Shown here: positions 1 through 64,000 of the stretch, piece after piece | Position numbering within the stretch: the stretch's first letter is position 1 | Layout: each line of letters starts with the position of its first letter | Assembly: GCF_029017505.1 (NCBI RefSeq) | Contig: NZ_JAQGEI010000005.1 | Location: 1 to 64,000, forward strand | DNA: 64,000 bases | Reading direction: 5' to 3' | Source: Sedimenticola hydrogenitrophicus | Lineage (GTDB): Bacteria; Pseudomonadota; Gammaproteobacteria; Chromatiales; Chromatiaceae | Translations under genes and position numbers: made by a program | The notes under the pieces: generated by a model | Told to the model about the DNA's origin: nothing | What the model saw: only the letters and a program-made list of their open reading frames with translations | Database searches by the model: none

Positions 1-61
1 GTAATACGTTGAATTATAATAATAAAATCAAGTCATATCGATAATATAATCTGCATCATCA

Positions 62-83
62 ATGGTATTTTTCATAGTATTTT
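62..83 (+). repeat. Left copy of direct repeat flanking the Fic gene
   Basis: The motif ATGGTATTTTTCATAGTATT begins at 62 and recurs with one mismatch at 1523 on the same strand, bracketing the Fic gene. Shorter forms of ATGGTAT occur at about 111 (inverted), 1755, 1801 (inverted) and 1831. Clusters of this kind resemble arm-type binding sites of tyrosine recombinases, but no integrase is visible in the window, so that reading is inference. Confidence 0.5.
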
Positions 84-179
84 CCGCGTGTTGAAATTAG
101 AACACAGCGATACCATGAGAGGCGAATTGGTGCTTTCACGGTATTAATGGCGTTCAGATTTCTCTTCTCGAACGGGTGT

Positions 180-206
180 GGCGTGATTATGGCCCATAAT
201 CACGCC
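180..206. promoter_or_regulatory. 27-nt palindrome, candidate operator of the Fic gene
   Basis: Two 13-nt arms, GGCGTGATTATGG and CCATAATCACGCC, are perfect reverse complements separated by one base. The palindrome lies just upstream of a TATAAT hexamer at 217-222, so a bound repressor would cover the -35 area. A half-site-like TATGGCGTG follows at about 222. The operator role is inferred from position. Confidence 0.5.
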
Positions 207-216
207 AATAATAAGC

Positions 217-222
217 TATAAT
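217..222 (+). promoter_or_regulatory. Candidate -10 element for the Fic gene
   Basis: A perfect TATAAT lies about 100 nt upstream of the preferred ATG of the Fic gene. No good -35 is seen at 17 nt; the expected position falls inside the palindrome at 180-206, which suggests activated or repressed rather than constitutive expression. Confidence 0.4.
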
Positions 223-304
223 ATGGCGTGAAAAAGTGCTAGAATCGCGCCATGACAAAGTGGCAGGATCAACAGTTTGCACGGCCAAAGGCCGCCCGTC
301 AGGG

Positions 305-326
305 TGCGGCACATGGATGTGCCGCA
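305..326 (+). promoter_or_regulatory. Hairpin that sequesters the Fic start codon
   Basis: TGCGGCACAT at 305-314 and ATGTGCCGCA at 317-326 form a perfect 10-bp stem with a 2-nt centre. The final A is the first base of the preferred ATG. No Shine-Dalgarno is visible outside the stem, so translation from 326 would need the stem to open. Confidence 0.4.
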
Positions 327-1471
327 TGAAATGGATATGGCAACAGCCCGACTGGCCAAGTTTTCGCTTTGACAATCACGCGCTCGATGATCGGGAACTT
401 GAATTTCGCATAAACTCAGAGCGTCTAGCCGGCCGCTTTGAGGCATTGCCAATGGCGTCCCAAGAGGATGCCACGATCGATTTGATGCTTTCAGAAGCCA
501 TCACAACCAGCGCCATTGAGGGCGAGGATCTGGATAGAGAATCGGTCAGGTCATCTCTACTCTCTTTAATTACATCGGATACGCTACCGGATAACTCGGA
601 CCAGAAAGCGGCGGGGGCCGCGATGCTGCTGGTGGACGTTCGTAAGAACTGGCAAACATCGCTGACGCATGAACTGCTGGGCAAGTGGCAATCCATGGCT
701 GTCCCGGAACAGCGCTACACGCCTATTCTGCGAGGTGCATACCGCAACGATCCTTCGCCAATGCAAATAGTGAGCGGGCCTTACGGTCGGGAAAAGGTTC
801 ACTATGAAGCCCCGCCAGCAACTCAAGTGCCTGACGAAATGACAAGATTCATCGGTTGGTACAACAAGATTAGCCCTTCGAAAGGTGATAAGAAGATACC
901 AGGGATTGCCCGAGCAGGTATTGCACACCTCTGGTTCGAAGTGGTTCATCCTTTCGATGATGGGAATGGGCGAGTCGGTAGGGCGATTGCTGACCATGCG
1001 CTTTCGCAGTCTCTCGGCTATCCGACCACGGCTTGTCTTGCCACGGCGATAGAGGGAGACAAAAAATCTTATTATCTGCAACTGGAGAAAGCGAGCCGTG
1101 GAAGCCTGGATGTTAATGACTGGATTGATTACTTTGCCAATAAGGTCATCAAGGCACAGGAAATAGCCAGGGAAGAAGTGGATTTTGTACTGACCAAGAC
1201 ACGTTTCTACGAAACCTATGGTGACCAGCTGAATGACCGGCAGGCCAGGATGGTATTGCGAGTGTTCGCTGAAGGTCGAAAGGGCTTTGAAGGCGGAATA
1301 ACAACCAAGAAATATGAAGCTATCACGAAGTGCCCCAATCGAACAGCGAGTCGTGATCTTTCGGATCTGGTTGCCAAGGGGATCATCAAGCCGCTACCGG
1401 GTGGTGGCAGAACCACGCGCTATGAGTTAACGACCGTTAAACCGGCTGTGCAAGGTCTAATGAAGCAATGA
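326..1471 (+). CDS. Fic family protein (class II, N-terminal inhibitory helix)
   Basis: Fic proteins usually transfer AMP from ATP onto hydroxyl side chains of target proteins. The catalytic motif HPFDDGNGRVGR is intact near residue 208 of a 381-residue protein. An inhibitory (S/T)xxxE(G/N) motif, TSAIEGE, lies near residue 60, so the toxin is autoinhibited from its own N-terminus and needs no separate antitoxin. The N-terminus (WIWQQPDWP) resembles the DUF4172 region common in such proteins, and the C-terminal 100 residues look like a winged helix. A GTG at 236 would add 30 residues of poor quality, so the ATG at 326 is preferred. The gene is lower in GC than its surroundings and lies between near-identical direct repeats, which suggests acquisition by transfer. 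The target is unknown. Confidence 0.88.
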   Translation: MKWIWQQPDWPSFRFDNHALDDRELEFRINSERLAGRFEALPMASQEDATIDLMLSEAITTSAIEGEDLDRESVRSSLLSLITSDTLPDNSDQKAAGAAMLLVDVRKNWQTSLTHELLGKWQSMAVPEQRYTPILRGAYRNDPSPMQIVSGPYGREKVHYEAPPATQVPDEMTRFIGWYNKISPSKGDKKIPGIARAGIAHLWFEVVHPFDDGNGRVGRAIADHALSQSLGYPTTACLATAIEGDKKSYYLQLEKASRGSLDVNDWIDYFANKVIKAQEIAREEVDFVLTKTRFYETYGDQLNDRQARMVLRVFAEGRKGFEGGITTKKYEAITKCPNRTASRDLSDLVAKGIIKPLPGGGRTTRYELTTVKPAVQGLMKQ

Positions 1472-2156
1472 ATTTCTTCTGTAATCGGGATTTTTGATGA
1501 TAATCAGCAACAATTTTTGAACATGGTATTTTTCATGGTATTACCACCAATCACAGAAGATAAGCTATTGATTATAAATTGTAAAAATGGCTTATTTACA
1601 ATCGAGTGGGAGTGGCTGGCACTGAATGGCAACAACAGGCAACAAAACCATGAAACCCGACGTCATTGCTGGTTTTTTCGTTTCTGCAGGGTTCATTCTG
1701 CTTTTTGATCTGACACTGACAGGCAGTCACAGGCAGCGGCAAGCAGTATTTTTGTATGGTATTTTTCCGGGTATTGTCTTTGCCCGGATTGGTGCTGTGC
1801 AAAAATACCATGTCAGAAATTAAAGATGGTCATGGTATCCAGTGGAGCTTGCCGGGCTTTCGCTATGTGGCGTTGTGCCGCCGCGGCCGACATATCAGCC
1901 TGAGTGTGCTGCAATGGCGGCTGCGAAGAGATATTCAACCGGAGCTGATCTCGATACTGGTGATTGCAGGCTACGCCCCTGAGCAGGAGATTGATTTGCC
2001 CGGTTTTCGCAAGCGGTTGCAGGACCGATTGAAGGGAAGGCGTTGCGGCCTGTCATCCGGCATCCACTGCCGCGGATGAGTTGATCCGGTTTCGCTATAA
2101 CCTCGAACCTGCCCCCTTGGTTTTATGTCGGATGAGATAGGCAACGAGTAGTAAAG
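1472..2156. other. Accessory intergenic stretch with repeated ATGGTAT motifs
   Basis: No recognisable gene is found. The stretch holds the right copy of the Fic-flanking repeat (1523-1545), further ATGGTATTTTT motifs at 1755 and in inverted orientation at 1801, and short repeats of CAACAGGCAAC/CACAGGCAG type at 1630-1740. A plus-strand reading frame from about 1809 to 2079 could encode some 90 residues but matches no family I know. The region reads like debris of an integration site. Confidence 0.4.
1523..1545 (+). repeat. Right copy of direct repeat flanking the Fic gene
   Basis: ATGGTATTTTTCATGGTATT here differs by one base from the copy at 62. The pair brackets about 1.4 kb containing only the Fic gene. 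Confidence 0.5.
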
Positions 2157-4514
2157 TCAGGGGTGAGGTGCGGGTTGTGCAGACTCCTGTAACTGTTCGC
2201 GTACCACGTCGGCGAACTCCTGCGCCGGCATCGGCTTGTTGATGTAGAAGCCCTGGTACTGGTCACACGCGTGAAGGCGCAGATAATCGACCTGCTCCTT
2301 CGACTCGACCCCTTCGGCGACCACCGTGATACCCAGGCTCTTGCCCAGCTCGATGATGGCCTGGGTCAGGCTCTTCCCTTCGCTGCCCGAAACGACATCG
2401 TGGATGAACGAGCCATCGATCTTGAGGGTGTCGAGCGGAAACCCCTTCAGTTTCGCCAGGGAGGAGTAACCGGTGCCGAAGTTGTCGATCGCGATGCGCA
2501 CGCCCATCTGTTTCAGCTCCTGCAGGATGCGGATCGTCACCTCCATGTCGTGCATGATCATCATCTCGGTGATCTCCAACTCGAGCAGTTCGGGAGCCAT
2601 ACCGGTCTCCCGCAGCGCGTTCTGGATATCCAGCACGAGGTTATCGTCGAGAAACTGGCGTGCGGTCAGGTTCACCGCCATGCTCAGCCTGGGGAGCCCC
2701 TCCTTTTGCCATGCGACATTCTGCCGCAGCGCGGTGTCGAACACCCAGCGCCCGATCGGGACGATGAGCCCGTTTTCTTCGGCCAGCGGTATGAATAGCA
2801 TGGGGGCAATCAGCCCGAGATCAGGATGCTGCCAGCGCAGCAGCGCCTCGATGCCGGTGACGCGGCCGCTGCGCACGTCGTGTTTCGACTGGTAGAAGAG
2901 ACGAAACTCGTCGCTCTGCAGCGCCTTGCGCATGCCCGACTCCAGAGCGAGGCGCTCCAGCGAGTCGCTGTTGAGCTTCTCGAAGTAAAACTGGAAATTG
3001 TTTCTTCCTCTCTCCTTCGCGTAATACATCGCGGTATCGGCGTTCTTCATCAGTGTCTGCTCGTCTTCGCCATCGTGCGGATAGAGGGCGATGCCGATAC
3101 TCACGGAGATGCGAAACTCCTGCCCGGCAAGCGTGAAGGGGCTGCCGACCGCCGCCAGGATCTTGTCGGCGACCGGCTGCACCTGGGAGTCCTCACTTAT
3201 CTCCGGCAGCAGGATCACGAACTCATCGCCTCCCAGCCGTGCGACGACGTCGCTTTCCCGCACCGACTCCCGCAGGCGCCTGCCCAGCTCCTGCAACAGC
3301 TCATCGCCGGCCTCGTGGCCGAGCGAGTCGTTGATCGCCTTGAAATGGTCGAGGTCGAGAAACAGCAGCGCAAGCTGTTTGTCATAGCGCCGTGCGTACT
3401 GCATCCCATGGATGAGGAGCCGGCTGAACAGGGCGCGGTTGGGCAGCTCAGTAAGGTTGTCGTGGTAGGCGAGATATTCAACGCGTCGCGCATAGGCAAC
3501 CCGCTCCTTCATGGCGCGCGTGCGCGCCTTCTGCAGTTGCCAGCTCAGCCTGCCGAGCAGCCCCACCACAGTGGCCAGTAGCAGGCTGCCCAGGGCGGTG
3601 CGCCACATGTAGGTGCGCGCGATCCGCTCGGCAGGGACGAGCTGTTCCGCTTCGGAGAGGGCGACGACGATCGCCAGCGGAAACTCGTACAGCTCCCGGG
3701 CGACGGTGTAGCGCCGGGTGTTGTCCCAGGGGTTGGGCGTCACCGCGGTAGGCGCATCGTCAGCGGATCCCCTGGTTACCAGCGCGTTGTAGTCGACCGA
3801 AGTGCCGGCGGTGATCGCCTCGCCGGTGCGCCGCACCCGGAACACACCGTCGGTACCGACAAGACCGAGTACTCCGTGTTCGCCCAGCACCGCCTCCTCA
3901 TAAACGCTGACGAAATAGCCTGCGTGTACCGAAACCGCCACCACTCCGGCGAAGCGCTGCCCGGCATCCGCGATGCGTCGACTGAAGGTCAGCCGCCACT
4001 CGTTCGCGCTCTGTTCGTGCCGGGGTGCGCCGATCACCATGCCGTCCTCCTCGCGTGAGCGTTGAAAGAAGTCCAGCGCCGTGACGTTCTCCCCGGTGGC
4101 GGAGTGTGTGCCGGCGATGACGTTGCCATTGGCATCGGTGATGTTGACCGTGAAGAGGAGTTCGGGGGGCAGCAACCCTTTCGTGCGCAGCTCATCCAGG
4201 ATCGCCTGCGCCTCCCGGGTGTCCAGGCTGTAACGTACCAGCTTCAGCGTGTTGTCGATCTCGCGCAGGGCGCGCACCACCTGCGCCTCGTAGGTGTCGG
4301 CCAGGTCCATCGCGAGTGCCGCGGCGGTGCGCTCGGCCGCAAGGTGATCCCTGGCGACGAGATTGAAGGAGACGGCCCAGATCACTGCAAGCAGCAGCAG
4401 GACGATGCCGCTGAACAGAATGGGGGGCTCCAATAGCCGATGCAGCCGGCTGTGGCCGGCGTGGCCCTCGTCTGGCGTCAGCTTTTCTTCTCCCTGCCCG
4501 GCCAGCTCATTCAA
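2157..4514 (-). CDS. Membrane-anchored GGDEF/EAL protein with periplasmic sensor
   Basis: This 785-residue protein should make and/or degrade cyclic di-GMP. A membrane segment at about 32-52 and a second at about 303-323 enclose a periplasmic dCache-like sensor. The GGDEF motif (RLGGDEF, near 428) is intact, with an RESD inhibitory site exactly five residues upstream. The EAL domain keeps EALLR (near 556) and AEGVE, but the usual DDFGTGYSS reads DNFGTGYSS (near 678), changing one of two metal-binding aspartates, so phosphodiesterase activity is uncertain. The gene overlaps the end of the PstS-like gene by 8 nt, so the periplasmic binding protein may feed its sensor domain. Confidence 0.92.
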   Translation of the reverse strand: MNELAGQGEEKLTPDEGHAGHSRLHRLLEPPILFSGIVLLLLAVIWAVSFNLVARDHLAAERTAAALAMDLADTYEAQVVRALREIDNTLKLVRYSLDTREAQAILDELRTKGLLPPELLFTVNITDANGNVIAGTHSATGENVTALDFFQRSREEDGMVIGAPRHEQSANEWRLTFSRRIADAGQRFAGVVAVSVHAGYFVSVYEEAVLGEHGVLGLVGTDGVFRVRRTGEAITAGTSVDYNALVTRGSADDAPTAVTPNPWDNTRRYTVARELYEFPLAIVVALSEAEQLVPAERIARTYMWRTALGSLLLATVVGLLGRLSWQLQKARTRAMKERVAYARRVEYLAYHDNLTELPNRALFSRLLIHGMQYARRYDKQLALLFLDLDHFKAINDSLGHEAGDELLQELGRRLRESVRESDVVARLGGDEFVILLPEISEDSQVQPVADKILAAVGSPFTLAGQEFRISVSIGIALYPHDGEDEQTLMKNADTAMYYAKERGRNNFQFYFEKLNSDSLERLALESGMRKALQSDEFRLFYQSKHDVRSGRVTGIEALLRWQHPDLGLIAPMLFIPLAEENGLIVPIGRWVFDTALRQNVAWQKEGLPRLSMAVNLTARQFLDDNLVLDIQNALRETGMAPELLELEITEMMIMHDMEVTIRILQELKQMGVRIAIDNFGTGYSSLAKLKGFPLDTLKIDGSFIHDVVSGSEGKSLTQAIIELGKSLGITVVAEGVESKEQVDYLRLHACDQYQGFYINKPMPAQEFADVVREQLQESAQPAPHP

Positions 4515-4932
4515 TTGGCACCACCCGTAGTCGTTTGTCCACCAGCTCAGGGGTGAGGTAACCGATAGCGTGGTGGTTGCCGGCCACGAACTCCGCCACG
4601 GCCTTGTCGTCGGTAACGGTGCGCGGCGGCCGACCCCGGCCGCTGAAGATCAGTTTTGACCAGTGCGCCTTGATCAGCGCCGGCGTACGCCCCAGGTAGC
4701 GGCTGTAAAACTCGTGGTGCGTGGGTGAATTTTCCCGCTGGTCGACAGGCACCACGCTCTCGCCGTTCGGAAAGTTGTGCATCCTGCCCAGGTAGATATC
4801 CGCGAGCTCCGCGTGTGAGAGGCTCTGGACCGGATTCTCGGACGAGACCACGACCACTACCTCGGCGCTGGCGGTGCCGAGCATGAGCCCCAGCAGAAGC
4901 CCCCATCCGATCGCTGTCATTCCTCTTGGCAC
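4507..4932 (-). CDS. Small PstS-like periplasmic phosphate-binding-family protein
   Basis: The 141-residue product has a signal peptide (hydrophobic stretch ending TASA) and a PBP-like fold resembling the N-terminal half of PstS, including an ELADIYLGR segment and a C-terminal AIGYLTPELVDK. It is much shorter than PstS (about 330 residues), so it is probably a sensory or accessory binding protein rather than a full transporter component. The GTG at 4932 is preferred over the ATG at 4920 because GAGGTGA lies at proper spacing before it, overlapping the porin stop codon. It sits between the porin and GGDEF/EAL genes in a tight operon. Confidence 0.8.
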   Translation of the reverse strand: MPRGMTAIGWGLLLGLMLGTASAEVVVVVSSENPVQSLSHAELADIYLGRMHNFPNGESVVPVDQRENSPTHHEFYSRYLGRTPALIKAHWSKLIFSGRGRPPRTVTDDKAVAEFVAGNHHAIGYLTPELVDKRLRVVPIE

Positions 4933-4941
4933 TCGATCACC

Positions 4942-6180
4942 TCAGAACACGAAGTCGAGTGTGACGCTGAACAGGTCGACCCGCCCCCCCGGCTCAAAGC
5001 CGGGCTGGGTGTTGCTCAACACGCCGGGCGAACCGTTGTCCAGATCGAGCCGGTCGTACTGCACCTTCAGCGCCGCATTCCGCGCAAAATCCCAGCGCGC
5101 ACCCAGCGTCACGCTCTTCTGCTGGGCAACAGATCCCAGGAGCCCGTTCAGCGCGGCGTTGAGGCCGCCGGCCCGGGCGGCGAGCGACGGCGGCAGCCCT
5201 CCCAGCGACAGCCCCGGATCCGAGGTGCTGCTGTCTACCCTGACTCGCGCCAGCGTTACAAAGGGGGTGATGGCACCGAACCGGTAGCCGCCGGTGACGT
5301 ACCAGCCGCGGGAATCGCCAATAAAAGTCTGGCTGTTCGAGTGGGCCAACTCACCCATCACGAACCAGTCCCCCGGGTCGTAACGCGTGCCGACCGCCAC
5401 GACCTCGTAGCGCTTGTCGTCGACATCGTAGCGGTCGGCGATGGCCTCGCCCTCGGGGCCGAACTGCCTGTAGCCCTCGAACAGGGCGTTGATATTTTTA
5501 GCGTCAATCGACAGACGGGTGCGACCGTAGCTGGCAAACAGGGTGGCGTTGCCCCACTCCAGGGTATCGGTCAAGGTCACGACATCCCGGACCTCGGCCG
5601 TGCCGCCATCCGGCAGCGAGGCGTCCTTGCGGCCATATGCGCCCTGCAGGGTATTGGTGAAACCATCGAAGTGCGAGCGAAAGCTGAGGTCGATGCCGTC
5701 GAAGTTGGTGACGGGGACGAGGCTATAAACCTCATCGGGAGGACGGACCCACGGGGTGGCATACCCCACCTTGCGGTACTCGGAAACCATGAGTGACGAC
5801 TGCACCATACGCCCAACACGTACGCTCAAGTCCGGGGTGATGTCGTACTTGAGGTTGGCCCACTCCACGGACGGGGTGTAGTTTTCGTCGTAACGCTGCT
5901 CGGCGATAAGCTGCAGGATACCGGTGAGCCGGGGGGTGAGGCTGGCAGTAAGCTGCAGGCCGAGCCGGCTGTCGACCTCGGGACTCCAGGTGCGGGTGTA
6001 GCCCGCCCCGTCGGGGGCGAACGTGTTCGAGACGAAGTCCGCCTGCTCCTCGTCGGAATAGACCACGCCCAGCGTGCCGAAGCCGTTGAGCGTGAACCTC
6101 GACTTAACCGTTTCGTCGGCCTCTGCGACGGTCAGATGCAACAGCATTGTGCCCGCCAGAGCCTTGGCCAGCTTTCCCAT
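4942..6180 (-). CDS. Outer-membrane porin-like beta-barrel protein
   Basis: The 412-residue product starts MGKLAKALAGTMLLHL, a signal peptide, and continues with alternating amphipathic strands rich in aromatic residues and glycine, ending in a terminal phenylalanine (SVTLDFVF) typical of barrels inserted by the BAM complex. The ATG at 6180 has an AGAAGGGA ribosome site; longer in-frame starts are ignored. It is the first gene of a three-gene minus-strand operon with a PstS-like protein and a c-di-GMP enzyme, suggesting solute uptake sensed through c-di-GMP. The substrate cannot be read from sequence. Confidence 0.82.
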   Translation of the reverse strand: MGKLAKALAGTMLLHLTVAEADETVKSRFTLNGFGTLGVVYSDEEQADFVSNTFAPDGAGYTRTWSPEVDSRLGLQLTASLTPRLTGILQLIAEQRYDENYTPSVEWANLKYDITPDLSVRVGRMVQSSLMVSEYRKVGYATPWVRPPDEVYSLVPVTNFDGIDLSFRSHFDGFTNTLQGAYGRKDASLPDGGTAEVRDVVTLTDTLEWGNATLFASYGRTRLSIDAKNINALFEGYRQFGPEGEAIADRYDVDDKRYEVVAVGTRYDPGDWFVMGELAHSNSQTFIGDSRGWYVTGGYRFGAITPFVTLARVRVDSSTSDPGLSLGGLPPSLAARAGGLNAALNGLLGSVAQQKSVTLGARWDFARNAALKVQYDRLDLDNGSPGVLSNTQPGFEPGGRVDLFSVTLDFVF

Positions 6181-6479
6181 AATCCCTTCTTCCGTTTGGT
6201 GCGCCCCTATAGAGTAGCATAACTGCATGGAATGTCCGGTAAACGGCGATCCCATGGGTGTCGGTATCACAGTGGCTCCGCTCTCCAGGCCATCTGTAAG
6301 GTTCACCCGGACAGGACGACGTAGTAAAAAGCCATGATCAGGGTCTACCATCCAACTTATGCGGAGTCATTTTTTCCGACAAGTCTCCCGCAAAAAAGCA
6401 CCCCGTACATCGTCGCTACCCTGAATCAAGGCTGATTCCTTGATGTTGATGGCAGTGTCGACCGCACGGAGCAGGAGGC

Positions 6480-7946
6480 TTACCGAGGCTCGGCGGTGGA
6501 GGTCGTGGTCGGCGCACCGGCAGGCAGGTCGCGCACTGCTGTTACGCGCCATACAGAGTTGCCAACGTCATCGGCTACCAGCAGACCCCCACGCCCATCC
6601 AGTGACACCCCCACAGGCCGCCCGCGGGCGTTTCCGTCCGCGTCCACGAAGCCGGACAGCACGACCTGTATCGGACCCGCCGGGCGACCGTCGGTGAACG
6701 GTACAAAGACGACGCGATAGCCATTCAGTGGCCGTCGATTCCAGGAACCATGCTGGCCGACGAACGCGCCCTCACCTTGGCCGGCCACGCCGCTCTTGTT
6801 GAAGGCCAGACCCAACGGCGCCACATGCGCGCCGAGGGCAAAATCTGGCGAAACCGCGCGAGCCACAAGCTCTGGCCGTTGCGGGCTCACGCGCTTATCG
6901 ACGTGCTGGCCGTAGTAGCTGTAGGGCCAGCCGTAGAAGGCGTCCCGGCGGACCGAGGTCAGGTAATCAGGCACCAGGTCGCTGCCGAGTTCGTCGCGTT
7001 CGTTGACAACCGCCCACAGCGCACCCGTGTGCGGCTCCCAGTCCATGCCGACCGGATTGCGCAGGCCCGAAGCGAATACCCGCGTGGTGCCGGTCGCAGC
7101 ATCGACCTCGAGTATCGCCGCGCGCATGTATTCGGCATGCATGCCGTTCTCGGCAACGTTACTGTTGGCTCCAACGCCCACGTACAGGTGGGCGCCATCG
7201 ACGCTGGCGACCAGGCTTCTGGTCCAGTGATGGTTCATCTCGTCGCCCTTGCCGGGTAGCTCGGCAACCTTGGCAGGGGCCACGGTGATGGTTGTCTCAC
7301 CGCGCTGATAGGGCACTTTCAACAATGTGTTGGCGTTGGCCACGTATAACGTGTCCCCGACCAGCACCATACCGAACGGCGAATCCAGGTCCTGGAGAAA
7401 CACACTGCGGAATTCGGCCTTGCCGTCACCATCAGTGTCACGCAGCAGGGTGATGCGGTTGGCGCTCGGCACCCCGGCCCCGGCGCGCTTCATGACCAGT
7501 TTCATCAGCATGCCCTTAACGCCGCCGATTCCGCTTTTCCCCGGTGGTGCGTTGGTCTCGGCGACCAGTACGTCGCCATTTGGCAGGACGTACAGCCATC
7601 GCGGGTGCTCGAGGTCCTCGGCAAAGGCCGTCACCTTCATGTCCTCGGCCGGGGTCGGAGTGGCGCCGTCTGGCCACCCGACGGCAGGCGCGATCTGGAC
7701 GGTGGGAATAAGGGAGCGGTTGGGCTGCGGCAGTTCCGGATCGGCGCCGGTTCCGGCTTGCGCTGACAACCGTGCATACTGTCCGCAGGCTGACAGAAGG
7801 ACAAGCAGGGACAGCAATGCCAATGTGAATGCCGTCTTCCTCCAGGCGACGATTCCTGTGTTGGATTGCTGCGGTCCGTCTTCGCTGAGCAAATCGTTTT
7901 GGGAATCGGTCATTACCAGTGCGGTGATTCTGTTGTCGATGTTCAT
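6480..7946 (-). CDS. Sorbosone/glucose dehydrogenase-like six-bladed propeller lipoprotein
   Basis: This protein of about 488 residues belongs to the PQQ-type glucose/L-sorbosone dehydrogenase family. An N-terminal membrane segment ends in the lipobox LLSAC, so it is a lipoprotein facing the periplasm. Family-like features include RWLYVLPNGDVLVAETN near the start of the propeller and FASGLRNPVGMDWEP further on. The true substrate is unknown and many relatives have no demonstrated activity. The start at 7946 is chosen because it begins before the lipobox and outside the upstream gene; the next ATG (7913) is also possible. No strong ribosome site is seen before either. Confidence 0.82.
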   Translation of the reverse strand: MNIDNRITALVMTDSQNDLLSEDGPQQSNTGIVAWRKTAFTLALLSLLVLLSACGQYARLSAQAGTGADPELPQPNRSLIPTVQIAPAVGWPDGATPTPAEDMKVTAFAEDLEHPRWLYVLPNGDVLVAETNAPPGKSGIGGVKGMLMKLVMKRAGAGVPSANRITLLRDTDGDGKAEFRSVFLQDLDSPFGMVLVGDTLYVANANTLLKVPYQRGETTITVAPAKVAELPGKGDEMNHHWTRSLVASVDGAHLYVGVGANSNVAENGMHAEYMRAAILEVDAATGTTRVFASGLRNPVGMDWEPHTGALWAVVNERDELGSDLVPDYLTSVRRDAFYGWPYSYYGQHVDKRVSPQRPELVARAVSPDFALGAHVAPLGLAFNKSGVAGQGEGAFVGQHGSWNRRPLNGYRVVFVPFTDGRPAGPIQVVLSGFVDADGNARGRPVGVSLDGRGGLLVADDVGNSVWRVTAVRDLPAGAPTTTSTAEPR

Positions 7947-8019
7947 GTTGGATCCATGGGGTAAGGGGGTAGGGACTCGTGCCGTGTGCCGGGTGGGCAG
8001 CAACTGCGAAACTCTTTGA

Positions 8020-9300
8020 TCAAAGCTGCGATTTGATCGGTAGCAGAATCTTTTCGGAGAGCTTTTCGCGCAGCGGACGACTCTCCCAACGGGCAAGGGA
8101 ATACGACTCAGCCGCCAGCAGATCGGCCTCGAATACCGCCGTCATCCGAGTGGCGAAATCGCTGCTGTAGACATTCAGACTCGCTTCGTCATTGAGCCGA
8201 ATCGAGCGCATGTCGAAGTTTGTTGAACCCACCGAAACAAACTCGGCATCGATGACCAGCAGCTTGGTATGCAACATGGTCGGTTGATAGAGGTGGATCT
8301 CGGCACCTGCGTGCAGCAACTCGCCCCAATCCGCCTTGGATGTCAGCGAGTCGGTGTGTGGGCCAGGCAACAGGATGCGAACGCGAACGTCGCGTCCGCG
8401 GGCAGCGATCAACGCCTTGATCAACAGCCTGTCCGGCACAAAGTAGGACGCCGCCAGGTCGATAGTCGTCTCGGCCGCCGCGATGGCAAGCAGATACATC
8501 AGATGCATGCTCTCGCTCCCGCCGGATGGCGAGGCAACAAACACGTGTGCGTCCATATCGCCCTCCTTCTGCAGGCGCGGGAAGTAGCTCGGGCCGTTCA
8601 GCACCTGGCCAGTGGTCTTGATCCAATTGTCGTTGAAGGCCGCTTGGAACTCGGCCACCACGGGCCCTTCGACCCGGTAGTGGGTGTCTCGCCAGTGCTC
8701 GGGATCGCTACCGTCGCCAGTCCACTGATCCGCGATGCCTACCCCTCCGGTGAACCCGATGCGACCATCGACCACCAGCAGCTTGCGATGGGTGCGGTTG
8801 TTCATGCGGCCCAAGTTGTACCAGCGAAGCGGCCGATATCGATGCAACTTCACCCCGGCGGCCTGCATGGAGTCCAGTAATGACTGCTCCATCCTGGTGC
8901 TGCCCACCCAGTCGATGATGACGCTAACCGGCACGCCCGCGCGGGCACGTTCAGAAAGCGCTTGCGAGAACTCTTCACCAATTTCACCTGACCAGTAAAT
9001 GAAGGTTTCGAACGTGATCGACGTCTGCGCCGAGCGAATGGCCTGCAGCATCGCGGGGAATATCTCGTTGCCGTTTTGCAGCGCAGTAACTTGATTGCCG
9101 CGCACTATGGCGGGGCCCAGCAAGACGGACATCTCGCGCCGAAACTCCGGATCGGAGACAGCGTAGCGATGCTCGACCTTGCGCTCCATCACCTTCTCGG
9201 CTGACTTGAAGTTCTGCAACAACACCAGCGTCAGGCCGGTGGCCAGCACGGTGACTCCGATGACCCAGAGCATGGATCTCCGGCCCCCAATCATCGACAT
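8020..9300 (-). CDS. Phospholipase D-family cardiolipin synthase-like protein
   Basis: The 426-residue protein has one N-terminal membrane anchor (LWVIGVTVLATGLTLVLL) and two HKD signatures, HRKLLVVDGRIGFTGG and HTKLLVIDAEFVSVGSTN, the catalytic pair of the phospholipase D superfamily. It most likely condenses phosphatidylglycerol to cardiolipin or acts on related phospholipids. It has a single membrane segment where classic Cls has two, as in ClsB/ClsC-like enzymes. The start is the ATG at 9300 (MSMIGG); the longer open frame upstream covers the neighbouring oxidoreductase remnant and is not coding. Confidence 0.88.
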   Translation of the reverse strand: MSMIGGRRSMLWVIGVTVLATGLTLVLLQNFKSAEKVMERKVEHRYAVSDPEFRREMSVLLGPAIVRGNQVTALQNGNEIFPAMLQAIRSAQTSITFETFIYWSGEIGEEFSQALSERARAGVPVSVIIDWVGSTRMEQSLLDSMQAAGVKLHRYRPLRWYNLGRMNNRTHRKLLVVDGRIGFTGGVGIADQWTGDGSDPEHWRDTHYRVEGPVVAEFQAAFNDNWIKTTGQVLNGPSYFPRLQKEGDMDAHVFVASPSGGSESMHLMYLLAIAAAETTIDLAASYFVPDRLLIKALIAARGRDVRVRILLPGPHTDSLTSKADWGELLHAGAEIHLYQPTMLHTKLLVIDAEFVSVGSTNFDMRSIRLNDEASLNVYSSDFATRMTAVFEADLLAAESYSLARWESRPLREKLSEKILLPIKSQL

Positions 9301-9608
9301 CCCTGCCGGGCAAAGGAGAACAGCGCTGTCAATGGATGCGGGCGGCGTTCGATCTGCGCGCGCAGCAATCCAGCGCCGGGCATGCTGTACGTGATGCCGT
9401 TTCCACCGTAGGCCAGCGCGAACAACACGCGCGGCCCGTACTGCGGATGGTGACTGATCAGCGCGCCGGTGCTGCCGGCGCCCACCACCACGTCGCAACT
9501 CAGGTTGGCACCAAGCTGCGGGAAGGCATACATCAGGCCATTCTTGATCGCCCAATACGGATAGCCGCTTTTCAAATCCACTGACGACCCCCAGATATTA
9601 ATCCACAT
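9291..9608 (-). pseudogene. Internally deleted FAD-dependent amino-acid-oxidase-like remnant
   Basis: The frame of about 105 residues joins two ends of a DAO-family oxidoreductase. The N-terminal part has a Rossmann segment (CDVVVGAGSTGALISH); this is followed directly by the C-terminal YGGNGITYS segment that normally lies more than 300 residues later. The middle of the flavoprotein is missing, so this is a deletion remnant rather than a small enzyme. The junction falls near HHPQYGPR. It overlaps the start of the phospholipase gene by 10 nt. Confidence 0.7.
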
Positions 9609-9938
9609 TTATTTCCGGTGTGTGCCAAGTAGAGTAACAACCGGAACAATTGGGGCGACCTCGCGATCAGGCTTCCCCGCGATCAGCGTGTCAGATGACT
9701 TCCGTGGAGCGGAAGTAACAAGGCGGTTGTTTTGCCACCAGCCTGAGGGATGGAGACAGTCGTGTTGGTGCGTTTCCTCACTGAGCGAAAAGAGGAGCCT
9801 GGGGCACTTGCCATCGACAAACCGCGACGTCCCTCGCCGTACAGTTAGGTTCCGTGCAGCGAACTCTCGCCAGCGGCGTGTTCTGTAAGCAATCACGCAC
9901 CCAACAAGCGTGAGGCAAGCGTGAGGCGCTCGCCTGAT

Positions 9939-10013
9939 TCAGCGCAGTCCCAGAAAACCCAGTATTACCAGGACAATCACGACCGCACCCACAATCCAGA
10001 TAATTTGGTTCAC
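9939..10013 (-). CDS. 24-residue single-span membrane peptide
   Basis: A GTG start at 10013 is preceded by AAAAGGAAA and opens a 24-codon frame, MNQIIWIVGAVVIVLVILGF followed by LGLR. The peptide is one hydrophobic helix with a short positively charged end. It resembles the tiny single-pass peptides often annotated as hypothetical in gammaproteobacteria. No function is assigned. It stands alone between the oxidoreductase remnant and the alternative oxidase. Confidence 0.5.
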   Translation of the reverse strand: MNQIIWIVGAVVIVLVILGFLGLR

Positions 10014-10508
10014 GGTTCGTTTCCTTTTGATGCTAATGACAATCCTTTGTACCATTGCATGAACCCCGCTTCTGTACGTTAGCGAACAAAGACCCGATAA
10101 TTCTGCCGGCTTCGAACTCGACAGGCCGTTTGAGCTGTCCGTCAACATCCGCCATCTCCTGGTCGCGCGAGGCCAAGCGACCGTCGTGTAGCAAGCGGCG
10201 CGCGGAGGAAGAGTCACCACCGCGCTTCCTGCGGTGTTGCATAGCCTGCGGCGGGTAACTGCGCCCATCTCGATAAGCACTTGAATTCCGCTTCACGAGC
10301 TAGTTTATACAGTTGAACCCCCACAGCTCGCTAGTGCATATAAGACTAGGCGCAAGCTGGTCGTATCGATGGCTGGTGCAACTAGCAGTGCAAGAAAATT
10401 TGAAGGTTGAAGGTTCCGGGGGGTGATTGACGAAGCCTTGCCATAATATGACCGGGGGAATCGGGGTGGTCAGGGAGGGTTTTTCAGTGAAAAGACGGTT
10501 TATACCAT
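10014..10508. other. Intergenic region upstream of the small peptide, ending in a dispersed repeat
   Basis: No convincing gene is found. A minus-strand frame at 10033-10296 lacks a recognisable family and a clear ribosome site. The right end (10423-10506) is one copy of the dispersed 84-nt repeat. Confidence 0.4.
10423..10506. repeat. Dispersed 84-nt intergenic repeat, copy A
   Basis: This stretch is roughly 80% identical over its whole length to 63714-63797. Shared blocks include GTGATTG, CGAAGCC, TCGGGGT, GTCAGGG and GGTTTATAC. Both copies end just past the 3' end of a minus-strand gene, so in the transcript the repeat would lie directly after the stop codon. Confidence 0.7.
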
Positions 10509-11132
10509 TTACTGTTCGCTAAGATGGTCGGCGAAGCCGTGGTTGACATCGCGGTGTCCGGCCTCATCGGCGCGCACGGCAACGATTACGTCCGATAGCC
10601 TGGCATCCGGCGGCAGGTGCCAATAATCGATCGCCCGCCTCGGGGCCGGCACGTTTTCATGGTTCCCTGCCTCCACTTCCGCGAGGAATTCCGTATAGCT
10701 GACCACCGCTTCCTCTTCAAAATAACCCACCACCCGATGCGCCGTGCGCGGTGAGATCAGGTACAGTAGAAAGAAGAGATTATAGAAAACTCCCTGCGCC
10801 AGGATAATCAGCCAGCGCTCGAAGCGGGTCGGTTTTGCGATCTCGATAAAGGTCAACAGGTGCATTCGCTCGTTCTCCGCTTCATCCATTAGCGTACGAA
10901 TCCATCCATGGTCGTCGGATATGTGCCGCAATGCCTTAAGGTGCTGCAGCGTAGCCCCTACCATGCCGGGAACCGCGGCTACTGTTTCCAAGACAACCGC
11001 GCGGTGTGCATAGTGCTTGGCGAATAAGGTATCCGCGAAAAAGCGGAGCAGTCTCGTCAAGCCATGTGCAAACCGGTCGGAGGGGCCCTGTGGTGTATGG
11101 CTTCGATCGAGATTTATGGAATGGCTCATCAT
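10509..11132 (-). CDS. aox: Alternative oxidase (AOX), cyanide-insensitive ubiquinol oxidase
   Basis: AOX passes electrons from ubiquinol to oxygen without pumping protons. The 207-residue protein keeps all four di-iron motifs: LETVAAVPGMV, NERMHL, FEEEAV and ADEAGHRDVNH, supplying the six Glu/His ligands. Hydrophobic stretches around ILAQGVFYNLFFLLYL fit the monotopic membrane-binding helices. The length matches bacterial AOX, which lacks the plant and fungal N-terminal extension. The start could be either of two adjacent methionines. The gene is monocistronic. AOX is scattered in bacteria and may protect a sulfur oxidiser whose terminal oxidases are inhibited by sulfide or nitric oxide (inference). 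Confidence 0.93.
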   Translation of the reverse strand: MMSHSINLDRSHTPQGPSDRFAHGLTRLLRFFADTLFAKHYAHRAVVLETVAAVPGMVGATLQHLKALRHISDDHGWIRTLMDEAENERMHLLTFIEIAKPTRFERWLIILAQGVFYNLFFLLYLISPRTAHRVVGYFEEEAVVSYTEFLAEVEAGNHENVPAPRRAIDYWHLPPDARLSDVIVAVRADEAGHRDVNHGFADHLSEQ

Positions 11133-11240
11133 GTAAAAAAGGGTTCAGCTCCTGTACTCGCTTACCCTAAACCATGGGTATACCAATACAAGACCTGACC
11201 CCTCCCTTTGTCCTTTTAATTACGTGCCAGGTACAGGGTG

Positions 11241-11960
11241 TTACTTCACCGATTCCGGCGCCACGGGAGCCAAGGTCGGATCCTGGGATTTATCCTCCGT
11301 TTCGAATGCCGAGAACTCGGACATTGCTCCGTCGATTGGTTTGTCGCCTTCCAGCTCTACATACTGTTCCGATTGATACTCCTGGCGGGCTTCGAGCTGC
11401 TCCTGGTTGATAGTCATCTGCAACTTGTCATCCACTGTAGTGAGCTCATCGAGAGAGACCAGGATATCGCGCGCCCCGACCCCCATTATGCCGCCTGTGG
11501 AGACAACTGCATGGGCGCTGCGGCGATCCTTTGCCAACACTACGCTCTTGATCGTGCCGATCTCTTTGCCTGCCGCGTCCACGATCTCCACACCGTCAAG
11601 ACTTTCTGCGGATCGCGAATAAATCGGGTTGTCTTTTACCGGGTTTTTGGCTGCCGTGTCCTTGGACTTGTCACCCATATTCTGCTGCTTATCCATCGAA
11701 CCCCCGGTTGTGGATTGGCTGTGCATTGGCATATCCGATCCGGTTTTGCCAGCCGTGTTCGTGGACTTGTCACCCATATTCTGCTGCTTCTCCATCGAAT
11801 CCCCGGTTGTGGATTGGTTGTGCATTGGCATATCCGATCCAGTCTTGCCTGGTGCTTCAGAAGACCCTCCATACTGGACTCCCTCGGCAGCGAATGTGGG
11901 TGCTGAAATCACTGCGGCGATTGCACCAGCCAGTATTGCTTTTCGAAATTTAGTATTCAT
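11241..11960 (-). CDS. Exported PRC-barrel protein with tandem repeats
   Basis: The 239-residue protein has a signal peptide (MNTKFRKAILAGAIAAVISA, cleaved after FAA). Two consecutive 33-residue repeats follow (starting GKTGSDMPMH; rich in Gln, Met, Ser, Thr), then a PRC-barrel domain (DGVEIVDAAGKEIGTIKSVV) and an acidic tail. PRC-barrel proteins of this exported type are common next to stress or membrane genes, but their ligands are unknown. The ATG at 11960 is preferred because it begins the signal peptide. The gene is single, facing away from LemA. Confidence 0.78.
   Translation of the reverse strand: MNTKFRKAILAGAIAAVISAPTFAAEGVQYGGSSEAPGKTGSDMPMHNQSTTGDSMEKQQNMGDKSTNTAGKTGSDMPMHSQSTTGGSMDKQQNMGDKSKDTAAKNPVKDNPIYSRSAESLDGVEIVDAAGKEIGTIKSVVLAKDRRSAHAVVSTGGIMGVGARDILVSLDELTTVDDKLQMTINQEQLEARQEYQSEQYVELEGDKPIDGAMSEFSAFETEDKSQDPTLAPVAPESVK
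11661..11860. repeat. Two 99-bp in-frame tandem repeats
   Basis: The segment encodes two 33-residue copies differing at only a few residues (HNQSTTGDSMEKQ against HSQSTTGGSMDKQ). DNA identity between copies is very high, so the array is young or kept homogeneous by slippage. Boundaries are approximate. Confidence 0.65.
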
Positions 11961-12417
11961 CTCGTTGTCCTTATGCAAATCAGATTTGAAGGTTGTCTTT
12001 ATCCTGATCCGGCGGATCAGCATCAGACCATCTGCTACTGCGAGGGAGTAGTGTCTCAGCAATTCTTTCTTCTGTATGTACGCTGCCACACTAAACACCG
12101 GACAAGCTTGGCATGAATGATGAGCCATACCGGATCATGTGAATATGATGATTTCGATCCCTCCAAGGTATGCAGTATCTCAGGTGGTGGGTTTCATCAA
12201 GGGAAAAGTACGATTCACATCGCCCGGACCCATACAGGCCGGAAACGGAGTTACATAGGCCAGCATTTCCAGGCGAGAGGATATTCCGCATCGACGGTTG
12301 GTCGAGAGGAAAAAGTGATCCGGGCGTATATAAGACATCAGGAATCTGAGGATCTAAACTAGCACCTGTATCTATATGCAGCTATGATGCGTTGAAAAAC
12401 CGCGCTGGAGAGTAATA

Positions 12418-13014
12418 ATGGATATTTCGACAATTGTGATCCTGGTGGTGCTGGGGATCATCGTGGTGTACATCATCGCGATCTTCAACCGCCTGGTGGC
12501 GCTGAAAAATCGCTTTAAAAACGCCTTCGCCCAGATCGAGGTGCAACTCAAGCGTCGTTACGATCTGATCCCCAACCTGGTGGAAACCGCCAAAGGCTAT
12601 CTGAAGCACGAACGCGAAACCCTCGATGCGGTGGTACAGGCACGCAACGCGGCGCAGCAGGGGCTGGATCAGGCCCATGACGATCCCGGCAACGGCCAGG
12701 CGATCGATAACCTGAGCCGGGCCGAAGGCAACCTTGCCGGGGCGCTGGGGCGCTTTAACCTGGTAGTCGAGGCCAATCCCGATCTCAAGGCCAACCAGAA
12801 CATGATGCAGCTCACCGAGGAGCTGACCAGCACCGAGAACAAGGTCGCCTTCGCGCGTCAGGCCTTCAACGATGCGGTGATGGCCTACAACACCTACAAG
12901 CAGTCCTTCCCGCAGCATGTTTTCGCCGGCATGTTCGGCCACGCTGAGGATGCTCACCTGCTGGAGTTCGAAGACAGCGCCGAGATACAGGCTGCGCCCA
13001 GTGTCTCGTTTTGA
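12418..13014 (+). CDS. lemA: LemA family protein
   Basis: The 198-residue protein has an N-terminal membrane helix ([19 protein letters not shown]) followed by a cytoplasmic-type helical domain with the LemA signature [15 protein letters not shown] and [16 protein letters not shown]. The start is preceded by a GGAGAG ribosome site. It lies upstream of an M48 protease; LemA and HtpX-like proteases are commonly paired, and a role in membrane protein quality control is inferred. The exact biochemical role of LemA is not known. Confidence 0.92.
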
Positions 13015-13058
13015 TCCGGCGGTTGCGCTAAACAGGAGTTTCGAATGCCAGTTCACAG

Positions 13059-13131
13059 AGATTGCTTTGTCATGATGTTGCTCGCAATGACATCACTATT
13101 TTCAGTTATTGCGAGCGAAGCGAAGCAATCT
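13059..13131. repeat. Imperfect inverted repeat (REP/MITE-like)
   Basis: The left arm AGATTGCTT...GCTCGCAATGAC (13059-13091) and the right arm GTTATTGCGAGCGAAGCG running to AATCT (13105-13131) are imperfect reverse complements. The core GATTGCTTCG...CGCAATGAC is a common palindromic intergenic repeat type in many bacteria. It sits between lemA and the protease gene and would form a hairpin in their shared transcript. Confidence 0.55.
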
Positions 13132-13173
13132 TTTGAGCAATATGGTCGTGCATTCGGGACGTTTAGATAGGCT

Positions 13174-15108
13174 ATGGACTTTTTTGAAGCGCAGGATCGG
13201 GCCCGACGCCAGACCGGCTGGCTGATCGTGCTGTTTATGCTGGCGGTGGCGGGGCTGATCCTACTGGTCAATCTACTGGTCCTGGGTGTCCTCGCCTATA
13301 ACCAGAGCGGGGTGGTGACCTTCTCGCCCGCACTGCTGGCCGGGCAGTTTCAGTGGGATGTGTTTCTCGGCGTGGCTGCGGTGATTATCACGCTGGTGTT
13401 TCTCGGCAGTGCCTACAAAACCCTGTCGCTCTCCGGCGGCGGGCACAAGGTGGCCGAGATGCTCGGTGGACGCGCGCTCAGTCCAGACAGCCGGGATCCC
13501 GACGAACGCCGTGTGCTGAACGTGGTGGAGGAGATAGCCATCGCCGCCGGCATGTCAGTACCCCGGGTCTACCTGCTGGAGGAAGAGGGCATCAACGCGT
13601 TCGCCGCCGGCTCCAGTCCCAACAACGCGGTAATCGGCATCACCCGTGGCGCCATGGAAGCCCTGACCCGCGACGAGTTGCAAGGGGTCATCGCCCACGA
13701 GTTCAGTCACATCCTTAACGGTGACATGCGCATGAACATTCGCCTGATCGGCGTGCTGCACGGTATTTTGTTACTGGCGTTGATCGGCTATTTCCTGTTG
13801 CGCTCGTCGTACTTCGCGCGCCTCTCCCGCAACCGGCAATCCGGCGGGATGATGGTGGCGATCATCGGCCTGGGTATCGGTCTGCTGGTGATCGGTTACG
13901 TGGGCCACTTCTTCGGCCAATGGATCAAGGCCATGGTCAGTCGCCAGCGCGAATACCTGGCCGATGCTTCGGCGGTGCAGTTTACCCGCAACAATCAAGG
14001 GATCGCCGGGGCGCTGAAAAAAATCGGCGGCGCCACGCACGGCTCGCTGCTGGAAACCCCGTCCGCCCCCGAGTACAGCCACGCCTACCTGGCGCAGGGG
14101 GTCAAAGGCTTCATGCAGTCGCTGTTTTCCACCCATCCGCCATTGCCGGATCGGATCAAGCGCCTCGATCCCGCCTGGGATGGCGAGTTTGTCGTACCGG
14201 TCAAGCAGTCAGACCCCGAGCCTATCCCAGAAACAGCACCGAAACCCTCACTGGATATCGTCGGTGCGGTGATTGCCGCCGGCGTCCTCAGCGCCGGCAA
14301 GATGGTGGATCAGGTTGGTAGTTTTGACGAACAGCAGGTCGAGGCGGCTCAGGCGATCATCGCCGCCATTCCACCCGAACTGCGCGAAGCTGCCGCCGAA
14401 CCCTTCGGCGCCCGCGCGGTGATCTACGTGTTGTTACTCGATCCCCGACCCCAAGTCGAACGGGAACAACGACGTCTTCTGGAACAACAGGCTGATCCGC
14501 AAGTGGTCCAGGTGTGTCAGGCCCTGGCGGAACTGCGCCGGGATCTGCCCGAAGCGGTTCGCCTGCCGTTGATCGAGCTGACCCTGCCGGCGCTGGAAGG
14601 GCTATCCGAAGAGCAGTACCAGCGTTTCCGGAGTGTAGTGCAGGCCTTGATTGCCGCGGACAACCGTGTCGATCTCAAGGAGTGGATCCTGCAGCGGCTG
14701 GTGATCCGGCAACTAGATCAACACTTCGGCCTGCGCAAGCCCGCCAGAGCGAGACACGGCAAGTTGATACAGGTGAAAGCCCAGCTGCAGGTGATCCTCT
14801 CACTGGTGGCGCATACCGAATACCACGAGGCACAACAGGCGGCACAGGCCTTCGCTGCCGGCGCGGCCGAAGCCGGTTTGACAGATATCGCCTTGCTGCC
14901 ACGGGATGCACTCGATCTCAATACGCTTAACAACGCGCTCGACACCCTCGAACAACTCAAACCCCTGGCCAAACCTCGCCTGCTCAAAGCCTGCGCGGTC
15001 TGCATCCTGCATGATGGCAACACCACCGTCCCCGCCCAGGAACTGCTACGCACCATCGCCAGTTGCCTCGACAGTCCAATGCCCCTTCTTACAGTTACCA
15101 GGTCGTAG
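13174..15108 (+). CDS. M48 (HtpX-like) membrane metalloprotease
   Basis: The 644-residue protein has two N-terminal membrane segments (about 17-40 and 65-85), the zinc motif HEFSH near residue 174, a further hydrophobic pair around 195-250 and the downstream glutamate region REYLADASAVQF expected of M48 peptidases. The first 330 residues match HtpX-like enzymes; a 300-residue C-terminal extension is unusual for HtpX (about 290 residues) and recalls the long M48 proteins that accompany LemA. Likely role: degradation of damaged membrane proteins. It follows lemA with a 160-nt gap containing a palindromic repeat. Confidence 0.9.
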   Translation: MDFFEAQDRARRQTGWLIVLFMLAVAGLILLVNLLVLGVLAYNQSGVVTFSPALLAGQFQWDVFLGVAAVIITLVFLGSAYKTLSLSGGGHKVAEMLGGRALSPDSRDPDERRVLNVVEEIAIAAGMSVPRVYLLEEEGINAFAAGSSPNNAVIGITRGAMEALTRDELQGVIAHEFSHILNGDMRMNIRLIGVLHGILLLALIGYFLLRSSYFARLSRNRQSGGMMVAIIGLGIGLLVIGYVGHFFGQWIKAMVSRQREYLADASAVQFTRNNQGIAGALKKIGGATHGSLLETPSAPEYSHAYLAQGVKGFMQSLFSTHPPLPDRIKRLDPAWDGEFVVPVKQSDPEPIPETAPKPSLDIVGAVIAAGVLSAGKMVDQVGSFDEQQVEAAQAIIAAIPPELREAAAEPFGARAVIYVLLLDPRPQVEREQRRLLEQQADPQVVQVCQALAELRRDLPEAVRLPLIELTLPALEGLSEEQYQRFRSVVQALIAADNRVDLKEWILQRLVIRQLDQHFGLRKPARARHGKLIQVKAQLQVILSLVAHTEYHEAQQAAQAFAAGAAEAGLTDIALLPRDALDLNTLNNALDTLEQLKPLAKPRLLKACAVCILHDGNTTVPAQELLRTIASCLDSPMPLLTVTRS

Positions 15109-15508
15109 GCTCCAGCTCCTGGAGTGGGTAGGTCATACTCTGCGGCTTGCATGACCTTATGGTCCCGGGTGAATTTTAAAATGTCGTTTTGTATTAAGTT
15201 TTGTGCTGTTCAGCAATTAGCACTTCATCCCTCGACCCTGCTGACAGGAAAACTGATCCAGGATAAAGAATGTTTTGGTCCTATTGGCGTTCATATCCAT
15301 GCCAACTGTCGGTTGCCTGATCATGACAATATCACCCCTTGTTCAATCGAATCAAACGCACCGATTGTAAGGCTATGGCGAGCGAGGCGGGATCCGCCTG
15401 CTCTCGACAGGGTGCGACCCTTGCCGATCAGCCTGGCGGAACCATTTCGGCATGCTACTGTTTTTAACAAGCCGCCTTTGTCACCGTAGCAGCGTCATAA
15501 GGACATCA
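15109..15508. other. Intergenic region before the P-type ATPase
   Basis: The 400 nt hold no recognisable gene. The only clear signal is the AAGGA ribosome site at about 15499-15503 serving the ATPase start at 15509. No terminator with a T-run is seen after the protease gene. Confidence 0.4.
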
Positions 15509-18170
15509 ATGAACCGCAACACTTCTCCATGGCACACGCTGAGCGGCGACAAAGCGCTGGAGTACCTAGGTACCCATCCAGCCGACGGTCTGTCGCATGA
15601 CGAGGCCCGCGCGCGGTTGGAGCGAATCGGCGAGAACAAGCTGGCGGAACAATCGCCACGGTCGTTGTGGCTGAAGTTTCTGGACCAGTTTAAAAGCTTT
15701 TTGATCATCGTGCTGCTGTTCGCGGCGGTGCTGGCCTATGCCGTGGGCGATCTCACGGACGCCATTGTCATCCTCTCGGTGGTGCTGTTGAATGCCCTGC
15801 TGGGCTTCTACCAGGAGCACCGCGCCGAGCGCACGCTCGAAGCCCTGAAAGGCATGTTGGCGCCCAAGGCCAAGATGCGCCGCGAAGGCCAGTTGCATGA
15901 AATCGAAGCGCACAAGCTGGTGCCCGGCGACGTGGTGGTATTGGAGGCGGCCGACCGCGTGCCGGCGGACGGCCGCGTGCTGGATATCCACGCCAGCGAA
16001 GTGGACGAGGCCACGCTGACGGGTGAGTCCCAGCCGGTCAGCAAGGGGGTTGCACCCCTTGAACGCCATGACCTGCCCCTGGGCGACCGCTTCAACATGC
16101 TCTATATGAATACGGTGATCACCCGCGGCCGGGCGGAAATGCTGGTCACCGAGACCGGCATGCAGACAGAAATGGGCAAGCTGGCCGGCATGATCGCCCA
16201 GACCCACGAAGGTCCCAGCCCGCTGCAGCGCCAGCTCGACTTGCTGGGCAAACGCCTGGCCGCCATAGCCGGCGTGGTCGTGGTGCTGATACTGGCGCTG
16301 GATTTTCTGCGCGGCGTGCCCTGGGTCGAGGCAGCAATGACTGCGGTCGCGTTGGCGGTGGCCGCCATTCCTGAGGGGCTGCCTGCCGTTGTTACCGTGA
16401 CGCTCGCCATCGGCATGCGGCGCATGGCACAGAGCCGCGCCATCCTGAAAAAGCTTTCGGCAGTGGAAACCCTGGGTTCGACCACCGTAATCTGCTCGGA
16501 CAAGACCGGCACGCTCACCATCAACCAGATGACTGCCCGCGCCGGCTGGTTCATCGGCGGCCAGTTCAGCGTCAGCGGCGAAGGCTACGCAACGCAGGGA
16601 GAGATTGACAGTGCCGGCGCTGCCGACTTCCAGGCGCTGGCCCGCCCCATGGCCCTGTGCAGCGAAGCGATGGTGCGCGAGGGCAAGCTGGTGGGCGACC
16701 CCACCGAAGGTGCGCTGCTGGTGCTGGCGCAAAAGGCCGGCATCGATCCCGAGGTCGATCGGCGCGCCTCGCCGCGACTGGCGGAGATTCCCTTCGATTC
16801 GGCCCACAAATTCATGGCCACTTTTCATCAGGGTGATGGCGATGCTGTTCAAATGATGATCAATGGCGCGCCTGATGTGCTCCTGGGGCGCTGCTCGCAC
16901 TGGCTGAGCGAGAAGGGTCCCGCGCCGCTCGACGACGATATGCGCGCCGTACTGCACGCGGAAAACGTCCGCCTCGCCGAGCAGGCCATGCGGGTTATCG
17001 CGGTGGCCACGCGCTCGATTCCCGGCAGCGACTTCGATGCCGAGCAAGACCCGTGGCACTGGACCGAGGACTGGACGCTGGTAGGACTGGTTGGCCTGAT
17101 GGACCCGCCACGCTCGGAAGCCAGGAAGGCGATTGAGCTTTGCTATCAGGCCGGGGTGCAGGTGAAGATGATCACCGGCGATCACAAAGTCACGGCCGTG
17201 GCGATCGCCCGTGAACTTGGCTTAAAGGGCGACGCCGTTGCCGGCGAAGACCTCGATGCCATGAGCGACGAAGAGCTGACGCGACGCATCGACGATATTG
17301 TCGTGTTCGCCCGCGTTGCGCCGCAGCACAAGGTGAAGATTGTGCAGGCGCTCAAGGCCAAGGGGCATATCGTAGCGATGACTGGAGACGGCGTGAACGA
17401 TGCCCCGGCACTGAAAGCCGCAGATATAGGTGTGGCGATGGGCATCACCGGCACCGAAGTAACCCAACAAGCGGCGACCCTGGTGCTGACCGATGACAAC
17501 TTCGCCACCATCGTGCGCTGTGAAGGAGGGCCGCACCATCTACGACAACATCGTCAAGTTCGTTCGTTTCCAGCTCTCCACCAACGTTGGCGCGATCTTC
17601 ACGGTGCTCACCGCCACCCTTCTCGCGCTGCCCACCCCCTTCACACCGATCCAGCTGCTGTGGATCAACATCATCATGGACGGCCCGCCGGCGATGACCC
17701 TCGGTATCGAACCGCCGCGCCCCGGCTTGATGCAAGATCCGCCCCGGCGTCCCGATTCCCAAATTCTTACCTGGTCCCGCCTCGCCCGGCTGATCCTGTA
17801 CGGCGCCACCATGATGGTCGGCACGCTGGGTGTGTTCTGGTTCGCTCTGCAGACCACGAGCGAGGCCTACGCCCTCACCCTGGCCTTCACCACCTTCGTG
17901 CTGTTCCAGGTCTTCAACGTGTTCAACGCCCGTGCCGAATTTCGCAGCACGTTCAACCGCAACTTCCTGAAAAACGGTAAACTCTGGCTGGCGCTCCTGG
18001 GCGTGATGCTGTTGCAGATCATGGCGGTGCACTGGGCGCCGGCACAGGCGATTTTCAATACCGTCGACTTGCGAGCGGCCGATTGGGGGCTGGCGACGCT
18101 GATCGCCTCTTCTGTACTGTTTCTGGATGAAGCGCGCAAGCTCGCCCTGCGCATCGTGAAACCTGCTTAA
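15509..18170 (+). pseudogene. P2-type (calcium-like) cation ATPase interrupted by a frameshift
   Basis: Conceptually an ion pump of about 887 residues. The first frame contains TGES (near 170), the P2 signature PEGLPAVVTVTL, the phosphorylation site SDKTGTLT (near 330) and GDGVNDAPALK (near 626). At about 17514-17521 the expected segment VRAVEEGRTIYDNI is broken: the DNA reads GTGCGCTGTGAAGG, where restoring two bases (GC) rejoins the frames. The remaining membrane segments (LLWINIIMDGPPA onward) continue in another frame to 18170; the first frame instead runs out at 17980. Everything else looks intact, so this is either a very recent mutation, an assembly error in a GC dinucleotide run, or a phase-variable tract. 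Start: ATG 15509 with AAGGA upstream. Confidence 0.85.
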
Positions 18171-18953
18171 CCACCAGCAAATACAGCTGTGCCAGCACCG
18201 TGCAGATGAAAGCGCGCCAAAGCGCTCAAGCTGGCCCAAACAGGCGTCGGCCGATTCGATTGACGTCCTTCCTGTGGCAGATAGGGTATCTTGCCAGCTT
18301 GCCTCCCACATACCGCGGCGTCTCCCGACGCCTTTATAGAAACGGTAGGGCTGTGGTTGGCCGCAGCCGTGAATGTCGCCAGGAGGTGGCGCCAAAACGT
18401 ACATATTTCGTCTTCAGCCGGGGGAGGGCGGGTGAGATGCCGCGGTGATAGCGGGGTGGATGCCTTGTTGCTGCTTGTGAAATACCTGTTGACCAGCGCG
18501 GAAAAGGATGTTTATGCTTCCTCTATCCTATAGTCAGCATAGGAGTCTTGTATCTTGCGAAAGGCGTGCTGAGCGGTGACATTGTGTGGCGTAGACATCA
18601 AGCCCACGTGGATTACGCCTCCCTTAGCCGTTGTTTTCAGTGGAGTACCAACTTTACCACGTTGAGGTATCCATCATTGATGGTGGCCCTCGGGGCGTTT
18701 AAAAGGGAGGGCGTCGAGCCGACATGGAGGATTCCGTTACGGCGGATTACGTCCTGCCACCCGCAGATCGGCCGGCATAGACCGGCGAGATGGGCTCCGC
18801 GGTCTTGCTGGTGGCCAGCGCCGCCCTCTGCAGGTCAGTCGCGCTCACACCTTAGTCGAATTTATGGCCCCAAAAACCATAACTTGTGGTAATGGCGTTC
18901 AAATCAATTCACACTGCCGTGTGTAGAAACACAAGTCAAGGAGATAGATTCTC
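18171..18953. other. 783-nt noncoding region upstream of the apr genes
   Basis: No supported gene. Small open frames at 18291-18533 and 18548-18892 have no family resemblance. A dyad TTATGG...CCATAA spans about 18861-18881 and CACACTGCCGTGTG about 18910-18925, close upstream of aprM, and could be regulatory. AAGGAG lies just before the aprM start. The length suggests a sizeable leader or control region for the apr operon. Confidence 0.4.
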
Positions 18954-19796
18954 ATGATCGCGAGCAACCCGTTTGCCGAGCTTTCGGCACTCATTTCGCC
19001 TTCCATCATGCAGGGGTACATCATCCTGATGGTCATCCTGGTGGTCGTTGGCACCATCCTTGACATGATGCACAAGAAGAGCGCCCAGTACTTTTTCGAA
19101 AATGCGAAAAAGTCAGAGAAAAATGCCAAGCGCATCCTGGGCGGTGGCGAAAAGGCATCGCTTGCGGTGCGGACTGTGGCTAACGAAGTACTGACCTCTT
19201 CGGAGTTCAAGAATCCCCGTCGCCGCGCCTCTCACCTGCTCACGATGTGGGGCTTCATCGTCTTTGTCATCAGTACAGCGGTGTTGATTTTCGGCTACGC
19301 AACGCAAGCCAATGCAGGTGTCTGGCCGATTCTCTGGCATCTGGGGGCGACGGCTCTCGCCGTTGGCGGTTACTGGTTCTGGTTCGCCATCCGCGTAGAC
19401 CTCTTCTCTGAAGGTGTCAAGTGGTACAACTTCAACGGACGCGGCGACATCTTCATCATTGGCCTGCTCGCTACGTCGACCTTCGCCTTGCTCTGGTCAG
19501 TCACCCTGGGGGCCGGCGCACTGAACAGGCTGTTCCTCGTGCTGTTCATCGCCAGCACCACGGTGCTCTTCGGCAGTGTCTACTGGTCCAAGTTCGCGCA
19601 CATGTTCTTCAAACCTGCCGCGGCTTATCAGAAAAAGGTCATCATGGCGGATGGTTCTCGCGAAAACCTTCCCGATGATTACGATCTGACGGATCCTGCC
19701 GTGCAGAAAAGGTATCCCGATATCCCCGAATACATGGGGACAAACCCGCCCAATATGGGGCTCGGTATCAGCCGCGAACCGCCTCGTCACTACTAA
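18954..19796 (+). CDS. aprM: AprM, membrane anchor of APS reductase
   Basis: The 280-residue protein has about five hydrophobic segments (for instance GYIILMVILVVVGTILDMM and LTMWGFIVFVISTAVLIF) and resembles the heterodisulfide-reductase/NarI-like membrane protein AprM, which links APS reductase to the quinone pool in many sulfur oxidisers that lack Qmo. It is followed by aprB with a 27-nt gap carrying AAGGAG. Its presence, rather than QmoABC, points to the oxidative (sulfite to APS) direction. Confidence 0.9.
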   Translation: MIASNPFAELSALISPSIMQGYIILMVILVVVGTILDMMHKKSAQYFFENAKKSEKNAKRILGGGEKASLAVRTVANEVLTSSEFKNPRRRASHLLTMWGFIVFVISTAVLIFGYATQANAGVWPILWHLGATALAVGGYWFWFAIRVDLFSEGVKWYNFNGRGDIFIIGLLATSTFALLWSVTLGAGALNRLFLVLFIASTTVLFGSVYWSKFAHMFFKPAAAYQKKVIMADGSRENLPDDYDLTDPAVQKRYPDIPEYMGTNPPNMGLGISREPPRHY

Positions 19797-19823
19797 TAAA
19801 TCTTCAAAAGTAAGGAGCCTTCA

Positions 19824-20306
19824 ATGCCAACTTTTGTATATATGACTCGTTGTGACGGTTGTGGTCATTGTGTCGATATCTGCCCTTCGGACATCATGCA
19901 TATCGACAAGGTCACCCGTCGTGCCTACAACATCGAACCCAACATGTGCTGGGAGTGCTACTCCTGCGTCAAGGCCTGCCCGCATCAGGCGATCGACGTT
20001 CGGGGCTATGCGGATTTCGCCCCCCTGGGCCACTCGGTACGCGTGAAGCGCGACGAAGAGAAAGGCGTCATCGCCTGGCGCATCAAGTTCCGTAACGGCC
20101 AGAAAGAGATGGAACTGCTGGCACCTATCACCACCAAGCCCTGGGGCACCTGCATCCCTCAGCTGCGTGACGTGTCGGCTCCTACCAAGGAGCAGCGCGA
20201 CAGCGAGCTGCTGTTCAATGAACCCAAGTATCTGCGACTCGATGATGGTGATATACACACCCTCAAGTCCAATGGTCTGAAATTGAAAGCAGGGGTGTAC
20301 TACTGA
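19824..20306 (+). CDS. aprB: Adenylylsulfate reductase beta subunit
   Basis: The 160-residue iron-sulfur subunit carries two [4Fe-4S] ferredoxin sites, CDGCGHCVDICP near the N-terminus and CWECYSCVKACP near residue 48, and the long C-terminal tail that wraps AprA. It transfers electrons between the AprA flavin and the membrane. The stop codon overlaps the aprA start by one base (TGATG), a sign of tight translational coupling. Confidence 0.96.
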   Translation: MPTFVYMTRCDGCGHCVDICPSDIMHIDKVTRRAYNIEPNMCWECYSCVKACPHQAIDVRGYADFAPLGHSVRVKRDEEKGVIAWRIKFRNGQKEMELLAPITTKPWGTCIPQLRDVSAPTKEQRDSELLFNEPKYLRLDDGDIHTLKSNGLKLKAGVYY

Positions 20307-22177
20307 TGGCTTACGAAACAATCGTCGAAGACAACATTGATATCCTGGTCTGCGGTGCGGGTCTCGGCGGTACCGGTGCTGCATGGGAAGCCAGGTACTG
20401 GGGGCAGGACAAGAAGATCGTGATCGCCGAGAAGGCGAATATCGACCGTTCCGGTGCTGTGGCACAGGGCCTGTACGCCATCAACTGCTACATGGGTACC
20501 CGTTTTGGTGAGAACAACCCGGAAGATCACGTGCGTTATGCGCGTATCGATCTGATGGGCATGGTGCGTGAAGATCTGGCGTTTGATATGGCGCGCCACG
20601 TCGACTCCGCCGTACACCAGTTCGAAGAGTGGGGCCTGCCGCTGATGCGCGATCCCAATACCGGCGCTTACCAGCGTGAAGGCCGTTGGCAGATCATGAT
20701 CCATGGCGAGTCCTACAAGCCGATCGTCGCAGAGGCCGCGAAGAAGTCGGCTGACAAGGTATTCAACCGTATTTGCGTAACCCATCTGCTGATGGATGAA
20801 TCCAAGGAGAACCGCGTGGCCGGCGCGGTCGGCTTCAACGTGCGTACCGGTAACTACCACGTATTCAAGTCGAAGACTGTGGTGGTTGCCGCCGGCGGCG
20901 CCTCCAACATATTCAAGCCACGTTCGGTGGGTGAAGGTGCTGGTCGCGTCTGGTATGCGCCGTGGTCATCGGGCTCAGCCTACGGGTTGCTGATTGGCGC
21001 CGGCGCCAAGATGACGCAGATGGAGAACCGCATCGTACTGGCTCGATTCAAAGACGGTTACGGCCCGGTAGGTGCATACTTTCTGCACCTAAAGACCTAC
21101 ACCCAGAACTGTCTGGGGGAAGAGTATGAATCCAAGTGGTGGCCGCAGCTTCAGGAGATGGTCGGTAAGGAGTATCTCGATCCGGAAGTTTCCCATGCAA
21201 CCCATCGCCCGATACCGACCTGCCTGCGCAACCATGCGCTGATCAGTGAGGTCAATGCCGGTCGCGGTCCGATTCACATGGTGACCATGGAAGCCTTCCA
21301 GGACCCGCATCTTGAAGAGATCGGCTGGCACAACTTCCTGGGTATGACAGTCGGTCAGGCGGTACTTTGGGCGGCTACCGATGTGGACCCGAAAAACGAG
21401 AACCCTGAACTCACTACTTCCGAGCCCTACGTAATGGGTTCACATGCGACCGGTTGCGGCGCCTGGTGCTCGGGTCCCGAGGATGTGTCTCCCGATGAAT
21501 ACTTCTGGGGCTACAATCGAATGACCACGGTGGAAGGTCTGTTCGGTGCCGGTGATGCCGTCGGGGGCACCCCGCACGCATTCTCCTCGGGCTCTTTCAC
21601 CGAGGGCCGTCTGGCCGCCAAGGCTGCCTGCAAGTATATCGATGACGGCAAGGCTGAAGGTATCGTGGTATCCCAGAAACAGATCGAGGATCGCGGAACA
21701 GATATCTACAAGCCGATGGAGCACTACCGTGTATACCGCAATGAGATAACCGCGGGTTCGGTCAACCCCAACTATATCAACCCGCGTCAGGGACTCGATC
21801 GTCTGCAGAAGCTGATGGATGAATACGCCGGTGGCGCATCGGTTAACTACATGACCAATGACAAGTTGCTGCACATTGGCCTCAAGAAACTAAAGATCAT
21901 GGAAGAAGACCTTGAAAAGCTGGCTGCAGAGGATATACACGAACTGCTGCGTGCGTGGGAGCTGAAGCATCGCCATCTCACTTCCGAGGCAGTCATGCAC
22001 CACACCCTGTTCCGCAAGGAAACCCGTTGGCCCGGCTACTACTACCGTGGTGACGCGATGAAGCTGGATGACGAGAACTGGCATGTATTGACCGTTTCCC
22101 GGCGCGATCCAAAAACAGGTGAGTACACCATGGAGAAGGCGCCCTGTTATCACCTGGTCGATGATGAGAGCGAGTAG
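20306..22177 (+). CDS. aprA: Adenylylsulfate reductase alpha subunit
   Basis: AprA is the 623-residue FAD enzyme that interconverts sulfite plus AMP and adenosine 5'-phosphosulfate. The N-terminal dinucleotide motif CGAGLGGTGAAWEA is intact, and family segments such as RSGAVAQGLYAINCYMG, TGCGAWCSGPED and GDAVGGTPHAFSSGSFTEGR are present. Length is as expected. With AprM, it most likely oxidises sulfite in the cytoplasm. A GGGATC/GATCCC dyad at 22198-22229 follows the gene and may attenuate transcription into the next gene. Confidence 0.97.
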   Translation: MAYETIVEDNIDILVCGAGLGGTGAAWEARYWGQDKKIVIAEKANIDRSGAVAQGLYAINCYMGTRFGENNPEDHVRYARIDLMGMVREDLAFDMARHVDSAVHQFEEWGLPLMRDPNTGAYQREGRWQIMIHGESYKPIVAEAAKKSADKVFNRICVTHLLMDESKENRVAGAVGFNVRTGNYHVFKSKTVVVAAGGASNIFKPRSVGEGAGRVWYAPWSSGSAYGLLIGAGAKMTQMENRIVLARFKDGYGPVGAYFLHLKTYTQNCLGEEYESKWWPQLQEMVGKEYLDPEVSHATHRPIPTCLRNHALISEVNAGRGPIHMVTMEAFQDPHLEEIGWHNFLGMTVGQAVLWAATDVDPKNENPELTTSEPYVMGSHATGCGAWCSGPEDVSPDEYFWGYNRMTTVEGLFGAGDAVGGTPHAFSSGSFTEGRLAAKAACKYIDDGKAEGIVVSQKQIEDRGTDIYKPMEHYRVYRNEITAGSVNPNYINPRQGLDRLQKLMDEYAGGASVNYMTNDKLLHIGLKKLKIMEEDLEKLAAEDIHELLRAWELKHRHLTSEAVMHHTLFRKETRWPGYYYRGDAMKLDDENWHVLTVSRRDPKTGEYTMEKAPCYHLVDDESE

Positions 22178-22285
22178 TCTACAGGCGTGTCAGACGAGGG
22201 ATCTCTGCAAAACCTGACGATCCCTAGGGCTTCTGGCCACTTTTTTGCTTTTATGACGAACACGCGATATTGACCCGGTAGGCAG

Positions 22286-22678
22286 ATGAGTATGATGACC
22301 GAAGCACCCGAAAAGTCACAAGACGTCAAAAACATCCTGGACCATACGGATGAGGAGCTTCAGGAGTTCGCCCATCCCATGTGGGAAGACCTGATCACCT
22401 ATTCCAACAAGGGGCAGTACGGAAAATTCATCAAAAAGTTCTCCTATAACCTGCTGTTCGGGCTCAACGAGGTGGAGGTGGGCAAGCAGTTCGCCAAGAG
22501 CGAGCTGACGCGGAGTCTGGATCCGAATTACGACTTCCTGGGTTTCATTCGCCGCGGGGAGCATGTCACATGCCTGTACCGTGTCAGGAGTACCAAGAAA
22601 GAGGGCGAGTGGCTGGGTCGCATGGTACTCGGCTACGAGGACGGCGAAGTCAAAATCTTCGGAGCTTCTATCTTTTAG
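22286..22678 (+). CDS. Conserved-looking hypothetical protein downstream of aprA
   Basis: I do not recognise this 130-residue soluble protein. It starts MSMMTEAPEKSQ, is mixed acidic/basic, has no signal peptide, membrane helix or metal motif, and ends in a beta-rich segment (EWLGRMVLGYEDGEVKIFG). Codon use matches its neighbours. It lies 108 nt after aprA and 26 nt before the FKBP-type gene, so all may be one transcript. A role connected with sulfur oxidation is suggested only by location. Confidence 0.75.
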   Translation: MSMMTEAPEKSQDVKNILDHTDEELQEFAHPMWEDLITYSNKGQYGKFIKKFSYNLLFGLNEVEVGKQFAKSELTRSLDPNYDFLGFIRRGEHVTCLYRVRSTKKEGEWLGRMVLGYEDGEVKIFGASIF

Positions 22679-22704
22679 GACATCTGTCCCCTAACGAGAC
22701 GAGC

Positions 22705-23226
22705 ATGGTTGAGACTAGCAAAGAGATCATCGTAGACGGGAAATACGTCGAACTTAAATACAAGGTTATCGACGTCAACACTGACAGTGTTCTAACCGAA
22801 ATAGAGTATCCTCTGGGCTACGTGCAGGGGATCAATGAGGTGCTGGCCCCAGCTGTCATGCGGGAGCTGGAGGGTAAGGCAGCGGGCGACACCATCGAAG
22901 TGCCGATCGACTGCAGCCAGCTCTATGGACCCAGGGACGAATCCCTGGTCATTACCGAAAACATCAATAACGTACCGGATGAATACTGCGAAGTCGGTAC
23001 GGCCATCCTGATGGAGAACGACAAGGGGCAGACCAAAAGTTTCCTGGTGACGCGCATCGTCGGCGACTACATCACCATCGATGGCAACAACCCGCTTTGC
23101 GGTCGAGAAGTGGTATTCAGGCTTGAGATACTGCTGGTTCGCGACGCCACTGACGAAGAGATCCAGTTCGGTGGCAAGATTGAATCAGGGCCTGATCTGC
23201 CCGAGGGCACCCAGATCCCGATCTGA
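22705..23226 (+). CDS. FKBP-type (SlyD-like) peptidyl-prolyl isomerase family protein
   Basis: The 173-residue protein has the SlyD/FKBP pattern: a short strand region (YVELKYKVID), a GYVQGINEVLAPAVMRELEG segment corresponding to the GxxxVIPGxExAL turn, then an insert-in-flap domain (IDCSQLYGPRDESLV) and a return to the FKBP strands. Several active-site positions differ from canonical SlyD, and there is no His-rich tail, so the role may be chaperone-like. The ATG at 22705 is chosen; an open frame extends upstream over the previous gene. It could assist folding or cofactor insertion of Apr, an inference from position. Confidence 0.72.
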   Translation: MVETSKEIIVDGKYVELKYKVIDVNTDSVLTEIEYPLGYVQGINEVLAPAVMRELEGKAAGDTIEVPIDCSQLYGPRDESLVITENINNVPDEYCEVGTAILMENDKGQTKSFLVTRIVGDYITIDGNNPLCGREVVFRLEILLVRDATDEEIQFGGKIESGPDLPEGTQIPI

Positions 23227-23324
23227 TGACCGTTACGGCAGTCGGTAGCGTATAGGAGGGACGTGAGTAGCTGCTGGATGGGGTGGTCGCGCGCCCGTAG
23301 CGGCGGGACCCGCGGATCCTGGGG

Positions 23325-23486
23325 TCAGGGGCGCTTTGGGGTTGTGTATTCCTGCTCTTTCTGGAACGATTCCCAGATTGTGTCGTAGCCCACGAAACCC
23401 TTTTCATTTGCCTCTTTCTGACGGGTGATCAGAAATCGCGACTTGCCCTCGGGAACCTTGGGCCTGGTCTTGGGTGCATTACTCAC
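23325..23486 (-). CDS. Small 53-residue hypothetical protein
   Basis: A GTG start at 23486 preceded by GGAGGTAGGA opens a frame MSNAPKTRPKVPEGKSRFLI ending in TTPKRP. The strong ribosome site and codon usage support it as real. The protein is basic, hydrophilic and of unknown function. It converges on the FKBP-type gene. Confidence 0.55.
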   Translation of the reverse strand: MSNAPKTRPKVPEGKSRFLITRQKEANEKGFVGYDTIWESFQKEQEYTTPKRP

Positions 23487-24290
23487 ATCCTACCTCCACT
23501 AAGCAGTAAAACGGGTGGCTTGAACATAATCCGATGCCAGTCACTGTCTACCGACATTACCGAATCTCAAGCGATTCGCTTGCGTAAAGACTTCCGACGG
23601 GACGGATATGCTCTTGGGCACCATTCTATCCCAGCGTGCATCATCTGCCAATGTATATGGCCTTCTCCGAGATGGGTTCCCCTACGCATGAACAGACCTG
23701 ATACTGTACGAGTTGTTGGTAGGCACATTCCGGTATCAAGATCAGATTTGCTGTTTCGGTTAAAGAGTCTGGCTTGCGCGGTGGTGAACATGAAGATTGT
23801 TCATAATCAAGTTCACCGTGCACATGGCTAACCGTGCCCCGGTTTCATTTTGAATAACCTCCTGTACTGCTTGCCGTGTCCTTAGAGCGTAGCGGACTTC
23901 AATTGATAAATTCTCTTGTGCATGATCAATCGCTGAATCTCTTTTCCTGATCCTTACCGACTTAATAAAATAGTCATTGTTAATACATACTCTTCCTTGA
24001 GGTTGCCAACTTGTTGGCACGTCCGAAAACAAGAGGCTTGTCTCATTTCATGTAAAACTGGTCGGTTTCAGGCCTTTTCAGTGCCCTTTATTGTTTTACA
24101 CTTGTCAGCGCTATAATTAGATTTGCGAAACATTTCATTGATTATTCAATGTCTTATAACCTTACGAGAGGCCCTGTAGCATCGAACCGTAGCATACAAT
24201 GGACATCCAATACAGAGACCTGTCCAGGCTTCTGTATAACCTTGGGCTTCCACATCCGGTATCGGCGCGCAGCGCCAGAGGGGGAGTTTT
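23487..24290. other. Control region upstream of the betaine transporter
   Basis: This 800-nt region is richer in A+T than its flanks and holds no supported gene. A TATAAT at 24112-24117 with TTGTTT 15 nt upstream (24091-24096) is a candidate promoter for the BCCT gene. Osmotic or betaine control would be expected for such a transporter, but no specific operator is recognised. Confidence 0.4.
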
Positions 24291-25898
24291 ATGAACTCAG
24301 AGCACGACAAATACAGTATCGAGAACACCGATTATTCGGTGGGACAGGATAATATCCAGAAGTGGGGCTTCGACATACATAACCCGGTTTTCGGTATCAG
24401 TGCCGGGCTTATTCTGCTGTTTCTGATCGCCACGCTGGTTGCCGATCCGGCGGCCGCCAAAAAACTGCTGGACGGCCTGAAATGGGACATTATCGGTTCC
24501 TTCGATGTTCTCTTTATGTGGTCCGCCAATATCTTTGTTATCTTCTGTCTGCTGCTGGTGGTCTCACCTTACGGCAAGATCCGGCTCGGCGGCCAGGACG
24601 CCAAGCCGGAACACTCCACCCTCTCCTGGCTGGCGATGCTGTTTGCCGCCGGCATGGGCATCGGTCTCATGTTCTGGAGTGTGGCAGAGCCGGTTGCCTA
24701 CCTGACGGGATGGTACGAAACGCCACTTGGCGTAGAGGCCAATACGCCGGAGGCCGCACGTATGGCGATGGGCGCCACCATGTACCACTGGGGACTGCAT
24801 CCCTGGGCGATCTACGCTGTGGTCGCACTCTCCCTGGCGTTCTTTACCTATAACAAGGGCCTCCCCCTCTCTATCCGGTCAATTTTTTACCCAATACTGG
24901 GTGATAGGACTTGGGGCTGGGCCGGACATATCATCGACATCCTGGCGGTACTCGCCACCCTGTTCGGACTCGCCACTTCACTTGGCCTGGGTGCGCAACA
25001 GGCGGCGGCTGGTATCAATCACGTGTTCGGCATTGAGAGCGGTATCGGGCTGCAGATCCTGGTCATCATCGTTGTCACGGCATTGGCGGTGATCTCGGTG
25101 GTGCGCGGCCTGGAAGGCGGCGTCAAGCTGCTCAGTAACATCAACATGGTGATCGCCTTCGCCCTGCTGATTGTCGTGGCTCTGCTCGGCTTCGCCATCG
25201 CCCTGGGTAACCTGCCCACCACAATCGGCGCCTATCTGGAGAACATCATCCCCTTGAGCAATCCTCACGGGCGCGAAGACGAAGCCTGGTTCCAGGGTTG
25301 GACCGTGTTCTACTGGGCCTGGTGGATCTCCTGGTCACCGTTTGTAGGTATGTTCATCGCCCGCGTCTCCTCGGGCCGTACCGTTCGCGAATTTATCGTC
25401 GCTGTACTGTTGGTGCCGACCGCGGTGACCACGCTCTGGATGTCCATCTATGGCGGCATCGCCATTGATCAGGTGGTGAACAAGGTCGGTGCCCTGGGTG
25501 AAAAGGGCCTGACCGAGGTTCCCCTGGCCATGTTCCAGATGTTTGAACAGTTGCCGATGAGCACCCTGCTGTCGGTGGTAGCGATCGTACTGGTGCTGGT
25601 GTTCTTCATCACCTCCTCCGACTCCGGCTCTCTGGTCATCGACAGCATCACCGCCGGCGGCAAGATCGACGCCCCGGTACCACAACGTATCTTCTGGGCC
25701 ACTACCGAGGGAGCCATCGCCGCGGCCCTGTTGTGGATCGGCGGAACGGAGGCGATTCAGGCCCTGCAGGCCGGCGCCATATCCACCGGTCTGCCGTTCA
25801 CCATCGTACTGCTGTTGATGTGTGTCAGTCTGCTCATGGGCTTCAGTACGGAACCCCGCAGCAGAAGTAGCCAGGCGGCGGCGGTCGATTCACGTTAA
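24291..25898 (+). CDS. BCCT-family betaine transporter
   Basis: The 535-residue protein has 12 membrane segments of the betaine/carnitine/choline transporter fold. The segment GMGIGLMFWSVAEP and the tryptophan-rich WAWWISWSPFVGMF that forms the substrate box closely match the sodium-coupled betaine carrier BetP rather than the carnitine antiporter CaiT. The C-terminus is short, lacking the long osmosensing tail of BetP, so it may be a catabolic importer rather than an osmosensor. A terminator follows. It is the likely supplier of substrate to the betaine genes further right. Confidence 0.93.
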   Translation: MNSEHDKYSIENTDYSVGQDNIQKWGFDIHNPVFGISAGLILLFLIATLVADPAAAKKLLDGLKWDIIGSFDVLFMWSANIFVIFCLLLVVSPYGKIRLGGQDAKPEHSTLSWLAMLFAAGMGIGLMFWSVAEPVAYLTGWYETPLGVEANTPEAARMAMGATMYHWGLHPWAIYAVVALSLAFFTYNKGLPLSIRSIFYPILGDRTWGWAGHIIDILAVLATLFGLATSLGLGAQQAAAGINHVFGIESGIGLQILVIIVVTALAVISVVRGLEGGVKLLSNINMVIAFALLIVVALLGFAIALGNLPTTIGAYLENIIPLSNPHGREDEAWFQGWTVFYWAWWISWSPFVGMFIARVSSGRTVREFIVAVLLVPTAVTTLWMSIYGGIAIDQVVNKVGALGEKGLTEVPLAMFQMFEQLPMSTLLSVVAIVLVLVFFITSSDSGSLVIDSITAGGKIDAPVPQRIFWATTEGAIAAALLWIGGTEAIQALQAGAISTGLPFTIVLLLMCVSLLMGFSTEPRSRSSQAAAVDSR

Positions 25899-25919
25899 TC
25901 CAAGCCTGCCTTCCTGCAT

Positions 25920-25950
25920 GAAAAAATCCGGCCATGTGCCGGATTTTTTC
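25920..25950. terminator. Bidirectional terminator between BCCT and exonuclease genes
   Basis: GAAAAAATCCGGC and GCCGGATTTTTTC form a perfect 13-bp stem with a 5-nt loop (CATGT). A-run on one side and T-run on the other make it work for both converging genes. Confidence 0.9.
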
Positions 25951-25952
25951 AT

Positions 25953-26684
25953 TTACAGCCAGAGTTCGCCCAGTGGTGTGTCTTCACTAAAATGGTAGGC
26001 GATCTGCGCCTGCAACAGTTCCGCAGTTGCCAGCGCATCGGTCAACGCATGATGCGCGTGGTAGTGGGGCAAACCATACCGTTCGCGGCAGTCACCCAGT
26101 CGTAGCCCCCTGGGTGAGCGTTTCAACATACGGTCCACAAGTCCCTGCCGGCGCCTGAGCACGGTATGCTCAATCGCCATGGTATCGATGACCGGAAATG
26201 TGATGGCCTCACCCAGGCGCTCCAGCAGGGCCTGGGCAAGAAACTGCCGTTCGATATGTCGGTAGTGCACTACCAGAATTCGACCCGTAATGGCCGTCAG
26301 CAGTGCCTCCAGTATCACTTCAAGGTCGGGCGCGGCATTGATGTCCGAATGGGTGATCCCGTGGATCAGCACCGATCCTTCGGTCAACGCCTGCCTGGGC
26401 TTTACCAGCCAATGCGCCGATTCACGACAAAAGATCCGGCGCAGTGAGAAGGGCACAAGACCGATACTGACAATATCGTCCACTGCGGCATTCATACCGG
26501 TGGTCTCAAAATCCATCGCCACCAGCGGTGTATTGATCATCGCCGTGTCACCACTGACCACGCCTCCGGCATAGTAGCGGTGCAGCCAATGGTTCTGACA
26601 TTGAAGCGCCAGCTGATCAAAATACTCCGGCCAATCCTGTCGTGGTGCCTTCGCGGGTGGTGGGGTATTTGGGGTGTCGGACAT
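25953..26684 (-). CDS. DnaQ-like 3'-5' exonuclease
   Basis: The 243-residue protein belongs to the DEDDh exonucleases. Exo I is AMDFETTGMNA, with the DxE pair, and the C-terminal YHAHHALTDALATAELL supplies the catalytic His and Asp. No polymerase fusion is present, so a repair or RNA role is possible. It is downstream of and convergent in context with the cNMP/CBS/DUF294 gene (9-nt gap), a pairing frequently seen near cation/solute symporter genes. Confidence 0.9.
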   Translation of the reverse strand: MSDTPNTPPPAKAPRQDWPEYFDQLALQCQNHWLHRYYAGGVVSGDTAMINTPLVAMDFETTGMNAAVDDIVSIGLVPFSLRRIFCRESAHWLVKPRQALTEGSVLIHGITHSDINAAPDLEVILEALLTAITGRILVVHYRHIERQFLAQALLERLGEAITFPVIDTMAIEHTVLRRRQGLVDRMLKRSPRGLRLGDCRERYGLPHYHAHHALTDALATAELLQAQIAYHFSEDTPLGELWL

Positions 26685-26692
26685 GGATCAGG

Positions 26693-28579
26693 CTACTTCA
26701 TCGGGATGTTGGAGTTGTAGCGGTACTTGAGAAAACTCTGTGCACTACTGACTACCTGAAACGCTTCTTTGAGGTTTCGGCGGTCAAAACTGGTCAAGTG
26801 TATCGGGTGCACATTGTTGTCGACCGTTTCCCTGGACTCGATCTGCTTTGCCTGGTGCCGTATGCGTACGATGGAGATATACTCCAGCGCGTCACTCAAA
26901 TCGGTCCCCTTTCCCTCCGGCAACAAGCCCGCTTCAATCACATCATCCAGTCGTTCAAACGAGTTGACCGCCATCGAACCGACCGCCAGCGCATGTACGC
27001 GAATCACATCAGACAACGGCGCGGTACCGCGTCGCTTCAGGTTCATGGAATCTTTATGCTGGCCATCTTTCTCCAATACAAACTCCTTGAAAAATCCGAG
27101 CGGAGGCTTACGATTAAGCGCGTTGCGGGCCATGCTGGCGAGAAACTTGCGGTTATTCTTTGACTTGTGTGTGATGAATCGACGCAAATCAATGGCCCAA
27201 TCGGTTCGCCCCCAGACTCCGTCCAAATCGAAAAAGATATTGCTGTTGAGGAGTGCCTGAGGACTGGCCTCATCGATCCAATCCGAAAAGTGTTGTTTCC
27301 AGCCGCTTAGGGTCATGCGCCATTTTGGGTTGGTGGCCATCACCTCCCCGTCGCAATAGGCATAGCCACAATCGGCCAGACCATCGCTCACGAATTTCGC
27401 CACCTGTTCGAAATAACCACCATGCTCCTCTTCACGATAGCTGTCATCCAGCACCATGGCATTATCCTGATCGGTGTAGATCAGCTGCTCATCCCGTGCC
27501 ATGGAACCCAGAGCCAGAAAACAGTAGTCCACCGGTGGCGGACCAAACTGCTGTTCGGCCAGCTCCAGCAGACGCTGCTTGAAACTGCGACCAATCACTG
27601 CCATGGCACTGCCGATCATATGTGAGTTCGCATCCTCTTTCACCATACGCACGAACACCGCCGGTAGCTGTCTTGCATGGGCCTTGAGCTCTTCTATGCT
27701 GGACATCTTGAAAATACTGCGCACCAGCAGGATGCTGCTCTGTGATTCATGCCGTATCAGATCAGACAGGGCCAGGACACCCACCGGCTTCTGTCGCTGC
27801 ACGATTGGCAGATGGTGAATATTGTGTCTGAGCATCAACAGCATGGCCTCAAACACGTAGGCGTTGTCATCCAGGGTGATGATCCGGCTTGACATGATCT
27901 GGTCCACACTGGAAGCCGGGTCGATACCACATGCCAGGACCCGCTCCCGCAGGTCCCGGTCGGTAATGATGCCGACCAGTCCCGGATCATCCGCCTCCCG
28001 CTGAGACTGGTTTACCACCAGTACGGAGGAGACATGATTAGCCGTCATCAGCTCGGCCGCTTCACGGATCGAGGCCCGGTTGGTAATCGTGACCAACTCC
28101 CTGGGCATCAGACCCTTTACCTTCACCGTGGTTAGATCGTTGTTATCGTGCTGTGCGGAGACCGCCTTGCGCAGCAGGGAGCTGCTCTCGCTCTCGGATT
28201 CAAAATAGTCGGCGAAGGTCTCATACCTGTCACAGTAGTCTCGAAACTGCTCAAACGGGATGCAGTAGACCAGGGTGTCCTCGATCGCCTTGACCGGAAA
28301 ACGAACCCGCTGATTCATCAACAGACCCATCTGCCCAAACACATCACCATCCGAAAGCCGGTTGTAGAGTTCCCCGGTACGTCGATAGGTCTCAACAGCA
28401 CCGCGCCTGATGACATAAAGGTCCTGCAACGGCTCGGCAAAATTGAGTATATCGCTGCCGGCCCGGTAATAGGCCACTTCCACCTGCTGCGCCAATTCAT
28501 GAAGCGCCTCCTGGGAGAGCTCATCAAAGGGAGGGTTTTTTTCAAGAAATCCGGCGATTTCAAGCTGTTCAGCATGCAC
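26693..28579 (-). CDS. cNMP-binding, CBS and DUF294 nucleotidyltransferase-like regulator
   Basis: The 628-residue cytoplasmic protein has a cyclic-nucleotide-binding-type domain (about 15-135), two CBS motifs (about 155-290; for instance GIITDRDLRERV and VGVLALSDL) and a DUF294-type nucleotidyltransferase-like domain with GSMARDEQLIYTDQDNAMV, followed by a helical C-terminal domain. The GS...D-x-D pattern suggests nucleotidyl transfer, perhaps onto a protein as in GlnD relatives, but no partner is proven. Together with the exonuclease it forms a two-gene unit beside a transporter gene. Confidence 0.9.
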   Translation of the reverse strand: MHAEQLEIAGFLEKNPPFDELSQEALHELAQQVEVAYYRAGSDILNFAEPLQDLYVIRRGAVETYRRTGELYNRLSDGDVFGQMGLLMNQRVRFPVKAIEDTLVYCIPFEQFRDYCDRYETFADYFESESESSSLLRKAVSAQHDNNDLTTVKVKGLMPRELVTITNRASIREAAELMTANHVSSVLVVNQSQREADDPGLVGIITDRDLRERVLACGIDPASSVDQIMSSRIITLDDNAYVFEAMLLMLRHNIHHLPIVQRQKPVGVLALSDLIRHESQSSILLVRSIFKMSSIEELKAHARQLPAVFVRMVKEDANSHMIGSAMAVIGRSFKQRLLELAEQQFGPPPVDYCFLALGSMARDEQLIYTDQDNAMVLDDSYREEEHGGYFEQVAKFVSDGLADCGYAYCDGEVMATNPKWRMTLSGWKQHFSDWIDEASPQALLNSNIFFDLDGVWGRTDWAIDLRRFITHKSKNNRKFLASMARNALNRKPPLGFFKEFVLEKDGQHKDSMNLKRRGTAPLSDVIRVHALAVGSMAVNSFERLDDVIEAGLLPEGKGTDLSDALEYISIVRIRHQAKQIESRETVDNNVHPIHLTSFDRRNLKEAFQVVSSAQSFLKYRYNSNIPMK

Positions 28580-29093
28580 GATATCTATTCCAGTCTGAGA
28601 GCCGTTGATAAATGTTGTTATAGGTTAGCAGCGAATTCGCTCGCACGAGTCAGGCGGCGGCCCAAGCGCCCCCAATGGCCGTCCGAGGAAACGGTTATCG
28701 AAGATTGTCACCAGAGTGGGGGGTGAATTCAATCACTAACCGCGATGTACAGGGCGATATGTCGCGTGGGGAACAAAAGGCGGCGGGCGAGCTACCGAAA
28801 CGCCTGCTGTCCGGTCACCTGTCCGCCCGATGCGGCCACCCGCAGCGGTTGCGCCTGTTGTGAAGCGGACCCAAACCGCTATACGCATACTATGCGTCCA
28901 CTCCGGTGATGTTCCCGAGCGGTTGGGCCCCAAGTCGCCGCCGCCAAGCAACAGGTCGCATTCAAGCTGTCCCCGGGGCCGCATAGCCCGTTACCATCAA
29001 GGCCGTTCGGGCGCCGGGCGTTGATCCCTGCTCGAAGCGCCGGTCAGGTCACAGGTCCTCCTGTGGTATCACTACTCATAAGCGGAAGACAAC
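28580..29093. other. Divergent intergenic region before folK
   Basis: 514 nt between divergent genes with no supported coding sequence or RNA. Both promoters must lie here, but no strong -35/-10 pair is obvious. Confidence 0.35.
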
Positions 29094-29657
29094 ATGCCCC
29101 GGGTCTACATTGGTGTTGGCAGTAACCATCAGCGCGCATACAACATCCAGGCCGCGGTGCGAGAGCTGGGCGCCTGTTTCGGTGCACTGACCCTCTCCTC
29201 GGTATATGAGAGCCGGGCTGTGGGCAGTGCACAGGGTCATTTCTATAATCTGGTTATCGGTCTGAATACTACAATACCGCTGGCCGCGCTAAGGCAGCGC
29301 CTGCATCAAATCGAACAGGCCTGCGGACGTGTGCGCGGCGGGACGTCGGGGGGGCGCTACCCCCTCGATCTTGATCTGTTGTTGTACGGCGACTACGTTG
29401 GGCCGGTGAATGACCGGTTCGTCCCCCGGCCCGATATCGAGCAGTATGCCTTTGTACTCTGCCCGCTGGCAGAAATAGCCGGCGAGGCGCGCCACCCCCA
29501 GCGGGGAGAGCGTTATCGAACGCTGTGGCAGCGTTTCGATAAGCGGCGGCAGCCGTTACGGCGTGTGCCGCTGGCACTGGACGATGTGGCAGCGCGGCCG
29601 CAAAGGGCCCATCCTCGTCGGGTAGGATTGACGCAGGTGGTGGGTGCCGCCGGTTAG
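29094..29657 (+). CDS. folK: HPPK-family 2-amino-4-hydroxy-6-hydroxymethyldihydropteridine kinase
   Basis: FolK pyrophosphorylates hydroxymethyl-dihydropterin in folate synthesis. The 187-residue protein begins with VYIGVGSNHQRAYNIQAAV and has SSVYESRAVG and GRYPLDLDLLLYGD, the signature covering the ATP and Mg sites; FVLCPLAEIAGEARHP closes the core. It is followed 35 nt downstream by the formate dehydrogenase genes, an unusual pairing that ties a folate gene to C1 oxidation. A second housekeeping folK may exist elsewhere. Confidence 0.88.
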   Translation: MPRVYIGVGSNHQRAYNIQAAVRELGACFGALTLSSVYESRAVGSAQGHFYNLVIGLNTTIPLAALRQRLHQIEQACGRVRGGTSGGRYPLDLDLLLYGDYVGPVNDRFVPRPDIEQYAFVLCPLAEIAGEARHPQRGERYRTLWQRFDKRRQPLRRVPLALDDVAARPQRAHPRRVGLTQVVGAAG

Positions 29658-29692
29658 CCATTCAAACATGGGCGTACAACGGGTCTTTAGAT

Positions 29693-31366
29693 ATGAGTAA
29701 GCAGCAACAGGGCAGACGTCGCGGTGGCCGCCGGGGGCGCAGCGTTAAACCGGAGGCGAGGGCGCAGGTGGCCGACCTGCTGCGGGGAGAGCGTCCGGCA
29801 AGGGATCGGCTGATCGAGTATCTGCACCTGATTCAGGACCGCTATGGGGCGTTGTCGGCGGATCATCTGGTGGCCCTGGCGGACCTGATGCGGCTCTCAC
29901 CGGTGGAGGTGTACGAGGTGGCCACCTTCTATCACCATTTCGATGTGCTGAAGGAGGGCGAGACACCGCCGCCTCCCCTGACCGTGCGCGTGTGTGATTC
30001 GGTGAGTTGCGAGCTGGCCGGCGCGCGCGGGCTCATCGACGCCCTCAGCGAAGGGCTGGATCCGGCGCAGGTGCGTATCCAAAAGGTTCCCTGTGTAGGG
30101 CGTTGCCAGGAGGCCCCGGTGGCGGTGGTGGGCACCCGGCCGGTAGCCCGGGCGACCTCCAAGCGGGTTCTGCGGGCGGTTGCGGAGGGCGATATATCGG
30201 ACACTCCGCCATCCCGGGCTATCGGCTACAGTCGCTATGTACGGGAGCGGGGATACGCCCTGATTAAGGCCTGTGTGGCGGGTGAACGGGATCGCGAGTC
30301 GGTGATGCGGGTGATGGAGGGATCCGGATTGCGCGGGCTGGGTGGCGCCGGCTTTCCCGCCGGACGCAAGTGGCGCATCGTTAGCGGCTTCCCCGGCAAA
30401 CGCATGCTGGCGGTGAATATCGATGAGGGTGAGCCGGGCACCTTCAAGGACCGGTACTACCTGGAGCGCGATCCGCACCGCTTCCTGGAAGGGATGCTGA
30501 TTGCCGCCTGGGCGGTGGGTTGTGACGAGATCTACATCTATCTGCGTGACGAGTACGCCGGTTGTCGCCAGCTGTTGGAGCGGGAACTGCAGCGCCTGAA
30601 AATGGAGCAACCCATAGCCCTGCCCCCGATTCATCTGCGGCGCGGCGCCGGGGCCTACATCTGCGGTGAAGAGTCGGCGATGATCGAATCACTGGAGGGC
30701 AAGCGGGGCATGCCGCGGCAGCGTCCCCCCTACCTGGCAGAGGTGGGGCTGTTCGGTCGGCCCACGCTGGAGCACAACTTCGAAACCCTCTACTGGGTGC
30801 GTGACATCCTGGAGCGGGGCGTCGACTGGTTTGCCGGCCACGGCGTCAACGGTCGTCAGGGTTTGCGCTCGTTCTCGGTAAGCGGACGGGTGAAGCGCCC
30901 CGGGGTGCATCTGGCGCCGGCCGGCATCACCCTGCGTCAACTGGTGGACGACTACTGCGACGGCATGCTGCCGGGACACACGCTGAAAGCCTATTTTCCA
31001 GGCGGTGCCTCGGGCGGCATCCTGCCCGCCTCACTGGCTGATCTGCCGCTTGATTTCGATACGCTGCAGGCACACGGCTGCTTCATCGGTTCGGCTGCTG
31101 TCATCGTGCTGTCGGACCAGGACAGCGTGCGCGACGCGGCGCTGAACGCGATGCGCTTTTTCGCCCATGAGTCCTGCGGTCAGTGCACCCCGTGCCGGGT
31201 CGGCACCCGCAAGGCCGCTGACCTGATGGCGGAACAGCAGTGGAATCATGCGCTGTTGGGGGAGCTGGCCCAGGTGATGGAGGATGCCTCGATCTGTGGT
31301 CTGGGCCAGGCCGCACCCAACCCCCTGCGCAGTGTGTTGCGCTATTTCCCGGAGGAGATCGTCTGA
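29693..31366 (+). CDS. NAD-dependent formate dehydrogenase, fused NuoE/NuoF beta subunit
   Basis: The 557-residue diaphorase subunit passes electrons from formate oxidation to NAD. Residues of about 30-165 are a NuoE-type [2Fe-2S] domain (CDSVSCELAG then CVGRCQEAP). The rest is NuoF-like with the NADH/FMN glycine motif GLRGLGGAGFPAGRKW, the second binding segment GAGAYICGEESAMIE and the [4Fe-4S] site ESCGQCTPCRVGT. Fusion of the two into one chain is the arrangement of the FDH1 type known from Methylobacterium. The catalytic subunit follows immediately. Confidence 0.92.
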   Translation: MSKQQQGRRRGGRRGRSVKPEARAQVADLLRGERPARDRLIEYLHLIQDRYGALSADHLVALADLMRLSPVEVYEVATFYHHFDVLKEGETPPPPLTVRVCDSVSCELAGARGLIDALSEGLDPAQVRIQKVPCVGRCQEAPVAVVGTRPVARATSKRVLRAVAEGDISDTPPSRAIGYSRYVRERGYALIKACVAGERDRESVMRVMEGSGLRGLGGAGFPAGRKWRIVSGFPGKRMLAVNIDEGEPGTFKDRYYLERDPHRFLEGMLIAAWAVGCDEIYIYLRDEYAGCRQLLERELQRLKMEQPIALPPIHLRRGAGAYICGEESAMIESLEGKRGMPRQRPPYLAEVGLFGRPTLEHNFETLYWVRDILERGVDWFAGHGVNGRQGLRSFSVSGRVKRPGVHLAPAGITLRQLVDDYCDGMLPGHTLKAYFPGGASGGILPASLADLPLDFDTLQAHGCFIGSAAVIVLSDQDSVRDAALNAMRFFAHESCGQCTPCRVGTRKAADLMAEQQWNHALLGELAQVMEDASICGLGQAAPNPLRSVLRYFPEEIV

Positions 31367-31367
31367 C

Positions 31368-34112
31368 ATGAGTGCCCACGACGACAACAACGGCAACGCG
31401 GTGCGCTTTACCCTGAACGGACAGACACTGGAGGCGTATGCGGGTGAATCGATCCTGCAGGTGGCAGAGCGGCATGGCGAGCGCATCCCCCGATTGTGCT
31501 ACAAGCCCGGGCTGCGGGCCGAGGGCAACTGTCGTGCCTGCATGGTGGAGATCGAGGGCGAACGGGTACTGGCCGCCTCCTGCTCACGCACCCCGACCGA
31601 AGGCATGGTGGTACATTCGAGCAATCCACGAGCACAAACCGCCCAGAAGATGGTCTTGGAACTGCTGCAGTCGGATGTGGCGGAGCGCGAATATACCCTG
31701 AATTCGGAGCTGGACCAGTGGGCCGATCATCTACGGGTCGGTACGCCCCGATTCGCCTCCCGGCGACAGCCGGTGCGGGATGCCTCCCATCCGGCCATCG
31801 AGGTCAATATGGATGCCTGCATCCAGTGCACCCGCTGTCTGCGCGCCTGTCGTGAGCTGCAGGTCAACGATGTGATCGGCTACGCCTTCCGTGGGGCCGA
31901 ATCAAAGATTGTATTCGACCTGGATGACCCGATGGGCGTGAGCAGCTGCGTCGCCTGTGGCGAGTGCGTACAGGCCTGTCCCACCGGTGCGCTGATGCCC
32001 TCCGGCGGGGTGGGGCTGATCGCCCCGGACAAGACGGTCGATTCCGTGTGCCCCTATTGTGGGGTGGGCTGCCTGATGAGCTACCAGGTGAAGGACAACC
32101 GGATCCTGCAGGTGCAGGGGCGTGATGGCGACACCAACCACGGTCGCCTGTGCGTGAAGGGGCGTTTCGGCTTCGATTATGTGAGCCACCCGCATCGCCT
32201 GCTGCGGCCCCTGATCCGACGGCCGGGCGTGCCCAAGTCGGTGGACGGCATAGGCGATCCCGCCGATTACCGGTCGGTATTTCGTGAGGCAAGCTGGGAG
32301 GAGGCGCTGAATGCCGCCGCCGACGGCCTGCGCCGGATCCTGCAGCAGCAGGGTGGGCGTGCCCTGGCGGGTTTCGGTTCGGCCAAGGGCAGTAACGAGG
32401 AGGCCTATCTGTTTCAGAAGCTGGTGCGCACCGGTTTCGGCAGCAACAACGTCGACCACTGCACCCGGCTGTGCCACGCTTCGAGCGTCGCTGCCTTGCT
32501 GGAGGCTATCGGTTCCGGTGCGGTCTCCAACCCGTTTGCCGACGTGGTCGAGGCCGAGGTGATTATTGTCATCGGCTCCAATCCGGCGGCCAATCACCCG
32601 GTGGCCGCCAGTTTTATCAAGAACGCGGCCCGGGCGGGCAAGACCCTGGTGATGATGGACCCGCGGGTCACTCCGGTGGCGCGTCATGCCGAGTACGTAC
32701 TACAGTTTAATCCGGATACTGATGTCGCCCTGTTGAATGCGATGATCCACACCATTATCGAAGAGGATTTGGTGGATCGGGAGTTTGTACAGCGGCGTAC
32801 CGAGGGCTTCGAACAGCTGCAGGCGCAGGTGCGTGAGTTCACTCCCGAACGCATGGCGCCGATCTGCGGCATCGATGCGCAGACCATTCGCGAGGTGGCG
32901 CGCAAATATGCTACTGCCCGCAGTGCCATGATCCTGTGGGGGATGGGCATCTCACAGCATGTGCACGGTACCGACAACGCCCGCTGCCTGATTGCGTTGT
33001 CCCTGATTACCGGTCAGATCGGTCGGCCGGGAACCGGCCTGCATCCGCTGCGTGGGCAGAACAATGTCCAGGGGGCATCGGATGTGGGCCTGATCCCGAT
33101 GGTGTTTCCCGACTACCAACGCGTCGACAATGCGCAGGCGCGGGCGCGCTTCGAGGCGCTTTGGCAGACCACCCTGGATGACCGGCCGGGACTCACAGTG
33201 GTGGAGATCATGCACGCCGTTCTGGCGGGCGGGATCCGCGGCATATACATCATGGGTGAGAATCCGGCGATGTCGGATCCCAATCTGAATCACACCCGCA
33301 AGGCACTGGCCGCGCTTGAGCATCTGGTGGTGCAGGACCTGTTCATGACCGAGACCGCCTGGTTTGCTGATGTGGTATTGCCGGCCTCGGCATTCCCGGA
33401 AAAGAGCGGCACTTTCACCAATACCGATCGCCGCGTGCAGCTGGGTCGTCAGGCACTGGAGCTGCCGGGCGAGGCGCGGCAGGATCTGTGGATCATCCAG
33501 GAGATCGCACGTCGCCTGGGACTGGATTGGCACTACCGTGGTCCACAGCAGGTGTTTGACGAGATGCGCAAGGCGATGCCGAGTATTACCGGTATAACCT
33601 GGCAGCGCTTGCAGCAGGAAGACTCCGTCACCTTCCCTTGTCACCAGGAGGGTGATCCGGGTGAACCGGTGATCTTCACCAATGATTTCCCAACCGCCAG
33701 CGGTAAGGGGCGATTGGTGCCGACCCAGCTGATTAGCGCCGATGAAGTGCCGGATGATGAGTATCCCAAGGTACTGATCACCGGCCGTCAACTGGAGCAC
33801 TGGCACACCGGCTCCATGACCCGGCGTTCCCAGGTACTGGATGCCATCGAGCCGATTCCGGTGGTGAATATGCATCCGAATGAGTTGGCGCAAATCGATA
33901 TCCGGGAGGGTGATCAGGTTCGGGTCAGCTCCAGAAGGGGTGAGTTGTTGGCGGCGGTGCGCGCCGATGACGGGCTGCGTCCGGGACAGGTGTTTATCGC
34001 TTTCTGTTATCGCGAAGCAGCGGCCAACCTGCTGACCAATGACGTGCTCGATCCGGCCGGAAAAATTCCAGAATTTAAATACTGCGCGGTGCATGTCGAA
34101 GCGGCTGTTTGA
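31368..34112 (+). CDS. NAD-dependent formate dehydrogenase alpha subunit (Mo/W-bis-PGD)
   Basis: The 914-residue subunit oxidises formate to CO2. It has an N-terminal [2Fe-2S] domain (CYKPGLRAEGNCRACMVEIEG), two ferredoxin clusters (CIQCTRCLRAC, CVACGECVQACP), the molybdopterin [4Fe-4S] motif CPYCGVGC and the metal-binding Cys in HCTRLCHASSV, where other families carry selenocysteine; no UGA is used here. The dinucleotide-binding C-terminal domain is complete. ATG 31368 follows GGAGGAG inside the preceding gene. Soluble and cytoplasmic, it is the last step for carbon from the betaine methyl groups. The metal (Mo or W) cannot be told. Chaperone genes fdhD/fdsC are not in the window. Confidence 0.95.
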   Translation: MSAHDDNNGNAVRFTLNGQTLEAYAGESILQVAERHGERIPRLCYKPGLRAEGNCRACMVEIEGERVLAASCSRTPTEGMVVHSSNPRAQTAQKMVLELLQSDVAEREYTLNSELDQWADHLRVGTPRFASRRQPVRDASHPAIEVNMDACIQCTRCLRACRELQVNDVIGYAFRGAESKIVFDLDDPMGVSSCVACGECVQACPTGALMPSGGVGLIAPDKTVDSVCPYCGVGCLMSYQVKDNRILQVQGRDGDTNHGRLCVKGRFGFDYVSHPHRLLRPLIRRPGVPKSVDGIGDPADYRSVFREASWEEALNAAADGLRRILQQQGGRALAGFGSAKGSNEEAYLFQKLVRTGFGSNNVDHCTRLCHASSVAALLEAIGSGAVSNPFADVVEAEVIIVIGSNPAANHPVAASFIKNAARAGKTLVMMDPRVTPVARHAEYVLQFNPDTDVALLNAMIHTIIEEDLVDREFVQRRTEGFEQLQAQVREFTPERMAPICGIDAQTIREVARKYATARSAMILWGMGISQHVHGTDNARCLIALSLITGQIGRPGTGLHPLRGQNNVQGASDVGLIPMVFPDYQRVDNAQARARFEALWQTTLDDRPGLTVVEIMHAVLAGGIRGIYIMGENPAMSDPNLNHTRKALAALEHLVVQDLFMTETAWFADVVLPASAFPEKSGTFTNTDRRVQLGRQALELPGEARQDLWIIQEIARRLGLDWHYRGPQQVFDEMRKAMPSITGITWQRLQQEDSVTFPCHQEGDPGEPVIFTNDFPTASGKGRLVPTQLISADEVPDDEYPKVLITGRQLEHWHTGSMTRRSQVLDAIEPIPVVNMHPNELAQIDIREGDQVRVSSRRGELLAAVRADDGLRPGQVFIAFCYREAAANLLTNDVLDPAGKIPEFKYCAVHVEAAV

Positions 34113-34129
34113 TTGCTGGCTTATCCTGC

Positions 34130-34163
34130 GCCCGGCCTGTCACTGACAGGCCGGGCTTTTTTT
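34130..34163 (+). terminator. Terminator after the formate dehydrogenase operon
   Basis: GCCCGGCCTGTCA and TGACAGGCCGGGC form a perfect 13-bp stem around one base, followed by seven T. Confidence 0.93.
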
Positions 34164-34356
34164 ATGCTTTCCCTGCTTGCTTTGTTTTCCTGTTTAAAAC
34201 TGTGCTGACGGCGTGTTTGGTCCGGGTCGGTTCGGGGCCTGCCATATGTCGTAAATAGACAGACCAAAGTCGCCCCGCAGACGTTTTTGTTCACCGCTTT
34301 GTTTCACCATTCCCTCACCAGCCAACGGTTGTATTTTTTGTTGAGGACTTTCGAAC

Positions 34357-36048
34357 ATGCCTGCATCCCAGCACATCAATCCCAAGGAAGATATCGAAAT
34401 CGCGCGCGAATTTTCGATGCGACCGATCAAAGAGATCGCAGCAAAACTCGATATCGAAGAGCAGGATCTGTTACCCCACGGCCACCACAAGGCGAAGGTT
34501 TCGTTGGACTATATCGAAAGCCTGAAGAGTCGTCCCAACGGTAAGTTGATATTGGTCGCCGGTATCAGCCCCACCAGGGCGGGTGAGGGTAAGACCACCA
34601 CCACCGTAGGTCTGGGTGATGCCTTGAGCCGTATCGGCAAGAAGGCCTCTATCTGCCTGCGCGAGCCGTCGCTCGGTCCCTGCTTTGGCATCAAGGGTGG
34701 TGCCGCCGGAGGTGGCTATGCGCAAGTGGTGCCGATGGAGGACATCAATCTGCACTTTACGGGTGATTTCCATGCCATCAGTGCAGCGCATAATCTGCTT
34801 TCCGCGATGCTCGATAATCATATCTATTGGGGTAATGAACTGGGTATCGATGCACGCCGGATCACCTGGCGCCGGGTAGTGGACATGAACGACCGGGCGT
34901 TGCGTGAGATCACCAACAGCCTGGGTGGCGTGATTAACGGTTTTCCGCGAATTGACGGTTTCGATATTACCGTGGCCTCCGAGGTGATGGCGATCTTCTG
35001 TCTGGCGCGTGACCTGGATGATCTGCAGGAGCGTCTGGGCAATATCATTGTCGGTTACAACCGGGAGCAGAAACCGGTCTTTGCGCGTGATTTGAATGCG
35101 CAGGGTGCGATGACCGCGCTTTTGAAGGACGCTATTCAACCGAACATGGTGCAGACACTGGAAGGGACGCCGGCGTTTGTGCACGGCGGGCCATTTGCCA
35201 ACATTGCGCACGGCTGCAATTCGGTATTGGCCACCTCCACCGCCCTTAAGCTCTCCGACTACGTAGTGACGGAGGCCGGGTTCGGTGCCGATCTGGGCGC
35301 CGAGAAGTTCTTCAATATCAAGATGCGCAAGGCGGGCCTGACCCCGGACGCCGCCGTGGTGGTGGGTACCATTCGTGCGCTAAAGATGCACGGTGGCTGT
35401 TCGCTGGATGAGTTGAAATATGAGCACCTGAAGGCGCTGGATCAGGGCTTTGAAAATATTGCGCGTCATGTCAGCAATGTGAAGAAGTTCGGTGTGCCGG
35501 TGGTGGTCGCCATCAATCGCTTTAGCGCCGATACCGACGCAGAGATCGAACTGCTGCAGGAGAAGTGTGCCGAGATTGGTGTGCAGGCGATCATGTGTGA
35601 TCACTGGGCGATGGGCGGCGAAGGTACCGAGGAGTTGGCACATGAAGTGGTTGCGATGATCGACCGCCAGCCAACCGAGTTCAGGTATCTTTACGATAAC
35701 GCGACGCCGCTGTGGGACAAGGTCAAGACCGTGGCCACCGAGTTGTACGGTGCCGATGACATCATTGCCGATCAGAAGGTGCGTGATCAGTTTGCCAAAC
35801 TGCAGGAGGACTTTGGTGAGCTGCCGGTGTGTATTGCCAAGACGCCAATGTCATTCAGCACCGATCCGGATCTGCGCGGTGCCCCGACCGGGCATGTGGT
35901 GCCGATACGTGAAGTGAGACTCTCCGCCGGTGCCGGTTTCGTGGTGGTGATCTGCGGCAATATCATGACCATGCCGGGCCTGCCCCGGGTGCCGACGGCG
36001 GAGAAGATATTTGTTAACAAAGCCGGACATATCGAAGGTCTTTTCTGA
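34357..36048 (+). CDS. fhs: Formate-tetrahydrofolate ligase
   Basis: Fhs interconverts formate, ATP and THF with 10-formyl-THF. The 563-residue protein has the P-loop-like [17 protein letters not shown], the characteristic [18 protein letters not shown] and an [20 protein letters not shown] segment. ATG 34357 follows GAGGA. Run in reverse, it would release formate for the dehydrogenase upstream and make ATP from each betaine methyl group. It is a single-gene unit bounded by terminators. Confidence 0.97.
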
Positions 36049-36121
36049 CCGGAAAGTCCGAGTGCATTGAGGCGGCTCCGCTTCCAGCAGTAGACGGCTG
36101 TCATCGTCTACGGTCCTCCCT

Positions 36122-36149
36122 GGCCGGCTTCATGCCGGCCGCTTTTTTT
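36122..36149 (+). terminator. Terminator after fhs
   Basis: GGCCGGC, loop TTCAT, GCCGGCC, then GC and seven T. Confidence 0.92.
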
Positions 36150-36308
36150 CCAGTCGGCGAGGTTTGGCAAGGAGCCGGACGGCGCGGCACCAAGGTGGTC
36201 TGCAAGACCGTCGCCTAAAGGTAACAGCGGGTCGTGAAAAGACATGAGCGATTGCCAGGTTTCGGTAAGCTGAAAATCGGAATGACTGATCTGCACAGGA
36301 ACAGGCTG

Positions 36309-36794
36309 ATGACGAGTCAAGATGAACCGCAAGTGACTACGAAGACCCTGAAGGGTAGCTGTCTGTGTGGTTGTGTGGAGTATGAGGTTGACGGGCCGTT
36401 GCGGGATGTAGTGAGCTGCTACTGCGATCAGTGTCGCAAGAGCAGCGGCAACTTTGTCTCCGCCACTGCGGCGTCCGAGTCGCGGTTGAACATACTGCGT
36501 GGCGACGGCCTCGCCTGGTACGGCAACAAGCTGGCGAAACGCGGTTTTTGTCGTGAGTGTGGTTCCAGTCTGTTCTGGTTGCCGCGCCCCGGGGACGGCC
36601 TGATCCGTATCATGGCCGGCACCCTGCAGCGAGATACCGGGTTGCGGGTGGCGGCGCACATCTTTGTAAATCAACGCAGTGATTTTCAGGAGCTGGTTGG
36701 TGACGCACCACGGCTTATCAATGGGAATCATCCGGTGGGTATGTCGGACGCGGGACCTTCCGAGGACTGGGTTGCAAATTACGGGTGCAGCTAA
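36309..36794 (+). CDS. GFA/CENP-V family zinc protein
   Basis: The 161-residue protein has zinc-binding cysteines in GSCLCGCVEYEV, CYCDQCRKSSG and CRECGSSLF, the pattern of the glutathione-dependent formaldehyde-activating (GFA) fold. The family is biochemically diverse, and the formaldehyde-binding activity of its namesake is disputed, so a C1 role is only suggested by neighbours. The ATG at 36309 with AGGA upstream is preferred over 36282. The next gene begins one base after its stop codon. Confidence 0.82.
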   Translation: MTSQDEPQVTTKTLKGSCLCGCVEYEVDGPLRDVVSCYCDQCRKSSGNFVSATAASESRLNILRGDGLAWYGNKLAKRGFCRECGSSLFWLPRPGDGLIRIMAGTLQRDTGLRVAAHIFVNQRSDFQELVGDAPRLINGNHPVGMSDAGPSEDWVANYGCS

Positions 36795-36795
36795 G

Positions 36796-38220
36796 ATGAA
36801 CGTGCAGCGCATTGTTTCGGGGCATCGGCTTTCCGAGATACCTTATCATCCCGACAGTAGCCGCCTGTTCGAGGCGCTGGCGGATCTACCGTGGGCGATG
36901 TTTCTGGACAGTGGTCGACCTCGCAGCCAGCAGGGGCGTTACGACATCCTGGTGGCCGACCCTCGTGTGACCCTGGTCACCCGGGGAGAGGAGACGCTGA
37001 TCTGTGGCGAGGGCCTTGCAAAACGTTCGCGACGTCCGGCACTGGAGCTGTTGCGGGAGTTGTTGGGTAAGCCGTATGGCGACTATTCGCCCCTGCCGTT
37101 CCGGGGGGGAGCGGTGGGCCTGTTCGGCTACGAGTTGTGTTGTGATCCGGCCAATCCGCATGCCGGTGACAGCGCGGCCGGACGTTTTCCGGATATGGCG
37201 ATCGGCATCTACGACTGGGCGCTGGTGAGTGATCATCAGACGCGCCGCTGCTGGCTTGCCAGCAGCCATCTGACACCGGCGTTGGCGCGTCAGTGGTCGC
37301 GGCTCGTGGCGCGATTCACCCGGCTTCCAGCAGCGCGCAAACGGGTACCCTACCGGGCGCACGGAGCGGTGGAGACCAATTTGGGATTGGAGGCCTATGC
37401 CGCGGCCTTTCGGCGTATTAAACACTACCAGCGCGAAGGCGACTGCTACCAGGTAAATCTGACCCGTGAGTTCAGTGTACCGGTGTCAGGAGACCCCTGG
37501 CTGGCCTATCGCCGCCTGCGCAACATCAGTCCGGCGCCATACGCGGCCTATCTCAAGCTGCCCTGGGGCGAGGTCTTGAGCGTCTCACCCGAGCGTTTCA
37601 TTCAGGTAGCCCGCGGTGTGGTCGAGACCGCCCCGATCAAAGGTACCCGGCCGCGCAGCGAACACCAGGCGACCGATCGCCGGCTGGCGCGGGAGCTGGC
37701 TGAGAGTGAAAAGGACCGGGCGGAAAATCTGATGATAGTGGACCTGTTGCGTAACGATCTGGGCCGCCATTGCGTGCCCGGCAGCGTGCGCGTGCCGCGT
37801 CTGTTCGAGGTGCAAAGCTTTGCCAATGTGCACCACCTGGTGACCACCATCCACGCCGATATGCCCGCCGATGGCGATCCGTTGGCGTTGCTTGGTGGCG
37901 CCTTTCCCGGTGGTTCCATCACTGGCGCCCCCAAGCGTCGGGCAATGCAGGTGATCCGGGAGTTGGAGCCGCATCGGCGTGGCGTCTATTGCGGTAGCAT
38001 CGGCTATCTTGGCTATGACGGCAGCCTGGATACCAGCATCGCCATTCGTACCTTGCTGCAGCAGGACGGGGTGGCTCGCTTCTGGGCCGGCGGTGGCGTG
38101 GTGGCGGATTCGCAACTCGAGGCCGAGTATCAGGAGACCCTGGACAAGGCGGCCTGCATGCTGCGCCTGATGCAGGAGGCGGGGGCGGAGTCGTCGCTGA
38201 ATACGCGCGACGCCGGTTGA
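36796..38220 (+). CDS. pabB: Aminodeoxychorismate synthase component I
   Basis: PabB converts chorismate to 4-amino-4-deoxychorismate on the way to p-aminobenzoate and folate. The 474-residue protein has GDCYQVNLTREF, the substrate lysine motif ETAPIKGTRPR typical of PabB (PIKGT), and the C-terminal GGSITGAPKRRAM and RFWAGGGVVADS segments. ATG 36796 is used; the frame extends upstream over the GFA gene without coding potential. It supplies folate for C1 metabolism. Confidence 0.93.
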   Translation: MNVQRIVSGHRLSEIPYHPDSSRLFEALADLPWAMFLDSGRPRSQQGRYDILVADPRVTLVTRGEETLICGEGLAKRSRRPALELLRELLGKPYGDYSPLPFRGGAVGLFGYELCCDPANPHAGDSAAGRFPDMAIGIYDWALVSDHQTRRCWLASSHLTPALARQWSRLVARFTRLPAARKRVPYRAHGAVETNLGLEAYAAAFRRIKHYQREGDCYQVNLTREFSVPVSGDPWLAYRRLRNISPAPYAAYLKLPWGEVLSVSPERFIQVARGVVETAPIKGTRPRSEHQATDRRLARELAESEKDRAENLMIVDLLRNDLGRHCVPGSVRVPRLFEVQSFANVHHLVTTIHADMPADGDPLALLGGAFPGGSITGAPKRRAMQVIRELEPHRRGVYCGSIGYLGYDGSLDTSIAIRTLLQQDGVARFWAGGGVVADSQLEAEYQETLDKAACMLRLMQEAGAESSLNTRDAG

Positions 38221-38486
38221 GGGAGCTTCTGCGGCCCTTGTGGTAGTGATATCGTATCGGATCGGTTGTGCCGGGTTCGCGGGCGCAGGCGCCGGGATCG
38301 GCCGTCGGGCAGGGTATTGCCGCGTGCGTCGGGGGGTGTCGCAAATCCATACTATCAAGCCGCTGGCAGGCAACTGGCGATTTCTGCAAGTTAATACTAT
38401 GAGCGCTCTGAAGGCGCCCCCGCGGTGTGGGCGTGATGATGCCGCCAGTACGGCGAAGACCGTCTGGGAATGGAGGATGGGATCCG

Positions 38487-39749
38487 ATGTTGAACAAGAG
38501 TGACCAGATTGCGCAGTTCGACCAGGTGTTGTGGAACGCGATTCAGGGCGAGGCCCAGAGACAGGAGCGGCATATCGAACTGATCGCCTCGGAGAACTAT
38601 ACCAGCACCCGGGTGATGGAAGCGCAGGGGTCGTTGCTGACCAACAAGTACGCCGAGGGCTATCCGCAGAAACGCTACTATGGCGGCTGTGAGCATGTGG
38701 ATGTGGTGGAGCAGTTGGCCATTGATCGCGCCAAAGAGCTGTTCGGTGCCGATTACGCCAATGTACAGCCGCACTCCGGTTCGCAGGCCAACGCGGCGGT
38801 TTACATGGCGCTGCTGCAGCCGGGTGAAACGGTGCTGGGCATGAGTCTGGCGCACGGTGGACATCTGACGCACGGCGCCCATGTCAGCTTCTCCGGCAAG
38901 ATCTACAACGCCGTACAATATGGACTGGATCAGGAGAGCGGTGAGATCGATTATGCGCAGGTGCAGGCCCTGGCCGAAGAGCACCGTCCGAAGATGATTG
39001 TAGCCGGCTTCTCCGCCTACTCTCAGGTGGTGGATTGGGCGCGCTTCCGGGCGATCGCCGATCAGGTGGGGGCTTACCTGTTTGTGGATATGGCGCATGT
39101 GGCCGGTTTAGTGGCGGCCGGGCTCTATCCCAACCCGTTGCCGTATGCCGACGTGGTGACCACCACTACCCACAAGACCCTGCGCGGCCCTCGCGGCGGA
39201 CTGATTCTGGCCCGGACCAATCCGGAGTTGGAGAAGCGACTCAATGCCGCGGTGTTTCCCGGTGGCCAGGGCGGCCCCCTGATGCATGTGATTGCCGCCA
39301 AGGCGGTGGCCTTTAAAGAAGCGCTGGAGCCGGAGTTCAAGGCCTATCAGGTGCAGGTGCTAAAGAACGCCCAGGCCATGGCGGAGGTGTTGGTCGAGCG
39401 CGGTTACGAGGTGGTCTCCGGTGGCACCCGCAACCACCTGTTTCTGCTCAGTCTGATCAAGCAGGGGTTGACCGGGAAGGAGGCGGACGCCGCTTTGGGA
39501 CGGGCCTCGATCACCGTGAACAAGAACTCGGTGCCGAATGATCCCCAGTCGCCGTTTGTCACTTCCGGTCTGCGCATCGGTTCCCCGGTGGTGACCACCC
39601 GGGGCTTCGGCGAGGTGGAGTGCCGGGAGCTGAGCCACTGGATAGCGGACATCCTGGATACCCTGCAGCATGGTGATGCGGAGCCGGCCATCGCCCAGGT
39701 GAAGGAGAAGGTGGAGGCGCTCTGCGCCCGTTATCCGGTGTACCGTTGA
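38487..39749 (+). CDS. glyA: Serine hydroxymethyltransferase
   Basis: GlyA transfers a C1 unit from methylene-THF to glycine. The 420-residue protein contains [36 protein letters not shown] and the PLP lysine in [17 protein letters not shown] 38487 follows GGAGGATGG. It is the first gene of a run of sdaA and sarcosine oxidase genes with short gaps, so this copy probably serves glycine disposal during betaine growth rather than biosynthesis. A second, biosynthetic copy may exist elsewhere. Confidence 0.97.
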
Positions 39750-39764
39750 GCGAGGATTGCGCTG

Positions 39765-41147
39765 ATGGCGATCAGTCTGTTCGATATGTTGAAGGTCGGA
39801 ATCGGTCCTTCCAGTTCCCATACCGTGGGGCCGATGAAAGCGGCGCAGCGCTTTGCCGCTTCCCTGCAAAGTGACGGTCTGTTGCCGCAGGTGGCACGGG
39901 TGCAGTGCCAGCTTTACGGCTCCCTGGGTGCCACCGGCCGCGGTCACGGTTCCGGGCCGGCGGTGTTGCTCGGCCTGGAGGGGTATCAGCCCGAAGTGGT
40001 GGATCCGGCAAGGGTGCCGCTGAGGGCGCAGGCGATCTGTGAGCAGTCCAGGCTGTGGTTACTGGAGCGCCAGGAGATCGAGTTCGACGAGTCGCGGGAT
40101 ATCTGTTTTCTGGGGCACGAGCTTTTGCCTTACCACGCCAACGGGCTGTGTTTCAGCGCCTGGGACCCGAGCGGCGAGTTGGTGAGTCAGCGAACCTACT
40201 ATTCGGTGGGAGGTGGCTTTGTGGTGGATGAGGCGGCCGCCGGGGCCGATCGGATCGTTGAGGACGACACCCCGTTGCCGTACCCCTTCCACACCGCGCG
40301 TGAGCTGTTGAATATTTGTGAAGAGAGGGACCTCTCCATCGCCCAGGTGATGATGGCCAACGAGCAGGTCTGGCGCAGTGAGGCGGAGGTGCGTGCCGGC
40401 ATTCTGGATATCTGGCAGGTAATGCAGGAGTGCGTCCAGAACGGCATCCGCAACGAAGGCATACTGCCGGGTGGCCTGAACGTAAAGCGGCGTGCCCCGA
40501 CCCTGTACCATGATCTGAAAAACCGCAATCGCATGGACATGATCACGCCGTCGATGGGGGCCCTGGACTGGGTCAATCTGTACGCCCTGGCGGTGAATGA
40601 GGAGAATGCGGCCGGCGGGCGCATGGTGACCGCACCCACCAACGGTGCCGCCGGCATCATACCCGCGGTGTTGCATTACTATGTCAACTTTTGCCCCAAT
40701 TCCGATCAGGAGGGGGTGATCAACTTCCTGCTTACCGCCTCGGCGATAGGCATCCTGTTCAAGGAGAATGCCTCCATCTCCGGTGCCGAGGTCGGCTGCC
40801 AGGGCGAGGTGGGCTCGGCTTGCGCCATGGCGGCGGCGGGATTGGCGGAGGCCGCCGGCGGCACGCCGCGGCAGGTGGAGAATGCGGCCGAGATCGGCAT
40901 GGAGCATAACCTGGGGCTGACCTGTGATCCGGTGGGCGGACTGGTGCAGGTGCCCTGCATCGAACGCAACGCCATGGCGTCGCTGAAGGCAATCAATGCT
41001 GCTACCCTGGCGGTGCGCGGAAATGGAGAGCACTTCGTGTCGCTGGATCGGGTGATCGCCACCATGAATGTGACCGGCAGGGACATGCTGGACAAATATA
41101 AAGAGACCTCCCGGGGCGGACTGGCTGTCAATGTCATCGAGTGTTGA
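39765..41147 (+). CDS. sdaA: L-serine ammonia-lyase (iron-sulfur type)
   Basis: SdaA deaminates serine to pyruvate. The 460-residue single-chain enzyme has the N-terminal [18 protein letters not shown] and a C-terminal catalytic domain with [32 protein letters not shown] and [19 protein letters not shown], whose cysteines hold the [4Fe-4S] cluster. It follows glyA by 15 nt. Placed here it converts betaine-derived glycine, via serine, to pyruvate. Confidence 0.96.
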
Positions 41148-41190
41148 TGACTGCGGCGGTCACTGACCGGGTGAGACTGAGGACGAGACT

Positions 41191-42444
41191 ATGCAGAAAT
41201 ATTCCGGTTTCGGGCTGCTGAAACATGCGCTCAGCCATCACGAAAACTGGCAGCGGGTGTGGCGCAACCCCACGCCCAGGACCCATTACGACGTGATTAT
41301 CATCGGTGGTGGCGGGCATGGCCTGGCCACCGCCTACTACCTGGCCAAGGAGCACGGCATCACCAATGTGGCGGTGATCGAGAAGGGCTACCTGGGCGGC
41401 GGAAACACGGCACGCAACACCACTATCGTGCGCTCCAACTACCTGTGGGACGAGGCGGCCCATCTGTATGAGCATGCGCTGAAGTTGTGGGAGGGGTTGT
41501 CACAGGACCTGAACTACAACGTCATGTTCTCCCAGCGCGGGGTGCTCAACCTGGGCCACACGCTACAAGACATGCGAGATATCCAGCGGCGGGTCAATGC
41601 CAACCGGCTGAACGGTATCGACGGCGAGGTGCTGGATGCCAAACAGGTGCAGGAGATCGTGCCGATCATGGACTGCTCGGCCAATCGACGCTACCCGGTG
41701 ATGGGCGCCTCCTGGCAGCCGCGCGGCGGTGTGGCGCGCCACGATGCGGTGGCCTGGGGCTTTGCCCGGGCCGCCGACCGGCTCGGTGTGGATCTGATTC
41801 AACAGTGTGAAGTGGTGGATATCCAGGTCGAGGACGGGGCCGCCACGGCGGTGGTCACCAAACAGCACGGCACCATCAAGGCGGGCCGAATCGGTTGTGT
41901 GGTCGCCGGCAACTCCAGTGTGCTGGCGCAGATGGCCGGCTTTCGGTTGCCGCTGGAGTCCCATCCGCTGCAGGCCCTGGTCTCGGAGCCGATCAAGCCG
42001 GTGCTGGATACGGTGGTGATGTCCAATCATGTTCACGGCTACATCTCCCAGGCCGACAAGGGCGATCTGGTGATCGGTGCCGGTATCGACGGTTATAACG
42101 GCTACGGCCAGCGCGGCTCCTACCCGACCATCGAGCACACCGTGCAGGCGATCGTGGAGCTGTTCCCGATCTTCAGCCGGGTGCGTATGAATCGCCAGTG
42201 GGGCGGCATTGTGGATACCTGTCCGGATGCCTGTCCCATTATCTCCGATACGCCGGTAGAGAACCTGTTCTTCAACTGCGGTTGGGGTACCGGTGGCTTC
42301 AAGGCGACACCGGGCTCGGGGCATGTGTTTGCGGCCACCCTGGCCAAGGGTGAGGCCCATGAACTGGCCAAACCCTTCTCCATGTACCGCTTCTACGACG
42401 GTGCGTTGATTGACGAGCACGGCGCCGCCGGCGTGGCCCACTGA
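41191..42444 (+). CDS. soxB: Sarcosine oxidase beta subunit
   Basis: The 417-residue subunit of the heterotetrameric enzyme oxidises sarcosine to glycine and methylene-THF. The N-terminal FAD motif [21 protein letters not shown] and a [18 protein letters not shown] segment, which likely contains the His that binds FMN covalently, are present; [18 protein letters not shown] closes the flavin fold. Not related to the thiosulfate Sox system. It begins soxBDAG 44 nt after sdaA. Confidence 0.96.
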
Positions 42445-42460
42445 GCGAAGGAGTACCGAC

Positions 42461-42754
42461 ATGTTCCATATCTACTGCCCCTATTGCGAAGAGCATCGCG
42501 AGGAGGAGGAGTTCCACGCCAAGGGCCAGGCGCACATCGCCCGCCCGCCGGCCCCGGACGACTGCAGCGACCGGGAGTGGGGTGAGTTCCTCTACTTCCG
42601 TGACAACCCGCGTGGTCTTCACCATGAGCTGTGGGTACACGCCGCCGGCTGTCGCAAGTTTTTCAACATCACCCGCGACACCCAGACCTACGAAATCAGG
42701 GAGACCTACAAGATCGGGGATCAGCCCGCAGTCTCCACCAACCCGGATCAGTGA
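42461..42754 (+). CDS. soxD: Sarcosine oxidase delta subunit
   Basis: The 97-residue zinc subunit is short, with CPYCEEHREEEEF and HAAGCRKFFNITRDT giving the Cys/His ligands. It follows soxB by 16 nt with AAGGAG before the start. Confidence 0.96.
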   Translation: MFHIYCPYCEEHREEEEFHAKGQAHIARPPAPDDCSDREWGEFLYFRDNPRGLHHELWVHAAGCRKFFNITRDTQTYEIRETYKIGDQPAVSTNPDQ

Positions 42755-42764
42755 GGCGCTGACT

Positions 42765-45700
42765 ATGACACAAAAGAACCGTCTCCAGTCTGGCGGCCGC
42801 ATCGATCGCACCCGCCCCCTGCCGTTTGAGTACAACGGCAAACGTTACACCGGGTTTGCCGGGGACACCCTGGCCTCGGCCCTGCTTGCCAATGGCGTCG
42901 ACCTGGTGGGGCGCAGTTTCAAGTACAGTCGTCCGCGTGGCATCGTAGCCGCCGGTGCCGATGAGCCGAACGCCATCATGCAGCTGGGTGCCAGTGAGGC
43001 GACCCAGGTACCCAACGTACGGGCCACCCAGCAAGAGCTGTACGAGGGGCTGGTGGCCCACTCCACCAATGGCTGGCCGAGCACCGAATTCGACCTGATG
43101 GGCTACCTCGGCAAGGTCGGTGGGCGCATGATGCCGCCCGGGTTTTACTACAAGACCTTTATGTACCCGCAAGCGATGTGGGATACCTACGAGAAGTACA
43201 TCCGCAAGGCGGCCGGGCTTGGACGTTCACCCCTGGAGAATGATCCGGACCGTTACGATCACGTCAACCAGCATGCGGATGTGATGGTGGTGGGTGGCGG
43301 ACCCAGCGGCCTCAGCGCGGCGCTGGTCGCCGCACGCAGTGGGGCACGGGTGATCCTGGCCGATGAACAGGCCGAGTTCGGCGGCATGCTGCTGCACAGC
43401 GACGAACAGATCGACGGTGTGGCGGCCGTTGAGTGGGTGGCCGACAGGGTGCGGGCGCTAGGGGAAATGGACAACGTGTTGCTGCTGCCCCGCTCCACGG
43501 TCAACGGTTACCATGATCACAACTTCCTTACCATTCACCAACGGCTCAGCGATCATCTGTCGGACCGCGCCCCCCAGGGGCAGGTTCGTCAACGCATACA
43601 CCGGGTACGCGCCCGCTGGGTGGTACTCGCCAGCGGTGCCATCGAGCGACCGCTGGTGTACGGCAACAATGACCTGCCGGGCTGTATGCTGGCCTCCGCG
43701 GTGTCCACCTATATCAAGCGCTATGCCGTGGTGCCGGGTCAGCGATTGGTGCTGATGACCACCAATGACTACGGCTACCGTGCGGCGTTTGATTGGCAGG
43801 ATGCGGGACACGCGATTGCGGCGATTGTGGACACCCGCACCAATCCGGACGGCGAGGCCGTGAGCATGGTCCGGGATCGGGGCTTGAACCTGATCACCGG
43901 TGCCGCGGTGATCGAGGTGACGGGCGGTAACCGGGTATCGGGCGTGGTGATCGCGGATATTGATGAGGGCGGTGGGCGGGTGACCGGCAAACCGTACAGC
44001 CTGGCGTGCGACACCGTGGCCAGCGCGGGCGGCTGGAGCCCGACGGTGCACCTCTCCTGCCATACCGGCAGCCGTCCCGAGTGGCGCGACGATATTGCCG
44101 CCTTTGTCCCGGGAAAGGGTGTTCAGCAACAGCTGGTGGCCGGTGCGGTAAACGGCAGCTATGCGCTGGCGGCCTGTCTTGAAGAGGGCGCGCGCCAGGG
44201 GGCGCAGGCGGCGATCAATGCGGGCTTCGAGGTGGACCTGGAACAACTGCCCATACCCTCGGCGAGGAACGTGGAGGAGTGGCCGGCGATGCCCCTGTTT
44301 CATGTGCCGCACACCAAACCGACCAGTCGCGCCCCGAAGCAGTTCGTCGACTATCAGACCGATGTCACCGCGGCGGCGGTGGAACTGGCGACGCGGGAGG
44401 GCTTCGAGTCGATTGAGCACGTGAAGCGCTACACCGCGATGGGGTTTGGCACCGATCAGGGCAAACTGGGCAATATCAACGGCATGGCGATCGCCGCCAA
44501 GTCGATGAACAAGAGCATCCCGGAGACCGGTACCACCATCTTTCGGCCCAACTACACCCCGGTCACGTTCGGCGCCATCGCCGGACGCCACTGTAATGAG
44601 CTGTTTGATCCAAAACGCTTGACCGCCATGCACGGCTGGCACCAACAGCACGGCGCCAAATTCGAGGATGTGGGGCAGTGGAAGCGCGCCTGGTATTTCC
44701 CCCAACCCGGCGAGAGCATGCGCCAGGCGTTGGATCGGGAGTGCCGGGCCACCCGTGAGAGTGTGGGCATCATGGATGCCTCAACCCTGGGCAAGATCGA
44801 TATCCAGGGCAGGGATGCGCGCGAGTTCCTGGGCCGGGTATACAGCAACGCCTGGGCCAAGTTGGGGGTCGGCAAGTGTCGCTACGGCCTGATGTGCGGT
44901 GAAGACGGCATGGTGTTTGATGACGGCGTCACCTCCTGCCTGGCGGAGGATCACTTCCTGATGACCACCACCACCGGCGGTGCCGCCCATGTGCTGGAGT
45001 GGCTGGAGCTGTATCACCAGACCGAGTGGCCGGAGCTGGAGGTCTATTTCAACACCGTGACCGACCACTGGGCCACCATGTCGATTGCCGGCCCGCGCAG
45101 TCGCGAACTGCTGGCCGAGCTGACCGACGATATCGATCTGGGGCGCGACGCGTTTAATTTCATGGAGTGGCGTAGCGGTACAGTGGCCGGGGTTCCGGCA
45201 CGGATATTCCGTATCTCCTTCACCGGTGAACTCTCCTTCGAGATCAATGTGCAGGCGAACTACGGCTTGTATGTGTGGGAGAAGCTGTTTGAGCATGGAA
45301 AAAAATACAACCTGACACCTTATGGCACGGAGACGATGCATATCCTGCGTGCAGAGAAGGGGTTCATCATCGCCGGTCAGGACACAGACGGCTCGGTAAC
45401 TCCACTCGATCTCGGGATGGGCTGGTGTGTGGCCAATCAGAAACCGTTCAGTTATATCGGCAAGCGCGGCATGGCGCGCGAAGATTGTGTGAAACCGCAG
45501 CGCAAGCAGCTGGTCGGTCTGAAGAGTCGGGATCCCCAGGTGGTGATACCCGAGGGTTCGCAGGCGGTGGACGATCCCAATCAGCCGTTGCCCATGCGCA
45601 TGCTGGGGCACGTCACCTCCAGCTACTACAGCGCCAACCTGGAGCGCAGTATCGCGATGGGTTTTGTCCGTGGGGGGCATGATCGGATGGGCGATACGGT

Positions 45701-45791
45701 CTACTATCCACAGGCCGACGGTACGGTTATCGAAGCCGAGATCTGCAGCCCGATCTTCCTGGATCCGAAAGGGGAGCGCCAGAATGTCTGA
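42765..45791 (+). CDS. soxA: Sarcosine oxidase alpha subunit
   Basis: The 1008-residue subunit has an N-terminal 2Fe-2S-like domain (SFKYSRPRGIVAAGADEPN), an NAD-binding domain with VVGGGPSGLSAALVAARSG, and a C-terminal GcvT-like folate domain from about 600 onward that captures the methyl carbon as methylene-THF. ATG 42765 is used; the longer frame overlaps soxD. Complete and of standard length. Confidence 0.96.
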   Translation: MTQKNRLQSGGRIDRTRPLPFEYNGKRYTGFAGDTLASALLANGVDLVGRSFKYSRPRGIVAAGADEPNAIMQLGASEATQVPNVRATQQELYEGLVAHSTNGWPSTEFDLMGYLGKVGGRMMPPGFYYKTFMYPQAMWDTYEKYIRKAAGLGRSPLENDPDRYDHVNQHADVMVVGGGPSGLSAALVAARSGARVILADEQAEFGGMLLHSDEQIDGVAAVEWVADRVRALGEMDNVLLLPRSTVNGYHDHNFLTIHQRLSDHLSDRAPQGQVRQRIHRVRARWVVLASGAIERPLVYGNNDLPGCMLASAVSTYIKRYAVVPGQRLVLMTTNDYGYRAAFDWQDAGHAIAAIVDTRTNPDGEAVSMVRDRGLNLITGAAVIEVTGGNRVSGVVIADIDEGGGRVTGKPYSLACDTVASAGGWSPTVHLSCHTGSRPEWRDDIAAFVPGKGVQQQLVAGAVNGSYALAACLEEGARQGAQAAINAGFEVDLEQLPIPSARNVEEWPAMPLFHVPHTKPTSRAPKQFVDYQTDVTAAAVELATREGFESIEHVKRYTAMGFGTDQGKLGNINGMAIAAKSMNKSIPETGTTIFRPNYTPVTFGAIAGRHCNELFDPKRLTAMHGWHQQHGAKFEDVGQWKRAWYFPQPGESMRQALDRECRATRESVGIMDASTLGKIDIQGRDAREFLGRVYSNAWAKLGVGKCRYGLMCGEDGMVFDDGVTSCLAEDHFLMTTTTGGAAHVLEWLELYHQTEWPELEVYFNTVTDHWATMSIAGPRSRELLAELTDDIDLGRDAFNFMEWRSGTVAGVPARIFRISFTGELSFEINVQANYGLYVWEKLFEHGKKYNLTPYGTETMHILRAEKGFIIAGQDTDGSVTPLDLGMGWCVANQKPFSYIGKRGMAREDCVKPQRKQLVGLKSRDPQVVIPEGSQAVDDPNQPLPMRMLGHVTSSYYSANLERSIAMGFVRGGHDRMGDTVYYPQADGTVIEAEICSPIFLDPKGERQNV

Positions 45792-46452
45792 TGTAAAAAC
45801 ACCGCAAGCGGAAGTCAAGAAAAAACTGGACGTGGTCATGATGGACCAGCTGCCCGGGGCGGGCCCGCGGGCGGAGAGCCCACTGCACCATGTCGGTCTG
45901 GACAGCCTGACAGATTCCGAAGCGCAGTCCGCTGGGGTGCAATTGAGGGAGCACAAACTGCTGGGGCACCTGGTGCTGCGCGGCTCCAGGGAGAATGCCT
46001 CATTTCTGAATGGCGTCGAACGGGTGGTGGGCATGGCGCTGCCGGAGACGCTGCAGAGTGTGGCCTCGGAGAACCGGTCGCTGCGTTGGATCTCGCCCGA
46101 TGAGTGGCTGTTGATCCTGCCGGGGAACGAGGCGTTCGAGATGGAACAACAGTTGCGCGAGGCGATCGAGGGGCACTATGCGGTGGTCAATGTCTCCGGC
46201 GGTCAGACCCTGATCGAACTGTCCGGCGAACAGGCCGTGAATGTGCTGAAAAAGAGCACCGGTTACGACCTGCATGCGGGCACCTTCCCACCGGGCAAGG
46301 TGGTCACCACCACCTTTGCCAAGACCCAGGCGGTCATCCGGCGCATCGATGACACCCGCTGGGAATTGATCGTGCGGCGCAGTTTTGCCGACTACGTCTG
46401 GCTATGGCTACAGGATGCCGCTGCGGAGTACGGGCTGAGCGTACAGCGCTGA
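45784..46452 (+). CDS. soxG: Sarcosine oxidase gamma subunit
   Basis: The 222-residue subunit overlaps the end of soxA by 8 nt. It resembles a degenerate GcvT-like module (SEQ: LIELSGEQAVNVLKKSTGYD) and completes the heterotetramer. Confidence 0.94.
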   Translation: MSDVKTPQAEVKKKLDVVMMDQLPGAGPRAESPLHHVGLDSLTDSEAQSAGVQLREHKLLGHLVLRGSRENASFLNGVERVVGMALPETLQSVASENRSLRWISPDEWLLILPGNEAFEMEQQLREAIEGHYAVVNVSGGQTLIELSGEQAVNVLKKSTGYDLHAGTFPPGKVVTTTFAKTQAVIRRIDDTRWELIVRRSFADYVWLWLQDAAAEYGLSVQR

Positions 46453-46501
46453 GTTTGACTCGGAATCGGCCGCGCCTGCCCCGGCAGGCGCGGGTTGGTG
46501 A

Positions 46502-47395
46502 TTAGCTCTGTTGAGGTGCCCATTCGGGGATCGGTAGCTGGTGCTGCCGCAGCGCGGCGAGCAGGGTATTGAGCAGCAGGCAGGCGATCGTCATCGGTCC
46601 CACACCACCGGGCACCGGGGTGATGGCGCCCGCTACTTCCTGCGCCTCGCGAAAGGCCACATCTCCCACCAGTCGCGGTTTGCCATTTTCTCCGGGCAGC
46701 CGGTTGATACCCACGTCGATCACCGTCGCGCCGGGTTTGATCCAGCTACCCCGAACCAGCTCCGGCTGTCCGGCGGCCACTACCAGGATATCGGCCTGTC
46801 GGCACAAGCCGGCCAGATCCCGGCTGCGGGAGTGAGCGGTGGTGACGGTGCAGTTTTCGCTCAATAACAGATGACTCATGGGGCGACCGACCAGTTGTGA
46901 GCGCCCGATCACCAGGGCCTGCTTGCCGGTCAGGTCGCCAAGTACGCCTCGCAGTAACATCAGACAGCCGAGGGGCGTGCAGGGGACGATGCCGGGGGTG
47001 CCGCCGGCCAGTCGCGCTACGTTGACCGGGTGGAAGCCATCCACGTCCTTGTCCGGGTGGATACTGTCGAGTATTGCATCCGCGTCTATGTGGGAGGGCA
47101 GCGGCAGCTGGACCAGGATGCCGTGCACCCGCGCATCGTCGTTCAATCGTTCGATCAGCTGTAGCAATTGCTGCTGGGTGGTCGACTGCGGCAGCCCGTG
47201 CTCGAACGCCCGCATGCCGCACTCTCCGGTCTGTCGCGTCTTGCTGCGCACGTAGCTCGCGCTGGCCGGGTCCTCTCCCACCAGCACCATCGCAAGCCCC
47301 GGGGTGATGCCCTGCGAGTGCAGTGCGGCGACCTGTTGGGTGATCTGCGTTCGTAGTGTCCGAGCCGCTGTTTTTCCGTCAATGATATGTGCCAT
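46502..47395 (-). CDS. folD: FolD, methylene-THF dehydrogenase/cyclohydrolase (canonical copy)
   Basis: FolD interconverts methylene-, methenyl- and formyl-THF with NADP or NAD. The 297-residue protein has all expected residues: YVRSK with the catalytic Lys, VQLPLP with Gln, [14 protein letters not shown] and [12 protein letters not shown] 47395 follows GAGG; the ATG at 47407 is also possible. It runs divergently from the corrinoid protein gene and faces soxG. This copy should be bifunctional, unlike the paralogue at 56872-57789. Confidence 0.95.
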
Positions 47396-47674
47396 CTGTT
47401 GCCTCATTTGGGTATGCTGCCGCCGGTTTGGGATGCCTGTCCTAAGTGCCGGCGAAGTGCCGTTCTGAGGCCCTAGATTAGGGCTACCGGGCGCCCCTTT
47501 TTGTCCCCCCGGCGACGGACTTTTTACCCATCGCGACGGCGGCTTTTTTTTGTGTCGCTTTTCGGTAATCACGTGTCGCAACCGGTGGCTGCAGGGGGGG
47601 CGGCCTGCCAATAATCTTGGACCCGTAAGCCGTGGCAGTTTGCGGCGGGTTCTATTAATGACGGAGATCTGCAC
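47396..47674. promoter_or_regulatory. Divergent control region between folD and the corrinoid operon
   Basis: A 279-nt gap separates the divergent starts. It is G/C-rich with T-runs (five to nine T) at 47500-47551. Promoters for both must lie here. A GbdR operator is plausible, but I cannot identify one with confidence. Confidence 0.4.
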
Positions 47675-48406
47675 ATGTCCAATAACGAAGAGCTGTACGA
47701 CGAGGAAGAACTGGACCTCTCAACGCTGCCCGACGATGAACTTGTGGAGCAGATGTATGACGATCTGTACAACGGTATGCACGCGGAGATCGGCGAAGGG
47801 ACCCAGATCCTTCTGGATCGCGGCTGGTCCGCGGAGAAGGTGCTGTCTGATGCACTGGTGGCCGGGATGGGCATCGTGGGCGTAGATTTCCGTGACGGTA
47901 TCCTGTTTGTTCCCGAGGTACTCTCCGCCGCCAATGCGATGAAGAGCGGTATGGAGATCCTGCGTCCGATCCTGGCAGACACCGGCGCTGAGTCGGTAGG
48001 CAAGATGGTGATCGGCACCGTAAAGGGCGACATCCACGATATCGGCAAGAACCTGGTGGCGATGATGATGGAAGGCGCCGGATTCGAGGTGATCGATCTC
48101 GGTATCAATATCCCGGTTGAGACGTACCTGGAGGCCCTGGAGACCCACAAGCCGGACATCCTCGGCATGTCGGCGCTGCTCACCACCACCATGCCCTACA
48201 TGAAGGTGGTGATCGATACCATGAAGGAGAAGGGTATCCGCGACGACTACATCGTGCTGGTCGGTGGCGCGCCCCTGAACGAGGAGTTTGGCGAGGCGGT
48301 CGGTGCCGACGGTTACTGTCGCGACGCGGCGGTTGCCGTGGATATGGCCAAGGAGTTGGTGGCCCAGCGTCGGGGTGGGGCCATCGCCCAAGTGGCGGTT
48401 GCCTGA
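47675..48406 (+). CDS. Corrinoid (B12-binding) methyl carrier protein of MttC/MtgC type
   Basis: The 243-residue protein carries the methyl group on cobalt between the betaine methyltransferase and the THF methyltransferase. It has a helical cap (from about 20) and the cobalamin-binding His in [19 protein letters not shown], followed by [14 protein letters not shown] and [21 protein letters not shown]. An acidic N-terminal extension ([12 protein letters not shown]) precedes the cap. It starts a plus-strand operon: corrinoid protein, DUF1638 protein, metV, metF, methyltransferase and reactivase. Substrate identity is inferred from context. Confidence 0.93.
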
Positions 48407-48425
48407 CTGCGCCGGGTCAGATGCC

Positions 48426-49103
48426 ATGCCGCCAAGCGTCCTATCATCCAGGCATAGCGTTACCGATCACCTGGAGCGGCAGGCGACGGATGCTGCCCCG
48501 GGTGCGGTGATCATCACCTGCTCGGCGCTGCTGCGGGAGATCCAGGCCCTGATCAAGGCCAACGGCTGGACCCATCTGGAGGTGGTCACGATCAGTGCCG
48601 AACTGCACAATCGCCCGGAACGGATCCCGGATGCGGTGCAGGTGTTGATAACTGCCGCCAGGCGCAAGGGACAGCTGGTGTTTGTGGCCTACGGTGATTG
48701 CGGTACCGGCGGCAGACTGGACGCCCTGCTCGAGCGGGAGGGCGTGGAGCGTATCCCCGGTGCCCACTGCTACCAGTTCTATAGCGGCAGTGAGCAGTTC
48801 AAGCAGTTTGAAGAGGCGGAACTCGGCACCTTCTACCTGACCGATTTCCTGGTGCGGCACTTCGATCGGCTGGTGATACGCGGTCTGGGGCTGGATCGGA
48901 AACCGGAATTAGAGCCGTTGGTGTTCGGGCACTACCGGAAGTTGCTGTATCTGGCACAGAGTGAGGATCAGGAGCTGCAACAGCGGGCACAGGCTGCCGC
49001 ACAACGACTCGGATTGAGCTATGCGTATCACTATACGGGCAGCGGTGAACTGGGTCGTTCGTTACAACGATTTAACCGGCAGCTGAGAGTCGGGTCGAGC
49101 TGA
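48426..49103 (+). CDS. DUF1638 family protein of the corrinoid operon
   Basis: This 225-residue cytoplasmic protein belongs to a family with no settled function that recurs beside MttB-superfamily and corrinoid methyltransferase genes. Visible features are GAVIITCSALLREIQALI, LVFVAYGDCGTGGRLD and EIGTFYLTDFLVRHF-like segments with an acidic C-terminus of low complexity (QELQQRAQAAAQR). Its Cys and Asp near GDCGTGG are candidate ligand positions. The gene starts 20 nt after the corrinoid protein gene. A role in corrinoid handling or insertion is a guess. Confidence 0.85.
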   Translation: MPPSVLSSRHSVTDHLERQATDAAPGAVIITCSALLREIQALIKANGWTHLEVVTISAELHNRPERIPDAVQVLITAARRKGQLVFVAYGDCGTGGRLDALLEREGVERIPGAHCYQFYSGSEQFKQFEEAELGTFYLTDFLVRHFDRLVIRGLGLDRKPELEPLVFGHYRKLLYLAQSEDQELQQRAQAAAQRLGLSYAYHYTGSGELGRSLQRFNRQLRVGSS

Positions 49104-49161
49104 TCACCCCGCCTCGGCACGAATATCCACTGGGCATACCCAACACAGGCTGGAGGTATCC

Positions 49162-49674
49162 GTGTATTCCGTTCGACTCTGGACCACGCGCCACGCGCGA
49201 CTGTTCGAGATTATCTACAACGTCTTTGAGCCGATCATCACCCGGCTGCATCCGTTGTGGAAGAACCTGGGTTACGAGCGCGTGGAGAAACCGGTCGCCA
49301 GGCTTGAGGCGCTGTGCAAGGGAGTGCTGTTCGACTGCCAGATGTGCGGTCAGTGCAAGCTCAGCACCACCGGCATGTCCTGCACCATGAACTGCCCCAA
49401 GAACCTGCGTAACGGCCCCTGCGGCGGAGTACGCGGCGACGGCAACTGCGAGATCTATCCGCAGCGCCGTTGCGTGTGGGTGGAGGCCTGGAACGGCAGT
49501 CGCCAGATGCGCAATGGGGACGCCATCCTCACTGTGCAGAAGCCGGTCAATTTCAGCTATCAGGGAAGTTCATCCTGGCTGCGCGTAGTGCGCGGTGTCG
49601 TGAAAAGTCGTGAAGCCGCGAAACTCAATCCACAACCGGTCCAGGCGAAACAGGCCGCGGAGAATACGCAGTGA
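49162..49674 (+). CDS. metV: MetV-like zinc/iron-sulfur partner of methylene-THF reductase
   Basis: The 170-residue protein matches the C-terminal-type domain found with MetF in acetogens: CQMCGQCKLSTTGMSCTMNCPKN and NGPCGGVRGDGNCEIYP give nine cysteines likely to bind an [Fe-S] cluster. It starts with GTG 49162 preceded by TGGAGGT and overlaps metF by a GTGA junction. In acetogens MetV couples MetF to a redox partner; here the direction is probably methyl-THF oxidation. Confidence 0.85.
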   Translation: MYSVRLWTTRHARLFEIIYNVFEPIITRLHPLWKNLGYERVEKPVARLEALCKGVLFDCQMCGQCKLSTTGMSCTMNCPKNLRNGPCGGVRGDGNCEIYPQRRCVWVEAWNGSRQMRNGDAILTVQKPVNFSYQGSSSWLRVVRGVVKSREAAKLNPQPVQAKQAAENTQ

Positions 49675-50687
49675 TATTTGAAGATGAACCACTTGATCCG
49701 TGGCACCCGCTACCGATCCTGCCGGGCCACTCGTCGCCGGGGCGTCTGGAGCGGGTACTGCGGGCCGGGCGCTTTACCGTAACCGCCGAGCTGGCGCCGC
49801 CGGATTCGGCCGATCCGGAAGAGGTGTACGCTCGGGCACGGGTGTTTGACGGTTACGTGGATGGCATGAACGCCACCGATGGATCCGGCGCCAACTGTCA
49901 CATGTCCAGTGTCGGCATGTGCGCCCTGCTTACCCGAGTCGGATACTCGCCGGTGATGCAGATCTCCTGTCGCGATAAAAACCGTATCGCGATCCAGGGT
50001 GACGTACTCGGTGCCGCCGCGATGGGGGTTTCCAATGTCCTGTGCCTGAGTGGTGACGGGGTGCAGTCGGGCGACCATCCGGATGCCAAGCCGGTGTTCG
50101 ATCTGGACAGCATGTCGCTGTTGGAGACCGTGCGTGGGATGCGCGACGAGTGCCAATTCCTCAGCGGGCGCACGATCACCGCGCCACCGCGGGTATTACT
50201 CGGCGCGGCGGAGAATCCGTTTGCCCCGCCATACGATTTTCGCGCCCTGCGGGTGGCCAAAAAGGTAGCCGCGGGGGCGCAGTTTATCCAGACCCAGTAC
50301 TGCTACGACATCCCGCGTTTCAAGACCTTTATGGCGCAACTGCGTGACCTGGGGGTACTGGAGCACTGCTACATCCTGGCGGGTGTGGGGCCGCTGGCTT
50401 CGGCCAGGGCGGCGGAGTGGATTCGCACTCACGTGCCGGGCATTGATATCCCGGATGCGGTGATCAAACGGCTGGCCGGTGCCGCGAAGCAGAAACAGGA
50501 AGGCAAGCAACTGTGCATCGAACTGATTCAGGAGCTGCGGGAGATCGAAGGGGTCAGCGGCGTCCATGTAATGGCCTACCGTCAAGAGGAGACGGTGGCC
50601 GAGATAATTGATCGTTCCGGGGTGCTGCAGGGACGTGAGCCCTGGTTCCCGGGGCGTGGCCATGAATTACAGAAGGAGAGTGCATAA
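49671..50687 (+). CDS. metF: Methylene-THF reductase (MetF family)
   Basis: The 338-residue FAD barrel enzyme converts 5-methyl-THF and methylene-THF. FTVTAELAPPDSADPEE has the catalytic Glu, and GVSNVLCLSGDGVQSGDHP and AAENPFAPPYDFRAL are family segments. It starts with a GTG overlapping the metV stop codon. In this operon it should run oxidatively, taking methyl-THF from the corrinoid branch. Family form is nearer to acetogen MetF with MetV than to the enterobacterial MetF with NADH. Confidence 0.93.
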   Translation: MIFEDEPLDPWHPLPILPGHSSPGRLERVLRAGRFTVTAELAPPDSADPEEVYARARVFDGYVDGMNATDGSGANCHMSSVGMCALLTRVGYSPVMQISCRDKNRIAIQGDVLGAAAMGVSNVLCLSGDGVQSGDHPDAKPVFDLDSMSLLETVRGMRDECQFLSGRTITAPPRVLLGAAENPFAPPYDFRALRVAKKVAAGAQFIQTQYCYDIPRFKTFMAQLRDLGVLEHCYILAGVGPLASARAAEWIRTHVPGIDIPDAVIKRLAGAAKQKQEGKQLCIELIQELREIEGVSGVHVMAYRQEETVAEIIDRSGVLQGREPWFPGRGHELQKESA

Positions 50688-50689
50688 CA

Positions 50690-51592
50690 ATGACCGATAC
50701 CATCGTCAGCTCGGCCACCAAAGAGGTGGTGCTGGGGTTCGAGCGCCCATTTGTCATCATCGGAGAGCGTATCAATCCGACCGGGCGCAAGATCCTGGCG
50801 GCGGAGATGCGGGAGGGGGACTACAGCCGGGTGGAAGCCGATGCGCGTGCGCAGATCGAGGCCGGTGCCCATATGCTGGATGTGAATGCCGGCATCCCGC
50901 TGGCCGATGAGCCAAGGATTCTGGCTGAGGTGATTCAGCTGGTGCAGTCGATCACCGATACCCCGCTGTGCATCGATTCATCCATCATCGCTGCGCTGCA
51001 GGCCGGGCTGGAGGTGTACCGGGGTAAGGCGCTGGTCAACTCGGTGACCGGTGAAGATGAGCAGATGGAGCAGGTGCTGCCGCTGGTCAAGAAGTACGGT
51101 GCCGCCGTGGTGGCGATCTCCAATGACGAGACGGGTATCTCCCAGGACCCGAATGTGCGTTTCGAGGTGGCGAAGAAGATCGTACAACGGGCCGCCGATT
51201 ACGGCATCCCCGCCTGTGACGTGGTGGTGGACCCGCTGGTGATGCCGGTGGGCGCGGTGAACACCGCCGGTAAGCAGGTGCTGCAACTGATTCATCGCCT
51301 GCGTACCGAACTGAAGGTGAACACCACCTGCGGTGCCTCCAATATCAGCTTTGGTCTGCCCAATCGAGACGGTATCAACGGCGCCTTTCTCAGTATGGCG
51401 ATCCATGCCGGCATGACCTCGGCGATCACCAACCCGATGCATATGGAGGTGATCAACGCCACCTTGGGTGCGGATGTGATGATGGGACGTGATCCGGACT
51501 GCATGAACTGGATCAAGCGTTTTCGTGAACCGCCCGCGGAAGGTGAAGCCACCGGTCGTGGGCGCCGGCCGAGTCGCCGCCGTCGTGCCTGA
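50690..51592 (+). CDS. Methyl-corrinoid:THF methyltransferase (MtgA/AcsE-like)
   Basis: The 300-residue pterin-binding TIM barrel moves the methyl group from the corrinoid protein to THF. Pterin-domain motifs include GERINPTGRKILAAEM, GAHMLDVNAG and CGASNISFGLPNR. A basic tail rich in Arg (RGRRPSRRRRA) ends the protein and overlaps the next gene by 68 nt (or 8 nt if the GTG at 51585 is its true start). It starts immediately after metF. Confidence 0.93.
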   Translation: MTDTIVSSATKEVVLGFERPFVIIGERINPTGRKILAAEMREGDYSRVEADARAQIEAGAHMLDVNAGIPLADEPRILAEVIQLVQSITDTPLCIDSSIIAALQAGLEVYRGKALVNSVTGEDEQMEQVLPLVKKYGAAVVAISNDETGISQDPNVRFEVAKKIVQRAADYGIPACDVVVDPLVMPVGAVNTAGKQVLQLIHRLRTELKVNTTCGASNISFGLPNRDGINGAFLSMAIHAGMTSAITNPMHMEVINATLGADVMMGRDPDCMNWIKRFREPPAEGEATGRGRRPSRRRRA

Positions 51593-53660
51593 TAAAGCGA
51601 TTGTAGTCTTTACCCCTTCCGGCCTGCGGGGTGAATTCCCCGTAGGCACCACGGTGCTGCAGGCGGCGCAGCAACTGGGGGTGGATCTGGAGACGATCTG
51701 CGGCGGTCATGGGGTGTGCGGAACCTGTCAGGTGCTGCATATTGTCGGCGCCTTTTCCAAACACGGCATCGAGTCCCGCGAAGAGCATCTCTCGCCGCCC
51801 TCGGAGACGGAGATCTTCGATTATGCGGAGACCCTGGAAGCGGGCCTGAGGCTGGGCTGTTGCGCGCAGATTCGCGGTGATTTGGTGATCGATATACCCT
51901 CCGGGAGCCAGACCCACCAGCAACACGTAGTCAAGCAGGCGACCAATTGCCATATCGATCACGACCCGGCGGTAAAGCTTTATACCACCTGGGTGGCTCT
52001 GCCGGACCTCCGGGAGCCGGCGTCCGATATCACCCGCCTGCAGCAGGCACTGGCGGTGGATTACCATTTTACCGATCTGACATTTGACTTCGGCCTGCTG
52101 GGGGCGCTGCAGTCGGTGTTGAACGTGGTCCATGACAAGGGGGCCGGTGGTGCATCGGCGATGGTCCAGGTGACGGTGGCCATCCACTACCCCATGCAGG
52201 GGCAGCCGCGAATGATCGCCGTCTGGCCGGGCCAGAAGAGCGACGCCTACGGCTTGGCCGTGGATCTGGGCTCGACCACCATTGCCGCCCACCTGTGTGA
52301 TCTAAACAACGGTCAGGTGGTGGCTACCGCTTCGATGATGAATCCCCAGATTCGATTCGGTGAAGACCTGATGAGCCGGGTCTCCTACGTGATGATGAAT
52401 GAGGGCGGCGCGCGGGAGATGACCCGGCAGGTGCGTCAGGCGTTCAATGAGTTGGCGCGGGAGGCGGCATCGCAGGTCGGCATCCAGGTGGTGGATATCC
52501 TGGAGCTGAGCGTGGTGTGCAATCCCATCATGCACCATCTGTTACTGGGCATCGACCCTACTCCGCTGGGCTCCGCGCCGTTTAATCTTGCGGTGGATAA
52601 GGCGCTGGAGTTGCGCGCGGATCAGTTGGAGCTGAATCTGCACCCCGAGGCGCGCCTGTTTGTATTGCCCTGTCTTGCCGGACACATCGGTGCGGACACC
52701 GCCGGGGTGATCCTGGCCGAGCGCCCGGACCTGGCGGAGGAGATGACCCTGCTGGTGGATGTGGGTACCAACGCGGAGATCGTCCTGGGAAATCGCCACC
52801 GCCTGCTGGCGGCCTCCAGCCCCACCGGACCGGCGTTTGAGGGGGCACAGATCAGTTGTGGACAACGTGCGGCCGCCGGCGCAGTGGAGCGGGTACGCAT
52901 CGACCGGGAAACACTGGAGCCCCGTTTCAAGATTATCGGCTGTGAGCTGTGGTCGGATGAGCCCGGATTTGAGGCGGCGACGGCCAATATCGGTATTAGC
53001 GGTATCTGTGGCTCGGGGATTATTGAACTGATCGCGGAGCTGTTCCTGGCCGGGGTGATCGACGCCGACGGGGTGATTGACCCGGCGATGGCGCAGAAGA
53101 GTGAACGGGTCGTGCAGGACGGTCGTACCTTTGCCTATGACCTGCACCGCGGCAGCAAGCGTCTGCGCCTGACTCAGAATGACGTTCGTGCCATCCAGCT
53201 GGCGAAAGCGGCGTTGTACGCCGGGATCAGGCTGCTGATGGACCGCATGGGGATCGATCGGGTGGAACGCATCGCCCTGGCCGGGGCTTTCGGCTCACAT
53301 ATCGATGTGAAGTACGCCATGACCCTGGGCCTGATCCCGGATTGCGAGTTGACCCAGGTGGGTTCGGTGGGCAATGCCGCCGGCACCGGTGCGCGTATCG
53401 CCCTGCTCACCCGGGATTCACGTACCCGCATTGAACAGGTGCTGCGCGCGGTGGAGAAGGTGGAGACCGCGCTGGAGGCGCGTTTCCAGGAGCATTTTGT
53501 TGCGGCCATGGGGCTGCCCCACAGCCGGGATGAGTTTGCCCAGCTAAGACAGGTGGTGACGCTGCCCGAGAAGAAGGTCCAAACCAGCGGTCGCAGCGAA
53601 CGGCGTGAACAGCGCGGGCGGGAGCGTCGGCGGCGGCAAGGGATGATCAATTACCACTGA
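51525..53660 (+). CDS. RamA-like corrinoid reactivase (2Fe-2S plus ASKHA, DUF4445)
   Basis: The protein reduces inactive Co(II) corrinoid to Co(I) using ATP. It has an N-terminal plant-type ferredoxin domain with CGGHGVCGTC and CC near residue 110, a middle linker and a DUF4445 ASKHA ATPase with AVDLGSTTIAAHLCDL, LLVDVGTNAEIVLG and GICGSGIIELIAEL. The length is 711 residues from GTG 51525 or 691 from GTG 51585; the shorter one starts closer to the ferredoxin fold (VVFTPSGLRGEFPVG). Neither has a clear ribosome site, so coupling to the upstream gene is likely. Bacterial reactivases of this type differ from archaeal RamA by having the ferredoxin at the N-terminus. Confidence 0.93.
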   Translation: MNRPRKVKPPVVGAGRVAAVVPDKAIVVFTPSGLRGEFPVGTTVLQAAQQLGVDLETICGGHGVCGTCQVLHIVGAFSKHGIESREEHLSPPSETEIFDYAETLEAGLRLGCCAQIRGDLVIDIPSGSQTHQQHVVKQATNCHIDHDPAVKLYTTWVALPDLREPASDITRLQQALAVDYHFTDLTFDFGLLGALQSVLNVVHDKGAGGASAMVQVTVAIHYPMQGQPRMIAVWPGQKSDAYGLAVDLGSTTIAAHLCDLNNGQVVATASMMNPQIRFGEDLMSRVSYVMMNEGGAREMTRQVRQAFNELAREAASQVGIQVVDILELSVVCNPIMHHLLLGIDPTPLGSAPFNLAVDKALELRADQLELNLHPEARLFVLPCLAGHIGADTAGVILAERPDLAEEMTLLVDVGTNAEIVLGNRHRLLAASSPTGPAFEGAQISCGQRAAAGAVERVRIDRETLEPRFKIIGCELWSDEPGFEAATANIGISGICGSGIIELIAELFLAGVIDADGVIDPAMAQKSERVVQDGRTFAYDLHRGSKRLRLTQNDVRAIQLAKAALYAGIRLLMDRMGIDRVERIALAGAFGSHIDVKYAMTLGLIPDCELTQVGSVGNAAGTGARIALLTRDSRTRIEQVLRAVEKVETALEARFQEHFVAAMGLPHSRDEFAQLRQVVTLPEKKVQTSGRSERREQRGRERRRRQGMINYH

Positions 53661-53686
53661 GCGATGGGCGCACACCCGTCGGCGAG

Positions 53687-53720
53687 AAAACCCCCGCTGC
53701 CTTATGGGAGCGGGTTTTTT
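53687..53720. terminator. Bidirectional terminator between reactivase and GbdR genes
   Basis: CCCGCT (53693-53698) and AGCGGG (53709-53714) form the core stem, with an A-run on the left and a T-run on the right. It overlaps the last codons of the minus-strand regulator gene. Confidence 0.8.
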
Positions 53721-54688
53721 ACTTTGCGCCGGCGGCGCTCTTCGCGCGGCGGTATGCCGAAGTAATCCCGATAGCACTTGCTGAAGTGGGGGGCGGAGAC
53801 GAAGCCGCAGGCCATCGCCACATCCACGATCGGCTTGTTGGTCTGCAGCAACATCAGGCGGGCCTGGCTCAGTCGCAGATCCATGTAGTAACGGGTGGGA
53901 ACGCAATTGAGATACTTCTGGAACAGTCGTTCCAGTTGACGGCGCGAAACGCCGACCAGCATGGAGAGTTCGTCCAGGGTGATCGGCTCTTCGATATTCG
54001 CCTCCATCAGCGAGACCGCCTCGGTCAGTTTGGGTTGGCTGGTACCCAGCTTCAGATGCAGTGGTGTGCGCTGCCGGTCGTGTTTGTCACGTACCCGGCT
54101 GAGCATGAACTGCTCCGAGATATTCGAGGAGAGGGTGCTGCCGCAGGTCTCATTGATCAGTTGCAGCATCATGTCCATCGGTGCGGTACCGCCGGCGCAG
54201 GTGTAGCGATTCCGGTCGATCTCATAGAGTTCGTCGGTCAGGTGCAAACGGGGAAACTCGTCGCGCGTACTGGCCAGATTCTCCCAGTGAATGGTGGCGC
54301 GGTAGTTCTCCATCAGGCCTGACTTGGCCAGCAGATAGGTGCCGGTGCAAAGCGCCCCCAGCGCCACATGTTGCCGCGACAGCTTGTTCAGCAGGCTGGC
54401 CAGGGGTTTGGAGTAGTTGTCCGCCACATCAATGCCGGCGCACACAAACAGCATATCCAGTTTCGGCAGATCAGCCGCGGCGTAGTCGGGCTGAATTATT
54501 ATCCCGTTACTGGCCTGGACCGGTGCGCCATCCAAGGTGACCGTGAGCCACTCGTAGAGTTTTTGCTGGGCCAGTTGATTGGCCATGCGCAGGGGTTCAA
54601 TGGCCGATGTAAACGCGATCATGGAGTAGTTCGGAACGACCAGAAAACCTAAGCGCAGGGGATTGTCTGGTTTGATTGGACCGGTCAT
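53702..54688 (-). CDS. gbdR: GbdR-type AraC-family glycine betaine regulator
   Basis: GbdR activates betaine, dimethylglycine and sarcosine catabolic genes in pseudomonads. The 328-residue protein has an N-terminal GATase1-like ligand domain (LGFLVVPNYSMIAFTSAIEPLRMANQ; ALGALCTGTYLLAKSGLMENY) and a C-terminal AraC helix-turn-helix pair (ITLDELSMLVGVSRRQLERLF and VDVAMACGFVSAPHFSKCYR). It is highly similar in pattern to GbdR. It shares its direction with the betaine methyltransferase gene 428 nt upstream. An inverted repeat just upstream of its start may be autoregulatory. Confidence 0.93.
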   Translation of the reverse strand: MTGPIKPDNPLRLGFLVVPNYSMIAFTSAIEPLRMANQLAQQKLYEWLTVTLDGAPVQASNGIIIQPDYAAADLPKLDMLFVCAGIDVADNYSKPLASLLNKLSRQHVALGALCTGTYLLAKSGLMENYRATIHWENLASTRDEFPRLHLTDELYEIDRNRYTCAGGTAPMDMMLQLINETCGSTLSSNISEQFMLSRVRDKHDRQRTPLHLKLGTSQPKLTEAVSLMEANIEEPITLDELSMLVGVSRRQLERLFQKYLNCVPTRYYMDLRLSQARLMLLQTNKPIVDVAMACGFVSAPHFSKCYRDYFGIPPREERRRRKVKNPLP

Positions 54689-54698
54689 TCGGCATCAC

Positions 54699-54731
54699 CC
54701 TGTAAACAATATGGTATCGAATTATTACAGG
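54699..54731. promoter_or_regulatory. Inverted repeat upstream of gbdR
   Basis: CCTGTAA at 54699-54705 and TTACAGG at 54725-54731 are perfect arms with a 19-nt spacer, placed 11-43 nt before the gbdR start. The spacing of about 26 nt centre to centre is in the range used by AraC-type dimers, but binding is not shown. Confidence 0.45.
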
Positions 54732-54864
54732 AAATTGACGAAAACGTATACTAAAAAATGCATGGAATTCGCTGTTTTTTATATGTTTTGCGCGGATCGC
54801 CTATGCAGCCGAACAGGTGATGCCTGGCAGGCTGCCCGTGAGGAATTTTTTGCGCACAGCTTCA

Positions 54865-54880
54865 GCACAACCGGTTGTGC
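54865..54880. promoter_or_regulatory. 16-nt perfect palindrome
   Basis: GCACAACCGGTTGTGC is its own reverse complement. It lies in noncoding DNA between gbdR and the methyltransferase gene and could be a regulator site. No known operator is matched with confidence. Confidence 0.4.
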
Positions 54881-55037
54881 CCGACCCGGTTGATTGCCGG
54901 TCCGCGGCCTAGGGTGTCGATCAGCAGGCCGTTGAAGTTTGGTGATGGTCAGATGCCCGAGGGAGGTCAGCGGTGCAGTCAGTGCGTAGTGTGTTGAACC
55001 GACGATTGGTACCGTTCTCTTTCGACCACAAATGACA

Positions 55038-55069
55038 ACGCCGTGAAGGTGGTGACACCTTCACGGCGT
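55038..55069 (-). terminator. Hairpin after the methyltransferase gene
   Basis: ACGCCGTGAAGGTG and CACCTTCACGGCGT form a perfect 14-bp stem around a 4-nt loop. It starts about 48 nt after the minus-strand methyltransferase stop. The T-run that follows is weak, so it may be a terminator or an mRNA-stabilising stem. Confidence 0.65.
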
Positions 55070-55116
55070 GTGTCGTGGACCCTTGTCGCCCGAGTCGACG
55101 AAAGGTGTGGGGGTGG

Positions 55117-56685
55117 CTATACGTTGGAATCAGGAAACGACGCTTTACGTCGCGCCACGTAGTCACATAGGGCTTCGTCCACCGCCGGGTCGATAGCCGG
55201 CGCCTGGTAGTCCGCCAGCATCTGCTTCCAGCGCTGATTGGCGCGTTGTGGCTGGTCCTTGCTGCCCTCGGATTCCCACTGCTCGAAGCTGTTGTTATCG
55301 GCCAGCGGTGAGCGGTAGAACGCTGTCTTGAAGTTGGCCTGGGTATGGCTGCAGCCCAGGAAGTGGTTGCCCGGCCCCACCTCCCTGATGGCGTCCAGCG
55401 CCTGACCGTTTTCACTCAGATCAACACCCTTCAGTAGCACCTCCATCATACTCGCCTGGTCCGCATCCATGACGAACTTCTCGTAACCCATGACCAGTCC
55501 GCCCTCCAGCCAGCCGGCGGTGTGCAGCACAAAGTTGACCCCGGCGAGCGCGGTCGGCAGCAGGGTGTTGACCGACTCGCTGGCCGCCTGGGCATCCGGG
55601 ACCTTGGAGGCGCTGAGGCTGCCTCCGGAACGGAAGGGTACGCCAAGGCGTCGTGCCAGGGCGGCCATGATATAGAGCACCAGGGCCGGTTCCGGGGTGC
55701 CGAAGGTGGGCGCCCCCGACTGCATGGAGATGGAGCTGGCAAAGCTGCCCATCACCACCGGAGCGCCGGGATTGACCAGCTGTACGAAGGCCATGCCCGC
55801 CAGTGCTTCAGCGAGTGATTGGGCGGCGGTGCCGGCGACCGTCACCGGCGACATGGCACCGGCGAGGATAAACGGGGTTACGATGCAGGCTTGGTTGTTG
55901 CGCGCATAGACCTTGGCCGCACCCAGCATGGTGTCGTCAAAGGTCATTGGCGAGTTGGCGTTGATCAGGCTGGTGGTGACGGTCTTTGGGCGACCGGTCT
56001 CGGGGTTGATGTAGTCGTCGCCGAACAGGATCTTCACCATCTCCACGGTATCCTCGGCCCGCTCGGGCGCCGTTACCGAGCCCATGAAGCACTTGTCGGA
56101 GTACTTGATATGGCTGTAGATCATGTCGAAGTGGCGTTTGTTCACCGGCAGATCCACCGGCTCACAGATGGTGCCGCCGGAGATATGCAGGCTGGATGAC
56201 AGATAGGTCAGCTTGATCAGATTTTCGAAGTCCTGCAGCGTGGCGTAGCGGCGACCCTGCTCCAGGTCGTAAACAAAGGGCGAACCGTAGCCGGGGGCGA
56301 AGGCGGTGTGCTTGCCGCCGATACGCACACTGCGCTCGGGATTACGCGCATGCTGGGTGTACTCCCGGGGAGCCGAGGCCTGGATAATCTGACGGCAAAA
56401 CCCGCGCGGGAAGCGCACCCGTTCGCCGCTGACCTCCGCGCCGGCGTCCTTCCAGATCAGCAACGCCTCCGGGTCATCGCGAAACTCGATACCGATCTCC
56501 TCGAGCAGGGTGTCGGCATTGGACTCGATCAGGCTCAGCCCCTCTTCATCCAGCACCTCGTAATAGGGGATGTTGCGCGTGATGTAGGGTACGATCGGGA
56601 CGCTGGCTTCAGCGGCGACGAGGCGCGCGGCTCGGCCTCCACGACGGCTGCGCCGGGTGGGTGCGGATGCATCAGATTGGCTCAT
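55117..56685 (-). CDS. MttB-superfamily (non-pyrrolysine) glycine betaine:corrinoid methyltransferase candidate
   Basis: The 522-residue protein belongs to the trimethylamine methyltransferase (MttB) superfamily. The body is a TIM barrel with family segments such as GGTICEPVDLPVNKRH, SLINANSPMTFDDTM and ILAGAMSPVTVAGTAAQSLAEALAG. No in-frame TAG is present, so it lacks pyrrolysine and belongs with glycine betaine (MtgB) and related quaternary-amine methyltransferases. Context (GbdR, DMG dehydrogenase, sarcosine oxidase, corrinoid partner) favours glycine betaine, giving dimethylglycine. The basic N-terminal 20 residues (TRRSRRGGRAARL) are an extension. ATG 56685 has AAAGGAG. Carnitine, choline or proline betaine are alternative substrates. 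Confidence 0.93.
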   Translation of the reverse strand: MSQSDASAPTRRSRRGGRAARLVAAEASVPIVPYITRNIPYYEVLDEEGLSLIESNADTLLEEIGIEFRDDPEALLIWKDAGAEVSGERVRFPRGFCRQIIQASAPREYTQHARNPERSVRIGGKHTAFAPGYGSPFVYDLEQGRRYATLQDFENLIKLTYLSSSLHISGGTICEPVDLPVNKRHFDMIYSHIKYSDKCFMGSVTAPERAEDTVEMVKILFGDDYINPETGRPKTVTTSLINANSPMTFDDTMLGAAKVYARNNQACIVTPFILAGAMSPVTVAGTAAQSLAEALAGMAFVQLVNPGAPVVMGSFASSISMQSGAPTFGTPEPALVLYIMAALARRLGVPFRSGGSLSASKVPDAQAASESVNTLLPTALAGVNFVLHTAGWLEGGLVMGYEKFVMDADQASMMEVLLKGVDLSENGQALDAIREVGPGNHFLGCSHTQANFKTAFYRSPLADNNSFEQWESEGSKDQPQRANQRWKQMLADYQAPAIDPAVDEALCDYVARRKASFPDSNV

Positions 56686-56871
56686 GCTGTCGACTCCTTT
56701 GTAGTCCGAAAACCGGTACATTTGTGGGTTTATAAACAACGCGTTAGGCGGTACTGATGGTCGTTGATGGGGCTAATGGTGCGCCCGCCGGCGACCCCAG
56801 GCTGACCCGTGAGCGACCTGCATCTGTTTGCCTGCGTCAAGCATCGGAGGCAGGCCGCAATCAGGGCCGGA

Positions 56872-57789
56872 TCACACCGCCATCGGCTTGCCGAACTCCG
56901 CCTCGTAGTGCTGGCGCTGTCGACGGGCGGCGACCAGGGTATTGCGCATCAGAGTGGCCACCGTTACCGGGCCCACGCCACCCGGAACGGGTGTGATCCA
57001 GCCGGCGATTGGGCGGCAGGAGTGGTAATCCACATCACCCACGATGCGGGCTTCGCCACTCTCTGTCTGAATCTGATTGATGCCGATGTCGATCACCGCC
57101 GCCCCGGGTTTGATCATGTCGCCGGTGATCAGTCCCGGTTTTCCGACGGCCACAAATACCGCATCCGCCTGTCGGGAGTGCACCGCCAGGTTGCGGGTCA
57201 TGTGGTGACACACGGTTACCGTGCAGCCCTCCGACATCAGCAGGAAAGCGATCGGTTTACCGACGATCTCGGAATGGCCCACCACCGTCACCTCCAGTCC
57301 CTGCAGTCTGAGGCCGGTGCGTTTCAGCAGCTCTACCGAGGCGGCAGCGGTACAGGGTGCCAGGTCGAGCTGGTTGTAGACGATGTTGCCAATGGAGGCC
57401 GGGTGCATACCCTCCACGTCCTTCAGCGGGTGAACTGCAGATTGCAGTTTTTTGATTGCCAGGTGGCTGGGCACCGGGCGCTGAATGATGATGCCGGTGA
57501 CGCTTGGGTCCGCGTTCATGGCCGCCAGTGCGGCGTGCAATTCAGTGTCGGATACGTCGGCGGAAAAGTTGCGCTCTTCGAACGCGATGCCGGCGCGTTC
57601 GGCGGTGCGCTTCTGATTGCGCACATAGACCTCTACGGCGCTGGTGTCGCCCACGGTAATCGAGATCAGTTTCGGTTTCCAACCGTGCGATTTAAGCGAC
57701 TCCATCTGGTCGTGTATGTCGGCCAGGATCTGGTCGGCGACAGCTCTTCCGTTCAGGTCTTTGTGTTCATGCGTGGCCGCTACTTGCAC
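56872..57789 (-). CDS. folD: FolD paralogue with altered catalytic lysine
   Basis: The 305-residue protein is FolD-like overall, with the Rossmann segment VVGHSEIVGKPIAFLLM and [17 protein letters not shown]. The catalytic motif YVxxK reads YVRNQK: Gln replaces the Lys needed for cyclohydrolase activity, and Lys falls one position late. QLPLP is QRPVP and KDVDGFHP is KDVEGMHP. From FolD and MTHFD1 studies, loss of this Lys abolishes the cyclohydrolase step but can leave the dehydrogenase. It lies upstream of the methyltransferase gene in the same direction. It may favour one direction of C1 flow. Confidence 0.9.
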   Translation of the reverse strand: MQVAATHEHKDLNGRAVADQILADIHDQMESLKSHGWKPKLISITVGDTSAVEVYVRNQKRTAERAGIAFEERNFSADVSDTELHAALAAMNADPSVTGIIIQRPVPSHLAIKKLQSAVHPLKDVEGMHPASIGNIVYNQLDLAPCTAAASVELLKRTGLRLQGLEVTVVGHSEIVGKPIAFLLMSEGCTVTVCHHMTRNLAVHSRQADAVFVAVGKPGLITGDMIKPGAAVIDIGINQIQTESGEARIVGDVDYHSCRPIAGWITPVPGGVGPVTVATLMRNTLVAARRQRQHYEAEFGKPMAV

Positions 57790-58243
57790 GAAGGTATCCT
57801 CACTATTTGGTTATTCCCGGGTAAACATGATGGGATGGTACCCAACCCGCTTTGCCGTCCCTGTGCTCACAACGACCTGTTTCTTCGATAAAGTGACCCT
57901 TGTCGCTGCGGGCAGCGGGTTTCGCTTCCGGGGCGGCTTAGGGCGCTCGGCGGCAACTCACCTGGGGATGACGACTCGATATAACTCAAGTTTCGGAGTT
58001 CAGTTCCAGACACCGGGTGGGCCACCCCCTTGCCGGGACACGCGGTGAATACGTCCCTGTACGCTCGGCGTCGGCATGGCATCCTCGGCTCCGTAAACGG
58101 TACATCCCTGTACCACTCCTCCTGCCTCCGACGGTCCCAGCAAGGGCGTAGCCCGCCCTAAACGACGCCTTTAAAACTCCGAAACTTGAGTATTAACTCG
58201 AGGCGGATTCGGAAACGGCCTGTCTGGCGACCGCCACGGCTGA
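57790..58243. other. Intergenic region holding a MITE-like element
   Basis: No gene is supported between the folD paralogue and the cyclo-ligase gene. The central 208 nt (57984-58191) form an element with perfect inverted ends. Confidence 0.5.
57984..58191. mobile_element. MITE-like element with 17-bp perfect terminal inverted repeats
   Basis: ACTCAAGTTTCGGAGTT at 57984-58000 and its exact complement AACTCCGAAACTTGAGT at 58175-58191 enclose about 174 nt of noncoding sequence. No transposase is encoded. A direct repeat of the insertion site is not clear. It resembles miniature elements moved by another element's transposase, or a folded intergenic cassette. Confidence 0.6.
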
Positions 58244-58795
58244 TCAGGCGTAGATGCGCGTGTCGGTAACGATCTGGTCCATCCGGATGTCATGCGGTTC
58301 GCTGGGAATCGATTCCCTGACTTGAAAGTCATACGCAATGGCCACCTTGCGCCCGTTGCTTCGGGCCAGGAAACGGTCATAAAAACCGCCCCCGTAACCG
58401 ATACGGTTGAGGTTGTGGTCGAATACCAGACCAGGCACCAGGATGAGATCGCAATCCTCCTCGTGGCGTGGCAGGGACTGTTTCGGTTCCAGCAGGTTGA
58501 AGGCGGTCCGCTCCTCGAACTGGTCGAAGCTGGTGACCTGATAGTTGTCCAGCTTGTGGTTTTTCAAATCGGTGCGCGGCATCACCACCTGGATGTCGCG
58601 CCGCCAGAGCTCTTCGATCAACTCGAGTGTGTTCACCTCATTATAGATGGCGTAGTAGAGGTGAACGCTTTTGACTTCGTCCAGGAAGCCGTTGTCCAGC
58701 AAGCGCTGCATCACCGCCCGGCTATGCTCCTGGTAGGACTGAGCGTCGAGCGCCTTGCGCTGTCTGAAGATCTCCTGTCGCAGGCTTTTTTTCAT
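58244..58795 (-). CDS. fau: 5-formyltetrahydrofolate cyclo-ligase
   Basis: The 183-residue enzyme uses ATP to turn 5-formyl-THF, a by-product of GlyA that inhibits folate enzymes, into methenyl-THF. KKSLRQEIFRQRKAL, LYYAIYNEVNTLELI and the ATP-binding LILVPGLVFDHNLNRIGYGGGFYDRFL are all present. ATG 58795 is used; the frame upstream is noncoding. In this cluster it keeps the folate pool clear during high C1 flux. Confidence 0.93.
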   Translation of the reverse strand: MKKSLRQEIFRQRKALDAQSYQEHSRAVMQRLLDNGFLDEVKSVHLYYAIYNEVNTLELIEELWRRDIQVVMPRTDLKNHKLDNYQVTSFDQFEERTAFNLLEPKQSLPRHEEDCDLILVPGLVFDHNLNRIGYGGGFYDRFLARSNGRKVAIAYDFQVRESIPSEPHDIRMDQIVTDTRIYA

Positions 58796-58861
58796 GGGCC
58801 ACTCTCTGATTCTGTGTCGGCGGTTTATGGTTGTACGGGATCCTACCCGGGTTGAGGCGGC

Positions 58862-59028
58862 CGGTATTGTTTGTTTGCGACCTGGCGATACACGATTACG
58901 GCATCGCTGCCGCCCCTTTTCCAACGGCTTCCCGAGGCCCTGAGTGGGTGGCGCAAATTGATACCTAACAGTCGCAAACGGGGCAGTCGGGGCGCTGGGG
59001 CGCTGGCTAAACTGCTTCGGAAATACCG
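58862..59028 (-). ncRNA. Candidate structured RNA in the 6S RNA position upstream of fau
   Basis: Two nested perfect stems enclose about 167 nt on the minus strand: CGGTATT/AATACCG (58862-58868 with 59022-59028) and GTTTGCGAC/GTCGCAAAC (58873-58881 with 58971-58979). A GNRA-type hairpin sits inside (58899-58912). In gammaproteobacteria 6S RNA often lies directly upstream of the cyclo-ligase gene on the same strand. However, the two stems are unevenly spaced, so the canonical 6S bubble is not evident. Position is suggestive; identity is unproven. Confidence 0.3.
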
Positions 59029-59102
59029 TCGTTGCGCGGGGCTTGTGGTGGCCCGTGGGCGGGTTGGTTTCGCACAGCAGGACACTGGGAGCAAACAATA
59101 CA

Positions 59103-61616
59103 ATGAAATCTACCGCGCGTGTTGTAGTGATAGGTGGTGGCGTCGTCGGCGCCGGTACGCTCTACCATCTGGCCAAAAAGGGCTGGTCCGATGTGGTGAT
59201 GATCGAGCGCAAGGAGCTCACCTCCGGCTCGACATGGCACGCGGCGGGCCTGCTGCCCCTGTTCAATATGAGCTACTCGGTCGGCAAATTGCACCAGTAC
59301 TCGGTCGACTTTTACCAGGAGCTGGAGCGGGAGACCGGCCAGAGCGTGGGCTTCAGCCAGGTAAGCAATATCCGCCTCGCTAACTGCGACTACCGCATGG
59401 ACGAGTACAAGTACTACTCAGGAGTAGCCAAGACCGTGGGCGTGGAGGTGAAGTTCCTCACCCCCGACGAGGTCAAGGAAATCTGGCCGCTGTGCAACAC
59501 CGAGGGACTGTTGGGTGCCATCCAGCATCCGGAGGACGGCTATATCCAGCCGGCGGATCTGACCCAGGCGCTGGCCAAGGGTGCACGTGAGCGAGGGGCC
59601 GAGATCTACCGCTATACCACCGTGACCGGTATCGAGCAGCAGGCCGACGGGCGCTGGCTGGTGAAGACCGACAAGGGTGATATCGATTGTGAGCACGTGG
59701 TCTCCTGTACCGGCAGTTTTGCGCGCAGGACCGGCGAGATGGTGGGACTGGATATCCCGGTGATCCCGGTGGAGCACCAGTTTATCGTCACCGAGCCCCA
59801 TCCGGAGATCCAGGCGCGTCATCAGCAGGGTAAGCTTGAGATGGGCGTGTTGCGTGAGTCGGACGCCGGTTACTACCTGCGTGAGGAGGGCGGTGGTCTG
59901 CTGCTCGGTCCCTATGAGAAGGGCGCCCCCTGCTGTTACGTGGACGGTCCCGCGGATGACTGCGAGTACGAGCTGTTCAACGAGGAGCTGGACCGGCTGA
60001 TGCCGCACGTGGAAGCTTGTATGAACCGGGTGCCGGCATTTGGTGAGGTGGGGGTAAAGACCGTCTACAACGGCGCCATCGCCTACACCCCGGACGGCAA
60101 TCCGATCGTCGGCCCGGCACCGGGTTTGAAGAACTTCTGGCTCAATGAGGGACACAGCTTCGGCATCACCGCCGCTGGTGGCGCAGGCTGGCAGCTCGCG
60201 GAGTGGATCGTGGACGGCGAGCCGACCGTGGACATGATGGGCGTGGACCCACGCCGTTTCGGCCCCTATGCTTCGCGGGGTTATCTGCGCAACAAGAACG
60301 AGGAGGCCTATTCAAACGTCTTCACCACCCACTATCCGGACGAGGAGCGCCCAGCGGCACGGCCTCTGAAGACCAGCCCCTGCTATGATCGCATGAAGGC
60401 GCTCGGCGCGGTGTTCGGCAGCGTCTATGGCTGGGAACGCCCCAACTGGTTTGCGCCCAAGGGTTATCAGCTGAGCGAGGGCGATCTGGCCAAGGCCGAT
60501 GTGCTGTTGAATGACAACCACTCCCAGCCCCTGGAGGATGGGCGCGTGGTGGAGAAGAACTCCTTCCGTCGCTCCAACTACTTTGAGTTCGTGGGTCGGG
60601 AGTGTCGCCACGTGAACAGCAAGGTGGGGGTGCTGGATATGTCCGCCTTCGCCAAGTGCCTGGTCGCCGGCCCCGGTGCCGAAGCGTGGCTGGAGTCTCT
60701 GTTTGCGAATCGTATCCCGAAGAGCATTGGGCGTATCGGTCTGTGCCACATGCTGTCCAAGAACGGCGGCGTACGCGCCGAGTTTACGGTCTACAAGACC
60801 GGCCCGCAGAACTACTATCTGGTTTCCGCCGGTGCGTTTGAGAACCATGATCATGACTACCTGAAGAAGCTGAAGCCGAACGACGGGAGTGTGAACCTGC
60901 AGCCGATCACCACCCAGCAGGGCGTGTTGGTGCTGGCCGGTCCGCGCTCCCGCGAGGTACTGCAGAAGCTGACCGATAGCGACCTCTCGAACAAGGCGTT
61001 CCCCTGGTTGACCGGACAGTTCATCAACGTCGGCTATGCACAGGCCCACGCCCTGCGCGTCAACTTCGTTGGCGAGCTGGGCTGGGAGCTGCACCATCCG
61101 ATAGAGATGCAGAACTACATCTTCGATCAGTTGATGGCGGCGGGCGCAGAGTTTGATATCAAGCCGTTCGGTATTCGCGCCATGGACTCCATGCGAATCG
61201 AGAAATCCTATCGCCTGATCCCGCGTGAGATGTCGATTGAATACTCGGCCCTGGAGTCGGGTCTGGACCGCTTCGTGCGCCTGGACAAGAAGTGTGACTT
61301 CATCGGTAAACAGGCGCTGACAGATTGGCGGGCGCGCGGTTTCAACAACGCCTTTGTCACCCTCGAGGTGCACGGCGTGACCGATGCGGATGCCCGTGGT
61401 TCGGAGGCGATCTACAAGGATGGTGAAGTGGTGGGTCGTGCCACCTCTGGCGGGTACGGTTGGCGCGTTGGTAAGTCACTGGCCCTGGGGCTGGTGCAGC
61501 CGGCGCTGGCGGAGATTGGTACGGAGCTGCAGATCGAGATCCTGGGCGAGCTGTACAACGCCACGGTGATCGAGGAGTCGCCGTTCGATCCCGAGAACAA
61601 GTGCCTGCGTGCATAA
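59103..61616 (+). CDS. Dimethylglycine/sarcosine dehydrogenase-type flavoprotein with GcvT domain
   Basis: The 837-residue protein has an N-terminal DAO-type FAD domain (VVVIGGGVVGAGTLYHLAKKG) with a covalent-FAD histidine in GSTWHAAGLL, then a folate-binding GcvT-like C-terminal half (from about 430; VLAGPRSREVLQKL, VNFVGELGWELH). It should oxidise dimethylglycine to sarcosine, storing the carbon as methylene-THF and passing electrons to ETF, whose genes follow. Sarcosine or another N-methyl amino acid is a possible alternative. ATG 59103; the frame upstream is not coding. The gene is divergent from fau. Confidence 0.92.
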   Translation: MKSTARVVVIGGGVVGAGTLYHLAKKGWSDVVMIERKELTSGSTWHAAGLLPLFNMSYSVGKLHQYSVDFYQELERETGQSVGFSQVSNIRLANCDYRMDEYKYYSGVAKTVGVEVKFLTPDEVKEIWPLCNTEGLLGAIQHPEDGYIQPADLTQALAKGARERGAEIYRYTTVTGIEQQADGRWLVKTDKGDIDCEHVVSCTGSFARRTGEMVGLDIPVIPVEHQFIVTEPHPEIQARHQQGKLEMGVLRESDAGYYLREEGGGLLLGPYEKGAPCCYVDGPADDCEYELFNEELDRLMPHVEACMNRVPAFGEVGVKTVYNGAIAYTPDGNPIVGPAPGLKNFWLNEGHSFGITAAGGAGWQLAEWIVDGEPTVDMMGVDPRRFGPYASRGYLRNKNEEAYSNVFTTHYPDEERPAARPLKTSPCYDRMKALGAVFGSVYGWERPNWFAPKGYQLSEGDLAKADVLLNDNHSQPLEDGRVVEKNSFRRSNYFEFVGRECRHVNSKVGVLDMSAFAKCLVAGPGAEAWLESLFANRIPKSIGRIGLCHMLSKNGGVRAEFTVYKTGPQNYYLVSAGAFENHDHDYLKKLKPNDGSVNLQPITTQQGVLVLAGPRSREVLQKLTDSDLSNKAFPWLTGQFINVGYAQAHALRVNFVGELGWELHHPIEMQNYIFDQLMAAGAEFDIKPFGIRAMDSMRIEKSYRLIPREMSIEYSALESGLDRFVRLDKKCDFIGKQALTDWRARGFNNAFVTLEVHGVTDADARGSEAIYKDGEVVGRATSGGYGWRVGKSLALGLVQPALAEIGTELQIEILGELYNATVIEESPFDPENKCLRA

Positions 61617-61718
61617 ACCCGTTTACGGGACGGCGGCGGTCGTCCTGGGATCAATTGGATTCCGGTAATGATGATCAGTCCCGGTGTCGCATGACACCGG
61701 CAAGTGGAGCATAGCGTG

Positions 61719-62468
61719 ATGAAGGTGCTGGTTGGAGTGAAGCGGGTGCTGGACCCGCAGGTGAAGGCGCGGGTCAAGGCGGACGGTTCAGCCGTGGACT
61801 TGACCAATGCCAAGATGTCGATGAACCCGTTCGATGAAAACGCCGTGGAAGAGGCGATTCGACTCAAAGAGGCGGGACAGGTGGATGAGATTGTGACCGT
61901 CTCCATCGGACCGGAAAAGGCGCAGGAGACGCTGCGTCAGTCGCTGGCCATGGGTGCGGACCGGGCCATCCATGTGGTCACCGAACAGGTCCTCGAACCG
62001 CTCGCCGTGGCCAAGGTGTTTCAGCACCTGGTGGCGCAGGAGCAACCCGGCCTGGTGCTGGTAGGCAAGCAGGCGATCGATGATGATTGCAACCAGACCG
62101 GACAGATGTTGGCGGCGCTGCTCGGCTGGTCCCAGAGCACCTTTACTTCGGAGCTGAAAGTGGAGGGTGAAACCGCCACCACCCTGCGCGAAATAGACGG
62201 TGGACTGGAGCGGATCAGCGTACGTATGCCGGCGGTTGTGACCGTGGACCTGCGTCTCAATGAGCCTCGCTACGCCACGTTACCCAATGTGATGAAGGCG
62301 AAGAAGAAGCCGTTGCAGAAACTGGCCCTGGAAGAGCTGGGTCTGGATGTGGCGCCGCGCCTCACCACTCTGGAAGTGATGGAGCCGGAGGCCCGCGCGG
62401 CAGGAGTGCTGCTGGAGAGCGTCGAGCAGTTGGTGGAAAAACTGAGAAATGAGGCGCGGGTCATCTGA
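61719..62468 (+). CDS. etfB: Electron-transfer flavoprotein beta subunit
   Basis: The 249-residue subunit has the N-terminal [13 protein letters not shown] and the AMP/ATP-binding [24 protein letters not shown] 61719 (preceded by a short run of alternative start codons) is used. It takes electrons from the dimethylglycine dehydrogenase gene product encoded just upstream and delivers them through EtfA to the quinone pool. Confidence 0.95.
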
Positions 62469-62491
62469 TCCTGTGTGATGAGGAGCAAGCG

Positions 62492-63436
62492 ATGAGTGTG
62501 TTAATTATTGCCGAGCATGATAATCAGGCTCTGGCACCGGCCACCCTGAACGTCGTCACCGCGGCGCAACAGATCGCCGGTCATGCTGACACTACCGTGG
62601 ATATTCTGGTCGCCGGCCAGACCTGTGATGCAGTGGCACAGGCGGCGGCCCGAATCCCGGGTATTGCCCGGGTGCGGCTCGTGGATGACGCATCACAAGC
62701 CCAACAGTTGGCGGAAAATCTGGCCGCCCAAGTGGTGGCGCTGGCCGCGGAGTACAGCCACATATTGGCCCCGGCCACCACCTTCGGCAAGAACTTCCTG
62801 CCGCGGGCGGCGGCCCTGTTGGACGTTTCCCAGATCTCCGATATCAGCGCAGTGGTGGATGGGGAAACCTTTATCCGTCCCATCTTCGCTGGTAATGCGC
62901 TGGCCAAAGTGCGTTCATCCGACTCCTGCAAGCTGATCACGGTGCGCACCACCAAATTTGAAGCGAGTGCGGAAGAGGGCGGGAACGCCGCTGTGGAGCC
63001 GGTGACCGCCAGTGAAGAGAGTGGTCTATCCAGTTTTGTGGGTCGCCAGTTGTCACAATCCGAACGACCCGAACTGACCTCGGCGCGGATCGTGATTTCC
63101 GGTGGCCGCGGGATGCAGGACGGCGCCAACTTCCAACTGCTGGATGCGGTAGCTGACAAGCTCGATGCCGCAGTGGGCGCGTCACGCGCGGCGGTTGACG
63201 CGGGCTATGTGCCGAACGACTTCCAGGTGGGGCAGACCGGCAAGGTGGTGGCGCCGGACTTGTACATCGCGGTGGGTATCTCAGGGGCGATCCAGCATCT
63301 GGCCGGGATGAAGGACAGCAAGGTGATCGTGGCGATCAACAAGGACAGCGAAGCGCCGATCTTCCAGGTGGCGGACTACGGACTGGTGGAAGACCTGTTT
63401 GAGGCGCTGCCGGCGATGAGGGAGGCGCTGGGGTAA
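62492..63436 (+). CDS. etfA: Electron-transfer flavoprotein alpha subunit
   Basis: The 314-residue subunit binds FAD through [39 protein letters not shown] and [12 protein letters not shown]. It follows etfB by 23 nt. Dedicated to the betaine branch by position; an ETF:quinone oxidoreductase is not in the window. Confidence 0.96.
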
Positions 63437-63456
63437 GCCCCGTTCCTGAAGTGCGC

Positions 63457-63487
63457 ATAAAAATCCGGCCTTGTGCCGGATTTTTAT
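63457..63487. terminator. Terminator after etfA
   Basis: ATAAAAATCCGGC and GCCGGATTTTTAT form a perfect 13-bp stem with loop CTTGT. The core equals that of the terminator at 25920. Confidence 0.92.
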
Positions 63488-63806
63488 GGTTGACTGATTG
63501 TGAAATTTTGAAACTTGTAGTGCTTGACACTTTAGTTTTGAGGCGGCGCGACCCGCCACAGGTCAGCGTGTTCGATTAGGAAAAACTCAAGATGAATAAC
63601 AGGGACGTTGCCGGCGATACAGGGCAAGGGTCGCGCTCGGCGGCCGGTTTAGATGCGGTGGATCACAGGGCCGAAATCCGGCCGATTTCGCCGGTTGGGC
63701 TACAGCGCCGGGTGTGATTGGCGAAGCCTGGCCGTGACATGGCCGGGTGGATTCGGGGTAGTCAGGGTGGTTTTTTAGTGAAAATGGGGTTTATACTTCC
63801 TATACT
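63488..63806. other. Intergenic region containing the second dispersed repeat
   Basis: No gene is supported. It holds copy B of the 84-nt repeat (63714-63797), placed directly after the 3' end of the minus-strand partial gene. Confidence 0.45.
63714..63797. repeat. Dispersed 84-nt intergenic repeat, copy B
   Basis: This copy aligns over its full length with 10423-10506 at roughly 80% identity with two compensating single-base gaps. As with copy A, the sequence begins within about 10 nt of a minus-strand stop codon. Confidence 0.7.
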
Positions 63807-64000
63807 TCACTCGGGAACGCTACCTGAGATCCAGATATCCAGCGGACCGCCACGGGCCTTGTCCAGCATCTCCAGATCCAGTCCCTTGCCCCGGGACTCG
63901 GCCTGTTTGGAATGGAACCAGAGGCTGGCAAACCCCAACTCGCTGGCGCGGGTAATCGCCTCGGCCAGTGAACAATCCGCATCGGTCACCCGCCAGCCCT
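63807..64000 (-). CDS. 3' end of an unrecognised gene running off the window
   Basis: The frame is open to the window edge and ends at 63807. The visible 64 residues include GFASLWFHSKQAESRGKGLD and GGPLDIWISGSV. A loose resemblance to the C-terminal part of HisA-like TIM barrels is felt in LDIWISG, but this is too weak for a name. Codon use fits the surroundings. Confidence 0.5.
   Translation of the reverse strand, partial: GWRVTDADCSLAEAITRASELGFASLWFHSKQAESRGKGLDLEMLDKARGGPLDIWISGSVPE

Follow-up and report, generated by a model that had tools for sequence, protein, structure and literature searches.

Which enzyme would remove the first methyl group of glycine betaine in Sedimenticola hydrogenitrophicus, whose genome carries sulfur-oxidation genes and a compact putative betaine-catabolic island? 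The island lies within a 64,000-nt stretch, hereafter the window, which together with the next 18 kb contains no N. In the Pseudomonas GbdR/GbcAB pathway, a GbdR-type regulator goes along with dimethylglycine (DMG) dehydrogenase, sarcosine oxidase, glyA and sda. The island comprises all of these, but the O2-dependent first step of that pathway, GbcAB, was not found in the host genome. A sequence-only reading had listed a corrinoid methyltransferase module among demethylation, glycine and C1 genes at 38487..63436, with fhs and formate dehydrogenase just to the left. Profile searches found each named gene in its place (formate dehydrogenase at 29693-34112, fhs at 34357-36048) and confirmed this observation, while its interpretation is partly supported. 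With a probability that we put at roughly 85%, the island encodes a B12-dependent module for the catabolism of glycine betaine, controlled by a GbdR-type regulator.

The candidate for the first step is MtgB, a non-pyrrolysine methyltransferase of the MttB superfamily (mtgB, 55117..56685, minus strand). It matched PF06253 with 770.7 bits, as the only protein of the host in a genome-wide profile search, and its reading frame contains no in-frame stop. Compared with structures, MtgB scored 772 bits against 4yyc, which we take to be the MttB-type protein of Sinorhizobium meliloti, 455 bits against 2qne of D. hafniense and 144 bits against pyrrolysine MttB; with 264.8 of 525 bits it stayed below the cut-off of the trimethylamine methyltransferase model TIGR02369. 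An Rfam PYLIS_3 match within mtgB (41.3 bits, gathering threshold 38) comes without a stop codon, and pyrrolysine use was rejected; the match most likely reflects shared coding sequence. For the D. hafniense enzyme (DhMtgB), docking proposed Y94, N199, R309 and H345 as betaine contacts (PMC6855144). In alignments read by eye, all four residues are kept in the window MtgB and not in MttB. F353 of DhMtgB, an aromatic residue near betaine by docking, is Gly in the window MtgB, which counts against betaine. That betaine is the substrate of MtgB is suggested by homology, by the presence of gbdR and by the sites predicted for a GbdR-type regulator.

The predicted partners of MtgB are encoded on the plus strand. 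MtgC (47675..48406) is a corrinoid protein with a DIHDIG motif (PF02310, PF02607), which remained below both curated cut-offs for anaerobe-type MtgC (NF047995, 166.9 of 310; NF047996, 210.1 of 370). Between mtgC and metV lies a gene for a DUF1638 protein predicted to function in corrinoid recharging (48288..49103 as longest frame; PF07796, 93.2 of 27). It is followed, beyond metVF, by an MtgD/MtgA-type methyl-THF:corrinoid methyltransferase (50690..51592; NF005719, 365 of 259) and a RACo/RamA-type reductive activator of corrinoid protein (51525..53660 as longest frame; PF14574 with 301 bits, PF17651, PF17650 and Fer2). That is, as in the R. pomeroyi type, the corrinoid protein with its B12-binding motif and the pterin-binding methyl-THF methyltransferase are separate proteins, accompanied by RamA/RACo and DUF1638.

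Aerobic B12-dependent betaine demethylation was described in 2025 for Ruegeria pomeroyi. There, mtgC and mtgD mutants, along with proteomics, established the process, which involves MtgB, MtgC and MtgD with RamA and DUF1638; the study also reports clusters that include genes for later demethylation steps in Alpha-, Gamma- and Deltaproteobacteria, and the pathway itself from the SUP05 clade (PMC12478193). A term search of its text found no 'mtgB mutant' and, in the main text, no mention of GbdR, Fhs, fdh, formate or MetV. The claim of the sequence-only reading that the arrangement is unusual does not hold against this publication, nor against a genome-contig scan in which, among the matches listed, 581 of 588 pattern-matched stretches encoded MtgB relatives. 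To the pathway described in 2025 we add a likely genetic switch and the patchiness of its distribution. The host resembles R. pomeroyi in the PF06253 methyltransferase, the PF02310 corrinoid protein, the PF00809 methyl-THF methyltransferase, the activator and DUF1638, as well as in a metF, sdaA, the DMG and sarcosine steps and the lack of a detectable GbcAB in the host. However, it has MetH and no MtgE-type protein above the profile cut-off, and metV, fhs, formate dehydrogenase, two folD and gbdR are found within one 34-kb stretch.

With MtgB/MtgC/MtgA of D. hafniense (2qne), the host proteins share the fold family and the proposed betaine contacts, whereas D. hafniense is an anaerobe and the window MtgC falls short of both MtgC cut-offs. 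The S. meliloti pSymB mtg locus, whose MttB protein is 68.8% identical to the window MtgB, likewise unites MttB, corrinoid protein, DUF1638, a metV-like gene, metF, methyl-THF methyltransferase and an ASKHA activator. There, in contrast, bmt lies nearby, betaine transporter genes also adjoin, and gbdR, sarcosine oxidase and DMG dehydrogenase are not annotated in the 25 kb shown.

The genes for the later steps surround this module. Within the island, glyA (38487..39749; NF000586, 654 of 335; a second copy lies on contig C24) and the L-serine ammonia-lyase gene sdaA (39765..41147; TIGR00720, 694.8 of 345.1) are followed on the plus strand by the four subunits of a heterotetrameric sarcosine oxidase, each above its cut-off: soxB (beta, 41191..42444; TIGR01373, 715 of 529.45), soxD (delta, 42410..42754; TIGR01374, 125.9 of 116.5), soxA (alpha, 42582..45791; TIGR01372, 1487.9 of 1164, profile from residue 64) and soxG (gamma, 45664..46452; TIGR01375, 150.7 of 143.95, profile from residue 106), the last three given as longest frames. 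Enzymes of this family pass electrons to O2. Since the sarcosine step is thus O2-linked, anaerobic betaine use to completion is unsupported, and the earlier proposal of betaine use with or without oxygen is not supported. A DMG-dehydrogenase-type protein (59103..61616, plus; FAD and GcvT-like folate domains; PF01266, PF16350, PF01571, PF08669) was named by domains and setting, no NCBIfam model reaching its cut-off; etfB (61704..62468, plus; PF01012, 144.7 of 26.7) and etfA (62492..63436, plus; PF01012; PF00766, 121 of 27) stand next to it. C1 genes are folD copy 1 (46502..47395, minus; NF010785, 458 of 396), metV (49162..49674, plus; PF12225, 85 of 23), metF (49671..50687, plus; PF02219, 122 of 24), folD copy 2 (56872..57789, minus; PF02882, PF00763) and the 5-formyl-THF cyclo-ligase gene fau (58244..58798, minus; PF01812, 143.8). 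To the left on the plus strand we found a gene for a BCCT transporter, of betaine type by its best model but below cut-off (24291..25898; PF02028, 595 bits; NF047988, 521.5 of 650), folK (HPPK, 29094..29657; TIGR01498, 94.1 of 54.1), a diaphorase-type formate dehydrogenase subunit (29693..31366; a NuoE-NuoF-like fusion with Complex1_51K and 2Fe-2S thioredoxin-like domains that reached no NCBIfam cut-off), the formate dehydrogenase alpha subunit (31284..34112; TIGR01591, 767.8 of 666.25), the formate-THF ligase gene fhs (34357..36048; NF010030, 905 of 652) and a second pabB copy (36679..38220; TIGR00553, 374.7 of 328.4), the other being on contig C6.

Whole-genome searches for other first steps bore out the claim that GbcAB and a betaine-homocysteine methyltransferase (BHMT) are not seen. 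The Ring_hydroxyl_A domain of GbcA (PF00848) had no match genome-wide, and the best GbcB match (NF058606) reached 110 of 500 bits; GbcAB elsewhere in the genome was rejected on these grounds. The 110-bit protein itself, a 406-aa reductase whose best model is flavohemoprotein (229.5 of 432), was rejected as GbcB. Two proteins genome-wide carry an S-methyl_trans domain: MetH, which is full-length on contig C15 (2169 bits, cut-off 1497), and a 312-aa homocysteine-methyltransferase-like protein. Both stayed below the BHMT cut-off of 338 (NF005718; 134.1 and 44.6 bits), as did every other protein of the genome, and BHMT was rejected likewise. Measured with the Bmt model PRK07534, taken here to cover MtgE-type proteins, both stay under the threshold, the 312-aa protein with 44.6 of 338 bits. 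The idea that a corrinoid module replaces GbcAB or BHMT stands for this genome, where the module occupies that position and connects with genes for the oxidation of DMG, sarcosine, glycine and C1 units. As a general rule it does not: of the 35 relatives' genomes searched, which stand for 35 of the 80 loci, 10 hold an MttB protein of this kind together with GbcB above cut-off, and strict mutual exclusion of GbcAB and Mtg was rejected. In that search Amphritea balenae had GbcB above cut-off and Halomonas urumqiensis did not.

A GbdR-type AraC/GATase1 regulator is encoded at 53702..54688 on the minus strand. Its match to the GbdR profile NF052371 covers residues 9-322 of 328 and lies below the curated cut-off (454.2 of 480). 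The CdhR site of P. aeruginosa, GGTCGC-N15-GGTCGC, is called very similar to that of GbdR in PMC5806209. Using a position weight matrix (PWM) built from the mtgB promoters of 23 relatives, with the window excluded, we predicted tandem sites of the layout G(N)CGC-N15-G(N)CGC upstream of mtgB (56802..56839, minus; 37.4 bits), DMG dehydrogenase (58949..58986, plus; 17.4 bits; -10-like TAAACT at offset 59) and mtgC (47553..47590, plus; 10.0 bits; -10-like AATAAT at offset 57) and facing fau (58866..58903, minus; 11.5 bits). These were the four sites of at least 9.9 bits in the window; all fell inside upstream regions named beforehand, the matches having already been seen by eye ahead of scoring. 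A control set of 162,451 bases from elsewhere in the host genome held no such site, and none of 300 shuffles matched the count of the window, with or without the mtgB region. Weak sites upstream of fhs (34247..34284, plus; 5.9 bits) and glyA (38337..38374, plus; 4.6 bits) scored lower than several control sites (best 8.6). The predicted sites are conserved at relatives' mtgB promoters and in the island; the seed pattern was absent from 11 of 35 relatives' mtgB upstreams at gbdR-bearing loci, and among the sites above 9 bits listed for 80 relatives' loci, 29 had no labelled downstream gene and 10 lay inside genes. Given the tandem sites at mtgB, mtgC and the DMG dehydrogenase gene, and weakly at fhs and glyA, the module is therefore probably under GbdR control. 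That the regulator pairs with these sites and works like GbdR is suggested by the site layout.

We infer the substrate and the direction of every step as follows. MtgB would transfer one betaine methyl to cob(I)alamin on MtgC, from which the methyl-THF methyltransferase would pass it to THF; RACo/RamA, perhaps also DUF1638, would re-reduce oxidised cobalamin. MetVF would convert methyl-THF into methylene-THF, the form in which DMG dehydrogenase (electrons to ETF) and SoxBDAG (electrons to O2) would also release the other two methyls. FolD, then Fhs in its ATP-forming direction, then formate dehydrogenase would complete oxidation of the methyls to CO2, and GlyA and SdaA would form pyruvate and ammonia from glycine and methylene-THF. 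When betaine or DMG is present, the regulator encoded by gbdR may bind the tandem sites at mtgB, mtgC and the DMG dehydrogenase gene, perhaps also at fhs and glyA, and act as an activator.

The same genes could serve other ends. Several quaternary amines serve as substrates of PF06253 proteins (PMC12478193), and MtgB might demethylate proline betaine, carnitine, gamma-butyrobetaine or choline while betaine enters by another route, a reading to which the Gly at the F353 position adds weight. We consider it unlikely, since mtgB is a single copy that adjoins gbdR within a DMG, sarcosine and glycine gene set, the four docking-proposed contacts are kept and the genome search found no alternative betaine first step; moreover, the MtgB relative of Azoarcus KH32C adjoins betA and betB as well as genes for the binding protein of a choline transporter and for an ETF-quinone oxidoreductase. 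Alternatively, the module may mainly supply methyl-THF or methionine as a split methionine synthase, with betaine breakdown secondary: MtgC and MtgD of R. pomeroyi have such a dual role, with MtgE on the methionine side (PMC12478193). This is less probable still, as it conflicts with the full-length MetH, the failure of both S-methyl_trans proteins to reach the Bmt cut-off and the predicted sites common to mtgC, mtgB and the DMG dehydrogenase gene.

Seven congeners were searched for PF06253 without a match, and 3 of the 195 genomes from the order, host included, have one; gain of the island by the host species is therefore likely, not proven. The left flank belongs to the genus: its genes on the island contig, 166,939 bases long, are 71-93% identical in two congeners, the BCCT transporter 91-93%, and this conserved block ends just left of folK, past which ~15 and 16.5 kb of the two congeners gave no match above 80 bits to the proteins of the island contig. 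We give somewhat less than even odds to an island ancestral to the family and lost by most members. The one high-scoring same-family MtgB (L011/G177) groups with those of the window and L013 in the MtgB tree (95/87); the island's base composition resembles that of the genome elsewhere and was no help as a sign of transfer; and the second pabB is weakened as a transfer mark because G162 and G197, both congeners, likewise carry a pair of pabB-like genes, with 50-54% identity to the island copy. This pabB result slightly raised our odds for an ancestral island and slightly lowered those for the transferable package proposed below. Misassembly or contamination of the bin is highly improbable: the assembly has 116 contigs and 2.46% contamination and the right flank could not be tied to congeners, but the left-flank identity, the unbroken sequence and the alike base composition speak against it. 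The right-flank test was uninformative because its gene belongs to a many-copy GGDEF/EAL type, with 49-76 matches in each genome. No tRNA gene was found as insertion point in the 82 kb scanned.

We more tentatively propose a transferable, self-contained betaine-oxidation package with folate enzymes of its own (folK, pabB, two folD, glyA, fhs) and formate dehydrogenase. In Beta- and Gammaproteobacteria alike, a single GbdR-type regulon would hold this package together, and the regulator known from the O2-dependent GbcAB route would thereby also drive the B12 route; we doubt rather than favour this proposal. If true, bacteria with both routes could choose by oxygen or B12 supply. As both types of first step coexist in 10 of the 35 relatives' genomes, the choice between them is an experimental question. 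The predicted GbdR-type sites in the B12 pathway offer a testable switch. With this island, the aerobic MtgBCD pathway extends to another lineage that carries genes for sulfur oxidation and in which the MttB protein is rare, and MetH and the module stand side by side in one genome.

The island genes named in the sequence-only reading were all borne out when the translated frames of the window, the leftmost 64 kb of a 166,939-base contig, were searched with protein profiles. These are glyA, sdaA, two folD genes, metV, metF, fau, etfBA, one MttB-superfamily methyltransferase (mtgB), the corrinoid protein (mtgC), the methyl-THF methyltransferase (mtgD), a RACo/RamA-type activator and a gbdR-type regulator, together with soxB, soxD, soxA and soxG, each above its own curated cut-off. 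The DMG-dehydrogenase-type protein (dmgdh) with its folate domain lies below every NCBIfam cut-off and is named from domains and setting, and a DUF1638 gene was detected between mtgC and metV. Left of the island core, profile searches likewise confirmed fhs and formate dehydrogenase, the latter with a NuoE/NuoF-like subunit; folK (29094-29657) and pabB (36679-38220) also lie there, among the C1 genes, and a BCCT transporter gene is found farther left than all of these. The proposed betaine B12 island is real and coherent, and its type of system is already known.

We then looked across the host genome (5.13 Mb, 116 contigs, 100% complete, 2.46% contamination) for the two other first steps, the O2-dependent betaine monooxygenase GbcAB and betaine-homocysteine methyltransferase (BHMT). 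The GbcA domain PF00848 had no match in the genome (the same search was positive in 4 of 14 control genomes), and the whole-genome GbcB search gave nothing above the 500-bit cut-off (best 110). PF02574 matched two proteins, MetH (2169 bits versus a cut-off of 1497) and a 312-aa protein that scored 44.6 against the BHMT model (cut-off 338). The sole genome match to PF06253 is the MttB protein of the window. Compared with solved structures, this protein scored 772 bits to 4yyc, 455 to 2qne and 454 to 9yce, named glycine betaine methyltransferase, versus 144 bits to the pyrrolysine MttB. At the sequence level, a first step of the B12 type is well supported.

We infer that betaine is the substrate of the MttB protein. 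Docking in DhMtgB, the MtgB of Desulfitobacterium hafniense, is reported to have proposed four residues holding betaine (PMC6855144). By manual column count in a printed alignment, all four (Y94, N199, R309 and H345) are identical in the window protein and different in MttB, while a fifth docking residue, F353, is Gly in the window protein. Written as loose patterns, the four sites occur in 81, 81, 81 and 79 of 81 MtgB proteins. The Rfam model PYLIS_3 (pyrrolysine insertion sequence mttB) exceeds its gathering score at 55518-55625 on the minus strand, in a gene without in-frame stop. The match is most likely coding homology, the model seeming to mark the gene family and not pyrrolysine use.

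The corrinoid first step had been called unusual, which did not hold. For Ruegeria pomeroyi, mutants and proteomics are reported to show that MtgC and MtgD are required for betaine use (PMC12478193, published in 2025). Since the same paper describes this aerobic pathway and its grouping with genes for the later demethylations in Alpha-, Gamma- and Deltaproteobacteria, the betaine corrinoid module can no longer be regarded as unusual; it also reports mtgC in the SUP05 clade, among others, and mtgBCD in 28 of 239 genomes bearing metH. In our scan of genome contigs, MtgB relatives were encoded by at least 581 stretches, of 588 listed. The best 80 of these loci, each ending at 10 kb or the contig end, were kept for comparison, and neighbours were counted at ≥60 bits over ≥30% of the query. 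Counted in this way, which includes distant relatives (identity down to 37% for gbdR, 26% for soxA and 21% for DMG dehydrogenase), neighbours were the activator (39 loci), mtgD (38), gbdR (36), metF (34), mtgC (33), metV (33), DUF1638 (30), soxA (18), DMG dehydrogenase (10) and fhs (4). In one locus of a same-family genome (L011 in G177), DMG dehydrogenase, mtgB, gbdR, activator, mtgD, metF, metV, DUF1638, mtgC, soxG, soxA, soxB, fhs and a BCCT gene are consecutive.

Replacement of GbcAB by the corrinoid module stands for the host genome but not as a general rule, since GbcB was above cut-off in 10 of the 35 relatives' genomes searched (35 of the 80 loci), including Amphritea balenae and three Pseudomonas. 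Within the window's order, GbcB was above cut-off in none of 195 genomes, judged on up to nine candidates per genome among the matches listed; one match of 394 bits is below cut-off. Any PF06253 match was present in three of the 195, the window's own genome counted, and one of the three has just a pair of weaker ones, at 331 and 292 bits. In the same-family genome G202, two weaker PF06253 genes adjoin (C105:1471-4416), one with an in-frame TAA. New here are the patchy presence of the module, its coexistence with MetH in the host and with GbcAB in relatives, and a predicted GbdR-type regulon.

What the sequence itself shows is which components are there, which were looked for without being found, and that predicted sites are shared. 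In the proposed pathway, a methyl group would pass from betaine to MtgC and on to THF, and MetVF would oxidise the methyl-THF. DMG dehydrogenase and SoxBDAG would supply methylene-THF; FolD, Fhs and formate dehydrogenase would carry the C1 units to CO2, with ATP made at Fhs, and GlyA and SdaA would convert glycine to pyruvate. The heterotetrameric sarcosine oxidase family uses O2. Because this is the sarcosine step present, the gene set does not support complete anoxic oxidation; of the earlier suggestion that betaine could be used with or without O2, what survives is that the first two demethylations could go without it.

A tandem repeat upstream of mtgB was noticed in relatives. Of 35 mtgB upstream stretches at loci having a gbdR relative, 24 contain its seed pattern, and 23 of the 24 also carry a -10 box resembling CATACT, 57-59 bases away from the first half-site. 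With a position matrix of 23 distinct relatives' sites, window excluded, seven sites of ≥4.5 bits were detected in the 64-kb window: predicted GbdR-type sites upstream of mtgB (37.4 bits), dmgdh (17.4 bits; a further one of 11.5 bits in reverse orientation in the same intergenic stretch), mtgC (10.0 bits), fhs (5.9 bits) and glyA (4.6 bits), and a matrix site within soxA (7.3 bits). Six of the seven fall in nine pre-listed upstream regions (3,679 bases in total), fixed before scoring, when window matches had already been seen by eye. None of 300 dinucleotide shuffles of these regions attained the observed count at any of three thresholds, with the mtgB region in or out, and 162,451 control bases from elsewhere in the genome held ten sites of ≥4.5 bits (top 8.6) and none of ≥9.9 bits. 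Given these scores against shuffles and control stretches, the four highest-scoring sites are firm predictions, whereas those at fhs and glyA are suggestive. A looser pattern of the same layout, chosen like the thresholds once first results were known, had 14 window matches, 8 inside the nine regions and 6 outside. Among relatives' sites above 9 bits (best six per locus), 56 were upstream of mtgB and, in upstreams that were not part of matrix training, 14 preceded mtgC (33 loci showing it) and 4 DMG dehydrogenase (10 loci); 29 had no labelled downstream gene and 10 lay within genes. We assign the predicted sites to GbdR because gbdR adjoins (its protein scores 454 versus a cut-off of 480) and because the layout matches the Pseudomonas aeruginosa CdhR site, GGTCGC-N15-GGTCGC, reported to be very similar to GbdR, SouR and ArgR sites (PMC5806209). 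Among the papers of the library searched, none joined GbdR, cobalamin, betaine and methyltransferase.

From sequence comparison, the island reads as gained as a package beginning near folK. It may instead have been lost elsewhere: its closest MtgB tree rows are L011, from the same family, and L013 (support 95/87), and its base composition is unremarkable versus the genome. Against such losses, PF06253 is absent from all seven congeners searched (an eighth, 65% complete, was left out). In addition, while the genus block of DUF294, exonuclease and BCCT genes (24291-28579) is 71-93% identical in two congeners, the 15 and 16.5 kb past it there have no match above 80 bits to this contig's proteins. 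The genome has two closely related pabB genes, one of them in the island; identity to the pabB of seven congeners is 51-55% for the island copy versus 56-87% for the other, on contig C6. Two congeners likewise carry two pabB-like genes, which speaks against taking the second copy as a sign of transfer. The closest congener by the C6 pabB (87%), G119 (L102), is without mtgB. Further genome copies exist of glyA (one, 75% identical) and folD (one, 51 and 41% identical).

The presence of aprB and aprA (19824-22177) makes it probable that the host oxidises sulfur. A 280-aa protein without Pfam match, perhaps a membrane anchor, precedes the two genes (18954-22177 overall). The window also holds an alternative oxidase (AOX) gene (10509-11132, minus strand) in this genome with sulfur-oxidation genes. 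The c-di-GMP repertoire of the genus is very large, with 49-76 matches per genome to one GGDEF/EAL protein across nine genomes.
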